A stretch of DNA of 53,888 nucleotides from Candidatus Coproplasma excrementipullorum. GTDB lineage: Bacteria; Bacillota; Clostridia; Christensenellales; Borkfalkiaceae. Of the stretch, positions 1 to 53,888 are shown piece after piece. The DNA is taken from positions 1 to 53,888 of the forward strand of contig DVNU01000044.1 of assembly GCA_018714165.1 (NCBI GenBank), written 5' to 3'. Made by a program: the position numbers and the translations under genes. The notes beneath the pieces were generated by a model. That model searched no databases, had not been told where the DNA came from, and saw nothing but the letters and a program-made list of their open reading frames with translations. The stretch's first letter is position 1. Each line of letters opens with the position of its first letter.

Positions 1-9
1 TTTTGACAA

Positions 10-1203
10 ATGAAAGTTGAACTTTTAGCCCCTGCGGGCAACCGCGCAAAACTCAATACGGCGCTGTACTTCGGCGCAGATGCGGCATATGTGGGGGGCA
101 AGGCCTTTTCGCTTCGCTCCTTTGCCGACAATTTCGACGGCGAACAGCTGAAGGCCGCCATTTCTTACGCCCATTGCCTCGGCAAAAAAATTTACGTCAC
201 CGTAAATATCTTTGCAAAAAACGGCGATATGGCTGCCTTGGAGGAGTACTTTGCCTTCCTTCAGAGCGCGGGCGCTGACGCCGCGATAATCTCCGATCCA
301 GGCGTGTTCTATGCCTGCCGCAAGGCCGCGCCCAATCTTTGCGTGCACATCTCCACGCAGGCCAACGTCACAAATAAGTACGCCGTCAGGTTCTGGAAGG
401 AGCAAGGCGCGGGCAGGGTCATTCTCGCCCGCGAGCTCTCCATTGCAGAAATTAAGGAAATCCACGACTTCGTGCCCGATATCGAGCTGGAGGCCTTTGT
501 CCACGGCGCAATGTGCATCTCCTATTCGGGCAGGTGTCTGCTTTCAAATTATCTCGCCGGCAGGGAATCAAACCGCGGCGAGTGCGTTCAGGCCTGCCGC
601 TGGAACTGGCAGGTGCGCAAGAACGAAAGCGGCGAAGACAGCGGCTGGATGAGCGTTGAGGAGGATGAAAGAGGCACATATATCTTCAATTCAAAGGACT
701 TGAATATGTCCGCCCACCTCAAGGAACTCGCGGACGCGGGCGTGTGCTCCTTCAAAATCGAGGGGCGGATGAAGAGCGAATATTACCTCGCCACCGTCAT
801 CAACGCCTACAGACGGTGTATAGACGGCGGCTTTAACGGCATTGTCGAGCGCGAGCTTCTAACGGCCGCCCACCGCGACTATACAACGGCATATATGCTG
901 GGTTCAAATGATAAAACGGTCAACTATACCGACAGCCAGACCAAGGGCGATTGCGACTATATCGCAAACGTTCTTTCGGGCGAAGAGGGCAAGGCCGTTG
1001 TAGAGATGCGCGGCAGATTCAAAGTCGGCGATACGCTCGAAGTGCTGTCCCCTTCTGATAACTTCTGCAAAAGCTTTGTGGTGGAGCAAGCCTTTCTCCC
1101 TGACGGCACTCCCGTCGACGACTGCAAGCGCGTGCAGGAACACTACACGATAAACTGCCCCTATGTGTTGCATGAGGGCGACATATTGCGCAGAAGGAAA
1201 TAA
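10..1203 (+). CDS. U32 family peptidase-like protein (TrhP/YegQ type)
   Basis: This 397-residue protein matches the collagenase-like peptidase U32 family. The N-terminal half is a TIM-barrel-like segment opening with KVELLAPAGN. Near residue 165 lies the family signature FVHGAMC followed by SYSGRCLLSNY, and a second Cys group (GECVQACRW) follows about 25 residues later, as in members with an iron-sulfur site. Characterised relatives (TrhP/YegQ, YrrN/YrrO) act in tRNA wobble-uridine hydroxylation, and RlhA in 23S rRNA hydroxylation, so an RNA-modification role is more likely than proteolysis. The length fits the TrhP group. Only nine bases precede the ATG, so the ribosome site and any upstream partner are outside the view. 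The family call is firm; the exact substrate is inferred. Confidence 0.85.
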   Translation: MKVELLAPAGNRAKLNTALYFGADAAYVGGKAFSLRSFADNFDGEQLKAAISYAHCLGKKIYVTVNIFAKNGDMAALEEYFAFLQSAGADAAIISDPGVFYACRKAAPNLCVHISTQANVTNKYAVRFWKEQGAGRVILARELSIAEIKEIHDFVPDIELEAFVHGAMCISYSGRCLLSNYLAGRESNRGECVQACRWNWQVRKNESGEDSGWMSVEEDERGTYIFNSKDLNMSAHLKELADAGVCSFKIEGRMKSEYYLATVINAYRRCIDGGFNGIVERELLTAAHRDYTTAYMLGSNDKTVNYTDSQTKGDCDYIANVLSGEEGKAVVEMRGRFKVGDTLEVLSPSDNFCKSFVVEQAFLPDGTPVDDCKRVQEHYTINCPYVLHEGDILRRRK

Positions 1204-1209
1204 CTGCGC

Positions 1210-1278
1210 AATGAATTCTCGCAATCTGCGACTGTTCCATTGTGGCGAAAAGTAATTTAAAATAATACTCACCACAAT
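1210..1278. repeat. Palindrome-array element, minimal copy (core plus one cassette)
   Basis: This is the shortest copy of the main intergenic repeat family. A left linker ATGAATT and a hairpin cassette (gcaatctgcgactg) lead into the central imperfect inverted repeat that runs from cattgtgg (1238) to ccacaat (1278) around an A/T-rich centre. It fills nearly the whole gap between the U32 gene and aroA. Confidence 0.8.
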
Positions 1279-1295
1279 ACGGTATTAAAATCACT

Positions 1296-2516
1296 ATGAA
1301 CTACACAGTACAAAACATTTACGGCGCAATTAAAAATCCCAAACAGTCGGTGTGCGTGCCGGGGTCAAAGTCTATCACGGCGCGCGCACTGCTTTTAGCC
1401 GCCCTTGCAGACGGCCGGTCCACGCTCTACGGCGCCCAGACAGAAGGCGACTGTGCCGAATTCATCGGCGGTCTTCGTTCGCTCGGCATAGGGGTGGAGG
1501 TGGACGGCACCACGGTCAACGTTGAAGGCTGCGGCGGCGCTCTGCCCTTAAATCAGGCGGAAGTCTACGTCGGTTCGGCGGGCACCGCGGCACGCTTTTT
1601 AACGGCCCTAGCCGCATTCTCGGACGGGCAATATACATTCAACTCGTCTGAGCAGATGAAGCGCCGCCCCATAGCTCCCTTGATCAATTCGCTCAAGGAT
1701 ATTGGCGCCTCTTTCACCTTTTTGGGGCAGGGAAACTGTTTCCCCTTCATAGTCAAAGGCGCAAAAAATCCCGCAACAAGGGCGGTCGTGAACATAGACA
1801 AGAGCAGTCAGTTTCTCTCTGCACTGCTGATTTGCGCCGTGTGCGCAAAGCGGCCGTTTGAAATTGAGGTCGAGGGCACGCACGGTATGGACTACGTCAA
1901 TATGACCTGCGACATGATGTGGTCGTTCGGAGTAAACATCAAAAGAGTGGGCAATAAGTACACCGTGTTTGGCGGCTACGAGCCCAAGCGCTACGACATC
2001 GAGCCCGACATCTCGGCGGCTTGTTACTTCTACGCCGCAAATAAAATTCTGGGCACGGACATCTCCGTGCGTGGCGTAATGCCCCACACGATGCAGGGCG
2101 ACTACAAGCTCATACAGCTTTTAAAGAATTTTGACGGCGGCGAGGTGGATATGTCTGCCTTCTCCGACCAGGCTCTGACGCTGGCCGCAATCGCGCCATA
2201 CCTCAAAAATCCCACAACCATAACGGGCATAGCTCACATCCGCGGGCAGGAGTGCGACAGAATAAAGGCGATAGTTACAAACCTGACCGCCCTGGGCGTG
2301 CGCGTAGAGGAGAGAGAGGACGGCGTAAAGATATATCCTTCACAGCCCGTCGGGTGCGAGATAGAAACATTCGGCGATCACCGCGTGGCAATGGCCTTTG
2401 CCATAACGGGGTTAAGGTGTAACGGCGTTGTAATCAAAAACGCCGAAGTCTGCCAAAAAACCTTTGCAGGTTACTTTGAAGTGTTGGATAAGCTGATAAA
2501 TCAGCTGACGGAATAA
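1296..2516 (+). CDS. aroA: 3-phosphoshikimate 1-carboxyvinyltransferase (EPSP synthase)
   Basis: The 406-residue product is EPSP synthase, the sixth shikimate-pathway enzyme. It joins shikimate-3-phosphate and phosphoenolpyruvate on the way to chorismate. Substrate-binding signatures are visible in order: PGSKSITARALLLAAL near residue 22 (Lys-Ser pair for S3P), VGSAGTAARFLTAL near 90 (the PEP loop; NAGTA is more usual, so this is the variant Ser-Ala form), SSEQMKRRPI, SSQFLSALL, and GDHRVAMAFAITG near 357. Length is slightly below the roughly 427 residues of typical enzymes but all motifs are present. The gene follows a repeat element and has no clear Shine-Dalgarno sequence before the ATG. 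Confidence 0.96.
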   Translation: MNYTVQNIYGAIKNPKQSVCVPGSKSITARALLLAALADGRSTLYGAQTEGDCAEFIGGLRSLGIGVEVDGTTVNVEGCGGALPLNQAEVYVGSAGTAARFLTALAAFSDGQYTFNSSEQMKRRPIAPLINSLKDIGASFTFLGQGNCFPFIVKGAKNPATRAVVNIDKSSQFLSALLICAVCAKRPFEIEVEGTHGMDYVNMTCDMMWSFGVNIKRVGNKYTVFGGYEPKRYDIEPDISAACYFYAANKILGTDISVRGVMPHTMQGDYKLIQLLKNFDGGEVDMSAFSDQALTLAAIAPYLKNPTTITGIAHIRGQECDRIKAIVTNLTALGVRVEEREDGVKIYPSQPVGCEIETFGDHRVAMAFAITGLRCNGVVIKNAEVCQKTFAGYFEVLDKLINQLTE

Positions 2517-2542
2517 GATTGCATACACGCAGGCGCGCTTTG

Positions 2543-2798
2543 CAATGAATTTTCGTCGCCATTTGCGACTCAATGAATTGGCTTCGCCATGAATTGAACG
2601 CCTTTGGCGTTCATAAATTCTCGCAATCTGCGATTGCTCCATTGTGGTAAAAATATTTTAAAAAAACTTCTCACTATAATGCATGCATAGTGTGCAATTC
2701 GTGCCGCCTTAGATAAATTTAATCGAAGTGGGGGGTTGAGGCGGCAATTCATGAAAGCGCTAAGCGCTTTCAATTCATGCACCGCAGGTGCAATTCAT
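2543..2798. repeat. Palindrome-array element, full copy ending 7 bp before dinB
   Basis: Left side: ATGAATT linkers separate the hairpins ggcttcgcc, gaacgcctttggcgttc and gcaatctgcgattgc. The centre is the inverted-repeat core at about 2640-2681. On the right is a module bounded by gccgcc and ggcggc (about 2702-2745), then AATTCAT linkers separating gaaagcgctaagcgctttc and gcaccgcaggtgc. Linkers are inverted on the two sides of the core, so the element is a nested palindrome. The last linker ends at 2798 and the dinB ATG is at 2806, leaving no Shine-Dalgarno outside the repeat. Confidence 0.85.
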
Positions 2799-2805
2799 CT
2801 GTATC

Positions 2806-4110
2806 ATGTCCCGCATTGTCATTCATAGCGACTTAAACAATTTTTATGCCTCTGTGGAGCGCCGTCTGAACCCCGATCTCAACGGCGTGCCTTTGGCTGT
2901 GTGCGGAAGCGCGGAGGAGAGGCACGGCATTGTGCTGGCCAAGAGCGAGGAGGCCAAAAAGAAGGGCGTAAAGACGGGCGATACCATATGGCAGGCAAAG
3001 CGCAAGTGTCCCGGCATAACCATAGTTCCGCCCCACTTCGACCAGTATATGAAATTTTCGCGCAAGGTCAGGGCCATATATGCGCGCTATACCGACCTCA
3101 TTGAGGGATACGGCATAGACGAATGCTGGCTGGATATCACCAAATCGCTGGCCGTATTTCCCAAATATGACGGCATAAGGGAGGAGGACGGGTATCTCAC
3201 CGACGAGTATCTCCGCTTCCTCGGCGACACCATCCGCTTTGCCGTAAAGGGCGAGCTCGGCCTCACCGTCTCGGTGGGGGTGTCCTTCAATAAAATTTTT
3301 GCAAAGCTCGGCTCCGATCTGAAGAAGCCCGACGGCACCTCGGTCATCTCCGTGCGCAACTACAAAAACGTAATCTACGGCCTGCCCGTCGAAGACCTCT
3401 TAATGGTGGGCGGCGCCACCTCCAAAAAACTGCGTTCGATGGGCTATACTACCATAGGAACGCTGGCCGCCGCCAATGATGACAGGGTAATAAAGGCGCT
3501 GGGCAAGTTCGGGGCCACCCTTTTAACCTATGCCCGCGGCCTCGACGACAGCCCCGTCAAACATATGGACGAGGAGCGCGAGCTCAAGTCCATAGGCAAT
3601 TCCCAGACATATGCCTACGACCTGACATACTTCGAGCAGATAGAGCGCAATATATATGTGCTGTCGGAGAGTGTGGCCGCGCGCCTGCGCGAATCGGACA
3701 GGGGGCTTGCCGACACCGTGCACCTTTGGGTGCGCTACAGCGATATGTCGTCCTTCACCGTCCAGAAAAAGGTGCGACACACCGCTCTCTGCGGCGAGAT
3801 AGCCAAGACGGCCTTCGAGCTGTTCAAGGTCAGCGTAAAACAGCCCTTTGCCGTGCGCTCGCTCGGGGTGACGGTTTCGGGCTTTGACGGCGGCAATTCA
3901 CAGCTGACTCTGGACGAGACCGGCGGTTCCTACGCCAAGCGCGAAAAGGTCGAACGCACAATAGACGACATAAGAAAAAAGCACGGCTATGCCTCCATTC
4001 AGCGCGGCATCCTCATCGACGACCCCGACGGTATGCACAACGACGTAAAGAATACCCACCTCATCAAGCCCGCCCGCTTCGACGACAACGGCGAGGGCGA
4101 AGAGGAGTGA
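2806..4110 (+). CDS. dinB: DNA polymerase IV (Y-family translesion polymerase)
   Basis: The 434-residue protein begins MSRIVIHSDLNNFYASVER, the Y-family palm motif with the first catalytic Asp. The second catalytic motif is GYGIDECWLDIT near residue 103 (usually SIDEAFLD), and SVGVSFNKIFAKLGSDLKKP follows near 157. A helix-hairpin-helix region and the little-finger domain make up the rest. Pol IV performs error-prone bypass of damaged templates and can bind the sliding clamp. I chose ATG 2806 over the upstream in-frame GTG at 2788 because the latter lies inside a repeat hairpin. No ribosome site is visible at either. The gene stands alone between two intergenic regions. Confidence 0.93.
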   Translation: MSRIVIHSDLNNFYASVERRLNPDLNGVPLAVCGSAEERHGIVLAKSEEAKKKGVKTGDTIWQAKRKCPGITIVPPHFDQYMKFSRKVRAIYARYTDLIEGYGIDECWLDITKSLAVFPKYDGIREEDGYLTDEYLRFLGDTIRFAVKGELGLTVSVGVSFNKIFAKLGSDLKKPDGTSVISVRNYKNVIYGLPVEDLLMVGGATSKKLRSMGYTTIGTLAAANDDRVIKALGKFGATLLTYARGLDDSPVKHMDEERELKSIGNSQTYAYDLTYFEQIERNIYVLSESVAARLRESDRGLADTVHLWVRYSDMSSFTVQKKVRHTALCGEIAKTAFELFKVSVKQPFAVRSLGVTVSGFDGGNSQLTLDETGGSYAKREKVERTIDDIRKKHGYASIQRGILIDDPDGMHNDVKNTHLIKPARFDDNGEGEEE

Positions 4111-4232
4111 TGCGCAGCACTATATAATAGTTGTAATAGTGCGGACAAACAGTGGAGAGGTGAGTTCAAAATATATAAGTTCTGGTTATAATTTATATAA
4201 AAAGTTGTGAAAAACGAGCTTTGCTCTATCGT

Positions 4233-4261
4233 TTGACTTATTAAAGCATTTATTTTATAAT
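4233..4261 (+). promoter_or_regulatory. Promoter of glnN
   Basis: TTGACT (4233-4238) and TATAAT (4256-4261) are separated by 17 bp, so initiation is expected near 4268. Its hexamers and the last seven spacer bases are identical to the promoter before the glutamate synthase operon at 10384. Confidence 0.75.
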
Positions 4262-4267
4262 TCCAAT

Positions 4268-4380
4268 ATAAACAAAAACAGCTCCGCGCTCTTTTGCGCG
4301 GTTCAAAAATTTTCCCTATAAAAATTAAGTGACTGTGAGAGAGCCACTTGAAAAATAAATATTAAGAGGAGTTTTAAGAG
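4268..4380 (+). promoter_or_regulatory. glnN leader with two hairpins
   Basis: The 110-base leader contains two small hairpins, ccgcgc/gcgcgg with a six-base loop (about 4285-4303) and aagtg/cactt (about 4328-4350, one internal mismatch). AGGAG lies about 8 bases before the ATG. Paired hairpins recall ANTAR-type nitrogen antitermination targets in clostridia, but the conserved loop bases are not evident, so I make no assignment. Confidence 0.35.
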
Positions 4381-6462
4381 ATGAACGTACCCCAGATGTT
4401 CGGTGAAAACGTATTCAACGACGCCGTTCAGAAAGAGACCCTGCCCAAGGAAGTTTACAAAGCTTTAAGGGCTACAATCGAATCGTGCAAACAGCTCGAC
4501 GTATCCATAGCCGGTACGGTTGCCGCCGCAATGAAGGACTGGGCGGTGTCCAAGGGTGCCACGCACTACACCCACTGGTTCCAGCCCCTCACGGGTCTGA
4601 CGGCCGAAAAGCACGACAGTTTCATCGAACCCGAAGGCGACAAAGTCATCATGCGTCTGACGGGCAAGAGCCTGATCGTCGGTGAGCCCGACGCGTCGTC
4701 CTTCCCCTCCGGCGGCTCAAGGGCCACCTTTATGGCGCGCGGCTACACCGCATGGGATCCCACTTCCCCCGCATTCGTAAAGGAGGGCACCCTCTACATC
4801 CCCACGGTATTCGTATCCTATACGGGCGAAACGCTCGATAAAAAATCTCCCCTTCTCCGTTCGATGACGGCCATCGACAAGCAGGCCAAGCGCATACTTT
4901 CGCTGTTTGGAATAAACTGCAAAAAGGTGTCCACGACCGTCGGCCCCGAACAGGAATACTTCCTCATCACCGAGGAGATGTACGAAAAGAGAAAGGACCT
5001 GCAGCTGTGCGGCAGAACGCTCATCGGCGCTCCCGTCAGCCGCGGCCAGGAGCTTGAAGACCACTACTTCGGTGTACTCAAACCCAAGATTGCAGAGTTT
5101 ATGGCCGACCTTGACAAGGAGCTGTGGTCCTACGGCATCCCTTCCAAGGCAAAGCACAACGAAGTTGCTCCCGCCCAGCACGAAATGGCTCCGGTGTTCT
5201 CCACTACCAATACGGCCGTGGATATGAACATGCTGACCATGGAGATTATGCGCAAGGTGGCTAAAAAGCATGGCCTTGTATGCCTGCTTCACGAAAAGCC
5301 CTTCGAGGGCATAAACGGTTCGGGCAAGCACAACAACTGGTCTATGTCAACCGATGCAGGCTTCAACCTGCTCGACCCCGGCAGCTCGCCCGAACACAAC
5401 ACCCTGTTCAAGCTCGTTCTGGCCGCAGTTGTCAAGGCCGTGGACGACTACCAGGGCATCTTAAGGGCCTCCGTCGCCTCTGCGGGCAACGACCATCGCC
5501 TGGGCGCCAACGAGGCACCCCCCGCAATCATCTCGATTTATCTCGGCGACCAGCTCGGCGCGCTCGTCGATTCGATAGTAAAGGGCGAGGACTATGTGCC
5601 CATAAAGGCGCTCGAAGGTTCGATAGGTGTTCCCGAATCGCCCATCTTCCCCAAGGACGCCACCGACAGAAACAGAACGTCGCCCTTCGCCTTCACGGGC
5701 AACAAGTTCGAGTTCCGCATGCTCGGCTCGCAGGCCAACGTCTCCGACCCCAACATCGTGCTCAACACCATAGTTGCCGACGCCTTCGAACAGTTCGCAG
5801 ACGAACTTGAGGGCGCAAAAGATCTGGAGGCCGCCGCAAACGCCATAACCGAGCGCGAGCTCAAGGCGCACTACCGCATAATCTTCAACCTCGACGGCTA
5901 CGGCCCCGAATGGGAGCCCGAGGCAATGAAGCGCGGACTTTTAAACAACAAGACGACGGCCGATGCCGTTCCCGTCTGCTTCGAGGACAAGAACATTCAG
6001 GTTTTTGTAAAACAGGGCGTATACACCAAGGCCGAGGCTGTGGCCCGCGCCAATATCCAGCTTGAAAATTACACCAAGATTATAAATATCGAGGCGCTTA
6101 CCCTCCTTGAGATGGCCAAACAGGACATAATCCCCGCCGTTTCTGACTACGTAGCCGACCTCTGTGCAAACGTGGCCGCAAAGCAGGCAGTCAACGATTC
6201 CATTCCCTGCAACACCGAAAGAGATCTCATAATGAAGCTGTCGGAGGGCAACGATAAGCTGTCAGCGCTTATCGTTCAGCTTGAGGATATTTTGGAATCG
6301 ATCGTAATAGACGAGGCCATTCCGGCTTCACAGGCCATGGCTCACGAAGTTATTCCCGTTATGGAGGAGATGAGGAAGGTCATCGACGGTATGGAGAAGA
6401 TAACCTCATCCGAATACTGGCCCTATCCCACATACTTCGATTTGCTTTACAGCGTGAAATAA
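4381..6462 (+). CDS. glnN: Type III glutamine synthetase
   Basis: The 693-residue product has the length and signatures of GSIII, the large form found in Bacteroidetes, cyanobacteria and clostridia. It makes glutamine from glutamate, ammonia and ATP. Visible family blocks are FPSGGSRATFMARGYTAWD (near 103), VGPEQEYFLI (near 188), NEVAPAQHEMAP (near 260), HEKPFEGINGSGKHNNW (near 304), AGNDHRLGANEAPPAI (near 368) and DRNRTSPFAFTGNKFEFRM (near 428); these hold the metal-binding Glu and His and the nucleotide-binding Asn/Gly/His residues. A good sigma-A promoter lies upstream. It is the only intact gene of the classical ammonium uptake/GS-GOGAT set in the window, since amt-glnK and two GOGAT genes are damaged. 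Confidence 0.97.
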   Translation: MNVPQMFGENVFNDAVQKETLPKEVYKALRATIESCKQLDVSIAGTVAAAMKDWAVSKGATHYTHWFQPLTGLTAEKHDSFIEPEGDKVIMRLTGKSLIVGEPDASSFPSGGSRATFMARGYTAWDPTSPAFVKEGTLYIPTVFVSYTGETLDKKSPLLRSMTAIDKQAKRILSLFGINCKKVSTTVGPEQEYFLITEEMYEKRKDLQLCGRTLIGAPVSRGQELEDHYFGVLKPKIAEFMADLDKELWSYGIPSKAKHNEVAPAQHEMAPVFSTTNTAVDMNMLTMEIMRKVAKKHGLVCLLHEKPFEGINGSGKHNNWSMSTDAGFNLLDPGSSPEHNTLFKLVLAAVVKAVDDYQGILRASVASAGNDHRLGANEAPPAIISIYLGDQLGALVDSIVKGEDYVPIKALEGSIGVPESPIFPKDATDRNRTSPFAFTGNKFEFRMLGSQANVSDPNIVLNTIVADAFEQFADELEGAKDLEAAANAITERELKAHYRIIFNLDGYGPEWEPEAMKRGLLNNKTTADAVPVCFEDKNIQVFVKQGVYTKAEAVARANIQLENYTKIINIEALTLLEMAKQDIIPAVSDYVADLCANVAAKQAVNDSIPCNTERDLIMKLSEGNDKLSALIVQLEDILESIVIDEAIPASQAMAHEVIPVMEEMRKVIDGMEKITSSEYWPYPTYFDLLYSVK

Positions 6463-6474
6463 ATTAACGCAAAT

Positions 6475-6600
6475 CTCGCCTTGAGGCGGCTGCTTTCCTT
6501 GCTGCCGCCGGGAGGGCTGCTCGAAAGCGTGGCTTCCCTTTGCGACGTCATCTGTAATAATTTGCGGTTTCGCTTGCAAACGTCAAAACTGATAAGCTAA
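6475..6600. repeat. Fragment of second mosaic repeat family
   Basis: Positions 6483-6510 match 38879-38906 in inverted orientation with 2 differences in 28 bases (a ggcggc/gccgcc-bounded hairpin). Positions about 6572-6592 share the string gcggtttcgcttgcaaacgt with 13002-13021. This occupies most of the gap between glnN and the amt leader. I see no protein gene here. Confidence 0.6.
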
Positions 6601-6642
6601 CGAGTATCTTGCCACAGATCATATTTGAATTTCGTTTTTTCA

Positions 6643-6764
6643 TTACTCCTTATTCGGCACGGCGCCGTTAAAGCCGCACCGCTGCGGGTGAAACCCCCGC
6701 AGCCGTATCGCCCCGAAGACATTGAAGGGTAACAGGAGTGAATCATCAAAAAGGCCTTTTTGAT
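6643..6764 (+). promoter_or_regulatory. Structured 5' leader upstream of the amt remnant, unassigned
   Basis: A closing stem pairs actcct (6645-6650) with aggagt (6734-6739), and an inner pairing joins ttcgg (6653-6657) with ccgaa (6713-6717). Inside lie the palindrome acggcgccgt and a strong eight-pair hairpin, gctgcggg/cccgcagc (6681-6703). A 20-bp perfect palindrome, atcaaaaagg/cctttttgat (6745-6764), followed by A/T-rich sequence, could act as terminator or sequester the ribosome site GGAGG at 6781. This is riboswitch-like organisation, but it matches no class I can name. Confidence 0.45.
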
Positions 6765-6793
6765 TAAAAATTTAATAATTGGAGGCTCTTTTT

Positions 6794-7222
6794 ATGGATT
6801 TTACCATATGGTTTCTCATAGGCGCGGCTTTTGTCTTCTTTATGCAGGCGGGCTTCGCTATGGTAGAAACAGGTTTTACCCGCGCGAAGAATGCCGGCAA
6901 TATTATTATGAAGAACCTTATCGATTTTTGTATCGGTACAGTCGTATTTATGTTGCTTGGCTTTTTCCTGCTCGTCGGACTCGAGGCTGTAGGTCATTTC
7001 TGCGGCGTGCCTAACCTCGGCATGTTTGCTGACTTCGATGCTTTTATCACAAACGAAAACGGTTTAGCGTCAAACTTTGTATTCAACCTTGTATTCTGCG
7101 CCACTGCGGCGACCATCGTTTCGGGCGCAATGGCAGAGCGCACGCGTTTCGCCGCATACTGCGTATATTCTGCGCTCATTTCCCTCGAAACGGGAAAAGA
7201 TGCTCTCGACAACGCAAAATAA
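6794..7222 (+). pseudogene. Ammonium transporter N-terminus joined to a P-II-like C-terminus (internal deletion)
   Basis: The first about 130 residues are a clear Amt N-terminus: MDFTIWFLIGAAFVFFMQAG, ETGFTRAKNAGN, and ATIVSGAMAERTRFAAYC in helix 3-4. Amt proteins continue for another 270 or more residues with the conserved pore His residues; here the frame switches after SALIS to LETGKDALDNAK and stops at 142 residues. That tail resembles the end of GlnB/GlnK-type P-II proteins (the usual RTGETG...AL ending), which in clostridia lie beside or fused to Amt. The simplest reading is an in-frame deletion removing most of amt and glnK. GGAGG (6781) sets the ATG at 6794, and a normal terminator follows. 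It cannot form a transporter. An assembly collapse is possible. Confidence 0.75.
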
Positions 7223-7260
7223 TTTTCAGCTCATCCTGCTCTCTCATAGATACTTTGGAA

Positions 7261-7287
7261 GGGGCGCGCCCGTTGTGGGCGCGCCCC
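7261..7287 (+). terminator. Terminator after the amt/P-II remnant
   Basis: A perfect 11-bp stem (ggggcgcgccc/gggcgcgcccc) with loop gttgt is followed by TTT. It would have ended the intact amt-glnK transcript. The rest of 7288-7489 shows further inverted repeats (ggatac...gtatcc) but no gene. Confidence 0.7.
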
Positions 7288-7489
7288 TTTCAATTGGATA
7301 CGTTCCAAAAAGGGACGTGCCATTCTTTGGCGGGCGCCCCTTTCCAGGTATCCAACGTTGCCTCAGGCAACTCGCAGTTTGCCGCAAGGCAATCATCGCG
7401 CAGCATAGCCGCTCATAACTTCAAACGATGTGTCTTGTGACCGACTGGCGCTATATTGTAACCTCGATTGCATATTAACCTAAAAATCA

Positions 7490-7518
7490 TTGCATTTGTC
7501 CGTCCGGCCTGCTATAAT
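7490..7518 (+). promoter_or_regulatory. Promoter of the ATP-grasp gene, probably giving a leaderless transcript
   Basis: TTGCAT (7490-7495), a 17-bp spacer and extended -10 TGCTATAAT (to 7518). The ATG at 7527 starts 9 bases after the -10 element, so the transcript would begin at or within 1-2 bases of the start codon. Confidence 0.7.
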
Positions 7519-7526
7519 TTTCCTGT

Positions 7527-8420
7527 ATGAAAAAGTGTCTCATTCTCGTCAATGCCTATTCGCGCTTAAAGAGCGCGCTCAACCAGTCTGATCGGTTAAA
7601 GGAGGAGTTCGCCCGCCTCGGCGTGATTGCCGACGTGCGCCCCAATGATTTCTTTGTCTGCTCGGTGGAGGAGGGGGGCGGGCTTGCGTGCGCTGCAAAG
7701 GGTTACGATTTCTGCGTGTACCTCGACAAGGACAAGTACGCGGCGCGTATGCTCGAAAAGTGCGGACTCCGTCTGTTCAACCATGCGCAGGCAATTGAGA
7801 CGTGCGACGACAAGATGCTCACATCCATCGCCCTTTCGGGGCGGTCAATCCCCATGCCGCGCACCCTCCCCGGCCTGCTGTGCTACAGCCCCGAAGAGCC
7901 CGTCAAAGAGAGCGTGCTTGACGACGTTGAGCGCGTCCTGGGCTATCCCGTGGTGATAAAGTCAAGCTACGGTTCGCTCGGTTCGGGAGTGTTCAGGGCC
8001 GACAACCGCGAAGAACTTGAGGATATTGCCGAAAAGCTCAAGTGCACGCCCCATCTCTTTCAGCGGTATGTGGCGGAGAGCGCGGGGAGGGACGCGCGCG
8101 TCATAGTCATAGGCGGAAATGTGGTCGCGGCAATGCAGAGGCGCTCGGCCACGGACTTCCGCTCCAATTTGGAGCTGGGCGGCGAGGGTTCGCCCCTTGA
8201 GCCGGACGAAAGGTTAAAGGCCGTCTGCGTCGGCGCGGCGGCGGCTCTCGGCCTCGACTACTGCGGTGTGGACGTGCTCTTCGGCGAAAGCGGTTATCTC
8301 GTGTGCGAAGTAAATTCCAACGCCTTCTTCGGAGGCATGGAGAGGGTGACGGCAATAAATGTTGCGCGCGAGTATGCAAAGTATATGTTCAGCGAAGTAT
8401 ATGGTGGGGGCAATGAATAA
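7527..8420 (+). CDS. RimK-like ATP-grasp ligase
   Basis: The 297-residue protein has an ATP-grasp fold of the RimK/LysX kind, which joins a carboxylate to an amine using ATP. Visible parts are a pre-ATP-grasp domain (1-90), CDDKMLTSIALSGRSIPMPRT (near 92-112), the ATP-binding lysine segment YPVVIKSSYGSLGSGVF (near 137-153), the central RDARVIVIGGNVVAAMQR, and the metal-binding end GVDVLFGES...VCEVNSNAFFGG with the conserved Glu and Asn residues. The substrate is unknown; relatives modify peptides, ribosomal protein S6 or amino-acid carrier proteins. It overlaps the ClC gene by 8 bases (ATGAATAA), so the two are translationally coupled. No Shine-Dalgarno precedes the ATG, consistent with a leaderless mRNA. 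Confidence 0.85.
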   Translation: MKKCLILVNAYSRLKSALNQSDRLKEEFARLGVIADVRPNDFFVCSVEEGGGLACAAKGYDFCVYLDKDKYAARMLEKCGLRLFNHAQAIETCDDKMLTSIALSGRSIPMPRTLPGLLCYSPEEPVKESVLDDVERVLGYPVVIKSSYGSLGSGVFRADNREELEDIAEKLKCTPHLFQRYVAESAGRDARVIVIGGNVVAAMQRRSATDFRSNLELGGEGSPLEPDERLKAVCVGAAAALGLDYCGVDVLFGESGYLVCEVNSNAFFGGMERVTAINVAREYAKYMFSEVYGGGNE

Positions 8421-10017
8421 AAAAACTCTCTTGCGGGCGTGGCTAGCATTCAAATTTTACGGCATAAACGTCGTCTTTTTGTCGGTCATCACGGGCATCT
8501 TTGCGGGCGTGATCATCACTTTTTATACCATATGTACAAGTCTGGGGGAGGAATATTCGCGCGGACTGTACGATTTGCTGCGGCAATATCCCGCGTTCAT
8601 TCCCCTGTTGCTTATAGGCCTTGCAGCGGGCGCCGTGGCTATAGGCACGCTGGTAAAGTTTGTGCCGATGATACGCGGCAGCGGCATACCCCAGATAGAG
8701 GGCGCCTGCCGAGGCAAATTTCCCTTCAACTGGTATTTAACGCTCTGTTCTATGTTCGCCGCGTCGCTCGCCTGCGTATTTCTGGGCCTTGCGGCGGGCA
8801 GTGAGGGCCCGTCCATAGAGATGGGCGGCTGTGTTGGCGAGGGCACGGGCAGGGTGCTCAGGCGCTCCTTTATGATGCGCCGCCTCCAGATAGCGGCGGG
8901 CGCCTCGGCAGGCTTCGCCGTCGCCTTCAACGCCCCCGTAACGGGTATGATCTTCGCGCTGGAGGAGGCCTTCAAGTCCTTCTCGCCCCAGATATTCGTC
9001 AGCGCCGCGGTGTCGGTCATGACGGCTCTCGCCGTGCGCACGGGCATAAGATCTGCTCTGGGCTTTTCTGTCGGTTACGCCTTCGAAGGCTTTGTGTTCA
9101 CGCAGATAGACTTTGCCGGCTACGGCTACGTTGCCGCGGCTGCAGTAATTGTTGCTCTCGTCGCCGTTGCCTTCTACTACTCGGTGGCGGCCGCCAAAAA
9201 GCTCTTCAGAAAGATAACTTTCTTCAAGGGCACGGGCAAATTCATAGTTCCGTTTGTCCTTTCGGCCGCGTTCGGCCTCATCACCGTCTATGCAATGGGC
9301 GGCGGCCACAACTTCATCCACAACCTCGCCACGGGCGGAACGGGGGCATATCAAACCATCTCCGTCCTCGGTGCGGGATTTATCGCCTCTCTTGTCATAA
9401 TAATCGTCCTGCGTTACGTGCTCATGACGCTGTATATGGCCTGCGGAGTGCCCTGCGGCGTGTTCATACCCATGCTCGCCGTCGGCGCGGGGCTAGGCGC
9501 GCTCCTTTCGGCGCTCTTCACCCGCGCGGGAATGGACGCGGCATATTGCGACTATATAGTCATCATCTGCATGTCGGTATTCTTTACGACCTTTGTCCGC
9601 GCGCCCATAACGGGTCTGTTTATGATCTTCGAGCTGACTGGTCAGTTCACAAACCTTCTGCCCGCGCTCCTGGGAGTAGTGATTGCCTCGCTCGTCGCCG
9701 AAATCTGCCGCCTGGAGCCCGGTTACGAAAATAATCTCCACGCCTTCATTCGCGACCAGGGTTATACCAACCGCGAAAAACCTGCGCGCTTCACACTCAC
9801 CGTTCAGCCGCACACCCTTGCCGACGGCGGCAAGATAAACAGACTGATATGGCCTTCGGGCGGCCTCGTCACGGCCATAACGGGGGAGGACGGCTCTTCG
9901 ATAGTTCCCTCCGGCGGCACGCGCCTCAGCGCAGGTCAGACGATTGAGTTCGAGTGTCAGACCGCCGACGAGGGCGAGGTGCTGGAGTACCTGTATACGC
10001 TGGTGGGGAAGTCGTAA
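8413..10017 (+). CDS. ClC-family chloride/proton exchanger with RCK_C tail
   Basis: The 534-residue polytopic membrane protein carries the three ClC selectivity segments: RGSGIPQIEG (near 94), GSEGPSIEMGG (near 130, with the gating Glu) and GVPCGVFIPMLAVGAG (near 346). A second Glu pair in MIFALEEAF matches the internal proton glutamate of bacterial exchangers, so H+/Cl- antiport is more likely than a channel. The last about 70 residues, ending in EYLYTLVGKS, look like a TrkA-C/RCK_C ligand domain. The start at 8413 is set by GGTGGGGG 4-10 bases upstream; an earlier in-frame start at 8359 lies deep in the ATP-grasp gene. Pairing with an ATP-grasp ligase is unusual and its meaning unknown. Confidence 0.93.
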   Translation: MNKKTLLRAWLAFKFYGINVVFLSVITGIFAGVIITFYTICTSLGEEYSRGLYDLLRQYPAFIPLLLIGLAAGAVAIGTLVKFVPMIRGSGIPQIEGACRGKFPFNWYLTLCSMFAASLACVFLGLAAGSEGPSIEMGGCVGEGTGRVLRRSFMMRRLQIAAGASAGFAVAFNAPVTGMIFALEEAFKSFSPQIFVSAAVSVMTALAVRTGIRSALGFSVGYAFEGFVFTQIDFAGYGYVAAAAVIVALVAVAFYYSVAAAKKLFRKITFFKGTGKFIVPFVLSAAFGLITVYAMGGGHNFIHNLATGGTGAYQTISVLGAGFIASLVIIIVLRYVLMTLYMACGVPCGVFIPMLAVGAGLGALLSALFTRAGMDAAYCDYIVIICMSVFFTTFVRAPITGLFMIFELTGQFTNLLPALLGVVIASLVAEICRLEPGYENNLHAFIRDQGYTNREKPARFTLTVQPHTLADGGKINRLIWPSGGLVTAITGEDGSSIVPSGGTRLSAGQTIEFECQTADEGEVLEYLYTLVGKS

Positions 10018-10031
10018 TGTACGTTGCTTAC

Positions 10032-10290
10032 GCAATGAATTCTCGCCGCTTACAGCGGCTCAGCGAATCGAATGCCTTTGGCATTCATGAACTGAAAGCG
10101 TTTCGTTTTCATGAATTCTCGCAACTGAAGTTGCTCCATTGTGGTGAAAAATATTTAAAATGTTTCTCACCTCAATGCAACCTTTAAGGTTGCAATTCAT
10201 GCGTCCTTGAAGAAATGATTGTTGAGTGTGAGGGGTGCGGGGCGCAATTCATGCACGAAGTGCAATTCATGCGAACATAGTGAGCAATTA
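10032..10290. repeat. Palindrome-array element, full copy
   Basis: Cassettes on the left include gaatgcctttggcattc and gaaagcgtttcgttttc with ATGAATT-type linkers. The core is at 10137-10177. To the right are gcaacctttaaggttgc, a degenerate gcgtcc...ggggcgc module, then gcacgaagtgc, all with AATTCAT linkers. It fills the gap after the ClC gene. Confidence 0.85.
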
Positions 10291-10300
10291 ATTTATTGCG

Positions 10301-10309
10301 TGCTATAAT
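10301..10309 (+). promoter_or_regulatory. Extended -10 element
   Basis: TGCTATAAT without an obvious -35. A transcript from here would reach the hairpin terminator at 10347 after about 40 bases, so it may produce only a very short RNA or be a decoy. Confidence 0.4.
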
Positions 10310-10346
10310 CTTACCTTATATGTTCTATCATATTTAACAAAGTCCG

Positions 10347-10369
10347 CAGGGCGCGTTTGACGCGCCCTG
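10347..10369 (+). terminator. Terminator hairpin upstream of the GOGAT promoter
   Basis: A 9-bp stem, cagggcgcg/cgcgccctg, with loop tttga is followed by tcatattttt. It isolates the glutamate synthase promoter from upstream transcription. Confidence 0.6.
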
Positions 10370-10383
10370 TCATATTTTTACGC

Positions 10384-10412
10384 TTGACTTAAACGCCCGT
10401 TTATTTTATAAT
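10384..10412 (+). promoter_or_regulatory. Promoter of the glutamate synthase operon
   Basis: TTGACT (10384-10389), 17 bp, TATAAT (10407-10412). It matches the glnN promoter in 22 of 29 positions, including both hexamers and the spacer end tttattt. Expected start is near 10419, giving an 85-base leader. Confidence 0.75.
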
Positions 10413-10503
10413 AATAAAGTCGAAATTGTACGCGCGTCCTGTATGGAACGCCGCCTGCTTTAGTACGGTAAAGTACAATGCGACCCACATAACGGAGATA
10501 CAT

Positions 10504-11387
10504 ATGTTTGTAAACGATCCCAACCTCAACAATGCGCCTTATGAAGGTCAGGTGAGAATACCTTCGGGCTGCGCCGTCAGCGCGATAATAGACAGAAGCG
10601 GCAAAAAAATGACGGGCGAAAACGTCATCCCCTCTCAAAGAGGCTGGCAAACTCGCTTATGGACGAGGAACAGTACGTCGTAAAGTGCGTAAATAAAATC
10701 AACGCCGAAATCAAGGGCGCGTTCGCCTTTTCGAGCGGCAAAAACATGGGCATATTCAAGGGCGTTGGCTTCCCCGAAGACATCGGCAGGTTCTACCTCC
10801 TCGACGAGGAGTACGAGGGCTATGCCTGGACTAGCCACGGCCGCTATCCCACAAACACCCCCGGCTGGTGGGGCGGCGCGCACCCCTTCGGGCTTTTGGA
10901 CTATTCCGTCGTGCACAACGGCGAAATATCCTCCTACGATGCAAACAGGCGGTATATCGAGATGTTCGGCTACAAGTGCTCGCTCCAGACGGATACCGAG
11001 GTAATAACCTATGTCATAGACTACCTTATAAGGGTAAAAAAGCTGACTCTGCCCGAAATTGCCAAGGTAATTTCCGCCTCCTTCTGGTCTACCATAGAGG
11101 AGAAGAGCGAGGACGAGCGCAGGCAGGAGATATTCTTAAGGAAGGCTTTCCCGTCCCTGCTCATAAACGGGCCCTTCTCCATAATCTTCGGCTTCACGGG
11201 CGGCATAATGGCCTTAAACGACAGGCTTAAACTGCGCTCTATGGTCTGTGCAGAAAAGGGCGATCTGGCCTTTGTCTCGTCAGAGGAGTGCGGCATACGT
11301 GTAATCGCGCCCGAACTTGACAAAATTTATTCACCTGCTGGCGGTCAGCCCGTCATATACACGCTCAAAGAAGGAGGCGCGCTCTGA
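10504..11387 (+). pseudogene. Glutamate synthase amidotransferase domain (GltB1), broken by internal deletion with frameshift
   Basis: This encodes the class II glutamine amidotransferase unit of split glutamate synthase, which would release ammonia from glutamine. The start at 10504 (RBS CGGAG) reads MFVNDPNL...PSGCAVSAIIDRSGKK, including the Cys segment, and runs to GENVIPS. It then shifts into noise and stops at 10683. A second frame, open through KRLANSLMDEEQYVVKC (about 10635 on), carries the rest of the domain: GKNMGIFKGVGFPEDIG, HGRYPTNTPGWWGGAHPF, HNGEISSYDANRRYIEMFG. Intact relatives have about 80-90 residues between these halves. So about 250 bases seem deleted, out of frame. The downstream part, from ATG 10659, lacks the Cys region and should be inactive. 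Its stop overlaps the start of the next gene. Confidence 0.8.
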
Positions 11388-12889
11388 TGGATATGTTTAT
11401 CCCCGCCGAATACGAGGTAGTGCGCAATCCCGAATTGTGCATAGGCTGCCGCGTATGCGAAAGGCAGTGCTCCAATGAAGTACACAAATACGACAAAGAC
11501 CTCGGCAAGATGATTGCCGATTCAACCAAGTGCGTAAACTGCCACCGCTGTGTGTGCCTGTGCCCCACGCACGCGTTGAAGATAGTCAAGAGCGACGATA
11601 CCTACCGCTTGAACTCCAACTGGTCTGTTCAGACTATGAACGAGGTTTTCCGCCAGGCCAATTCTGGCGGCGTGCTGTTGTCCTCGATGGGCAACCCCAA
11701 CGACTATCCCATATACTTCAATAAAATTTTGGTCAACGCATCGCAGGTCACAAACCCGCCCATCGACCCTCTCCGCGAGCCCATGGAGACCACCGTCTAC
11801 CTCGGCAAAAAGGACGTGGAGATAAAGAGGGATATCGAGGGCAAGCTGGTGGACACCCTTCCCCCGCAGTTAAAGCTGACAACGCCCATAATGTTCTCGG
11901 CTATGAGCTACGGCTCAATCTCCTACAACGCGCACGAAAGTCTGGCGCGCGCCGCCGAGGAGCTGGGTATCTTCTATAACACAGGCGAGGGCGGTCTGCA
12001 CCGCGATTTCTATAAATATTCCAAAAACACCATAGTGCAGGTGGCATCCGGCCGCTTCGGCGTGCACGAGGAGTACCTCAAGGCAGCCGCCGCCATAGAG
12101 ATAAAAATGGGCCAGGGCGCAAAGCCCGGCATCGGCGGGCACCTGCCCGGAATGAAGATTTCGGACGAGGTCTCAGCCACGCGCATGATACCCAAGGGTA
12201 TCGACGCGATATCGCCCGCACCCCATCACGACATATATTCGATCGAAGATCTGCGCCAGCTCATCTATACCTTAAAGGAAGCCACCGCCTACAGCAAGCC
12301 CATAATCGTAAAGATTGCCGCCGTTCATAACGTTGCGGCCATAGCTTCGGGCGTGGCGCGTTCGGGCGCGGATATCATCGCCATAGACGGCTTCCGCGGC
12401 GGCACGGGCGCCGCTCCCACGAGAATACGCGACAACGTCGGAATTCCTATAGAACTTGCGCTCGCGCAGGTCGACGAGCGCCTCCGCCAGGAGGGTATAC
12501 GCGACGCCGTGTCCGTCGTCGTTGCGGGCTCCATTCATTCGTCTGCCGACGTGGTCAAGGCCATAGCTCTGGGCGCGGACGCCTGCTACATAGGCACGGC
12601 GGCACTCTTGGCGCTCGGCTGTCATCTCTGCCGCAGCTGTCACACGGGCAAGTGCAACTGGGGCATAGCCACCCAGCGGCCTGAACTCGTAAAGAGGCTC
12701 AATCCCGACGTCGGCTATATGCACCTCGTCAACCTCGTCCGCGCCTGGAATCACGAAATCCAGGAGATGATGGGCGGCATGGGCCTCAACTCGATAGAAG
12801 CTCTGCGCGGCAACAGGCTGATGCTCCGCGGTGTGGGACTCAACGAAACCGAGCTCAATATTTTGGGTATAAAGCATGCGGGAGCATAA
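11387..12889 (+). CDS. Glutamate synthase FMN/Fe-S subunit (GltB2)
   Basis: The 500-residue protein is the central synthase domain, which makes glutamate from 2-oxoglutarate and ammonia. Two 4Fe-4S motifs open the protein (CIGCRVCERQC near 18; CVNCHRCVCLCP near 49). The FMN-binding barrel follows with MFSAMSYGSIS, GEGGLHRDF, GQGAKPGIGGHLPG, SPAPHHDIYSIEDL, and IDGFRGGTGAAPTRIRD. A Cys cluster, CHLCRSCHTGKCNWG (near 412), fits the 3Fe-4S site of glutamate synthases. The start ATG overlaps the TGA of the amidotransferase remnant (TGATG), with AAGGAGG upstream, so it was co-translated with that gene. It is intact although both its amidotransferase and its oxidoreductase partners look damaged. 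It might still use free ammonia. Confidence 0.93.
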   Translation: MDMFIPAEYEVVRNPELCIGCRVCERQCSNEVHKYDKDLGKMIADSTKCVNCHRCVCLCPTHALKIVKSDDTYRLNSNWSVQTMNEVFRQANSGGVLLSSMGNPNDYPIYFNKILVNASQVTNPPIDPLREPMETTVYLGKKDVEIKRDIEGKLVDTLPPQLKLTTPIMFSAMSYGSISYNAHESLARAAEELGIFYNTGEGGLHRDFYKYSKNTIVQVASGRFGVHEEYLKAAAAIEIKMGQGAKPGIGGHLPGMKISDEVSATRMIPKGIDAISPAPHHDIYSIEDLRQLIYTLKEATAYSKPIIVKIAAVHNVAAIASGVARSGADIIAIDGFRGGTGAAPTRIRDNVGIPIELALAQVDERLRQEGIRDAVSVVVAGSIHSSADVVKAIALGADACYIGTAALLALGCHLCRSCHTGKCNWGIATQRPELVKRLNPDVGYMHLVNLVRAWNHEIQEMMGGMGLNSIEALRGNRLMLRGVGLNETELNILGIKHAGA

Positions 12890-12891
12890 CC

Positions 12892-13042
12892 TTTTCGCGC
12901 AAAAGCCACGGTTTTGCGCGAGGTTGCTTTGGTCGGCGGCGCTTAACGGCAGAAGTGAATTCAGCCTACGCCGCTCGGCGTTAATTAATCGCGCGTAAGT
13001 GCGGTTTCGCTTGCAAACGTAATTATGCGCCGTTGGCGCAAA
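12892..13042. repeat. Second mosaic repeat family, copy after gltB2
   Basis: The first 36 bases (12892-12927) are identical to 16266-16301, which likewise directly follows a GOGAT gene stop. They hold the hairpin cgcgcaaaa/ttttgcgcg. A second stem pairs gcggcg (12936-12941) with cgccgc (12969-12974) around ttaacggcagaagtgaattc. This copy then shares gcggtttcgcttgcaaacgt with 6572-6592. Confidence 0.75.
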
Positions 13043-13112
13043 ACCATATTGTAGCCTCCACTTGGTTAAGGGGAGGTGGCGTGCTTCAGCACGCCGGAAG
13101 GGTTTGGTTTTA
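13043..13112. repeat. Clostridial-type intergenic hairpin repeat
   Basis: Contains aaaacc...ggtttt at its ends, cctcc/ggagg around acttggttaagggg, and the hairpin ggcgtgc/gcacgcc (about 13077-13095) followed by ggaaggg. From memory, elements with this arrangement are scattered through gut clostridial genomes; I cannot verify that here. 13113-13235 holds nothing beyond the weak purA ribosome site. Confidence 0.5.
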
Positions 13113-13235
13113 AAATAATTTACCGCATTGTCATATGGACTGGCAACGGGGCAATAAATCAATAACAGTGATTTTTTCCGCGGCGAAAGAGAGCCGCCGA
13201 CGGATTAAAATAAAAAATAAGGGAAGAAAAAAACT

Positions 13236-14516
13236 ATGCTAACAAGTATCTGTGGTATCAATTGGGGCGACGAAGGCAAGGGCCGTATGGTCGATCTGCT
13301 TTCGCGCGACTACGACATCGTCTGCCGCTATCAGGGCGGCAACAACGCCGGGCACACCGTAATCAACGACAAGGGCAAGTTCATTTTAAATTTGCTTCCT
13401 TCGGGCATTCTGCGCGAAAACGTCGTAAACGTAATGGGCCCAGGCATGGTCATCGACTTAAAGCACCTCTGCGGCGAAATCCAGAAGCTCCGCGAGGCGG
13501 GCATCAAAATCTCGCCCGAAAACCTCAAAATTTCGGACAAGGCCATCATCACCATGCCCTACAACGTGCTTCAGGATATAATGGAGGAGGACAGGCTTGC
13601 AAAGGCCACGGGCAAACCCTACGGTTCAACCCGTCGCGGCATTGCGCCCGTCTATGCCGATAAGTACCTCAAAAAGGCCTTCCGCATGGGCGAGCTGCTG
13701 AATTTAGACTTGCTGTACAAGCGTCTGCCCGATATTGTCGACTGGAAGAACATGACGATAAAGGCCTACGGCTTCACGCCCGTAAGCGTAGAGGATATGA
13801 AGGCCTACTTCGAGGAGTACGGAGAGCCCCTCAAAGAATACATAATCGATACGGGCTTATACCTCAACAAGGCCAACGCCGAGGGCAAGAAGATCATGTT
13901 CGAAGCCCAGCTCGGCGCGCTCAGGGACATCGACTACGGCATAGTCCCCTATACCTCGTCGTCCTCGACGATTGCCGCCTATGCGCCCATCGGCGCGGGC
14001 GTGCCCAATTTAAAGCTCGATAAATCCATAGGCATAATGAAGGCCTACTCCAGCTGTGTCGGTGCGGGCCCCTTCACCTGCGAGTACTTCGGCGAAAAGG
14101 CCGACAGACTGCGCGAACTGGGCGGCGAATACGGCGCGGCCACGGGCAGACCCAGGCGCGTCGGCCCCTTCGACGTCGTTGCCTCGCGCTACGGCATAAG
14201 GTGCCAGGGCGCCGATGAGATCGCGCTCACCAAGCTCGACATTCTGGACGATTACGAAGAGATTGAAATATGCACCCACTACGAGCTCAACGGCAAGGTG
14301 ATAGACGAATTCCCCTTCACCGACGTGCTCGATATGTGCAAGCCCGTATTCGAAAAGGTAAAGGGCTGGCACTGTGATATATCAAAATGCCGCAAGGCAG
14401 AGGACCTGCCCAAGGAGGCGCTCGACTATATCCGCCTCCTGGAAAAATTGTGCGGCTGCAAGATAAAGTATGTATCCGTCGGCGCAGAGCGCGACGCATG
14501 CATTATTCTGGACTGA
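13236..14516 (+). CDS. purA: Adenylosuccinate synthetase
   Basis: The 426-residue enzyme converts IMP and aspartate to adenylosuccinate with GTP, the first committed step to AMP. Motifs in order: INWGDEGKGRMVD (P-loop with catalytic Asp) near 8, GGNNAGHTV with the catalytic His near 36, YGSTRRGIAPVYADK near 128, and GRPRRVGPFD near 305. The family end is also present. RBS AGGGAAG lies about 9 bases upstream. The gene is full length. Its position is odd: it lies between the GOGAT synthase and the remains of the GOGAT oxidoreductase, behind a repeat element, and no terminator follows. This suggests that purA arrived by rearrangement, with the junction after its stop cutting into the oxidoreductase. 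Confidence 0.96.
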   Translation: MLTSICGINWGDEGKGRMVDLLSRDYDIVCRYQGGNNAGHTVINDKGKFILNLLPSGILRENVVNVMGPGMVIDLKHLCGEIQKLREAGIKISPENLKISDKAIITMPYNVLQDIMEEDRLAKATGKPYGSTRRGIAPVYADKYLKKAFRMGELLNLDLLYKRLPDIVDWKNMTIKAYGFTPVSVEDMKAYFEEYGEPLKEYIIDTGLYLNKANAEGKKIMFEAQLGALRDIDYGIVPYTSSSSTIAAYAPIGAGVPNLKLDKSIGIMKAYSSCVGAGPFTCEYFGEKADRLRELGGEYGAATGRPRRVGPFDVVASRYGIRCQGADEIALTKLDILDDYEEIEICTHYELNGKVIDEFPFTDVLDMCKPVFEKVKGWHCDISKCRKAEDLPKEALDYIRLLEKLCGCKIKYVSVGAERDACIILD

Positions 14517-14523
14517 TTACTAA

Positions 14524-15531
14524 AAAACTCGCCTGTCATCTGACGCGCGCGCAAAGGTAGTCAGATTGCAGAGCGGGGAGGAGGTTCCCTACGACAAACT
14601 GCTCGTAGCCACGGGCTCCCGCCCCTTCGTTCCGCCCATGGACGGGCTGGACGGCGTAAAGAATAAATTCTCCTTCATGACCTGGGACGATATGGACGCC
14701 CTCGAAAAGGCGCTTTCGCCCAAAAAGAAGGTGCTCGTCATCGGCGCGGGCCTCATAGGCTTAAAGTGCGTCGAGGGCATTTCGGAGCGCGTCGGCTCTG
14801 TAACCGTCGTCGACCTTGCGGACAGAATTCTGCCCTCCATACTCGACGGAGAGGGCGCGGCCATAATTCAGCGCCAGCTCGAAGCCAAAGGCATTAAGTT
14901 TATCCTGAACGACTGCGCCGCAAAGTTCGAGGGTAAGGAGGTCACGCTTAAAAACAGCGGACAGGAGATAAGCTTCGACATCTTGGTCGTCGCCGTCGGC
15001 GTCCGCGCCAATACAGAGCTTGTAAAGGAGGCGGGAGGACAGGTCAACCGCGGCATTGTCGTGGATACGCATATGCGCACTTCGCTTGCCGATGTCTACT
15101 CCGCAGGCGACTGTGCCGAGGGGTACGACAGTTCAACAGGCACAAACCGTGTGCTTGCACTCCTGCCCAACGCTTACTTCCAGGGCCGGGTCGCCGGCAT
15201 AAATATGGCGGGAGGGGAGGCCGAGCAGACCGATGCAATCCCCATGAATGCCATAGGCTTTTTCAGCTCGCACATACTCACCGCGGGCGTGTACGAGGGC
15301 GAATGCATGGGCCATATTGAGGGGGATATCTATAAAAAGCTGTTTGTAAAGGACAACAAGCTCGTCGGCTTTATTCTCATCAATGATTTTCTCCGCGCGG
15401 GCATATACACACAGCTCGTGCGCGACAAGGTCGACCTTTCGGATGTCGACTTCGGACTTTTAAAGAGCGCCCCTCAGCTTCTGGCATATCCCAAGGCGGT
15501 GCGCAAGGCCAAACTTGCAAAAAAGGTTTAA
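14524..15531 (+). pseudogene. FAD/NAD(P)-dependent oxidoreductase of the GOGAT operon, N-terminally truncated
   Basis: The readable frame opens after a TAA at 14521 and reads into LQSGEEVPYDKLLVATGSRP. It continues through the NAD-binding motif VLVIGAGLIGLKCVEG, ILVVAVGVRANTELV and the second FAD motif VYSAGDCAEGYD. Family members begin with about 90-95 residues carrying the first FAD-binding GxGxxG strand-turn-helix; here that part is missing and the frame starts just 8 bases after the purA stop. The first usable start is TTG 14566, with no ribosome site. The protein would have fed electrons to the glutamate synthase. Without the first FAD segment it should not bind FAD normally. The remaining about 325 residues show no further damage. 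Confidence 0.8.
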
Positions 15532-15534
15532 ACT

Positions 15535-16263
15535 ATGGTCATCAATATAGACGAAAACACGCACTTTTCCGTGCTCAATAAAAAGGTGCGCGAAAGCCGC
15601 GACAGCGAGGTTACAATAAACGGCTGCATCGGTCAGCGCTACATAGCCACGGGCCTTTCCGGCAAGACGATTACCATAAACGGCACGCCCGGCAACGCGC
15701 TCGGCGCCTATCTCAACGGGTGCGACGTAATAGTCAACGGCAACGCCCAGGATGCCACGGGTGACACAATGAACAGCGGTTCTATAATAATTCACGGCAG
15801 CGCGGGCGACGCCACGGGCTATGCAATGCGCGGCGGCAAAATTTACATAAAGGGCAACACGGGCTACCGCGCGGGCATTCACATGAAGGCGTATAAGGAT
15901 TTAAAGCCCGTTGTCGTCGTCGGCGGCAGGGCGGGTTCCTTCCTCGGCGAATACCAGGCGGGCGGCATAATCGTCGTGCTCGGCCAGAACGACGACGGCC
16001 TGCCCATAATCAACAACTTCTGCGGCACGGGCATGCACGGCGGGGTGATGTATCTGCGCTGTGAAAAGCTTCCGCACAGAATACCTTCGCAGATAGCCGC
16101 GCAGGTCGTGTTCGGCGAGGATACTCCCGAACTTGTCGAAATCGTGCGCGACTACTGCTCGTACTTTCCCGAATACGATGCGGATATGTTGTTAAAGGCC
16201 AACTACACAATGCTCCGCCCCGACGAGAAGAATCCGTATAGGCAGATGTATACAGATAACTGA
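15535..16263 (+). CDS. Glutamate synthase GXGXG-domain subunit (GltB3)
   Basis: The 242-residue protein is the C-terminal beta-helix domain of glutamate synthase as a separate chain. The repeating Gly pattern is obvious: INGCIGQRYIATGLSG, INGTPGNALGAYLNG, VNGNAQDATGDTMNSG, IHGSAGDATGYAMRGG, IKGNTGYRAGIHM. It has a structural role in holding the synthase domains together. It starts 3 bases after the oxidoreductase stop, with AAAAAGG as ribosome site, so it is the last gene of the operon. It is followed by a repeat whose first 36 bases match those after gltB2, then by a terminator at 16594. Confidence 0.93.
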   Translation: MVINIDENTHFSVLNKKVRESRDSEVTINGCIGQRYIATGLSGKTITINGTPGNALGAYLNGCDVIVNGNAQDATGDTMNSGSIIIHGSAGDATGYAMRGGKIYIKGNTGYRAGIHMKAYKDLKPVVVVGGRAGSFLGEYQAGGIIVVLGQNDDGLPIINNFCGTGMHGGVMYLRCEKLPHRIPSQIAAQVVFGEDTPELVEIVRDYCSYFPEYDADMLLKANYTMLRPDEKNPYRQMYTDN

Positions 16264-16578
16264 TGTTTTCGCGCAAAAGCCACGGTTTTGCGCGAGGTTG
16301 CGGAGGTCGCGAAATCGCTTAACGGTAGAAATGAATTCCACCTTGCGATTTCCGGCGTTAATTTATCGCGCGAAACTGTAGTATTCGCGCGAAGAGGAGG
16401 GATAACGGCGCAAAATTGCAAGTTGAGTTTATTCAACTTGCCTAAAGCAAAGTTTATCCCGACGAAATTGCCCACATTCACCTGCCGAGGCGCAGGTATG
16501 CGCAAATTGAGACGAGCAAGGTTTTTTCAAAACAGCAGACACCTGCTGTTTTGCCTTGCGAGATGAGCGAGGGCATCA
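16264..16578. repeat. Second mosaic repeat family, longest copy
   Basis: A roughly 300-bp element. It has hairpin cgcgcaaaa/ttttgcgcg; stem gaaatcgc (16311-16318) / gcgatttc (16345-16352) around ttaacggtagaaatgaattc; hairpin cgcgcgaa/ttcgcgcg; gcaagttgag/caacttgc; cctgc/gcagg; and aaaacagca/tgctgtttt. Its inverted homologue lies at about 50290-50600. The far end (16544-16577) matches 38937-38970 in inverted orientation with 2 differences in 34 bases. I see no protein gene in it. Confidence 0.75.
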
Positions 16579-16593
16579 ATATTAAAAGAATAG

Positions 16594-16620
16594 AAAAGCA
16601 CGGGATTATTCCGTGCTTTT
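16594..16620 (+). terminator. Terminator of the GOGAT operon
   Basis: A 10-bp stem, aaaagcacgg/ccgtgctttt, with a 7-base loop continues into T-rich sequence. Confidence 0.8.
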
Positions 16621-16648
16621 TTATTTGTGCCGACAATGCGGCAATCAC

Positions 16649-16677
16649 TTGCCAAAATCAAGGCGGTGTGGTATAGT
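16649..16677 (+). promoter_or_regulatory. Promoter of dapF
   Basis: TTGCCA (16649-16654), 17 bp, TATAGT (16672-16677), 52 bases before the ATG. Confidence 0.6.
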
Positions 16678-16729
16678 ATTATAAACAAGTATGTGCGGCC
16701 CGCCGCAATCGTTTTTTTGAGTGGCTTAA

Positions 16730-17572
16730 ATGTTAAGAAAATTCTATAAGATGCACGGCATCGGCAACGACTATATATATTTCGACTGTATGAACGAGGA
16801 CATCGTCAACCCCGGCGAGCTGTCACAAAGGCTGTCCGACAGGCATTTTTCGATAGGCGGCGACGGCGTAATTCTTCTGCGTCCCTCGCGCGTTGCCGAC
16901 TGCAAAATGTCTATGTTCAATGCCGACGGTTCCGAAGGTAAGATGTGCGGCAACGGCATAAGGTGTGTGGGCAAGCTCGCGCACGATCTGGGCTACGTTA
17001 AGGGAGAACATTGCACTATCGAAACGCTTTCGGGCATAAAGACTCTCGATTTCATACTTGGCGCCGACGGCAAAGTGGCCTCGGCCAAGGTCGATATGGG
17101 TGCGGCTGTGCTCAATGGCGAGGACATTCCTTCAACGCTGAAGGGTGAAAAGATTGTCAACCGTCCCGCCGAAATTGCGGGCAAAGAGTGGGGTATAACT
17201 CTCGTTTCCATGGGTAACCCCCACTGCGTGGTGTTCACCGAGCCCGAAAATTTAGACCTTGAAAAGATAGGCCCTCAGTTTGAAAACTGCCCGCTCTTCC
17301 CCGAAAGGATAAACACCGAATTTGTGCGCGTAATGCGCAAAAACGAACTCAAAATGCGCGTATGGGAGCGCGGTAGCGGCGAAACCTGGGCCTGCGGCAC
17401 GGGCGCCTGCGCCGTGGCGGTTGCGGCCGTTCTGAACGGCTACGCCGATATGGATACGCCCATAATCGTACACCTTCGCGGCGGCGACCTTACCATAACA
17501 TACACCAAGGACACAGTATTTATGGAAGGCGGTGCAACGCTGGTGTTTACGGGGGAGATAGAGATAGATTAA
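16730..17572 (+). CDS. dapF: Diaminopimelate epimerase
   Basis: The 280-residue enzyme interconverts LL- and meso-diaminopimelate, supplying lysine and the peptidoglycan cross-linking residue. The two catalytic Cys are seen in MCGNGIRCVGK (near 73) and WACGTGACAVAV (near 221), with the N-terminal KMHGIGNDYIYFD segment. It has the full typical length. It stands upstream of pyrG and dapL. DapL makes LL-diaminopimelate directly, so together they form the end of the aminotransferase-type lysine pathway. The ATG at 16730 has only a weak ribosome site (gagtgg). Confidence 0.96.
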   Translation: MLRKFYKMHGIGNDYIYFDCMNEDIVNPGELSQRLSDRHFSIGGDGVILLRPSRVADCKMSMFNADGSEGKMCGNGIRCVGKLAHDLGYVKGEHCTIETLSGIKTLDFILGADGKVASAKVDMGAAVLNGEDIPSTLKGEKIVNRPAEIAGKEWGITLVSMGNPHCVVFTEPENLDLEKIGPQFENCPLFPERINTEFVRVMRKNELKMRVWERGSGETWACGTGACAVAVAAVLNGYADMDTPIIVHLRGGDLTITYTKDTVFMEGGATLVFTGEIEID

Positions 17573-17605
17573 CGCAAGTCTCGTTTGGGGCGATATAATG
17601 ATATA

Positions 17606-17916
17606 ATGAATTGCAAGCTGCGCTTGCATTAATTGGGCGGCACATATGCGCCCATTAATTGCGCCCATAGCCCATCTCATTTTACTTACCGTTTTGTAAG
17701 GGCGCATGAATTGCAACTTTTACAAAGTTGCATTGAGGCGAGGAATATTTTAAAATAATTACTCACCACAATGGAGCAATCGCAGATTGCGAGAATTCAT
17801 GCCGCCTTCGGCTAGCCTAATTGTGAAGAGGCGTTGAGGCGGCAATTTATGGAGAAGGCTCAGCCTTCGAGAATTCATGAACGCCATGGGCGTTCAATTA
17901 ATGCACCAAAGGTGCA
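17606..17916. repeat. Palindrome-array element, core in reverse orientation
   Basis: Here the cassette normally left of the core is on the right (reverse complement), so the whole element is flipped. The core is at about 17731-17773. Cassettes: gcaagctgcgcttgc, gcaacttttacaaagttgc, gcaatcgcagattgc, gagaaggctcagccttcgag, gaacgccatgggcgttc, gcaccaaaggtgc. The gccgcc...ggcggc module is at about 17801-17844. It lies in the region just before pyrG, whose own ribosome site CAGGAG follows. Confidence 0.85.
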
Positions 17917-17937
17917 GGTACACAGGAGAATATTTAA

Positions 17938-19536
17938 ATGACCAAGTACATTTTCGTTACGGGCGGCGTAGTATCGGGGCTCGGCAAAGGCATCACGGCG
18001 GCTTCGCTCGGCAGACTCTTAAAGTGCAGGGGTTATAAAGTGGCTTCGCAGAAGCTCGACCCCTACATAAACATCGACCCCGGCACAATGAGTCCCTATC
18101 AGCACGGCGAAGTTTTCGTCACCGACGACGGCGCCGAAACCGACCTCGATCTTGGACACTACGAGCGCTTCATCGACGAAAATCTCAACAAGTACTCCAA
18201 CCTGACCACGGGCAAGGTGTACTGGAACGTCCTCAATAAGGAGCGCAACGGCGAATATCTGGGGCAGACCGTTCAGGTCATACCCCATATCACCAACGAG
18301 ATAAAGTCCTTCATCTATACCGTCGCCAGCACGACTTCGGCCGACGTTGTAATAACCGAAATCGGCGGCACGATAGGCGATATCGAAAGTCAGCCCTTCA
18401 TCGAGGCCATCCGCCAGGTCTCCCGTGAAGTGGGCAGGGAGAACTGCTGCTTTATCCATGTCTCCCTCGTGCCCTATATATCGGGCTCCGAGGAGTTCAA
18501 GTCCAAGCCCACCCAGCACTCCGTAAAGGAGCTCCAGGGCATGGGCATCAATCCCGACATAATAATTGCGCGCGTCGACGCGCATATGCCCAAGGACGTA
18601 AAGGATAAGATTGCCATGTTCTGCAACGTCGAACCCGAATGTTGCATAGAGAATATGACACTCCCCGTCCTCTATCAGGCACCCATAATGCTGGAGGAGA
18701 GCAACTTCTCGTCCATCGTCTGCAAGATACTCAACCTCGACCCCCGCGAGATAGATCTGACCGAGTGGAAGAATATGCTCGCCCGCATCGAGGCGCGTGA
18801 CAAGACGGTTAAAATCGCCCTCTGCGGCAAGTATGTGCAGTTGCACGACGCCTATCTTTCCGTGGCCGAAGCTCTCGCCCACGCGGGTTACGAGAACGGT
18901 GCCAAAATCGACATCGACTGGGTGGATACCGAGTGCATAACCAAGGAGAACGTTGCCGCTTTCTTAAAGGACGCCGACGGCATTCTGGTGCCCGGCGGCT
19001 TCGGCAACAGGGGCATTGAAGGCAAGATACTGTGCGCCCAATACGCCCGCGAGCACAATGTTCCCTATCTCGGCATATGCCTGGGTATGCAGACGGCGGT
19101 CATCGAATACGCCCGCAATGTTTTAGGCTATGCAGATGCAAATTCCTCCGAATTTGACCCCGACAGCAAACATCCCGTAATCGACCTCATGCCCGACCAG
19201 CACGGCGTGAAGATGGGCGGAACTATGCGCCTCGGCGCATATCCCTGCGCCGTAATCGGCCCCAAGATGACTGAGGCTTACAAGACCGACTTCATCTCCG
19301 AGCGCCACCGCCACAGATACGAATTCAACAACGAGTTCCGCAAGGAGATAGAGGACGCGGGCATGATCATTGCAGGCACTTCGCCAAACGGCCTTTTAGT
19401 GGAGGCGGTGGAGGTGCCCGCAAACGACTTCTACCTCGGTGTGCAGTTCCACCCCGAATTCAAGTCCCGTCCCCAGCACGCACATCCCGTCTTCCGCGAG
19501 TTCGTAAAATACGCTGTAAAGTACAGCCAGAAATAA
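17938..19536 (+). CDS. pyrG: CTP synthase
   Basis: The 532-residue enzyme aminates UTP to CTP using glutamine. The synthetase domain opens with [16 protein letters not shown], and [17 protein letters not shown] and [12 protein letters not shown] follow. The class I glutamine amidotransferase domain has [11 protein letters not shown], the nucleophile motif YLGICLGMQ near 380 and the His-Glu end [11 protein letters not shown] near 505. Length is normal. The ATG at 17938 has a good CAGGAG site and lies 21 bases after a repeat element. dapL follows after 16 bases and probably shares the transcript. Confidence 0.97.
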
Positions 19537-19552
19537 ATTAAGGGCCAACTAT

Positions 19553-20737
19553 ATGCAATTCAACGCGCATTTCAACGACATAGCTCAAAGCTATCTCTTT
19601 TCCACAATAGCAAAAAAAGTTTCGGCATACTCTGCCGCTCATCCCGATAAAACCATTCTCCGCTTAGGGATTGGCGACGTAACCCTTCCCCTCGCCCCCG
19701 CCGTAATAGACGCGCTCCACAGGGCCGTCGACGATATGGCGCATAAGGAGACCTTCCACGGCTACGGCCCCGAACAGGGCTACGACTTTTTAAAGGAGTC
19801 GATAAGGGGATACTATGCCTCCAACGGCGTTGAGCTCGACGCCGACGAGATATTTATCTCCGACGGCGCAAAGTCCGACCTCGGCAACATCCTGGATATC
19901 TTTGCAAACGACAACAAAGTGCTCGTGCCCGACCCTGTATATCCCGTATATGTGGACACCAATGTAATGGCGGGGCGCAAAGTCGCGTATATGAACGCCA
20001 CGGCGGAGAACGGCTTTTTGCCCATGCCCGACTACTCCGTCGACGCCGACATAATCTATCTGTGCTCGCCCAACAATCCTACGGGCGCGGCGTATACCAA
20101 GGCACAGCTTAAGGAGTGGGTGGACTACGCAAACGCAAAGAAGGCCGTCATTTTATACGACGCGGCGTATGAGTGCTTCATAACAGAGGACGACCTCGCC
20201 CGTTCGATATTCCAGATCGAGGGCGCCAAGACGTGCGCTATTGAGTTCTGCTCGTTTTCAAAGACGGCGGGCTTCACGGGTACGCGCTGCGGCTACACCG
20301 TCGTTCCCCTTGCGCTTGAGCGCGGCGGGATGTCGGCCAACAAGATGTGGCTGAGGCGCCAGACCACCAAGTTCAACGGCGTGCCCTACGTCGTCCAGCG
20401 CGGCGCCGCGGCGGTGTTCACCCAGGAGGGCCAAAAGCAGATTAAGGCCAACATATCCTACTACCAACGCAATGCAAAGCTCATCGCCGACTGCATGGAC
20501 GAGCTGGGAATCTGGTACACGGGCGGCAAAAATTCGCCCTACATCTGGCTCAAGTGTCCCGGCGGAATGGACAGCTGGACGTTCTTCGACTACCTGCTCG
20601 AAAACATTCAGGTAGTCGGCACGCCCGGTGCGGGCTTCGGCGCCAACGGCGAAGGTTTCTTCCGCCTCACCGCCTTCGGCAGCGAAGAAGTTACAAAGCA
20701 GGCCGTTGAAAGAATCAAGGGACTTTTGAAAAGGTAA
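19553..20737 (+). CDS. dapL: LL-diaminopimelate aminotransferase
   Basis: The 394-residue PLP enzyme converts tetrahydrodipicolinate and glutamate to LL-diaminopimelate in one step. Family features: the N-terminal LRLGIGDVTLPLAPAVI, GPEQGYDFLKESI, ISDGAKSDLGNI, CSPNNPTGAAYT, and the PLP Lys in CSFSKTAGFTGTRCGY near 235. This combination is the DapL type rather than a general aspartate aminotransferase. Pairing with dapF in the neighbourhood supports lysine and cell-wall precursor synthesis. The ribosome site is weak (aaggg at about 19540). Confidence 0.93.
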   Translation: MQFNAHFNDIAQSYLFSTIAKKVSAYSAAHPDKTILRLGIGDVTLPLAPAVIDALHRAVDDMAHKETFHGYGPEQGYDFLKESIRGYYASNGVELDADEIFISDGAKSDLGNILDIFANDNKVLVPDPVYPVYVDTNVMAGRKVAYMNATAENGFLPMPDYSVDADIIYLCSPNNPTGAAYTKAQLKEWVDYANAKKAVILYDAAYECFITEDDLARSIFQIEGAKTCAIEFCSFSKTAGFTGTRCGYTVVPLALERGGMSANKMWLRRQTTKFNGVPYVVQRGAAAVFTQEGQKQIKANISYYQRNAKLIADCMDELGIWYTGGKNSPYIWLKCPGGMDSWTFFDYLLENIQVVGTPGAGFGANGEGFFRLTAFGSEEVTKQAVERIKGLLKR

Positions 20738-20973
20738 GTTAAATGCGTGCGTTGCACGCGTGAAATGCCGCATAACCTGTCATTTCAATCGGCTCTATAA
20801 AAAGGCGGCGTGAAATGCATACTTCGTATGCGTTAAGGTATCAAGTTATGCGCCGAAGGCGCACAATATTCCGCCTCAACGCACGGCGAGGCCGTGCATT
20901 TCACGAATACCGAAGGTGTTTATTTCACGCGCATTCCAATGCGCATTTAACGCACGCGCAGCGTGCATTTAAC
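20738..20973. repeat. Palindrome-array element, GTGAAAT/ATTTCAC and GTTAAAT/ATTTAAC linker type
   Basis: It has the same architecture as the ATGAATT arrays but with other linkers: gttaaat, gtgaaat on the left and atttcac, atttaac on the right. Cassettes include gcgtgcgttgcacgc, gcatacttcgtatgc, gcacggcgaggccgtgc, gcgcattccaatgcgc and gcacgcgcagcgtgc. The core (about 20829-20882) begins tgcgtta, ends caacgca and contains its own hairpin, atgcgccgaaggcgca. It occupies the dapL-malQ gap. Confidence 0.8.
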
Positions 20974-20994
20974 TGATAAATCGGAGGTGCAAAT

Positions 20995-22503
20995 ATGCAG
21001 CAATATCTTCCTCCCCGCGGTGCGGGCGTGCTTTGCCACATCTCCTCGCTGCCAAACAAATACGGAATAGGTTCGCTCGGCAAGGAGGCGTATGAATTTG
21101 TCGATACGCTCGCAAAGTATGGAGCAAAGTACTGGCAGATTCTTCCCCTGCAACAGACGGGTTACGGCGATTCGCCCTACCAGTCGGTTTCGTGCACTTC
21201 GGGCAACCCCTATTTTATAGACCTTGTCGATTTGCACAAGCAGGGCCTTTTGGACAAGGAGGAGCTTAAAAGTGCAGAGCGCAAGCTCAAAAACGATATC
21301 GACTACGGCGACCTCTACGTCAACCGTTACAAGCTGTTGCGCCGCGCATATGCGCGGTTCAACGTAAAAAACCCCGACTTCGTCGCCTTTATAGAGAGCG
21401 GCGAGGCCGAAGAATACGCCCTTTTCCAGTCGCTCAAATCGCGCTACGGCGGAGTGTTCAATACCTTCCCCGACGCATACAAATACCACGAGCATCTTGC
21501 CATATACGAGTTCAGGAACTCCGTCTACCGCGAGGAATATTGCTTCTGGCTGTTTTTGCAGTACGAGTTCAATATCCAGTGGGCAAAGCTAAAGGAATAT
21601 GCCAACTCCAAGGGTATCTCCATTATAGGCGACATCCCTCTGTATGTGGCATACGACTCTGCCGACGTGTGGTCTCACCCCGAACTCTTCAAGCTTGACG
21701 AAGACCTCAATCCCACACAGGTTGCGGGCGTTCCACCCGATTACTTTTCTGAGGACGGCCAGCTGTGGGGCAATCCGCTGTATAACTGGGATGCAATCAG
21801 GGCCTCCGGCTACGACTGGTGGATAAAGCGCATAGCGTACGCAAAGCGTATGTACGACATCGTCCGCATAGACCACTTCCGCGGACTGGACAGGTACTAC
21901 TCCATACCCGCCGGCGCAACTACCGCAAGGGAGGGTGAGTGGATGCAGGGCCCCGGTGCCGAACTCTTCGAAGCGGCCGAAAGGGCGCTGGGCCCGCTCA
22001 ACATCATTGCCGAGGACCTGGGCGTGCTCGACGAAGGCGTGGTGGCATTGCGCGAAGCGTGCGGCTTCCCCTCGATGAAGGTAATGCTGTTTGCCTTCGA
22101 CGGCGAGGAGGACAACGACTATCTGCCCCAGAACATAGACAAGCACTCCGTCGTCTACACGGGCACCCACGACAACGACACGGCTCTTGGCTATATGCTC
22201 AAGCAGACGGACAAGCAGTTCAAAGCGCTAAAAAAGAGCATACGTGCGGCGCTAAAGTACGAGGGCGCATATACGCCCGTCGTCGACAGGGCGGACGCCG
22301 TCAGAGCGCTCGTGCTCTGCGCGCTCAACGCGCGTTCGGCAATAGCCGTAATCCCCGTGCAGGACATTCTGTGCCTTGACAACTGGTCGCGCATGAATAC
22401 GCCTTCCGTGGCGGAGGGCAACTGGCGCTTCCGCCTGACGGCCCAGCCCAACCGCAACGCAATGGCAAACCTCAAAAATGCCATAATCCGTGCGGGAAGA
22501 TGA
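20995..22503 (+). CDS. malQ: 4-alpha-glucanotransferase (amylomaltase)
   Basis: The 502-residue GH77 enzyme transfers alpha-1,4-glucan chains during maltodextrin or glycogen metabolism. N-terminal motif RGAGVLCHISSLPNKYGIGSLG and QTGYGDSPYQSVS are typical. The three catalytic acids are visible: nucleophile Asp in VRIDHFRGLDRYY (near 290), acid/base Glu in IIAEDLGVLDEG (near 339), and the transition-state Asp in YTGTHDNDTALGY (near 391). The start at 20995 has CGGAGGTG 6 bases upstream, just beyond the repeat element. A strong hairpin terminator follows. Confidence 0.97.
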   Translation: MQQYLPPRGAGVLCHISSLPNKYGIGSLGKEAYEFVDTLAKYGAKYWQILPLQQTGYGDSPYQSVSCTSGNPYFIDLVDLHKQGLLDKEELKSAERKLKNDIDYGDLYVNRYKLLRRAYARFNVKNPDFVAFIESGEAEEYALFQSLKSRYGGVFNTFPDAYKYHEHLAIYEFRNSVYREEYCFWLFLQYEFNIQWAKLKEYANSKGISIIGDIPLYVAYDSADVWSHPELFKLDEDLNPTQVAGVPPDYFSEDGQLWGNPLYNWDAIRASGYDWWIKRIAYAKRMYDIVRIDHFRGLDRYYSIPAGATTAREGEWMQGPGAELFEAAERALGPLNIIAEDLGVLDEGVVALREACGFPSMKVMLFAFDGEEDNDYLPQNIDKHSVVYTGTHDNDTALGYMLKQTDKQFKALKKSIRAALKYEGAYTPVVDRADAVRALVLCALNARSAIAVIPVQDILCLDNWSRMNTPSVAEGNWRFRLTAQPNRNAMANLKNAIIRAGR

Positions 22504-22518
22504 CAACTTAAAATATGC

Positions 22519-22554
22519 GGCGCGGCGGGCGCTTTAAAAAGCGCCCGCCGCGCC
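22519..22554 (+). terminator. Terminator of malQ
   Basis: A 17-bp G+C-rich stem (ggcgcggcgggcgcttt and its complement) with a minimal loop is followed by tttaaaatttt. The stem contains GCGGCGGGCG, as in the terminators at 23806 and 44205. Confidence 0.75.
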
Positions 22555-22598
22555 TTTAAAATTTTAAGGCATTAAAGGCAAAATCATGATTATAAATA

Positions 22599-22627
22599 TT
22601 GAAATTTTAACAAATATGTGCTATAAT
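22599..22627 (+). promoter_or_regulatory. Promoter of the lipoprotein gene
   Basis: TTGAAA (22599-22604), 17 bp, extended -10 TGCTATAAT (to 22627). A second TGCTATAAT follows immediately, ending at 22636, so two start points 9 bases apart are possible. Confidence 0.7.
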
Positions 22628-22660
22628 TGCTATAATCAATAATATTCACAGGGGTGGAAT

Positions 22661-23776
22661 ATGAAAAAACGGATCTTCTCCCTCATAGCGGTAATGTCAT
22701 GCGCGGCCGTCGCGGCAACCTGCCTTTCTGCCTGCGACACGCTATATAAAAACTCCAACAGCGCCACGGTAGGCGAAACCGAGTGGGAGGCCGCCTTTGC
22801 CGCCGAAAATTTTGAAAATTGCACGGCTGCGGCCACTGTAGCCATAGAGGTAAGCGGCACACGCACATATACTCAGGATTCGGACAACCAGGATGATGAG
22901 GAGAATGAACCTGAGACAATAACCGAGCCCTTCACCGAAAGGACGGAAAGCGGCTCCATAATCAGGGTAGACAATGCGTCCGACGCCTGGAGAATGGATA
23001 TGTATACTTCGCTGGATAACGGCACGGAGCGGTCAGCTGTTGCCGGCGCGCGTGTAGGGGACGCCAATTACTTGTATACGTTGGGCTCTGACGGGATTGA
23101 TTGGACAGTGGAGAGCGTGTTCGACTATGAATATCCGGATGTCCGCCTTGCAGAGCTCTTCGGCGGGTTTGCCGGGGCTTATCCTCAGTTTACATATAAA
23201 AACGGTATTTATCGCGCTTCTGACTTTAAGTGGGAGATGCTTGAACAGAACTTCGGCGAAGAGATGACCTTTGACGCGCAGGTATATTTCAATGGGGATA
23301 AGCAGTGCGAACGCCTGTCTTTTGAAACTTGTATCGATGTCCCCGCGGAGGAGTTTCCGTCCTCATCATATGTGATAGATGAAGTGTATATCTCCTGCGA
23401 AGTTGCTTTAAGCGATTACGGCACTACAAATGTCAGCCTTCCCGCCCGCCCCGCAGGGCTGATAAACGTAAAGGATGTTGTCGGCGAATATGTGAGCAGC
23501 TATATCGAGTATGAGCAGGACGGCGAGCCCGTGCGCGTCGATGTAGAGGATGCGGGACAGGAGAAGGTGCGCATCATAATAAATTCCGACTATTCGGTGT
23601 ATATTGATAGCAAAACCGCGGTAGTTCCCGGTCAGCTGAAGTGGACGATAGAGGGCGATACTATATATGTCGATATGCAGTATGACTCCACCGAGCTTAC
23701 TTTAAACTATGAGGGAGATTATCTTACCCTTTCTATGGGGCAGGGGCAAACGCTCTATTTTGAGAAGGTAAGCTGA
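22661..23776 (+). CDS. Predicted lipoprotein of unknown function
   Basis: The 371-residue protein starts MKKRIFSLIAVMSCAAVAAT and has a lipobox ending LSAC at Cys 25, so it should be exported and lipid-anchored. After the Cys comes a polar, acidic stretch (residues 60-85, rich in D, E, N and Q), then a beta-rich central region and a C-terminal domain from about 265 (VVGEYVSSYIEYEQDG to the end) with alternating strand residues that recalls small lipocalin-like domains of clostridial lipoproteins. I recognise no enzyme motif. Its codon use is a little less G+C-rich than its neighbours. It has its own promoter and terminator, so it is a single-gene unit. GGGGTGG serves as ribosome site. Confidence 0.8.
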   Translation: MKKRIFSLIAVMSCAAVAATCLSACDTLYKNSNSATVGETEWEAAFAAENFENCTAAATVAIEVSGTRTYTQDSDNQDDEENEPETITEPFTERTESGSIIRVDNASDAWRMDMYTSLDNGTERSAVAGARVGDANYLYTLGSDGIDWTVESVFDYEYPDVRLAELFGGFAGAYPQFTYKNGIYRASDFKWEMLEQNFGEEMTFDAQVYFNGDKQCERLSFETCIDVPAEEFPSSSYVIDEVYISCEVALSDYGTTNVSLPARPAGLINVKDVVGEYVSSYIEYEQDGEPVRVDVEDAGQEKVRIIINSDYSVYIDSKTAVVPGQLKWTIEGDTIYVDMQYDSTELTLNYEGDYLTLSMGQGQTLYFEKVS

Positions 23777-23805
23777 TTGACAAGTTATATTCAATAAAAA
23801 ACCGT

Positions 23806-23835
23806 GCGGCGGGCGATTGTACAATCGCCCGCCGC
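23806..23835. terminator. Bidirectional terminator between lipoprotein gene and spoIIE
   Basis: A perfect 30-bp palindrome (15-bp half gcggcgggcgattgt), with TTTT on the + side and a preceding AAAAA run giving U-rich sequence on the - side. It serves two converging genes. Confidence 0.75.
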
Positions 23836-23872
23836 TTTTGCAATCCGGCAAATTATTTGCGTTCACTAACAA

Positions 23873-26149
23873 TTAATTTGCGTGAGAGAAAATTCTTACC
23901 GCCAGCACAGTCATGTCGTCCACGGCCTTGCCGCGGGCGGCCTTTTTTGCGCCTGCAAGAATTTCGTCGGCCAGATTCTGCGGATTGAGCGGCTTTAACT
24001 TTTCCAAAAAGGCGTAAAGGTCGGTCGCCGAGGGGAAGGAAGAGCTTATCCCGTCGCTCATAAACACCACGATGTCACCGTCCTCCAGCCTCTCCTCGCA
24101 CACAGTGGGGCGTATGCTCTCCAGTATGCCCAGCGGCAGGGAGCTGCTCTCCATAACCTTTATGCCCTCTTTCTTTATAATGATGCTCGCGGGCGACCCT
24201 ATTTTTATGAATCCCGCAACCAGGGTGTTCAAATCTATTGCCGCAATGTCTATGCAGGTGAACGACTCGTCGCGGTTGAAGCTCATCAGCTTGTTTATCG
24301 TTTCCAGCACGGTGGCGGAGGGCATCTCCGCCCTGAAAAAGGCCTCTATCAGCGAAATGGTGGTGGATGAGACCTTCTTCGCGCTCTCGCCGCTGCCCAT
24401 TCCGTCGCACAGCGCCATTAAAAAGCAGTGCTCGTTTATCTTGATTACCGAGTGCGTGTCGCCCGAAGCCTTTTCGCCGTCCTTGACGGCAAAAGCCACG
24501 CCGAACGCCGCGTCATAGTCGGGCGGGCGCACAAATATGTAGCAAGTTCTGTCGGCGCTGTACGCAATTTTATCCTTTAAAATAAAGGGCTTGCCCAAAG
24601 CCGCGCGCAAACACTCCTTAAGGGCGGCGGCCGAAACTTTGCCTGCCGCGGTAAGGTAAACGCGGTTGCCCTCGTCGCCCGTGATTTTTATTTCGGTGCA
24701 ACATATCCCCGCTCCGGCAAGCGTATCGGCTACGCGCTTTTCCCTCTCTTCAAACCTCATTCCGCCTCGCGCTATGTCCACGGCCGCGCTCTTCAACACC
24801 TCGGAAATGCCCTTGGCCTGGTTGGCTAAAAGCCTCCTGCCGCTCACGGCATTCTCGGCCTCGGCTGCAAGCCGCTTAAGGCGCGCAAGCGCGCCGTTCA
24901 TCTCGGCTATCACGTCGGCGGGGTGCGCGCAGTTTACGGTTATCTCCGCGGGCAGGTCAACAAGGCTGACCTTGCCCTTTATCCTGCCGCTGTGCAACAG
25001 CCTGGCAAAGCCGTCGTACACGTTTGTCTTTGCGCATTTGTACCTGCGGTCACACCGCGTGCACAGCCGCGTCTTTATCTCCTCCAGCACGCGCGCCTGC
25101 ATTGCGCTGTCGCCCGGCGCCTCGTCCAGACTGTTGAAAGCGCGCTCTATCTCTCGGAACACCTGACTGGTGGCGAACAGCTTTTCGCTCGTGTCCTCTC
25201 TCAGGCGCGCCTCCAGCCGTTCGGGCAATATCTTTTTTACGCGCAGACTGTCCAAGAGGTTGGCCATGAACCCGTCCGAAGGGATTGCGGCGGTCACACA
25301 GCAGATGAACAGCGCAAGGCCGTATATCACGGCGGTGGCCACTCCGCCCGTGAAGGCGCCCTCAAAGTAAAAGTATATCGCGCCCAGCGCTATTGCGGTG
25401 GCGGAGGGGGCGCCGCGCCCTGCGGTGAGGAACAGCAGACAAATGGCGCCCAGAATGGTAAATACGGCAATATACTGCAGCGAAAAGGTTGCGCAGGCCG
25501 GCGGCAGCCCCGCAACGCAGGCCAGAGCCAGTGCGGTGGAATCGCGGTAAAGTCTTGCGGCAAACACAATCATCCCGCACCCCAGCGCCAGGTATATGTA
25601 TATGCCGCACAGGTTGTACAGTCCTATGCCCGCCACGATGAATATGAGCGCAAGGCATACGATTTCCTCGCTCTTCAGCCTGCATCTGCACAGACGGTAG
25701 AACAGGGCGTATACGCCCTTTAAACAGAACAGCGAAAAGGCGAGCACCGCCACTGCGGCCACGGCCTTTATTATGTATTCATTGGTGGTAAAATACAGGT
25801 TTTCTATGCCGTTCCAGGGCGAAAAGGCGACAAATGGCGCGAGCGCTATGGCCATAAAGGCGGCGTATTCATACTTGATTTTTCTGTGCGCGCGTCGGTA
25901 AATTGCCGTGACGACACACGCAAAAGCGCCTTCGAACAGGGCCAGGAGCATCACCACCCAGTCCAGCGAGGGTATGGCCGCCAGTATGTAGATTGCGGGC
26001 ACGGCAAACAGATTGGCGCCGCATACAAGCATTGCAAAGCACAGCCCCAGGGAGAGTGGCGCTCCCCCCGCAGAGTAATTTATGCAAACTACGCACGCGG
26101 CGTACAGTGCGTACACCATAAGGCTTTTTACCTTTATTCTTACACGCAT
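23873..26149 (-). CDS. spoIIE: Stage II sporulation protein E (membrane serine phosphatase)
   Basis: The protein of about 758 residues matches SpoIIE, which sits at the asymmetric septum and dephosphorylates SpoIIAA to activate sigma-F. The first about 300 residues hold roughly ten hydrophobic segments. A middle region includes Cys residues (TRLCTRCDRRYKC). The C-terminal third is a PPM-type phosphatase with metal-binding MALCDGMGSGESAKK, FTCIDIAAIDLNT, VVFMSDGISSSFP and VDDMTVLAVRIF. The length is near the 827 residues of Bacillus. ATG 26149 and GTG 26155 are both possible starts; no ribosome site separates them. Its presence argues for endospore formation. A Spo0A-like box lies upstream. 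Confidence 0.93.
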   Translation of the reverse strand: MRVRIKVKSLMVYALYAACVVCINYSAGGAPLSLGLCFAMLVCGANLFAVPAIYILAAIPSLDWVVMLLALFEGAFACVVTAIYRRAHRKIKYEYAAFMAIALAPFVAFSPWNGIENLYFTTNEYIIKAVAAVAVLAFSLFCLKGVYALFYRLCRCRLKSEEIVCLALIFIVAGIGLYNLCGIYIYLALGCGMIVFAARLYRDSTALALACVAGLPPACATFSLQYIAVFTILGAICLLFLTAGRGAPSATAIALGAIYFYFEGAFTGGVATAVIYGLALFICCVTAAIPSDGFMANLLDSLRVKKILPERLEARLREDTSEKLFATSQVFREIERAFNSLDEAPGDSAMQARVLEEIKTRLCTRCDRRYKCAKTNVYDGFARLLHSGRIKGKVSLVDLPAEITVNCAHPADVIAEMNGALARLKRLAAEAENAVSGRRLLANQAKGISEVLKSAAVDIARGGMRFEEREKRVADTLAGAGICCTEIKITGDEGNRVYLTAAGKVSAAALKECLRAALGKPFILKDKIAYSADRTCYIFVRPPDYDAAFGVAFAVKDGEKASGDTHSVIKINEHCFLMALCDGMGSGESAKKVSSTTISLIEAFFRAEMPSATVLETINKLMSFNRDESFTCIDIAAIDLNTLVAGFIKIGSPASIIIKKEGIKVMESSSLPLGILESIRPTVCEERLEDGDIVVFMSDGISSSFPSATDLYAFLEKLKPLNPQNLADEILAGAKKAARGKAVDDMTVLAVRIFSHAN

Positions 26150-26191
26150 AGCCACATTTTAATGTAATCATACGGCAAAAATTTGACTTTA

Positions 26192-26200
26192 TTTGTCGTA
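26192..26200 (+). promoter_or_regulatory. Possible Spo0A box upstream of spoIIE
   Basis: TTTGTCGTA differs from the 0A-box consensus TTTGTCGAA at one position and lies about 45 bases before the spoIIE start. spoIIE is a Spo0A target in Bacillus. A single near-match this short in an A/T-rich stretch is weak evidence. Confidence 0.3.
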
Positions 26201-26215
26201 ATAAAATAAAAAACC

Positions 26216-26251
26216 GCGCAAAGCCCGTGCAGTAGTGCACTGGCTTTGCGC
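26216..26251 (-). terminator. Terminator of mnmG
   Basis: A 10-bp outer stem (gcgcaaagcc/ggctttgcgc) and an inner gtgca/tgcac stem. Read on the minus strand it is followed by ggttttttattttatt. Confidence 0.8.
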
Positions 26252-26280
26252 CGCAACATTCACTCCTCACTATTATCTGT

Positions 26281-28155
26281 TCATTTGAGGTTCTGATGGT
26301 TTACCGAAAGATAAATCATCAGAACCGAAATATCCGCAGGGCTGACGCCCGAAATTCTGCCCGCCTGACCGAGCGAGCGGGGGCGCACCTTGTCCAGCTT
26401 TTCCCTGGCCTCCAGGCGCAGACCGTCGATGTGCAGATAGTCAATGTCTTCGGGCAGCAGCTTGTCTTCAAGCTTTTTCGTCCGCGCTATCTGCTCGCGG
26501 CCCTTCTTTAAATAGCCATCGTATTTTATTTCGACCTCCGCGCTCTCCCTAACCGACTGGCCGGCCCAGGCTAAAACATTCGTTGCCCCGCATATATCCT
26601 TTAACGAAACCCCTCTTTTGATGAGGTCTGCGGGTGAGAGCGGTTTTTTGCCCTCTTCAAGGCATTTCCCCCGCAATATGCCGTCGGCAACATCGGCGGG
26701 CAGTCTTTCTTCAAGCTCTTTAATTGCCCTCCGGCAGTCATCCTTGCGTTTTAAATAGCGGCTGTATCTCTCCTCAGTCACCAAACCACAGTCGTAGCCC
26801 TTCTGCGTCAGGCGCAGATCGGCGTTGTCCTGCCTCAGCTCAATTCTGTGCTCGGCGCGGCTGGTCATCATGCGGTAGGGTTCCTCCGTGCCCTTGGTGA
26901 CAAGGTCGTCAATCAGCACGCCGATATACGCCTCGTCGCGCCCCAGCACCAGCGGCTCCCTGCCGCGCAGTTTAAGCGAGGCGTTGAGTCCCGCCATAAG
27001 CCCCTGTGCGGCCGCCTCCTCGTAGCCCGAGGTGCCGTTAATCTGTCCCGCGGTGTACAGGTTTTTAACCTTTTTGAACTCCAGCGTGGGGTATATATCG
27101 AGCGTGTCTATGCAGTCGTACTCAATGGCATAGGCGTAGCGCATAATGTCGCAGTGCTCCAGCCCAGCAACCGAGCGGTACATATCTCTCTGAATGTCGT
27201 GGGGGAGGGAGGAGGACATGCCCTGAATGTAAGCCTCAAGCGTGTCGGCGCCTTCGGGCTCGATGAATATCTGGTGTCTCTCCTTGTCGGCAAAGCGCAC
27301 CACTTTAGTCTCGATCGAGGGGCAGTACCTCGGCCCGGTGCTGCCTATCGTGCCGTTGTACAGCGGCGAACGGTCGAGGTTTGAAAGTATTATTTCGTGC
27401 GTCGCCCTGTTGGTGTAGGTCAAATAGCAGGGCGTCTGCTCGGCGGGTACGCTGTCGTGCATGAAGGAGAAGGGGTACACGGTGGTATCGCCCTCCTGAA
27501 CGCCGCACTTTTCGGCGTCTATCGTGCGGAAGTCTATGCGGGCGGGCGTGCCCGTCTTGAACCTGCGCACGTTAAAGCCCAGTTCCATAAGGTTTGCCGT
27601 CAGCTCGGTTGCGGGCGCAAAGCCGTTGGGGCCGCTGTCCTTTATCACCTCGCCCGTAATCGTCCTGGCGTTGAGGTATACGCCCGTGGCGATAACTACG
27701 GCGCGGCATTCAAATATGCCGCCGTAGGCCGTTTCAACGCCGCATACTGTGCCCTCTTTTACCAAAATGCGCGCAGCCTCGCCCTGCACTATGCGAAGGT
27801 TTCGGGTGTGCTCCAGCACATATTTCATTCTGCGGTGGTAGGCGTTCTTGTCGCACTGGCACCTCAGCGACTGCACCGCCGCGCCCTTGCCTATGTTGAG
27901 CATTTTGAACTGCATTGCCGTCTCGTCGGCGTTTATGCCCATCTCGCCTCCCAGCGCGTCTATCTCGCGCACCAGGTGGCCCTTGGCCGTGCCGCCTATC
28001 GAGGGGTTGCACGCCATAAAGGCTATGCTGTCCAGATTGAGCGTCAGCATAGCCGTCTTAAGTCCCGTGCGCGCGCAGGCGAGAGCGGCCTCGCACCCCG
28101 CGTGCCCCGCGCCGATGACTATGATATCAAAATTTCCTTCTATAAAGTTATGCAT
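26281..28155 (-). CDS. mnmG: tRNA uridine-5-carboxymethylaminomethyl modification enzyme
   Basis: The 624-residue FAD protein works with MnmE to modify the wobble uridine of several tRNAs. The N-terminal FAD motif IIVIGAGHAGCEAALA, NPSIGGTAKGHLVREIDALGG, RRFKTGTPARIDFRTID, the LYTAGQINGTSGYEEAAAQG block and the C-terminal GISGVSPADISVLMIYL region are all present, and the length is standard. It lies directly downstream of dnaA in the same direction, separated by a repeat and the dnaA terminator; closeness of mnmG to dnaA is common near bacterial origins. mnmE is not in the window. Ribosome site AAGAGG precedes the ATG. Confidence 0.97.
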   Translation of the reverse strand: MHNFIEGNFDIIVIGAGHAGCEAALACARTGLKTAMLTLNLDSIAFMACNPSIGGTAKGHLVREIDALGGEMGINADETAMQFKMLNIGKGAAVQSLRCQCDKNAYHRRMKYVLEHTRNLRIVQGEAARILVKEGTVCGVETAYGGIFECRAVVIATGVYLNARTITGEVIKDSGPNGFAPATELTANLMELGFNVRRFKTGTPARIDFRTIDAEKCGVQEGDTTVYPFSFMHDSVPAEQTPCYLTYTNRATHEIILSNLDRSPLYNGTIGSTGPRYCPSIETKVVRFADKERHQIFIEPEGADTLEAYIQGMSSSLPHDIQRDMYRSVAGLEHCDIMRYAYAIEYDCIDTLDIYPTLEFKKVKNLYTAGQINGTSGYEEAAAQGLMAGLNASLKLRGREPLVLGRDEAYIGVLIDDLVTKGTEEPYRMMTSRAEHRIELRQDNADLRLTQKGYDCGLVTEERYSRYLKRKDDCRRAIKELEERLPADVADGILRGKCLEEGKKPLSPADLIKRGVSLKDICGATNVLAWAGQSVRESAEVEIKYDGYLKKGREQIARTKKLEDKLLPEDIDYLHIDGLRLEAREKLDKVRPRSLGQAGRISGVSPADISVLMIYLSVNHQNLK

Positions 28156-28170
28156 AATGGTGCCTCTTGC

Positions 28171-28430
28171 CGTGAAATACAGAGCAAAGCACTGCGTGAA
28201 ATGCGCCCGCGGCGCGTGAAATGAATACCTGCGGTATTCGTGAAATACACAGCTGCGCTATGCGTTATGGTATAAATAATGCGGCGTAGCCGCAAAGATG
28301 CTCACTACAACGCAACCTGTAAGGGTGCATTTCACACCGCCTTTGACAAAGCCGATTGAAATAATGTGTTGAGGCGGTATTTCACTCCGCATAAGCGGAA
28401 TTTCACGCACGGCAAAGCCGTGCAATTCAC
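28171..28430. repeat. Palindrome-array element, GTGAAAT/ATTTCAC linker type
   Basis: Left linkers gtgaaat, right linkers atttcac. Cassettes include gcgcccgcggcgc, gaatacctgcggtattc, ccgcataagcgg and gcacggcaaagccgtgc. The core is at about 28258-28313 (tgcgtta...caacgca, with hairpin tgcggcgtagccgca). The ccgcc...ggcgg module (about 28336-28378) is shared with the ATGAATT-type arrays, which ties both linker types into one family. Confidence 0.8.
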
Positions 28431-28433
28431 TCA

Positions 28434-28467
28434 AAAAGTAATTGCCCGTAAACGGGCAATTACTTTT
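28434..28467 (-). terminator. Terminator of dnaA
   Basis: A 15-bp stem, aaaagtaattgcccg and complement, with a four-base loop, directly after the dnaA stop in transcription direction. The A/T ends make it usable in both directions. Confidence 0.75.
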
Positions 28468-28479
28468 GGGATTTGGCAA

Positions 28480-29844
28480 TTATTTTTTGAGTACTATGTT
28501 TTTAATGTCGTCTATGTCCTTGGCCACGCGGTCGTTTACGGCCTTCATCTCCTCAACCTTGTTGCGCGAATATAGTATCGTTGTGTGGTTGCGGTTGCCC
28601 AGCGCCTTGCCTATGGACATCAGGGGGAGGGACAACAGCTCGCACATCAGATAGCAGCATATCTGCCTGGGCTGGACGAGTTCCTTTTTCTTGCACTTGC
28701 CCACAAGGTCGTCCTTGGTCACGCGGTAGTAGGAGCAGACGGCGTTTATTATCGAGTCGGGCGTTATCTCCTCCTTGCCGTCCTCGGACACGGCCTCGTT
28801 GAGCGCGCTCGACGCAAGCGAAACGGTTATGGGAACCTCGTGCAGTTTGCTGGCAAATATTACCTTTGTCAGCCTGCCCTCAAGCGTCCTCACGTCGTCG
28901 CCCGAATCCTGGGCCAGGAAGGTTAAAACTTCGTCGGGCACAATGCACTTCTTTTCAAAGGCCTTGCGTTTTAAAATGGCAATCTTTGTCTCAAAGTTGG
29001 GGGGCAGAATGTCGAACACCAACCCGCCCGAAAAGCGCGTCTTCAATCTCTCCTCAAGCGCCGTCAGCTCCTTGGGCGGCTGGTCTGAGGAGATGACTAT
29101 CTGCTTGCCCTTGGAAACCAGCTCGTTGAAGGTGTGGAAAAACTCCTCCTGCACGGCCTTCTTGTTGGCGATAAACTGAATGTCGTCGATGATTAAAACG
29201 TCGGCGGAGCGGTAGTGCTGTCTGAGTTTGTTACCGCGATCGCGCGCGTCGGGCCCGCGGCTTGTGAACATCGTGTCTATAATCTCGTTTATAAACTGCT
29301 CGCAGGTCACGTAAATTACCTTCAGGTTGGGCTTTTCGGCCACGATCTTGTTGGCAATCGCCTGCATAAGGTGGGTCTTGCCCAGGCCCGTGCCGCCGTA
29401 TATGAACAGCGGGTTATAAGTGCCCGCGGGGTCTTCGGCCACGTTAAGGGCCGCCGCGTACACAAATTCATTGTTCTTGCCCACGACGAATGAATCGAAT
29501 GTATACTTCTTGTCGAGGTTGGCGGGGGGAGTATAGTTGTCCTCGGCGGCGGGCGGGTTGTAGGCGTACTCGCCGCTGCCTTCAACGACCAGGCGGAAGT
29601 CGGATACGCCCACGTCGGCCTTTATTATGGCCTCGCGCATCTTCTCCGCAAGGGTGCCCGTAATGTACTGGGCAAAATTTTCGTTGGGTGTTTCAAGCAC
29701 GATATAGCGCCCGTCGACGTCGACGGGTCTGAGCTTTTCTATATACGTAATGTAGGAGATGTGGCTGACAGTCTCCCGCATTTTTTCCTTTATAGGATCG
29801 TAAATAAAATCGAAGTTCGCGCTACCGGCCATAATTGTCGTCAA
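28480..29844 (-). CDS. dnaA: Chromosomal replication initiator protein DnaA
   Basis: The 454-residue protein has the four DnaA regions. The N-terminal domain I is followed by a linker rich in Asn/Pro. The AAA+ domain has YTFDSFVVGKNNEFVYAAAL, Walker A GGTGLGKTHLMQAI (near 150), Walker B VLIIDDIQFIA and KTRFSGGLVFDI. Domain IV carries the DNA-binding signature MSIGKALGNRNHTTILYS near the end. TTG 29844 and ATG 29832 are both possible; AAAGGGA sits 1 base before the TTG and 13 before the ATG, so the start is unresolved. The gene diverges from recF, and dnaN is not between them, unlike the usual dnaA-dnaN-recF order. Confidence 0.97.
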   Translation of the reverse strand: MTTIMAGSANFDFIYDPIKEKMRETVSHISYITYIEKLRPVDVDGRYIVLETPNENFAQYITGTLAEKMREAIIKADVGVSDFRLVVEGSGEYAYNPPAAEDNYTPPANLDKKYTFDSFVVGKNNEFVYAAALNVAEDPAGTYNPLFIYGGTGLGKTHLMQAIANKIVAEKPNLKVIYVTCEQFINEIIDTMFTSRGPDARDRGNKLRQHYRSADVLIIDDIQFIANKKAVQEEFFHTFNELVSKGKQIVISSDQPPKELTALEERLKTRFSGGLVFDILPPNFETKIAILKRKAFEKKCIVPDEVLTFLAQDSGDDVRTLEGRLTKVIFASKLHEVPITVSLASSALNEAVSEDGKEEITPDSIINAVCSYYRVTKDDLVGKCKKKELVQPRQICCYLMCELLSLPLMSIGKALGNRNHTTILYSRNKVEEMKAVNDRVAKDIDDIKNIVLKK

Positions 29845-29942
29845 TTCCCTTTGTGTTTTACAAAAAATGTGCTAAAATAGAGTAGTAATTTTCTATCATT
29901 ATAGTACAATTTGAGTGTAAAGTACAGTATTTTGGCAAAAAA
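29845..29942. promoter_or_regulatory. Divergent dnaA/recF promoter region, A/T-rich
   Basis: The 98-bp gap holds a minus-strand -10 TATAAT (29898-29903) for dnaA with a poor -35. For recF there is a plus-strand TTGTGT, 16 bp, extended -10 TGCTAAAAT (about 29850-29877). I found no TTATCCACA-type DnaA boxes here, so I do not call it an origin. Confidence 0.45.
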
Positions 29943-31028
29943 ATGCGCATAAAAAATTTGATGTTAAAAAATTTCAGAAATTACGCGGCCGAGCAGTTCG
30001 AATTCTCCGAAGGTCTCAACATCTTAACGGGCCGCAACGCCCAGGGCAAGACAAACTGCGCGGAGGCGGTGTTCTATCTGTGCACGGGCACTTCGCCCCG
30101 CGCCCGCCGCGACAAGCAGATGATAAAGTACGGCGAGGAGCAGGCCGAAATTTCCGCCCTGTGCGCGGGCCGCTACGGCGACATATCTCTCTCGGCCGCC
30201 ATACGCGAAAACGGTCGGGAGATAAAGGTCAACGGCAACAAGATAACGCGCAATGCCGACCTTTTGGGCAATTTATACGCCGTATTCTTTTCCCCTCAGG
30301 AACTTCGGCTCATTCAGGACGGCCCCGACGAGCGCAGGCGCTTTTTGAACATATCGCTCTCCCAGCTTTCGCGCCCCTATTATACGGCGCTCACACGCTA
30401 CAACCGTATACTCGAACAGCGCAACAACCTGCTCAAAAATAAGGATTTAGAGCTCGTGTTCGACACCCTCCCCGTATGGGACGAACAGTTGTGCGCATAC
30501 GCCGCCACAGTCGCGCGGCGCAGGGCAGACTACATCGCCGACCTCGCCCCGCTGGCCGCCGAGGCGCACGCCTTTTTGACCGACGGCAGGGAGAAGCTGG
30601 AGATTTCGCCCGAAAAGAAGTACAAGGGCAGCGAGAACGAGCTGGAGGCCCGCCTATATGACGAGCTGAAGAACAATTACGACCGCGACATCCGCTTAGG
30701 TTTCACGGCTTCGGGTCCCCATCGCGACGACATAGACATAAAGATAGACGGCGAGGACGCCAAAACGTATGCCTCGCAGGGCCAGACGCGCACGGCCGCG
30801 CTTGCCATAAAGCTGGCCGAGGTTGAAATTTTTAAGTCGGCCAGCGGCGAATACCCCGTGCTCATACTCGACGACGTGCTGTCCGAACTCGACCTCATGC
30901 GCCGCAAAAAGCTGGTGGCGCGCACCGAGGGACTGCAGACCATATTGACCTGCACCCATGCCGAGCGGGTATTTGCGGGCAGGCAGACTACGCGAATAAG
31001 AATAGAGGGGGGTGCAATCAAGAGATGA
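29943..31028 (+). CDS. recF: DNA replication/repair protein RecF
   Basis: The 361-residue SMC-like ATPase loads RecA at gaps and helps restart stalled forks. Walker A GRNAQGKTNCAEAVFYL is near residue 34, the signature ASQGQTRTAALAIKLAE near 277, and the Walker B YPVLILDDVLSELD near 300. Length is normal. The start ATG follows an A7 run and no Shine-Dalgarno is seen. The stop overlaps the next gene as ATGA, so recF, the PHP gene and vanW form one coupled operon. Confidence 0.96.
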   Translation: MRIKNLMLKNFRNYAAEQFEFSEGLNILTGRNAQGKTNCAEAVFYLCTGTSPRARRDKQMIKYGEEQAEISALCAGRYGDISLSAAIRENGREIKVNGNKITRNADLLGNLYAVFFSPQELRLIQDGPDERRRFLNISLSQLSRPYYTALTRYNRILEQRNNLLKNKDLELVFDTLPVWDEQLCAYAATVARRRADYIADLAPLAAEAHAFLTDGREKLEISPEKKYKGSENELEARLYDELKNNYDRDIRLGFTASGPHRDDIDIKIDGEDAKTYASQGQTRTAALAIKLAEVEIFKSASGEYPVLILDDVLSELDLMRRKKLVARTEGLQTILTCTHAERVFAGRQTTRIRIEGGAIKR

Positions 31029-31855
31029 TACGTGCCGATATGCACATACACACATATTATTCGGACGGAACGCAGTCGCCCGGATACGTGGTGAGCGCGG
31101 CAAAGGCCGCGGGGGTAAACCTCATATGCGTAACCGACCACGACACAATGGGCGCGAGCGGCGAGGTAAAACGCCTTGCCTTTAAGGCGGGCATACGCGC
31201 CTTCGACGGCATAGAAATTTCTGCCTACGGCGAGGTCAAGGTGCACATTTTGGGCTACGGGCTCAACAGGGAGTGCGCCGCCTTTAAAAGCTATTATAAG
31301 GAGGCGGTGGAGGGCTCCGTCGCCCGCTGTGAGGATACATTGAACAGGCTCAGGGCGCGGGATATTGTCGTGCCGATCGACGATGTTCTGGCCGAGCGCA
31401 CGGTTGAAGATACGCCCGTCCACTCAATGTTCATCTGCCGCGCGGCGGCAAAGCTGGGCTATGCAAAGAGCGCGGGCGAGTTCTATTTAACCTATCTCGT
31501 CGACGGCAAGTGCGCGCACTCGCGCGTGGGCAGGCTCACGCCCGAACAGGCCGTGCAGACCATAAACGCCTGCGGCGGCTGGGCCTCGGTTGCGCACCCC
31601 GGCAGGATTGCGCTGGAAAAAAGTGTAAAGGAAGAGCTTATTTCCCGCCTCAAGGGGCTGGGTTTGTGCGGCATAGAGGCCGTGTATTCGGGGCATACTG
31701 TAGATGAAACGGCTTACTACAAGGAGATTGCGGAAAGGTACTCTCTTTTGGTCACGGGCGGTTCGGACGCGCATTTTGCCGCGGGGCCGCGCTTTATCGG
31801 CACGCCCGAATTTTACCCCGACGAAAAACTGCTTTCCGCGCTGGAAAAATTTTGA
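31025..31855 (+). CDS. PHP-domain phosphoesterase
   Basis: The 276-residue protein has the PHP metal site: ADMHIHTYYSDGTQ, CVTDHDTMGASGEV, FDGIEISAYGEVKVHILGYG, and the C-terminal GGSDAHFAAGP. Relatives of the YciV/RNase AM type remove nucleotides from 3',5'-bisphosphates or trim RNA 5' ends; others are histidinol-phosphatase-like. The length and motif spacing fit the YciV group, but substrate cannot be read from sequence. It overlaps recF by 4 bases (ATGA) and vanW by 4 bases (TTGA), implying translational coupling at both ends. Confidence 0.88.
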   Translation: MIRADMHIHTYYSDGTQSPGYVVSAAKAAGVNLICVTDHDTMGASGEVKRLAFKAGIRAFDGIEISAYGEVKVHILGYGLNRECAAFKSYYKEAVEGSVARCEDTLNRLRARDIVVPIDDVLAERTVEDTPVHSMFICRAAAKLGYAKSAGEFYLTYLVDGKCAHSRVGRLTPEQAVQTINACGGWASVAHPGRIALEKSVKEELISRLKGLGLCGIEAVYSGHTVDETAYYKEIAERYSLLVTGGSDAHFAAGPRFIGTPEFYPDEKLLSALEKF

Positions 31856-33153
31856 AGAGAGCTTATAAAGCACTTGCGGTACTCGCGTTCGCCGTGGGTG
31901 CCTTTTTAATTTTTGGCGCATGGGGAAGGTTTCTTCCGCGCGGAGTGTTCATAGACGGCGTCGATGTGGGAGGAATGACGCGCACGGCGGCCGTAGCCGC
32001 CGTGCGCGCACAAAAAACGGAGGCTCTTAAGGACAAAGAGCTGATAGTATGCGCCGGCGAAACAACGTATTCATTCACCTATCCCGAATTTAACTTCACC
32101 GATAACTTGCAGGAGCTGGCGGGCGGCATACGAAAAAAGGGCCGCTACTCTTCGGGCGCGCGCGTCTATCTCAACGGCGCAGAGCGGATAGCATCAAACA
32201 TCTGCTCGCAGACCGACCGTCAACCTGTGGAGCCGTATGCCGTCTTTAACAGTACGGGCGCGCCCTTCACCTACTGCGAGGGAAGCGACGGGGTCATGAC
32301 AGACCGCGCCGCACTGCTTTGCGACATAGACGCCAGTCTCAACGGCGCGTTTGAAAAAGTTACTGTAAAGACGAATACCATACCGCGAAAAAGGTCGACA
32401 GACGACGTAAAACGTGAAACATCCCTTTTGTACAGCTTCGCCACTTACTTCGACGGCGACAACGCCCCGCGCTCGTCCAACATAGCGCTGGCCGCCTCCA
32501 AGATCAACGGCACAATTCTTGGCGCTGGGTGCACGTTCTCCTTCAACGACGTTGTCGGCCCGCGCACGGCCGCAAACGGCTTTTCGCCCGCCAAAATTAT
32601 TTCGGGCGGGCAGTTTGTCGAGGGGGTGGGTGGCGGCGTGTGCCAGGTCTCGACCACGCTCTACAACTCCGCCCTGCTTGCGGGGCTTGAAATTGAAGAA
32701 TACCACCCGCACTCGCTCAAGGTCGGCTACGTTTCGCCCTCGCGCGACGCTATGGTCAGCGGAACGTACTTCGATTTAAAGTTCAAAAACAACAGAAAGA
32801 CCCCGATATATATCCGCGTCAACACCTCGCGCGGCGCCATAGCGTGCAACATCTACGGCGAGAACGACGGGGTCAAGCGCTCCTTTGTCTCGCGCACGGT
32901 CGGCACCATTCCCCAGCCCGAAGATATAGTGCTGGAGGGCGAAGAGGGGCTCGTCTCGCAGGGGCGCGAGGGGACATTGAGCGAGGGCTACCTCGTAGAG
33001 GAGAGGGACGGCTGCCGCACGCAGAGGCTGATACGCAGGGACAAATACGCCGCCGCGCCCACCATACGCCGCACGCCCGCGCTCCTGCCAGACGGCGGGG
33101 AGGACGGACAAATTGACGGTCAGGAGTGTAAAAATACAAACGACGGCGACTAA
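31852..33153 (+). CDS. VanW family protein, membrane-anchored
   Basis: The 433-residue protein starts with a single hydrophobic segment (LAVLAFAVGAFLIFGAWG, residues 8-25) and no lipobox, so it is likely anchored with the bulk outside. A peptidoglycan-binding-4-like region (about 30-170) precedes the VanW domain, whose core reads NIALAASKINGTILGAGCTF, FNDVVGPRTAANGF, VGGGVCQVSTTLYNSALLAG, and EEYHPHSLKV. A G5-like region (about 345-400) follows. The function of VanW domains is not established; they are linked to cell-wall biology. The start is TTG 31852, overlapping the PHP stop. The final 40 residues are low-complexity, D/G/Q-rich. Confidence 0.88.
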   Translation: MKRAYKALAVLAFAVGAFLIFGAWGRFLPRGVFIDGVDVGGMTRTAAVAAVRAQKTEALKDKELIVCAGETTYSFTYPEFNFTDNLQELAGGIRKKGRYSSGARVYLNGAERIASNICSQTDRQPVEPYAVFNSTGAPFTYCEGSDGVMTDRAALLCDIDASLNGAFEKVTVKTNTIPRKRSTDDVKRETSLLYSFATYFDGDNAPRSSNIALAASKINGTILGAGCTFSFNDVVGPRTAANGFSPAKIISGGQFVEGVGGGVCQVSTTLYNSALLAGLEIEEYHPHSLKVGYVSPSRDAMVSGTYFDLKFKNNRKTPIYIRVNTSRGAIACNIYGENDGVKRSFVSRTVGTIPQPEDIVLEGEEGLVSQGREGTLSEGYLVEERDGCRTQRLIRRDKYAAAPTIRRTPALLPDGGEDGQIDGQECKNTNDGD

Positions 33154-33167
33154 TTGCGCAAAAATCA

Positions 33168-33196
33168 TTGTGTTTTGCCGCGTTATATGATATAAT
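33168..33196 (+). promoter_or_regulatory. Promoter of plsX-rnc
   Basis: TTGTGT (33168-33173), 17 bp, extended -10 TGATATAAT (to 33196); ATG is 78 bases downstream. Confidence 0.65.
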
Positions 33197-33273
33197 CATA
33201 TAAGCGGTACTATGCGCGCCGCGGATGCGGCGCGCAACCGCACCTCAAACCAACAAAATACAAGGGGTGACAT

Positions 33274-34308
33274 ATGGATAAGATTATAGTCGACGGAATG
33301 GGCGGCGACAACGCGCCCGCCTCCGCTTGCGAGGGCGTAGCCCGCGCCTTGAACGAGGATAAAAATTTATACATAATCCTCACGGGCAGAAAGGCGGAAC
33401 TGGAAAACTGCCTCAAAAACTGCACATATCCTGCGGACAGGCTGGAGATTGTCGACTGTCCCGACGTAATAGACATGAACGACATCCCCACCGAGGCCGT
33501 AAAAAAGAAGAATTCATCCCTCATGCAGGCCTTCTGGATGCTCAAGAAGAATGACGACATCGCAGGCCTCGTCACGGCGGGCTCTACGGGCGCCACAATT
33601 GTCGGCGGACAGCTCATACTGGGCAGAATACGCGGCATAAAGAGGCCCGCCCTCACCCCCGCGGTGCCCAACGTCAACGGCAAGATGGTCGTGCTGTGCG
33701 ACTGCGGCGCCAACGCCGAATGCAAGCCCTCAATGCTCTGCCAGTTCGCCCTGCTTGGTTCGGCCTATTCAACCGTCGGCCTGGGCGTAAAAAATCCCAA
33801 GGTCGGCCTTTTAAACAACGGCACCGAGGAGCACAAGGGCGACCCCGTGCACCAGCAGGCCTATAAGTACCTCACGCAGATGAAGGGCATAAACTTCGTC
33901 GGCAACATCGAGGGGCGCGACATCAACACCGCCGACATCGACGTCGTCGTCTCCGACGGTTTTTCGGGCAACATCGCCTTAAAGACGATGGAGGGCACGG
34001 CCAAGATGATTTTAAAGACCATGAAAAAACAGCTCATGGCCGACACGCGCTCCAAGCTAGGCGCCCTGCTCTGCAAAAAGGCCATAAAGCGCATGCGCGC
34101 AGACCTCGATTTCGAGGCGGCAGGCGGCGCAATGCTATTGGGCGTTAAAAAAGTTGTCGTCAAAAACCACGGCTCGTCCACGGCCGTATCCATTTGCAAC
34201 GCCGTGCACAAGGCGGCCGAACTCTACCGTTCGGGTCTCATTCAGAAGGTTGAAAGTCTGTTAGAGCAGGCCGATTTAAGTTCGGTCATCGCCCAGGAAG
34301 ATGAATAA
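33274..34308 (+). CDS. plsX: Phosphate acyltransferase PlsX
   Basis: The 344-residue enzyme makes acyl-phosphate from acyl-ACP for phospholipid synthesis. The N-terminal IIVDGMGGDNAPASACEG, GLVTAGSTGATIVGG near 90, PAVPNVNGKMVVLCDCGANAE near 130, LLNNGTEEHKGDPVHQQAY near 175 and SDGFSGNIALKTMEG near 228 are the family blocks. RBS AAGGGGTG is 7 bases from the ATG. It overlaps rnc by 8 bases (ATGAATAA). Usually acpP lies between plsX and rnc; it is absent here. Confidence 0.96.
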   Translation: MDKIIVDGMGGDNAPASACEGVARALNEDKNLYIILTGRKAELENCLKNCTYPADRLEIVDCPDVIDMNDIPTEAVKKKNSSLMQAFWMLKKNDDIAGLVTAGSTGATIVGGQLILGRIRGIKRPALTPAVPNVNGKMVVLCDCGANAECKPSMLCQFALLGSAYSTVGLGVKNPKVGLLNNGTEEHKGDPVHQQAYKYLTQMKGINFVGNIEGRDINTADIDVVVSDGFSGNIALKTMEGTAKMILKTMKKQLMADTRSKLGALLCKKAIKRMRADLDFEAAGGAMLLGVKKVVVKNHGSSTAVSICNAVHKAAELYRSGLIQKVESLLEQADLSSVIAQEDE

Positions 34309-34918
34309 TATTCAATCCGCGCTGGGCTACGCCTTTAAAGATGGCGAGTTTCTGCGCCGCGCGCTCACATTAAAGGGCGCCGACGAGAACTTCAACAACG
34401 AAAGTTTAGAGTGCCTGGGCGACTCGCTTATAGGCTTTGTCGCCGCCTGCAAATTCTATGCCGACGGGCTGGACGAAGGCGGCATAACCGCCCGCAAAAA
34501 GGCGGTGGTGAACGACCGCGCTTTAACCGAAGTTTCGCGCTCGCTTGGTCTGGATAAGGCGCTCATAAAGCCCAAGGGCGCGTTCAACAACAAAAAGGCC
34601 GTTCCCTCGGCGTACGAGGCGGTTGCCGCGGCAATATACCTCGACGGCGGCATGGAGCAGGCGCAGGCGTTCATACTGCGCACTCTCGATTTTTCGCGCC
34701 AGGAGCGCGACTACATCGCCCTCCTGCAGGAGGCGCTCCAGGCCAAAAGACAGCCCCTTCCCGTATACAGCCACGGGCTGGACGAAGGTGAAGGCGGGCA
34801 GCACGATTTTGTGGTCACCGTGCAGGCCGAAGGACTCACCTTTATAGGCCGCGGAGGCAACACTGCCGCAGCAAAGCGCGACGCCGCAGAGAGGGCATAT
34901 AAGGCGCTGTTTGGCTGA
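34301..34918 (+). CDS. rnc: Ribonuclease III with an altered active site
   Basis: The 205-residue protein has an N-terminal RNase III domain (1-130) and a C-terminal double-stranded-RNA-binding domain (about 137-205: DYIALLQEALQ to RDAAERAYKAL). The catalytic helix reads NNESLECLGDSLIG, keeping the two Glu and the Asp that match E38, E41 and D45 of E. coli. The second half of the site reads VPSAYEAVAAAIYLDGG where the family has ADxxEA. By this alignment the metal-ligand Asp (E. coli D114) is Ser while the following Glu is kept. The usual ALTHxSY motif is also changed to ALTLKGA. It may cleave weakly or mainly bind RNA. It is coupled to plsX. Confidence 0.9.
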   Translation: MNNIQSALGYAFKDGEFLRRALTLKGADENFNNESLECLGDSLIGFVAACKFYADGLDEGGITARKKAVVNDRALTEVSRSLGLDKALIKPKGAFNNKKAVPSAYEAVAAAIYLDGGMEQAQAFILRTLDFSRQERDYIALLQEALQAKRQPLPVYSHGLDEGEGGQHDFVVTVQAEGLTFIGRGGNTAAAKRDAAERAYKALFG

Positions 34919-34937
34919 TGACAGCCTTTGGCAGCCG

Positions 34938-35201
34938 ATGAATTGCGCTTTGCGCATGAATGTTCGGCACGGGTGCCTCAATGAATTGAAGGCAGAGCCT
35001 TCGTGAATTCTCGCAGCCTATGGTTGTTCCATTTTGGTAAAAATTATTTAAAATATTTCTCGCCTCAATGCACGCTTTGGCGTGCTATTAATGCCGCCAT
35101 ATTATGCTCTTGATTGAAAAGAGTGGTTGAGGCGGCAGTTCATGGCACGCCAGTGCCAATTCATGCAAACGCAGTTTGCAATTCATTCAGCCATGGGCTG
35201 A
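34938..35201. repeat. Palindrome-array element, full copy upstream of smc
   Basis: Left cassettes gcgctttgcgc and gaaggcagagccttc lead to the core at about 35030-35070. Then come gcacgctttggcgtgc, the gccgcc...ggcggc module (about 35093-35136), and ggcacgccagtgcc, gcaaacgcagtttgc and ttcagccatgggctgaa with AATTCAT-type linkers. It occupies the leader of smc. Confidence 0.85.
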
Positions 35202-35225
35202 ACACCCTGCGTTAATGAGGTTCTT

Positions 35226-38200
35226 ATGATTCAATTTAAATCAATAAAACTCGTCGGCTTCAAGTCATTTGCCGACCCCACCGAAATCAATCTCTCCGAC
35301 GGCGTAACCTGCATAGTCGGGCCCAACGGCTGCGGCAAAAGCAACGTCGTCGACGCCATACGCTGGGTTCTCGGCGAACAGTCGGCCAAGCAGATGCGCG
35401 GCACGCAGATGATGGACGTCATCTTCAACGGCACCGAAAAGCGCAAAAAGATGTCCTTTTGCGAGGTGACGCTGACCTTCGACAACACCAACCGCATCTT
35501 CGATATCGACACCGACGAGGTCGAAATGACCCGCCGCCTCTACCGCGACGGCGAGAGCGAGTACATACTCAACCGCCAGCCCTCGAGAATGAAGGTTTTA
35601 ACCGCCCTTTTGCACGGCGCAGGCGCCGCCAAGGAGGGCTATTCCATAATCGGCCAGGGCCGTATCGCGCAGATAATGAACTCCCGCCCCGAAGAGCGCC
35701 GCTCCATCTTCGAGGAGGCCACCGGCATTATTGTGTTCAAGGACAGAAAGGCCGACGCCGAGCGCAAGCTTGCCGCCGCGCGCGACAATCTGTTTGTGTT
35801 CATACAGAGAATGCAGGAGGTCGAGCGCCAGCTCAACCCCCTTGCCAAGGCCGCAGAAAACGCCCTTAAATACCGCGAGCTGTATTCCAACCTGCGCCAC
35901 CACGAGGTGAATACCTACATATACCGCCACGACACTGCCGAGGGCGAGCGCGGCAAGATAAATTCAAAGATAAAGTCGCTCACCGACGAAATAAACAAAC
36001 TGGCCGAGCAGTCGTCATCCCTTCTGAAGGAGTACGACGAGTGCCGCAGTTTAATCGCCTCTGCCGACGGCAAGCTCAAGGCGCTCAACGACAAGCGCGT
36101 CAGCTACTCCGTGGGCATTGCCGAAACATCGGGCGAAAGCAAGGTGTTCAAGGAAAAGGCCAACGCCGTAAAGCAAAAGCTTCAGCAGGCGCAGGAGGAC
36201 GTCGCCTACTCTACAAAGCGAATCGGCGAGATAGACAGGGAGATAAAGCGCACCGAGGACTACGCCGGCAAGAACAGCGCCCGCCTCGAAAATTTAAACG
36301 CCGCCTGCGAAAAACTGCGCGACGACATAAAGTCCATCTCCGAGGGCATCGCCAGCTACGAATATATGACGGGCGAACACCGCAAAAAGGTTATGGACGC
36401 CTTCAAAGACCTTTCGGACATCAAGGAGAGCATGGGTTCGCTCTCGGCCAAAAAGGAGCTCATCCGCGAGAGAATTGACGAGGTCAACTCCGTAATGGAG
36501 CGCATAAAGGGCGAGCACGCCGCCCTCAAATCGCAGTACGACGAGACCGTCGCCGAACAGGGCAGACTCAACGAACTGCTGGGCAGTGAAAATACCCTCG
36601 TCGCCGACGCCGAAAGCAAGGTCAGGGAGGCGGAGGACAAGCTCCAGCACCTCATCTCCGAGATTTACTCCATACGCGCGGCCATAAACTCGCTGGGCGA
36701 GACGTTAAAGACATACCAGGCCCTGCGCGACCGCTTCGAGGGCTACGTCTACTCCGTCAAGCGCCTGATGAGCGACGCGCGCAACAACCCCTCTTTAAGC
36801 TCCAAGATAATGGGCCTCATTGCAGATGTCGTCTCCACACAGCAGGAGTACGAGGTGGCAATAGAGACGGCCTTCGGCGGCGCTATGCAGAATGTCATCA
36901 CCGCCACGCGCGAGGACGCGCAGAACCTCATTTTATACCTCAAGAACAACCGTGCGGGCCAGGTAACCTTCCTGCCCATAGACGCGCTCCGTCCCCGCTA
37001 CGAAAACGAGCAGATAAAGTCTGCCCGCCGCGAGCCGGGCGCCATAGGCTTTGCAATAGACCTTGTCTCCTACGACAAGAAGTACGAAAACGTTATACAT
37101 AACCTTCTCGGCAACACGCTCATATGCGACGATATCCGCTCTGCAACGGTAATCGCCCGCAAATATCCCCGCGCCTTCAAGATAGTCACGCTCGACGGCG
37201 ACATCATCTCTACCACAGGTTCTATGACGGGCGGCTCGCGCAGGGAAAATTCGGCCAACCTTCTGGCCAACGAGCGCAACCTCAAGGAGATTGAGGAGCA
37301 GATAGAGCAGAAGAAGAGCGCGCTCTCGCGCGCCGAGAGCAGAAAGGACGCCGCCCAGGCCGAAAAGGACAGGGCGGTGGAGGAGCGCGAAGCGCTTCGC
37401 GAGCGGTTGCAGAGCGCCGGCAACGAGCTGGCCGCCTGCACCCAGAAGGGCTCCTCCCTGCTCGTCAACGTCACCGACAAGGAGAGCGAGTACGCGGCAT
37501 ATTCCCAGTCCAAACGCGCCTTGGAGGGCAAGCTGGCCGAACTCGACGACCAGTTCTCGTCGACGTCCGCAGGCGCCAGCTCGCTGTCCGAACAGACGGA
37601 CAAGGATTCGTCTGAGATGGACGATATGTCCGAAAAATACGAAAAACTGCTCGCCGAGCGCAACGAAAAGGTGGAGAAGCTCAACAACTACCAGATAGAG
37701 ATGGCCTCTCTCCAGTCGGCCGTCAAGAGCAGCGGCGACAGCGTCGCCCGCCTTTCCGGTGAGCGCACCGAGCTCATAACCAAGGTCGCTTCGCTCGAAG
37801 CCCTTCTGCCCAAGATGCAGTCTGAATTCGACGACTTCTCGGACAAGGCCGCCCGCGCCGCCCTCTCCAAGGACGACCAGGCCGAACTCGACAGGGTTTT
37901 AAAGAGCATAGAAGAGTTGGAGGAGACCAAGCGCACTCTGAACGAGCGCACCGAGCAGGTCAACACCGCCCGCCTTCAGACGTATGAGGACAGCGAAAAG
38001 TGCAAGGAAAAACTGCACGCCGCCGAGCTTCAGCTGCAAAAAATCGATTCCGACCTAGAAAATCTGCAGGCCAGAATTTCAGAGGAATACCAGCTCGACT
38101 ACGAGGGCTGCCTTCAGTACAAGGAGGAGGGGTACGACATCTCCGTATCGGCCAACGCCATCGCCAACTACAAGCGCCAGCTTACAATGCTCGGCCCCGT

Positions 38201-38825
38201 CAACCACAACGCCGTTGAGGAGTACGAGGAGATCTCCGCGCGCTACAATAAGATGTGCCAGGACAAGGCCGACCTTGAAAAGGGCATCGAGGATCTCACC
38301 GTCGCCCTCAACGAAATCCGCGACGAGATGCTCAAAATCTTCAACCAGGGCTTTGAGACGATAAACGAAAACTTCAAACGCACCTTCAAGGAACTGTTCG
38401 GCGGCGGCCGTGCCGAGCTCCAGCTCGACTACACCGACTGCGACGATCCTCTGAATGCGGGCGTAGAGATAATCGCCTCGCCCCCCGGCAAAAAACTTTC
38501 AAAGATATCCCTTCTTTCGGGCGGCGAACAGGCCTTAACGGCCATTGCAATCCTCTTTGCAATCATCGCGATGAGACCCATGCCCTTCTGCGTGCTCGAC
38601 GAAATCGAGGCCGCGTTGGACGAAGCCAACGTAGGCCGCTACGCGCGCTATTTAAAGCGCTTTGCCGAAAAGACTCAGTTCATAGTCATCACCCACCGCA
38701 AGCCCACAATGGAAAATGCCGACGTTCTCTTCGGCGTAACCATGGAGGAGAAGGGCGTTTCAAAGATAGTCTCCGTCAAGATCTCCGAAGTCGAGTCGAG
38801 ACTTGGCGGCGACACGGTGGCATAA
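35226..38825 (+). CDS. smc: Chromosome segregation protein SMC
   Basis: The 1199-residue protein is a complete SMC ATPase, the motor of the SMC-ScpAB condensin that organises the newly replicated origin region. Head: KLVGFKSFADPTEI, Walker A VGPNGCGKSNVVDAIRWVLG near 32. Two long coiled-coil arms (about 170-500 and 670-1030) flank a hinge (about 510-670; SSKIMGLIADVVS, TLDGDIISTTGSMTGGSRR). The C-terminal head has signature LSKISLLSGGEQALTAIAIL and Walker B PFCVLDEIEAALDEANV near 1120. The ATG at 35226 has GAGG 6 bases upstream, after a repeat element. ftsY follows, the common smc-ftsY order. Confidence 0.97.
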   Translation: MIQFKSIKLVGFKSFADPTEINLSDGVTCIVGPNGCGKSNVVDAIRWVLGEQSAKQMRGTQMMDVIFNGTEKRKKMSFCEVTLTFDNTNRIFDIDTDEVEMTRRLYRDGESEYILNRQPSRMKVLTALLHGAGAAKEGYSIIGQGRIAQIMNSRPEERRSIFEEATGIIVFKDRKADAERKLAAARDNLFVFIQRMQEVERQLNPLAKAAENALKYRELYSNLRHHEVNTYIYRHDTAEGERGKINSKIKSLTDEINKLAEQSSSLLKEYDECRSLIASADGKLKALNDKRVSYSVGIAETSGESKVFKEKANAVKQKLQQAQEDVAYSTKRIGEIDREIKRTEDYAGKNSARLENLNAACEKLRDDIKSISEGIASYEYMTGEHRKKVMDAFKDLSDIKESMGSLSAKKELIRERIDEVNSVMERIKGEHAALKSQYDETVAEQGRLNELLGSENTLVADAESKVREAEDKLQHLISEIYSIRAAINSLGETLKTYQALRDRFEGYVYSVKRLMSDARNNPSLSSKIMGLIADVVSTQQEYEVAIETAFGGAMQNVITATREDAQNLILYLKNNRAGQVTFLPIDALRPRYENEQIKSARREPGAIGFAIDLVSYDKKYENVIHNLLGNTLICDDIRSATVIARKYPRAFKIVTLDGDIISTTGSMTGGSRRENSANLLANERNLKEIEEQIEQKKSALSRAESRKDAAQAEKDRAVEEREALRERLQSAGNELAACTQKGSSLLVNVTDKESEYAAYSQSKRALEGKLAELDDQFSSTSAGASSLSEQTDKDSSEMDDMSEKYEKLLAERNEKVEKLNNYQIEMASLQSAVKSSGDSVARLSGERTELITKVASLEALLPKMQSEFDDFSDKAARAALSKDDQAELDRVLKSIEELEETKRTLNERTEQVNTARLQTYEDSEKCKEKLHAAELQLQKIDSDLENLQARISEEYQLDYEGCLQYKEEGYDISVSANAIANYKRQLTMLGPVNHNAVEEYEEISARYNKMCQDKADLEKGIEDLTVALNEIRDEMLKIFNQGFETINENFKRTFKELFGGGRAELQLDYTDCDDPLNAGVEIIASPPGKKLSKISLLSGGEQALTAIAILFAIIAMRPMPFCVLDEIEAALDEANVGRYARYLKRFAEKTQFIVITHRKPTMENADVLFGVTMEEKGVSKIVSVKISEVESRLGGDTVA

Positions 38826-38878
38826 TAGTCGCCCGTTTAGCGGTAATTAGTGCCGCCATGAATTCTCGCGGGCGTTCT

Positions 38879-38985
38879 CGGCGGCAGTAAGGAGAGCAGC
38901 CGCCTCGGTCACCGTTCGGGCGACCTGATGCCCTCACTCACCTCGCAAGGCAAAACAGCATACTATGCTGCTTTGAGAATACCTT
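38879..38985. repeat. Second mosaic repeat family, partial inverted copy after smc
   Basis: 38879-38906 is the inverted match of 6483-6510 (2 differences in 28). 38937-38970 is the inverted match of 16544-16577 (2 differences in 34). It includes hairpin aaacagca/tgctgcttt, whose loop differs from the 16.5-kb copy while the stem is kept. Confidence 0.7.
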
Positions 38986-39103
38986 AATGAAAACGCAGTT
39001 TGCAATTCATGCCGCCTTTGATTAACTCAATCAAAGTGAGGGGTTGAGGCGGCAATTCATGAAAGCATAGCTTTCAATTTATGCGCGCTTGCGCGCAATT
39101 CAT
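38986..39103. repeat. Palindrome-array element without core, upstream of ftsY
   Basis: Cassette aaacgcagttt (as in the copies at 35165 and 49613), the gccgcc...ggcggc module (about 39009-39053), gaaagcatagctttc and gcgcgcttgcgcgc, separated by AATTCAT or AATTTAT. The central inverted repeat is missing. The ftsY ribosome site begins 7 bases later. Confidence 0.8.
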
Positions 39104-39122
39104 TAAAACAGAGGAGTTTACT

Positions 39123-40019
39123 TTGGGTATATTCAGTAAAATTGCAGGCGCGCTCAAAAAGACGCGCGAGGCTTTAGGCGGCGCTCTGGGCGCCCTGTTT
39201 GCAAAAAATAAAATAGGCGACGAGTTCTATGAGGAGCTGGAGGAAATTTTAATCTCCTCCGACATCTCTTTGAACACCGCCGAAGAGGTCGTTGACGAAA
39301 TCCGCGCCGAGGTCAAAAACGAAAAGCTCAAGGACAAGGACTACATAGTCGACCTTTTAAAGGACATTCTGGAGGAAAAGCTGACCGAGGCCGAGGTGCC
39401 AGAGCTCAAGTATCCCGCAGTCATTATGCTTGTGGGCGTAAACGGTGTGGGCAAGACTACTACCGTCGGCAAGCTGGCAAATTATTTTCTCCGTCAGCAC
39501 AAGTCGGTCACCGTCGCCGCGGCGGATACCTTCCGCGCGGCCGCAAGCGACCAGCTGTCCATCTGGGCGGAGCGCGCCAAGGTGCGCATAGTCAAACATG
39601 AGGAGGGAAGCGACCCCTCCGCAGTCGTGTTCGACGCGCTGTCCTCGGCCAGGGCCAGGGGCACTGACGTCGTGATAATCGACACCGCAGGCCGCCTGCA
39701 CGTCAAGGCCAACCTGATGGAAGAGCTCAAAAAGATGGACAGGGTGGTAAAGCGCGAGTGGCCGCAGGCCAACTTTTATAAGCTTCTGGTGCTCGACGCC
39801 ACCACGGGTCACAACGCCGTCAACCAGGCGCGCGTGTTCGACGAGGCTGTAGAGCTCGACGGAATAGTGCTGACCAAGCTCGACGGCACTGCAAAGGGCG
39901 GCTTTGTCATCTCGCTGTGCTCCGAGCTGGGCATACCCGTAATGTTCGCGGGCGTGGGCGAAAAGCTTGAGGATATCGAACTCTTCGACCCTGAGGACTT
40001 CATAAACAATATTTTCTGA
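39123..40019 (+). CDS. ftsY: Signal recognition particle receptor FtsY
   Basis: The 298-residue NG-domain GTPase docks SRP-ribosome complexes at the membrane. N domain: GIFSKIAGALKKTREALGG, EELEEILISSDISLNTAEE. G domain: G1 VGVNGVGKTTTVGKLANY near 105, DTFRAAASDQLSIWAER, G3 VVIIDTAGRLHVKANLMEEL, G4 VLTKLDGTAKGG, and the closing GVGEKLEDIELFDPEDFINNIF region. There is no acidic A domain, as in many Firmicutes. I chose the TTG at 39123 because GAGGAG lies 6 bases upstream and translation then begins with the family-typical MGIFSK. An in-frame ATG at 39081 lies inside a repeat hairpin. Confidence 0.95.
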   Translation: MGIFSKIAGALKKTREALGGALGALFAKNKIGDEFYEELEEILISSDISLNTAEEVVDEIRAEVKNEKLKDKDYIVDLLKDILEEKLTEAEVPELKYPAVIMLVGVNGVGKTTTVGKLANYFLRQHKSVTVAAADTFRAAASDQLSIWAERAKVRIVKHEEGSDPSAVVFDALSSARARGTDVVIIDTAGRLHVKANLMEELKKMDRVVKREWPQANFYKLLVLDATTGHNAVNQARVFDEAVELDGIVLTKLDGTAKGGFVISLCSELGIPVMFAGVGEKLEDIELFDPEDFINNIF

Positions 40020-40048
40020 TTGCTATTCGACCCCCAGGACAATCTGTT

Positions 40049-40950
40049 ATGGGCATATTTTAAAACTATTCGACGCAAAAAAGAACGCGTCCAAAGGGCT
40101 TACAGACGCGGCCTATGAAGGTTATGCGCGCGCCTTTGACGGCGCCGTTCTCAACAGCATACATATTCAAAAAACTGCGGCCGCCGCACCCATATCTGTC
40201 GGTCACAGCAAAATGGGCGGTATGCCCGACCTGCCTGAGGGCTTCAGCTGGCCGTACTTTACGGGCACCGATTTCGACGGTGTAACGGCCTCCCGCCCGC
40301 TCGCCTTTCTGGCGCAGTTCAACCTTGGCGAGGTGGCGCCGCACGACAGGGACGGCCGCCTGCCAGGGAGCGGGATGCTCTATTTTTTCTATGAGGCCCA
40401 CACAATGCTCTGGGGCTTTGACCCTGCCGACAGGGGCTGTGCCAGGGTGTTCTATGTCAAAGAAAACGCCAAGCTCACCCGAAAAAACTTTCCGGATGAC
40501 CTTGAAGAGCAGTACATACTGCCTGAAATGGCTTTAAACTTTTCAACGTTAAATGAACTGCCCGACATAGCCGAACAGCGCTTCGGCATTGTTGACTTTG
40601 ATGAATATCAGCAGGCCTGCACGCGCTACGGCTGCCCGATGAACGAAAGCTGTTCCACAAAGCTGTTGGGCTATGCCGATCTCATTCAGGGCGACATTAC
40701 ATACGAGTGCGAGGCCGTCTCGCGCGGCGTATACTGCGGCGGTTCAGACGACGGGCTTTCGGATGATGAGCGCGCCGACATACAGGCGCACGCCGCCGAC
40801 TGGGTGCTTCTGGCGCAGTTTGACGGCATACACTCAGGCGGATACGAGCTCGATTGGGGAGATGATGGCTGTCTGTATTTCTATATAAAAAAGGAGGACG
40901 CGCGCGCACGCGACTTTTCCAAATGCTGGTGCGTGTTGCAGTGCATGTGA
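40049..40950 (+). CDS. DUF1963/YwqG-like protein with apparent N-terminal frameshift
   Basis: The long frame encodes a YwqG-like protein: VGHSKMGGMPDLPEGFSWP, PLAFLAQFNLGEVAPHDR, GSGMLYFFYEAHTM, KLLGYADLIQGDITYECE and DWVLLAQFDGI, ending YFYIKKEDARARDFSKCWCVLQCM. Function is unknown. Family-like sequence (KLFDAKKNASKGLTDAAYEG) continues upstream of the first in-frame ATG (40213) to about 40057, where no start exists in frame. An ATG at 40049 with AGGA nine bases upstream reads MGIF, then stops. One extra T in the tttt run at about 40058-40061 would give MGIFLKLFDAKKN and join the frames. So a one-base deletion, real or a sequencing error, is likely. It overlaps nothing and is 5 bases from the next gene. 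Confidence 0.7.
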
Positions 40951-40955
40951 TTTCT

Positions 40956-41507
40956 ATGACAGAACGCGAAAAGATGCTCGCAGGCCAGCTGTATATGGCC
41001 AGCGACCCCGAACTTTCTGCAATGCACAACCGCGCCATAGAGTTGTGCAGTAAACTCAATTACGAAAAGCTTACCCCCGAAGAGCGCGATCAGACCATAA
41101 GACAGCTCCTCGGCAAGTGCGGCGACATAGTTGTTTTGGGCAGGGGGTTCTGGTGCGATTATGGAACCAATATCGAGGTCGGCGAAAATTTTTACGTCAA
41201 TTATGATGTCGTCATCCTCGACGTGTGCAAGGTCAAGATTGGAAAAAACTGTCTCATCGCGCCCCAGGCGGGCATATATACCGCCTGCCACCCGCTCGAA
41301 GAGGACGTGCGCATCTCCGGCCTTGAGCTCGGCAAGCCCATCACCATTGGCGACAACTGCTGGATAGGCGGCCACGCCGTAATCAATCCCGGCGTTACTC
41401 TCGGCGACAACGTCGTCGTGGGCAGCGGCTCGGTGGTTACAAAGTCCTTCCCTTCAAACGTAGTAATCGCGGGCAATCCCGCGCGCATTATAAAGTATTT
41501 AAAATAA
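40956..41507 (+). CDS. Maltose/galactoside O-acetyltransferase-like hexapeptide protein
   Basis: The 183-residue protein has the Maa/LacA build. An N-terminal helical segment (MTEREKMLAGQLYMASDPEL) precedes a left-handed beta-helix with hexapeptide repeats (IEVGENFYVNYDVVILDVCKVKIGKNCLIAPQ, then PITIGDNCWIGGHAVINPGV and TLGDNVVVGSGSVVTKSFP). The catalytic His is in YTACHPLEE near 113. It should use acetyl-CoA to acetylate a sugar hydroxyl; the physiological sugar is unknown. The ATG 40956 starts 5 bases after the YwqG-like stop; the ribosome site is weak, suggesting coupling. An earlier in-frame ATG at 40923 overlaps that gene. Confidence 0.9.
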   Translation: MTEREKMLAGQLYMASDPELSAMHNRAIELCSKLNYEKLTPEERDQTIRQLLGKCGDIVVLGRGFWCDYGTNIEVGENFYVNYDVVILDVCKVKIGKNCLIAPQAGIYTACHPLEEDVRISGLELGKPITIGDNCWIGGHAVINPGVTLGDNVVVGSGSVVTKSFPSNVVIAGNPARIIKYLK

Positions 41508-41526
41508 ATTTATGAGAGGTTAAAAG

Positions 41527-41934
41527 ATGAAAATAGCGGTAACTTATGACGGCGGCCAGATCTTTCAGCACTTCGGCCACACAGAACAGTTCAAAATTTA
41601 CGATGTTGCGGAGGGCGCAATAGTTTGCTCCTCCGTCGTTGACACAAAAGGCAGCGGCCACGGCGCGCTTGCCGGATTTTTAAAGGATAGCGGCGTAGAC
41701 GTGCTCATCTGCGGCGGCATAGGCGGCGGTGCCCAGGCCGCGCTGGCCCAGGCGGGCATAAAGTTGTTAGGCGGAGTTTCAGGCGATGCCGACAGTGCGG
41801 TGCGCGATTACCTCTCTGGCAAGCTTGAGTACAATCCCGACGTTCAGTGCAACCACCACGGCCACGGCGAGCGCTCCTGCGGTCATCACGACGGTGAGGA
41901 ACACTCCTGCGGCGGACATAACTGCGGAAATTAA
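41527..41934 (+). CDS. NifX/NifB-like dinitrogenase cofactor-family protein with metal-binding tail
   Basis: The 135-residue protein has the small dinitrogenase iron-molybdenum cofactor biosynthesis fold: IAVTYDGGQIFQHFGHTEQF, then GHGALAGFLKDSGVDVLICG, GGGAQAALAQAGIKLLGG. The last about 28 residues are a His/Cys tail (CNHHGHGERSCGHHD then SCGGHNC) likely to bind metal. No nitrogenase genes are nearby; stand-alone members occur widely in anaerobes and their job is not settled. RBS GAGAGG is 8 bases upstream. A strong hairpin follows. Confidence 0.88.
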   Translation: MKIAVTYDGGQIFQHFGHTEQFKIYDVAEGAIVCSSVVDTKGSGHGALAGFLKDSGVDVLICGGIGGGAQAALAQAGIKLLGGVSGDADSAVRDYLSGKLEYNPDVQCNHHGHGERSCGHHDGEEHSCGGHNCGN

Positions 41935-41955
41935 AAATAAATCATTAATTAACCT

Positions 41956-41980
41956 GGCCCCGCGGCGTTGCCGCGGGGCC
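41956..41980 (+). terminator. Hairpin terminator after the NifX-like gene
   Basis: A 10-bp stem, ggccccgcgg/ccgcggggcc, with loop cgttg. The T-run after it is poor. Confidence 0.6.
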
Positions 41981-42016
41981 CTGTCAATTCGGATTTGGAA
42001 AATAAAAATTATGTAA

Positions 42017-42049
42017 GGCGGCGGAAAAATTTGCAATTTTTCCGCCGCC
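42017..42049. terminator. Convergent terminator hairpin
   Basis: A 14-bp stem, ggcggcggaaaaat and complement, with a five-base loop. The stem's A/T part sits at the loop side. It separates the + NifX-like gene from the - microprotein/rubrerythrin operon. Confidence 0.6.
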
Positions 42050-42122
42050 CGCGACCCGCCGCGCCGTAAGGCACAGCCGCATTCCTTACAACAATGTGTA
42101 AAGCACATATTTTGGTAAGGAA

Positions 42123-42309
42123 TTAAAGGTCGTCGGCGTCCTGCACGGGTCTGTCGTAAGGATCTTCACATACGCCCGTGTAACTGCCCAGCGGGTCGAA
42201 ACACTTCGAACTTATCTTACTTGCAGTCCTTGGTGCTTTTGGAAGAGCTGCAGCCGCTCGTCTTCTTTGCGCTGCAGTTCTTGGTTTTGGAATTGTCAGA
42301 CTTTTTCAT
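42123..42309 (-). CDS. Cys-rich microprotein with DPLGSYTG...QDADDL end, split by a frameshift
   Basis: ATG 42309 overlaps the rubrerythrin TGA (ATGA) and has AAGGAG 5 bases upstream. The frame encodes 30 residues, MKKSDNSKTKNCSAKKTSG then CSSSKSTKDCK, and stops at TAA 42217-42219. The +1 frame, with no start of its own, continues ISSKCFDPLGSYTGVC and ends PYDRPVQDADDL at 42123. Removing one T in aagTaagataag would join them into a single protein of about 61 residues. I recall small clostridial proteins ending in DPxGSYTG...PxQDADDL, so the two parts probably belong to one gene. Either it is a frameshift mutation or error, or a +1 shift occurs at AAG-TAA. Five Cys and the link to rubrerythrin suggest a metal or redox role; this is inference. 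Confidence 0.65.
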
Positions 42310-42905
42310 AACTTCTCCTTCTCGTAGGGAATATGCAGGTAAACCTCGCCCTGGCTTGCCTTGCACAGGGGGCAGATGTCCCAGGCCCGGGTGGCTGTCT
42401 GCATATAGCCGCAGTCGGCGCAGACGTATAATATGGGGCTCTCGTTCTTGTAAAGCGTGCCCGTTTCAAAGGCGTTTGCAAGGTAGGTAAATACCTGTTC
42501 ATGCCTCTTTTCAACGTTGGCTACAAGGTTAAAAAGCGCCGCTACGTCGTCAAAGCCTTCCTCTTTGGCCTCTTTGGCGAAGGTAGAATAAATTCTTTCG
42601 TGCTCCTCGCGTTCATCTTTTGCGGCAAATTTCAATGCCTGACCGATGTCTCCCATATGAAAGGGATAGCCGGCGTCGATGTCGATGTTTTCGATGCAGT
42701 CGCCGCCGCGCTTTGTAAGTTCTTCAAAAAATCTTCTCGCGTGCACCGTTTCGTTTTTGGCAATCGTCTTTATAACGTTAGCCAGTTCTTCGTAACCCTG
42801 CTTCAAAGCCGCCCTGGCAATCAGCTGATAGCGCATTCCCGCCTGACTTTCGCCCGCAAATCCCCTTGCAAGATTCAAATAAGTTTTGGTCTGGTCAAAT
42901 TGCAT
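42306..42905 (-). CDS. Rubrerythrin
   Basis: The 199-residue protein has a ferritin-like diiron domain (1-145) and a C-terminal rubredoxin-like domain. Diiron ligands lie in ARGFAGESQAGMRYQ, AKNETVHARRFFEEL, DEREEHERIYSTFA and VANVEKRHEQVF. The rubredoxin iron site is VCADCGYMQTA...DICPLCKAS. Such proteins reduce peroxide in anaerobes. I place the start at ATG 42905 because GGAGG (42912-42916) is then 6 bases away; the ATG at 42911 abuts it. The stop overlaps the start of the Cys-rich microprotein. Confidence 0.95.
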   Translation of the reverse strand: MQFDQTKTYLNLARGFAGESQAGMRYQLIARAALKQGYEELANVIKTIAKNETVHARRFFEELTKRGGDCIENIDIDAGYPFHMGDIGQALKFAAKDEREEHERIYSTFAKEAKEEGFDDVAALFNLVANVEKRHEQVFTYLANAFETGTLYKNESPILYVCADCGYMQTATRAWDICPLCKASQGEVYLHIPYEKEKL

Positions 42906-42983
42906 ATTCATCCTCCGTAGTAATTATGGTGGCGCATTTTCAAAAAAATTATGCCTTATGCACGAGGAAATGTTTACCTTTAC

Positions 42984-43011
42984 TTGACAAATTGCGCATT
43001 TATGCTATAAT
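42984..43011 (+). promoter_or_regulatory. Promoter of the AbrB-like gene
   Basis: TTGACA (42984-42989), 16 bp, extended -10 TGCTATAAT (to 43011). This is the closest match to consensus in the window. Confidence 0.8.
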
Positions 43012-43064
43012 GTAAGAAAAGTAAGGAAAGCATTGCTTGCTTCTTTTATTACGGAGGAAAAAAT

Positions 43065-43427
43065 ATGGAGATAGCAAAACTGACTTCCAAGGGTCAGATA
43101 ACCATTCCCAAGGCCGTCCGCGAAGAGCTTGGCGTTGTCACGGGTGACAAATTGATTTTTATAAAGTGCGATTCAGGCTACCTTGTCTGCAACGGCGATA
43201 ATTTCAATGCCACCGTCGATGAGACGACTGCCGAGGTAAGCATTCCCGCGTTCGTGCGCGAAACCCATCCTGCGCCTTCGCCCGCGCCCCGTGCAGAAAA
43301 ACGCACGCCCGACTATTACTATGATGAAGAGGACGAATGGGACGAGAAGCCTAAAAAGGACAAGGCTAAGGACAAGGCTAAGGACAAAGACAAGGATAAA
43401 AAGAAAAAGAAGAAAAAGAAGAAGTAA
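43065..43427 (+). CDS. AbrB/SpoVT-domain protein with acidic-then-lysine tail
   Basis: The 120-residue protein has an N-terminal swapped-hairpin AbrB domain (MEIAKLTSKGQITIPKAVRE, ELGVVTGDKLIFIK; residues 1-45), which in dimers binds DNA and is found in transition-state regulators and antitoxins. A middle region (60-80) is Pro/Ala-rich. Then come an acidic patch (DYYYDEEDEWDE) and a pure lysine/aspartate tail, with KDKA units ending in nine Lys. The tail is built from repeated aaggacaaggct units in the DNA, so it probably grew by slippage. No toxin gene is adjacent. RBS GGAGG precedes the ATG. Confidence 0.85.
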   Translation: MEIAKLTSKGQITIPKAVREELGVVTGDKLIFIKCDSGYLVCNGDNFNATVDETTAEVSIPAFVRETHPAPSPAPRAEKRTPDYYYDEEDEWDEKPKKDKAKDKAKDKDKDKKKKKKKKK

Positions 43428-43436
43428 ATTAAAAAA

Positions 43437-43466
43437 AGCGCGCGGCCATCGCAATGGCCGCGCGCT
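43437..43466. terminator. Bidirectional terminator between AbrB-like and kinase-like genes
   Basis: A 13-bp stem, agcgcgcggccat/atggccgcgcgct, with a four-base loop. An A7 run lies on the left and ttaagttta on the right, so it can end both converging transcripts. Confidence 0.8.
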
Positions 43467-43471
43467 TAAGT

Positions 43472-44077
43472 TTATTTAGTGGATGCTTTAATGTATTCAG
43501 CTAGAGCTGGAATTATCGCCTTGATGTTTACGTTGGTGGTGTTCAGCATCAGGTCGTAATTAGCCTTGTCGCCCCAGGGGTGCGTGCCCAAAAGGTCGTG
43601 CAACTTTTTTCTGCCTCCGTCAATCTCCTTGAAGCGGCGCAGCATCTGTTTATCCGTGTAGTGCTCGCCTTCGGGCGCGCGTGCGCGGCAACGCGCAATC
43701 TTGCTGTCGTTGTCGGCGTATACGAATATGCGGAAAGGCTTGTAGTCCTTTAAGATTACGTCTGCCGAGCGGCCTACAATTACGCAGTTGCCCTTTTCGC
43801 CTATGGCCTTTATAATCTTCTGCTGTGCCACAAGCACATCGGTTACGGGTGCGGGAGTGGCCGAAACAAAGGGCATGCTCCTGCCGAATGTAAAGGCATA
43901 GTTGGAAAAGCCGCCGCTCTCTAAAACGGAGGAGACGTATCCCTCGTTTAAGTCGGTATGGTTGGCTATTTCGGTTACGAGTTCCTTGTCGTAGTACTGC
44001 AAACCCAGCGCGTCCGAAAGTCTTTTGCCAACTTCCCTGCCGCCGCTGCCGAATTGGCGCGATACTGTAATAATCAT
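43472..44077 (-). CDS. Cytidylate kinase-like family protein
   Basis: The protein of about 201 residues belongs to the AAA/cytidylate-kinase-like family: IITVSRQFGSGGREVGKRL (P-loop GSGGREVG) near residue 2, LGLQYYDKELV, a central GNCVIVGRSADVIL and the basic Lid-like FRIFVYADNDSKIARC...DKQMLRRFKEID. It probably phosphorylates a nucleotide or similar small molecule; substrate unknown. ATG 44077 is preferred over 44083 because AAGGAGG (44084-44090) is then 6 bases away. Confidence 0.88.
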   Translation of the reverse strand: MIITVSRQFGSGGREVGKRLSDALGLQYYDKELVTEIANHTDLNEGYVSSVLESGGFSNYAFTFGRSMPFVSATPAPVTDVLVAQQKIIKAIGEKGNCVIVGRSADVILKDYKPFRIFVYADNDSKIARCRARAPEGEHYTDKQMLRRFKEIDGGRKKLHDLLGTHPWGDKANYDLMLNTTNVNIKAIIPALAEYIKASTK

Positions 44078-44204
44078 TTTCATCCTCCTTGCTGTGCTTA
44101 AAATAAAGCTGTTTTCATTAATATTATACCACCAAATTTGCTTTCGTCAAGAGGCGAGTTTTTAATTTTACAAATTCGGGCGGCAGTCCTATATACCAGA
44201 ATAT

Positions 44205-44240
44205 GCGGCGGGCGCGGGTCATTTGACCCGCGCCCGCCGC
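44205..44240 (-). terminator. Terminator of radA
   Basis: A perfect 17-bp stem (gcggcgggcgcgggtca and complement) with a two-base centre. It shares the base GCGGCGGGCG with the terminators at 22519 and 23806. Confidence 0.7.
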
Positions 44241-44267
44241 AATTTTGGCTTGCTATATTCAAAATTT

Positions 44268-45638
44268 TCAGCTCTGCCCCTTGAACAGATTTTTTATCAT
44301 AGAGTTTACATACAGCACGGGCACAATGTTTATTTTGTCGGCGTATTTCGCCACCGACTTCATATTTTTGGCGGGCAGAATTACGCGCTTGAAGCCCATC
44401 TTTACGCACTCCTGCACGCGCTTTTCGGCGTACTGCACGGCGCGCACTTCGCCCGTTAAGCCCACTTCGCCGAATATTGCGGTGAATTTGTCTATCGGTT
44501 CGTCGCGGTGGGCGGAGGCCAGTGCCGCACATACGGCCAGATCGCACGCGGGCTCGCTAAGCTTTATGCCGCCCATAACATTTATGTACACGTCGAAGGA
44601 GTAGAAGGGGAGGGAGCACCTCTTTTCAAGCACTGCAAGGAGTAGCACCAGCTTGTTATAGTCTATGCCCAGCGGCATTCTGCGCGGCTGGCCGAACGAG
44701 GTCTTGGATATGAGCGTCTGAATCTCCACGTTCATACACCTGTTGCCCGTCTGTGCGGGCGTCACGGCGCATCCCGCCTCCTGGCCGCGGCTCTCGGAGA
44801 GGAATATGCCCGAATAGTCGGTGACGGCCACAATGCCCTCGCCCGTCATCTCGAACACGCCCACCTCGGAAACATTGCCGAACCTGTTCTTTACGGCCCG
44901 CAGTATGCGGTAGTTTTCCTGGTTTTCGCCCTCAAAGTAGAGCACGGTGTCCATAATATGCTCCAGCACCTTGGGCCCGGCCAGCGCGCCCTCCTTGGTG
45001 ACGTGGCCTACGATGAAAAAGGTTATGCCGCGGCTCTTGGCTATCCTCATAAGCTTGGTTGCGCACTCGCGCACCTGTCCAACGGAGCCCGCGGAGGAGG
45101 AAAGATCGTCGGTATACACGGCCTGAATGGAGTCGATTATACAGAACTCCACGCCATCCAGCTCGCCCTCCAAATTGTCTATGCAGGTGTCGTTTACAAT
45201 CAAAAAGTCCTCGCAGTCAAGGTGCAGGCGCTCGGCGCGCATCTTCACCTGCGAACAGCTCTCCTCTGCGGAGAAGTATAAAACGCGGTGCTTAAGGGAT
45301 AGGTGGGCGGCAATCTGCGTCAGGAGGGTGGATTTGCCTATGCCGGGGTCGCCGCCGAGCAGTACAAGAGATCCCGCCACTATGCCGCCGCCGAGCACGT
45401 TGTCGAACTCGGAGATGCCGCTGCCAGTGCGGTCATACCTCTCAAAGGTGACGGCCGAAAGCTTTTTTGCGTGCGGCGCGGAATACACCGCGCCCCTGGA
45501 CTTTGCCGCGGGCCCGGTCTCCTTTACGGCCTCCTCGGCCATGGTATTGAATTTTCCGCACGAAGGGCACCTGCCCAGCCACCTGGGGCTGGTAGCGCCG
45601 CATTCGGCGCAGACGAAGATGGTACTATTTTTTGCCAT
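44268..45638 (-). CDS. radA: DNA repair protein RadA
   Basis: The 456-residue RecA-like helicase processes recombination branches. It has the N-terminal zinc finger CAECGATSPRWLGRCPSC, Walker A GGDPGIGKSTLLTQ near 95, the KNRFG motif in AVKNRFGNVSEVGVFEM near 250, and a C-terminal Lon-like domain ending LPAKNMKSVAKYADKI...VPVLYVNS. RBS GAGAGG is 7 bases upstream of the ATG. It follows ispDF in the same direction, separated by a palindrome-array element. Confidence 0.97.
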   Translation of the reverse strand: MAKNSTIFVCAECGATSPRWLGRCPSCGKFNTMAEEAVKETGPAAKSRGAVYSAPHAKKLSAVTFERYDRTGSGISEFDNVLGGGIVAGSLVLLGGDPGIGKSTLLTQIAAHLSLKHRVLYFSAEESCSQVKMRAERLHLDCEDFLIVNDTCIDNLEGELDGVEFCIIDSIQAVYTDDLSSSAGSVGQVRECATKLMRIAKSRGITFFIVGHVTKEGALAGPKVLEHIMDTVLYFEGENQENYRILRAVKNRFGNVSEVGVFEMTGEGIVAVTDYSGIFLSESRGQEAGCAVTPAQTGNRCMNVEIQTLISKTSFGQPRRMPLGIDYNKLVLLLAVLEKRCSLPFYSFDVYINVMGGIKLSEPACDLAVCAALASAHRDEPIDKFTAIFGEVGLTGEVRAVQYAEKRVQECVKMGFKRVILPAKNMKSVAKYADKINIVPVLYVNSMIKNLFKGQS

Positions 45639-45662
45639 CGCGTATCCTCTCTATAAACGATA

Positions 45663-45899
45663 AATGAATTGAACGCCTATGGCATTCATAAATTGGCTTC
45701 GCCATGAATTGAAAACAGTTCCTGTTTTCATGAATTCTCGCAATCTCGCGATTGCTTCATTGAGGTAAGTATCTATTAAAATATTTTTTTTCCGCAATGC
45801 ACACGTAGTGTGCAATTCATGGAGAAGGCGTAAGCCTTCGAGAATTCATTGAGGCGTGTACGCCGAAAATTCATGTCACGGTGGAGCCGTGACAATTCA
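45663..45899. repeat. Palindrome-array element overlapping the ispDF stop
   Basis: Left cassettes gaacgcctatggcattc, ggcttcgcc, gaaaacagttcctgttttc and gcaatctcgcgattgc; core about 45758-45799; right cassettes gcacacgtagtgtgc, gagaaggcgtaagccttcgag, ggcgtgtacgcc and gtcacggtggagccgtgac. The last AATTCAT, read on the minus strand as ATGAATT, supplies the TGA stop of ispDF. The gagaaggc...gccttcgag cassette also occurs at about 17848, with a different loop. Confidence 0.85.
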
Positions 45900-47051
45900 T
45901 TGCTTTGCCTCAGGCTTGCGTTCCAGCAACGCCACCGCGTCAGCCTCGATGCCGAGGCCGCGGCCTATAAATCCCAGCTTTTCGGCCGTGCCCGCAGAAA
46001 CTCCCACCGAACTTTCAGGAAGGCTCAGCACCTCGGCCAAATTGTGTTGCATGGCGCATATGTGTGGGGCAAGGCGGGGCTTTTCGGCGCGTATCGTAAC
46101 TGCAACATTTAACGGCTTAAAGCCGTGAGCCCCTATCAGGGAAACAACTTCGGCCAGGAGCTTTAAGCTGTCCGCGCCGCTGTAGGCGGGGTCGGTGTCG
46201 GGGAAGTAGTGCCCTATATCCTTCAGGCCCGCCGCCGAAAGCAGTGCATCCATCAGCGCGTGGACGGGTACGTCGCCGTCGCTGTGGGCAATTAACCCGC
46301 ATATATGCGGCACTTTCACGCCGCACAGCGTAACATAGTCCTGCTCTTTTCCAAAGGCGTGAATGTCCGTGCCGATGCCTATGGCCTGTCCTGCGGCCGC
46401 GTTGACGGCGGGATATGTCTTTACAAAATCGCTCTTATAGGTCAGCTTGATATTGTCCCTGCTGCCCTCGCACAGCGTTGGTTGGCCAATATATGCGCGG
46501 TAAACGGCGCTGTCGTCGGTGTAGGCGCGTCCGTCCCCGATCGCCCGCTCATATGCGGCGCGTATGTCCTCAGTGAAGAATCCCTGCGGCGTCTGCAAAG
46601 CAAATAGTTTTCCGCGGTCGGGCACGTCGGCAATCTTTCCGCCGTCGGATACGGCCACCGTGTCGGTAACGGGTACGGCGCAAATGCCCGAACGGCTGCG
46701 TTCAACGCAGGATATACAGCCCTCAATTGTCTCTTTTGTGACGTATGGCCGCGCGCCGTCGTGTATCAGTACGATGTCGCCCGTGCATTCTTTAAGGGCG
46801 TTGTAGACGCTCTCCGTCCTCGTCGCGCCGCCCGTTGTGACGATATAGTTGAAGGGCGCGCACAGCGCGCGCACCTCGTCGATATCGGCGGGGGAGGAGG
46901 CGACAACGACCTCGTCTATCGCGGGCAGGTCAAACTTTTCAAGGGTATGAAAGAGCGCGGGGGATCCTAAGAGGGGGGCCAGCAGTTTGTTTTTATCAAA
47001 CCCGGCCCGCTCGCCTCTGCCCGCCGCGCATATAATTGCGCTTATCTTCAT
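45897..47051 (-). CDS. ispDF: Bifunctional IspD-IspF enzyme of the MEP pathway
   Basis: The 384-residue fusion carries IspD (1-215; AICAAGRGERAGFDKNKLLA, IVTTGGATRTESVYNAL, LIHDGARPYVT, DSAVYRAY) and IspF (226-384; GIGTDIHAFGKEQDYVTLCG, HSDGDVPVHALMDALLSAAG, IGHYFPDTDPAYSGADS). They perform two non-consecutive steps of isoprenoid precursor synthesis, CDP-ME formation and ME-cPP cyclisation. The IspF Asp/His zinc ligands are present. It is the last gene of a DUF1538 - P-II - P-II - ispDF operon and overlaps the P-II-like gene by 4 bases (ATGA). Its stop lies inside a repeat linker. Confidence 0.96.
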   Translation of the reverse strand: MKISAIICAAGRGERAGFDKNKLLAPLLGSPALFHTLEKFDLPAIDEVVVASSPADIDEVRALCAPFNYIVTTGGATRTESVYNALKECTGDIVLIHDGARPYVTKETIEGCISCVERSRSGICAVPVTDTVAVSDGGKIADVPDRGKLFALQTPQGFFTEDIRAAYERAIGDGRAYTDDSAVYRAYIGQPTLCEGSRDNIKLTYKSDFVKTYPAVNAAAGQAIGIGTDIHAFGKEQDYVTLCGVKVPHICGLIAHSDGDVPVHALMDALLSAAGLKDIGHYFPDTDPAYSGADSLKLLAEVVSLIGAHGFKPLNVAVTIRAEKPRLAPHICAMQHNLAEVLSLPESSVGVSAGTAEKLGFIGRGLGIEADAVALLERKPEAKQ

Positions 47052-47422
47052 TGTGCGTCCGCCGAACCTTCGTCAGTCTGTTCGGGCCCGGCCTCTTTTG
47101 CGGCGGGTTCGCCCGTGCCGCTCATGCCCACCACGTCGTCCACGGCCATGGAGAAGGCTATGCCCTGGCCCTCGCTCTTGAGCCCCGCGTTGCGGTAGAG
47201 CGCGTGCAGGACGGCATCCTTGATGTCCGCGGGCACCAGAATCATAACTATTTCCTTTTCGGGCTGAATGGTTATGTGGAAGAACTTTTCGGCCTCCTTG
47301 TTGGCCGTGCCGCGTGCGTGTATAACCGTGCCGCCGCGCGCGCCCGCCTCCTTGGCGGCGTCCATAACCACGTCAGAATATCCTTCGTTGACTATGCAGA
47401 AAACCACTTCATATGCGGCCAT
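47048..47422 (-). CDS. P-II-like protein of the DUF1538 operon, member 1
   Basis: The 124-residue protein is a P-II (GlnB-like) family member: YEVVFCIVNEGYSDVVMDAA, a T-loop-like GARGGTVIHARGTANKEAEKF, ITIQPEKEIVMILVPAD. The canonical uridylylation Tyr of the GlnB T-loop is not seen. The C-terminus (AAKEAGPEQTDEGSADAQ) is an acidic extension. GGAGG is about 9 bases upstream of the ATG and the gene starts 1 base after the preceding stop. P-II-like proteins next to DUF1538 transporters probably bind a nucleotide and gate the membrane partner, by analogy with GlnK-Amt. Confidence 0.82.
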   Translation of the reverse strand: MAAYEVVFCIVNEGYSDVVMDAAKEAGARGGTVIHARGTANKEAEKFFHITIQPEKEIVMILVPADIKDAVLHALYRNAGLKSEGQGIAFSMAVDDVVGMSGTGEPAAKEAGPEQTDEGSADAQ

Positions 47423-47423
47423 A

Positions 47424-47870
47424 TCACTTTTCCTCCCTGACTACCGATTTGTTGTTGCTTAAAAATCCGAACAGCAGCGTGCCTATCACGCTGGTCAGCG
47501 GAATGGTAAAGGCTATGCCCTTGCCGTCCCTCACGGTCCTGAACTTCCTGTCGAGCATATCCAGCGCTTCCGGCAGCCGGTTCTGCTGAACTACTGAAAG
47601 TATTACGCTCTTGCTCGTGTCGGTGAGGCCCAGGTACCTCAGCATATTGGCGTCCGCCGTGCCTTCGGCCAGCACTATGGCCTGAAGATTCACGTCGAAT
47701 GACTGTATCAGGTCGGCATAAAATTCCGTCTTGCTTCTGTTTATTACGGTCACGAGCAGTTTGAGGGGGTTGGCTGTAACCGTGTTGCTCCTGGGCGCCT
47801 GTTTTGCCTCGGCCTTGGCGCTTCTGGAAATCCTGCGCCTCAGCCTGCCCTTTGTTTCGTTGTCGGCCAT
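47424..47870 (-). CDS. P-II-like protein of the DUF1538 operon, member 2, with basic N-terminus
   Basis: The 148-residue protein has a 30-residue basic N-terminus (GRLRRRISRSAKAEAKQAPR). A P-II-like ferredoxin fold follows (NPLKLLVTVINRSKTEFYADLIQSF, VNLQAIVLAEGTAD, KSVILSVVQQNRLPEALDML) and ends with a hydrophobic stretch (GIAFTIPLTSVIGTLLFGFL). It lacks the usual T-loop charge pattern. That end matches the corresponding part of member 1 (GIAFSMAVDDVVG), so the two probably arose by duplication and may form mixed trimers. It starts 12 bases after the DUF1538 stop. Confidence 0.75.
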   Translation of the reverse strand: MADNETKGRLRRRISRSAKAEAKQAPRSNTVTANPLKLLVTVINRSKTEFYADLIQSFDVNLQAIVLAEGTADANMLRYLGLTDTSKSVILSVVQQNRLPEALDMLDRKFRTVRDGKGIAFTIPLTSVIGTLLFGFLSNNKSVVREEK

Positions 47871-47882
47871 TTGTCTCCCTCC

Positions 47883-49451
47883 TTATTTAAAGTATATTAT
47901 CTGCTCGTCGTCTGCGGCGAGTATGCGTTTGAGCGTGATGCTCTCGCGCACCTTCCTGGCCATAACGGCCTTGAAACCGAGGAGCTGAATGGTGATTAGA
48001 GGGGTCATCGCCACCATCGCAACAACGCCGTATGCAAAGTTATAAATTGCCGTGTTGTCCGTATCCGCCGACAAACCGAATATGCTCACGCATGCTCCTA
48101 CGACCATTGGCAGAATAAAGGTGGACGTCAACGGGCCGCTCGCTACACCGCCGGAGTCGAAAGCTATTGCCGTGTATATTTTGGGAACAAAGAACGAAAG
48201 ACCTAACGATATGAGATAGCCTGGTATCAGGTAGTATAAAATGGAGAAACCAAATATAACTCTTATTATCGAAAGGCATATCGATATGCCGACGGCGACG
48301 GAGAGCGCAAGCATCATCTCCAGTTTTTTTACGCCGCCGCCCGTGATCTCTTCGACCTGCTTGTTCAATACGTGTACGGCAGGCTCCGCAAGCACTACCA
48401 CCATGCCTATTACAAAGCCGAATACTGCCAGAAGGGGCTGGCTGAATGAGGCCAGCTCCTGACCTATTTTAAAGCCTATGGGCATAAAGCCCGCCTCTAC
48501 CGACGTCAGAAAGATTACGAGCCCTATGTATGTGTAGCCTATGCCTATTGCGATGCGGATAAGCTTTTGCTTGGGCAGTTTCAGAACTGTAAACTGAAGT
48601 ATAAGGAAAAATATTACAATAAGGCCCAAAGCCAGCGCAACGTCGCCTATCTTACCCACAAGCAAATCTGCAAAGCCGCTGCCCGTCAGTACATGCTCTA
48701 TGCTGTACATGCTCGTGTCGTATTCGGAAAGGCTGCCGCTCGACATAAGCGAAAGCGCCATAACGGCGATTATCGGGCCTACGGAACACAGCGCAACCAG
48801 ACCGAATGAATTTTCGCTGGCGTTTCTGCCGCCCACGGTCGCCGCAATGCCAACACCCAGCGCCATTATAAAGGGCACGGTAATGGGACCCGTCGTCACG
48901 CCGCCAGAATCGAAGGAGAGAGGCACGAGACCGAATTTTCCCTGTTCGGCCATAAGCGCGCATACGGCAAACAGCATAAGGTAAAAAAACATTATCAGCA
49001 TAGATAAGTCTTTGTGGAAGATTATCTTGAGCACGGCGATGACCAGGAATATCCCTACGCCTATGCCCACCGTGCAGATGAGCAGCCATTCTCCCGCGGC
49101 GCCGCCGCCCGGCATAATGTCCTTAACCTGCGTGGCGAGTACGGTCAGGTCGGGTTCGGCTATGGTTATCAGCAGTCCCATCAAAAAGCATACCGCAACG
49201 AGTACCCATATTTTTTTGGATTTGGTCAGGCCCGATCCCGTGTATTCTCCCATGGGGGTCATTGCCAGGTCGGCGCCGAGGTTGAACAGGGCTATGCCCA
49301 CGATCAGGCCTATGGCAGAGAGAATAAAAGCCGTAGTTTCGACGCCCGTGAGGTTGACTGCCGGAGTGAATGAGATTATCAGCACTATCAGCGTTACGGG
49401 CGCTACCGAAGTTACGGCCTCTTTTAATTTGGAGAGTAAAATTTTATGCAT
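47883..49451 (-). CDS. DUF1538 membrane protein (putative transporter)
   Basis: The 522-residue protein has about 12 hydrophobic segments and consists of two homologous halves. Matching motifs are AEPDLTVLATQVKDI / AEPAVHVLNKQVEEITGG and FDSGGVTTGPITVPFIMALG / FDSGGVASGPLTSTFILPMV, each in a loop between helices. The polar repeated motif FDSGGVxxGPxT suggests a substrate or ion site formed by both halves. The family has no established substrate. It heads an operon with two P-II-like proteins and ispDF. AAGGA lies about 10 bases upstream of the ATG. A G-rich tract (49484-49515) sits in the upstream region. Confidence 0.85.
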   Translation of the reverse strand: MHKILLSKLKEAVTSVAPVTLIVLIISFTPAVNLTGVETTAFILSAIGLIVGIALFNLGADLAMTPMGEYTGSGLTKSKKIWVLVAVCFLMGLLITIAEPDLTVLATQVKDIMPGGGAAGEWLLICTVGIGVGIFLVIAVLKIIFHKDLSMLIMFFYLMLFAVCALMAEQGKFGLVPLSFDSGGVTTGPITVPFIMALGVGIAATVGGRNASENSFGLVALCSVGPIIAVMALSLMSSGSLSEYDTSMYSIEHVLTGSGFADLLVGKIGDVALALGLIVIFFLILQFTVLKLPKQKLIRIAIGIGYTYIGLVIFLTSVEAGFMPIGFKIGQELASFSQPLLAVFGFVIGMVVVLAEPAVHVLNKQVEEITGGGVKKLEMMLALSVAVGISICLSIIRVIFGFSILYYLIPGYLISLGLSFFVPKIYTAIAFDSGGVASGPLTSTFILPMVVGACVSIFGLSADTDNTAIYNFAYGVVAMVAMTPLITIQLLGFKAVMARKVRESITLKRILAADDEQIIYFK

Positions 49452-49483
49452 TATATTTTATCCTTAACAGGGTTTGCCGCGTA

Positions 49484-49515
49484 GAGGATAGGATTTAGGG
49501 GATAGGGGTTAGGGA
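49484..49515 (+). other. G-rich direct-repeat tract
   Basis: Five or more runs of two to four G separated by ATA or TTTA/TTA (ggatagg, ttagggg, ataggggttaggg). It can in principle form a G-quadruplex on the + strand. It lies 33 bases upstream of the DUF1538 start, on that gene's non-coding side. Confidence 0.5.
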
Positions 49516-49545
49516 AGTTGGCCTGCGGCGCATATTTTTTCCTAC

Positions 49546-49635
49546 ACGCGCGGCTTAAGTCGCGTATTTCATGAACGCGGAGCGTTTATTTCATACACAA
49601 AGTGTATTTCACGCAAACGTAGTTTGCATTTCACT
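49546..49635. repeat. Palindrome-array element, short copy with ATTTCAT/ATTTCAC linkers
   Basis: Cassettes gaacgcggagcgttt, tacacaaagtgta and gcaaacgtagtttgc, separated by atttcat or atttcac. The last is the same cassette as at about 35165. No core or ggcggc module is present. It abuts the 3' end of the S4 gene. Confidence 0.7.
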
Positions 49636-49647
49636 CATTGTATGAGG

Positions 49648-49890
49648 TCATTCTATTACCTCATACAATGAACTGGCTTCATCCTTTTTTGTTGTCTGTT
49701 TTATATTCAGAACTTTAAATTTCAGCGTGCCCGTGGCGTAGGTTATCTCCACAATATCCCCCGCCTTGACCTGGTGCGAGGGCTTTGCGTCCCTGCCGTT
49801 TACGGCCACCTTGCCGCCCGCGCAGGCCTCCTGCGCGACCGTGCGCCGCTTGAGTATGCGCGAGACCTTTAAAAATTTGTCAATTCTCAT
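49648..49890 (-). CDS. rqcP: S4-domain RNA-binding protein, RqcP (YabO) type
   Basis: The product of about 80 residues reads MRIDKFLKVSRILKRRTVAQEA, KVAVNGRDAKPSHQVKAGDIVEI, and ends NIKQTTKKDEASSLYEVIE. This matches RqcP/YabO, the small S4 protein that works with RqcH in alanine tailing of stalled nascent chains on 50S subunits. Hsp15-like heat-shock proteins are related but lack this C-terminus. ATG 49899 (three residues longer) is an alternative; GGA just upstream favours 49890. Confidence 0.85.
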   Translation of the reverse strand: MRIDKFLKVSRILKRRTVAQEACAGGKVAVNGRDAKPSHQVKAGDIVEITYATGTLKFKVLNIKQTTKKDEASSLYEVIE

Positions 49891-49993
49891 CGATTCCATA
49901 ATTTCTATCTCAAAAACAGCTCCCGCCAAGTTTGGCAAATGCGCAAAAATGCGCAGCTTTTTCGCCTTTTTTTAAAGACGGGCGCAAAAGAGC

Positions 49994-50022
49994 TTGACTT
50001 TACTTTGAAAAGCAAATATAAT
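49994..50022 (+). promoter_or_regulatory. Promoter of rpoB with a long leader
   Basis: TTGACT (49994-49999), 17 bp, TATAAT (50017-50022); a second ACTATAAT follows at 50023-50030. The start codon is about 645 bases downstream. Between them lie A/T-rich sequence with a small hairpin, aggct/agcct (about 50104-50119), and a repeat element. No convincing protein gene is present. Confidence 0.65.
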
Positions 50023-50289
50023 ACTATAATGTATTACAATGCGCACTATGCCCATTTTTATCATTTTTTAACTATTTCAGGGTAATTTCGGGTGCGGGCA
50101 AAGAGGCTTAAAAAAGCCTGTTTGCTTATTAAATTATATACTATAAGTTTGCGTTTGTAAAGCCTCTGGCGGCAAAAAATACTCGAAGCGCGCCTGTTTT
50201 TGCACCGCGGTTTTGTCAAGACCAATTCGTAAAAATTTTTTTGCAATTGCGATTGGCTGTTTTTGCGAGGCATAAATAGCATAGCAAGA

Positions 50290-50600
50290 GCGCCAAAGGC
50301 GCGAGTACGACCCGAGCGAAAAGAATTTTTAAATAATTAACGCCGAGAAAGGGTAGGCGGAATTTCGTCGAAAGCAACTGCGCTTTGAGCAAGTTGCACA
50401 AGCAACTTGCAATTTAGCTTTGTTGTTTTCTCCTCTTCGCGCAAATACTACAGTTTTGCGCGATGGCTAATGTAATTAGACTAAAAAATTCATGTCGGAA
50501 ATTACAAGATGGAATTCATTTCCATCGTTAAGTAATTTCACGACCACAGCAACCTCGCTGCATTTCGCGCTACTGCACGAAATGAGCGAATAGGCTTTTG
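50290..50600. repeat. Second mosaic repeat family, inverted copy in the rpoB leader
   Basis: Compared with the reverse complement of 16264-16480, this copy keeps the order of gaatttcgtcg, gcaagttg/caacttgc, cctcttcgcgc, atactacag, ggaattcattt, and cgacc...caacctcgc. Its stem gaaattac (50498-50505) / gtaatttc (50532-50539) replaces gaaatcgc/gcgatttc of the other copy, with both strands of the stem changed together. Confidence 0.7.
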
Positions 50601-50674
50601 TTTGCGGTGAAAAGATATATACGCATAATCGCCGATTGTGAAATAGAAAAATTTTAAAGGAGCATCAAACTTTA

Positions 50675-53888
<3,214 letters not shown>

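What the first reader, a model, noticed from the sequence alone, without database searches (positions are those of the whole stretch)
1210..49635. A dispersed family of nested-palindrome arrays with constant 7-bp linkers and exchangeable hairpin cassettes
Seen directly: ten intergenic sites (1210, 2543, 10032, 17606, 20738, 28171, 34938, 38986, 45663, 49546) have variable hairpins of 13-19 bp separated by a constant 7-bp linker. The linker is ATGAATT left of a central inverted-repeat core and AATTCAT right of it, so the whole element is a nested palindrome. The cassettes behave as a shared pool: gaacgcc...ggcgttc at 2.6 and 17.9 kb; gagaaggc...gccttcgag at 17.8 and 45.8 kb; gcaaacgYagtttgc at 35.2 and 49.6 kb. 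Stems are kept while loops differ. I do not recognise this as BIME, REP, ERIC or a MITE. Inference: cassettes are gained and lost by recombination or slippage, and the arrays may act as RNA structures, as sites for a DNA-binding or cutting protein, or in chromosome organisation.
Basis: partly seen in the sequence, partly recalled or inferred. Interest (0 to 1): 0.88.

Follow-up and report, generated by a model that had tools for sequence, protein, structure and literature searches.

The report
Hairpin-spaced 7-base arrays with partner protein
Short DNA elements scattered between the genes of an uncultured bacterium are built from a repeated 7-base word separated by tiny hairpins, and they look like gene-less copies of a mobile unit whose only gene encodes a small protein of unknown function, which would give that protein a first candidate job.

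Summary
Three of the ten listed sites carry that second type. An element has two inverted arms, typically of up to four 7-nt linkers.

One arm equals Rfam's candidate RNA Gut-1. It behaves like folded DNA: on the strand reading outward from the core, loops are GNA/GNNA 167 to 3. No REP-type transposase was found in this 81% complete genome.

The partner is a 23S_rRNA_IVP (S23) gene, present in 6 of 7 Gut-1-array genomes (own included) and 3 of 54 other relatives. One copy has the gene between two four-linker arms. Elsewhere IVP genes are flanked by inverted tandem 7-mers without hairpins; 13 hairpin-type IVPs lie on one side of one tree branch, five of them labelled by eye.

Best reading: non-autonomous copies of an IVP-encoding mobile element; the linkers are the heptamers and the hairpins fold away. 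Movement, target duplication and IVP-DNA binding are not shown.

The parts
1211..1284 (.). remnant: one ATGAATT linker, proximal hairpin and core (type A)
   Evidence: read directly
2545..2798 (+). type A element between an EPSP synthase gene and a Y-family polymerase (IMS) gene; four linkers each side counting one-base variants, long cassette in the right arm
   Evidence: gene names
10035..10270 (+). type A element, long cassette 10201-10245
17606..17915 (+). type A element with a long cassette on both sides (right one, left one read by eye; outer right end approximate)
20738..20973 (.). type B element (GTGAAAT/ATTTCAC, outer linkers GTTAAAT/ATTTAAC)
   Evidence: Gut-1 below cut-off at 20893-20975 (-)
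28172..28430 (.). complete type B element, 4+4 linkers; Gut-1 model matches both arms on opposite strands, below cut-off (28170-28251 +, 28374-28467 -)
34938..35186 (+). type A element between an RNase III gene and an SMC gene
   Evidence: gene names
38858..39103 (+). type A element between the SMC gene and an SRP54-type GTPase (ftsY-like) gene; left half occupied by another dispersed repeat
   Evidence: gene names
45664..45900 (.). type A element, four linkers each side counting one variant, includes TGAG..CGAA and GGAG..CGAG hairpins
49566..49634 (+). solo type B arm; Rfam Gut-1 RF01706 at 49561-49636 (-), 50.8 bits, cut-off 50
49484..49517 (.). short tandem heptamer tract (GGGWTAG-like) without hairpins beside the solo arm; resembles by eye the tracts around the third G000 IVP gene
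   Evidence: read directly; compare L201

Best explanation
The arrays are non-autonomous copies (MITE-like) of a small mobile element whose only gene encodes a 23S_rRNA_IVP / S23 four-helix-bundle protein. Each arm is an array of a 7-base word. In this group a mini-hairpin sits between neighbouring words; when the strand reading outward from the core becomes single, the hairpins (C-GNA-G or C-GNNA-G loops, tandem G.A ends) fold away and the linkers become one contiguous row of heptamers, the same kind of row that flanks other IVP genes without hairpins. An IVP oligomer reads the row and drives the element's spread, acting in trans on gene-less copies; each linker type has its own IVP. Shown here: anatomy, strand polarity, IVP co-occurrence, an intact gene between two arms, period-7 flanks of many IVP genes, grouping of hairpin-type IVPs in the tree. 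Inferred: IVP binding to the heptamers, single-strand recognition, and mobility in trans.
For: Genome-wide copies: 68 vs 0 and 78 vs 2. IVP over cut-off in 6 of 7 Gut-1-array genomes (own included) and 3 of 54 others among 61, Fisher p 1e-5, 6e-5 without the own genome. The three others, G014, G030 and G043, have tandem heptamers round the gene. Gene-bearing copy: G000 C52, left arm L072 1626-1732, IVP ORF 1814-2164, right arm 2218-2317, each arm with four linkers allowing one mismatch. G000 has three IVP genes with three repeat types: C7:26756 beside an AATTCAT arm, C52 between ATTTCAC arms, C7:25023 between CCCTAAY-like tracts. G006 has an IVP gene with an ATTTAAC arm between the same two genes that flank window element 2545-2798. 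Period 7: lag-7 score >=18 of 28 in 26 of 44 upstream and 25 of 44 downstream flanks, 7 of 83 control stretches, below 1 of 44 shuffled; heptamers inverted between the sides in 22 of 24. Cyanobacterial plasmid IVPs, 10 of 26 plasmid hits fetched: 9 and 8 of 10, 4 of 40 controls. Linker-blind hairpin-array detector: 9 of 58 IVP loci, 1 of 104 controls, 0 of 116 shuffled. Tree: 13 hairpin-type IVPs on one side of one branch, support 82/81, 83% of bootstrap trees, shuffled mean 11.8 changes. Polarity: GNA+GNNA 167 vs TNC+TNNC 3 of 354 distinct hairpins; tandem G.A ends 21 outward, 0 inward; GNYA 29, GNRA 20. GNA and GNNA loops are the very stable DNA mini-hairpins (PMC4686876, passages).
Against: No target-site duplication in 12 complete elements and no clean empty site at strain level, so movement is inferred. 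IVP has no known catalytic activity (PMC4990558, passage); its closest solved relative is an uncharacterized protein. G045 (76% complete), G101 (75%) and G414 carry Gut-1 matches without an IVP over cut-off; in the 398-genome phylum sample the association is p 0.026, and 0.11 without the own genome. In G050, G330 and a faecal phage record the whole palindrome lies 5' of the IVP gene rather than around it, and the G000 gene at C7:26756 has an arm on one side only. Seven of 83 control stretches near IVP genes also show period 7. Five of the 13 hairpin labels in the tree were set by eye, and the tree is unrooted. Twelve of 58 IVP loci passed neither detector. The plasmid IVPs were found with a tandem-type query, so they say nothing on hairpin types. 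Linker deviations are not compensated between arms (14 of 48 rank pairs in 12 elements deviate, none restored), so nothing supports pairing of the two arms. Equality of period and linker length could be coincidence in part. At three orthologous gaps G000 has type A and G045 type B, which simple transposition does not explain.
Confidence: 0.6

Rival explanations
1. Structured non-coding RNA or intercistronic mRNA structure (the Rfam Gut-1 reading): the hairpins work in transcripts, as RNA genes or as stabilisers between operon genes.
For: RF01706 matches; elements lie in short gaps, 31 of 37 between co-directional genes (rough ORF calls); hairpins keep pairing while sequence varies.
Against: Gut-1 matches both arms of one palindrome on opposite strands. 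Loop polarity favours the strand opposite to the one Rfam models. Loops are GNA/GNNA with GNYA at least as common as GNRA, and no C(UUCG)G was found. Element orientation relative to genes is mixed: 11 downstream, 8 upstream, 14 of 33 unresolved by the script. Co-directional background is 138 of 187 pairs, so the excess is small. It does not explain the IVP association.
Confidence: 0.15
2. Dispersed binding sites of IVP acting as a regulator or chromosome organiser; the copies spread by recombination, not by an element of their own, and IVP genes sit by such sites for autoregulation.
For: All three G000 IVP genes lie near a repeat type; palindrome directly 5' of the gene in several genomes; heptamer rows inverted on the two sides.
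Against: Patchy presence within one genus (Gut-1 matches in 4 of 37 genus members searched); presence and absence at orthologous gaps; IVPs with arrays on phage and plasmid records. None of these excludes it.
Confidence: 0.15
3. REP/BIME-like elements moved by a Y1 (RAYT) transposase.
For: Intergenic, high copy, paired inverted polar hairpin units, single-strand folding signature.
Against: No PF01797 match in G000, G006, G045, G033, G036 or G039; only G050 of the seven Gut-1-array genomes has one, while 16 genomes without Gut-1 matches do.
Confidence: 0.03
4. Reverse-transcriptase-dependent element: IVP acts like the related bAvd protein of diversity-generating retroelements.
For: L201 IVP hits PF22296 bAvd weakly (E 0.0015, below cut-off); weak PF05635 matches in G011, G012, G020, G021 and G024 lie beside RVT_1 genes; G000 and G036 each have one RVT_1 match.
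Against: No RVT_1 match in 5 of the 7 Gut-1-array genomes: G006, G033, G039, G045, G050.
Confidence: 0.05

Closest known systems
Gut-1 RNA (Rfam RF01706; Weinberg et al. 2010, PMC2864571, passages read)
   Same: The model is the linker-hairpin array: GUGAAAU words with three hairpins between them.
   Different: Described as a human-gut-only non-coding RNA; here it is one arm of a dispersed palindromic element, found on both strands and linked to an IVP gene; the model reports none of the AATTCAT sites of this window.
23S rRNA intervening sequences (IVS) with S23p ORF (PMC4990558, passages read)
   Same: Selfish element with inverted repeats whose ORF is S23p/IVP; heptameric direct repeats before the ORF are reported there; mobility suspected there.
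   Different: IVS sit in 23S rRNA; these sit between protein genes in dozens of copies, with hairpins between heptamers and gene-less derivatives.
REP / BIME with RAYT
   Same: High-copy intergenic polar hairpin units in inverted pairs (definition recalled; PMC2817692 seen only in the search listing).
   Different: No Y1 transposase found in G000; 7-nt linkers, mostly up to four per arm.
Heptamer tandem repeats of Xanthomonas/Nostoc (PMC4692102) and Beggiatoaceae/cyanobacteria (PMC4679880), passages read
   Same: Period 7, intergenic, high copy, no mechanism known to their authors.
   Different: No hairpins between the words; the terms 'four helix' and 'S23' do not occur in either main text. 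Here period-7 rows are tied to IVP genes.
MITEs
   Same: Short gene-less palindromes with an apparent gene-bearing relative (definition recalled).
   Different: No target duplication seen; arms are word arrays, not simple terminal repeats.

Membership tests
Gut-1 RNA RF01706 | scores above the curated cut-off | tested here: met
   1 of 10 window sites, 50.8 vs 50 bits; three further matches below the cut-off. One of 14 control genomes (E. coli) also gives a match, below the cut-off
Gut-1 RNA RF01706 | expressed as an RNA from the modelled strand | not testable with these tools
   no expression data; loop polarity points to the other strand
REP/BIME (RAYT) | Y1 transposase encoded in the genome | tested here: not met
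   0 PF01797 matches in G000 (81% complete) and in 5 of the 6 other Gut-1-array genomes
MITE | gene-bearing relative with the same ends in the genome | tested here: met
   G000 C52 element with IVP between two four-linker arms; one such copy, and it is of linker type B
MITE | target-site duplication | tested here: not met
   0 of 12 complete elements, lengths 2 to 9
MITE | empty and filled orthologous sites | tested here: inconclusive
   smc-ftsY gap filled in G000 and G045, without linkers in G052 and G042, but too divergent to read the junction
23S IVS element | encodes a PF05635 protein | tested here: met
   for the gene-bearing copy: E 5e-27; the ten window sites have no such gene in them
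23S IVS element | located in 23S rRNA | tested here: not met
   elements lie between protein-coding ORFs
bAvd of diversity-generating retroelements | reverse transcriptase in the genome, adjacent to the gene | tested here: not met
   5 of 7 Gut-1-array genomes have no RVT_1 match; the single G000 match is on another contig, C57
CRISPR array | non-palindromic unique spacers between direct repeats | tested here: not met
   the segments between the words are self-complementary hairpins; cas genes were not searched

The most novel reading that the evidence does not exclude
IVP/S23 four-helix-bundle proteins are the mobility factors of a widespread class of DNA elements defined by rows of 7-base words, which would explain heptamer repeats long noted in cyanobacteria, Xanthomonas and Beggiatoaceae; one group has inserted extruding DNA mini-hairpins between the words, so that the readable row exists only when one strand is single, and Gut-1 'RNA' is such a row.
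Probability: 0.4. Interest if true: 0.95.

Novelty: new variant of a known kind. Interest (0 to 1): 0.82.

Why it matters
S23/IVP proteins have been known from 23S rRNA intervening sequences without a function (PMC4990558, passage). Heptamer repeats in several phyla have been reported without a mechanism (PMC4679880: no mechanism of transfer is evident; PMC4692102: no detailed literature on heptameric repeats). This links the two by testable protein-word pairs, reinterprets an Rfam RNA family as part of a DNA element, and offers a natural case in which DNA mini-hairpins seem to be selected on one strand.

Tried and rejected
RAYT transposase: not found. Reverse transcriptase partner: no match in 5 of 7 array genomes. 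Target duplication: none in 12 elements. Pairing of left with right linkers: deviations are not compensated. Element orientation against transcription: mixed, 14 of 33 unresolved by the script. Linker count per arm as a strict rule: holds best for type B; type A arms are more decayed. A gradient of cassette conservation from the core outward: no clear trend. A genome-collection pattern scan gave 26 stretches; of seven viewed only L168 (an uncultured Clostridia MAG) holds a real array; the viral scan gave one stretch, without an array. A first hairpin-chain detector was too strict (1 of 58 at its threshold) and was replaced by a second one; only the second is used. An automatic measure of the smc-ftsY gap failed for several genomes, G000 and G045 among them; those two were read by eye. 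Papers: 'Gut-1 RNA' found no paper by name. The listings of the other searches show no title describing this system, but most listings are capped (20,779 papers and 15 listed), so 'not in print' is limited to this library and these listings. PMC10910872 (passages) names 23S rRNA IVP only in a figure legend on CRISPR-linked genes; PMC5524665 (passages) lists four helix bundle proteins in tables only; PMC2267715 (passages) surveys stem-loop repeats and was not searched for this word. Not verified: that Xanthomonas XCC0516 (PDB 2gsc, weak match E 0.3) is flanked by that genome's GGGAATC rows.
Full report
What is there. The window lies in contig C24 of a 1.72 Mb, 91-contig, 81% complete genome. 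ATGAATT is found 41 times in the window against 7.3 expected, and AATTCAT, 8-23 bases, AATTCAT 68 times in the genome against none for the reversed pattern. The same pattern gives 0 to 9 matches in each of 40 relatives.

Anatomy. I fetched 32 stretches of this genome and parsed arms outward from the core: proximal hairpin, linker 1, hairpin 1, linker 2, hairpin 2, linker 3, hairpin 3, linker 4. Type B: 54 arms, 36 with four linkers, 12 with three, 6 with two, none with more. Type A: 59 arms, 13 with four, 12 with three, 33 with two, one call of five that looks spurious. Reversed sequence gave 5 two-linker arms. Hairpin 1 of one arm is often a 42-45 nt cassette; 49 distinct long ones were collected from G000, G045 and L168, 32 of the GCCGCC..GGCGGC kind. 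The core is roughly RTTGWGGTGA, an AT-rich stretch, then TCACCWCAAY (read). Elements fill short gaps between genes, 31 of 37 between co-directional genes against 138 of 187 background pairs (ORF calls by length only), in both orientations.

Strand polarity. Read outward from the core, hairpins close with C-GNA-G or C-GNNA-G loops 167 times, and with the reverse-complement loops 3 times, among 354 distinct hairpins from twelve genomes or metagenome bins and two phage records (first pass). Hairpins with tandem G.A ends are outward 21 times and inward never. GNA and GNNA loops with G-C stems are the exceptionally stable DNA mini-hairpins (PMC4686876, passages). Among four-base loops GNYA (29) is not rarer than GNRA (20), and no C(UUCG)G was found. 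That RNA would favour GNRA and UUCG is recalled knowledge. I take this as evidence for a folded DNA strand, not as proof. Linkers that deviate are not compensated on the other arm, so the palindrome is not explained by pairing of its arms.

Known name. Rfam's Gut-1 (RF01706) matches at 49561-49636 above its cut-off and at three more places below it, on both arms of the 28172-28430 element in opposite directions. Its authors list it as human gut only and likely non-coding RNA (PMC2864571, passages). Among 61 genomes, own included, 7 have Gut-1 matches, four of 37 in the genus; in a 398-genome phylum sample, 5. One of 14 control genomes rings below the cut-off. Other genomes use other 7-base words: ATTTAAC, ATATCAC, ATATAAC, ATTTCTC and, in G043, TCGATAT by eye.

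The partner gene. Two G000 arms flank an ORF instead of the usual core. It encodes a PF05635 protein, 23S_rRNA_IVP (E 5e-27), whose closest solved relative is 2rld, an uncharacterized protein with five chains. The gene-bearing copy has four linkers on each side, one mismatch allowed (L072 1626-2317, ORF 1814-2164). PF05635 over cut-off is present in 6 of the 7 Gut-1 genomes and in 3 of the other 54 (Fisher p 1e-5); in the phylum sample 3 of 5 against 57 of 393 (p 0.026; 0.11 without the own genome). None of 14 control genomes has the family. G000 has three such genes and three repeat types, one each: an AATTCAT arm on one side of C7:26756, ATTTCAC arms around C52:10831, CCCTAAY-like tracts around C7:25023. 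CCCTAAY doublets occur at six places in G000 (one of them the IVP flank) and in none of 30 relatives searched. In G006 the IVP gene with an ATTTAAC arm lies between the same EPSP synthase and Y-family polymerase genes (70% and 68% DNA identity) that flank window element 2545-2798.

Period seven. Many IVP genes without hairpin arrays are flanked by tandem repeats of period 7. A lag-7 score of at least 18 of 28 was reached in 26 of 44 upstream and 25 of 44 downstream flanks, 7 of 83 stretches about 1 kb away, and fewer than 1 of 44 shuffled flanks; 7 was the best lag in 51 of 61 flanks that had any lag at that level; the words are inverted between the two sides in 22 of 24 cases. The 44 loci are those returned by two searches (15 over cut-off from the relatives, 29 best-scoring from the phylum sample). 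Ten of 26 plasmid hits, all ten cyanobacterial and found with a tandem-type query, were fetched: 9 and 8 of 10 against 4 of 40. The published Coxiella IVS also has heptameric repeats before its S23p ORF (PMC4990558, passages). A detector that knows no linker word found hairpin arrays at 9 of 58 IVP loci, 1 of 104 control stretches and 0 of 116 shuffled flanks; 37 of 58 had period 7; none had both; 12 had neither. Five of those 12 show hairpin rows by eye (L219, L209, L220, L221, L263). In a tree of 56 IVPs the 13 hairpin-type proteins lie on one side of one branch (82/81), inside a group with four tandem-type proteins of the same order (100/99), with 1 change against a shuffled mean of 11.8. 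The tree is unrooted, the alignment short, and five labels were set by eye.

Synthesis. The linker length equals the period of the tandem rows. If the hairpins fold out, AATTCAT-AATTCAT-AATTCAT-AATTCAT is a heptamer row like the others. This explains why linker length is constant while hairpin length varies from 7 to 22 nt, why hairpin sequence is free but loop type and strand are not, and why each linker type comes with its own IVP in G000. The gene-less palindromes are then MITE-like copies. Movement, and IVP binding to the rows, are inferences. No target duplication was found, and the nearest relatives are too far (about 66-86% DNA identity over the longer matches) to read an empty site. 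At three shared gaps G000 and G045 have different linker types, which suggests replacement or conversion and is unexplained.

Against the rivals. A RAYT was not found, a reverse transcriptase is missing from 5 of 7 carriers, and RNA function is not excluded but fits the polarity and the IVP link poorly. A binding-site role without mobility fits nearly as well as mobility and needs the bench tests listed.

Noticed in passing
window 38873-38986: Another dispersed palindromic repeat sits inside the smc-ftsY element; the same stretch matches many places in G045, and some in G043, G052 and G047.
   Followed up: no
L168, L090, L183: A repeat with TCATTTCGAGCG...GAGATTTCTCC...GTCGAAATGACA (or a variant) is inserted near the hairpin-1 position of these elements.
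   Followed up: no
L258, L259 (plasmids of Anabaena sp. 90 and Pseudanabaena galeata): IVP genes with heptamer rows lie between cas6 and cas4 of CRISPR loci; PMC10910872 lists IVP among CRISPR-linked genes in a legend.
   Followed up: partly
L262, L263 (MT835815.1, MT835590.1): Two faecal records deposited as bacteriophage carry IVP genes with palindromic hairpin rows 5' of the gene.
   Followed up: partly
G011, G012, G020, G021, G024: Weak PF05635 matches lie beside RVT_1 genes, perhaps bAvd of diversity-generating retroelements.
   Followed up: no
G045 contigs C45 and C46: In G045 rnc and smc are on different contigs, with an element after rnc near the end of C46 and another gene before smc on C45: a rearrangement at the repeats or an assembly break.
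   Followed up: no
window 16527-16628 and 42010-42077: Sub-threshold Rfam matches: L20 leader (27.5 of 58.7 bits) and COG2827 RNA (30.3 of 49.1).
   Followed up: no
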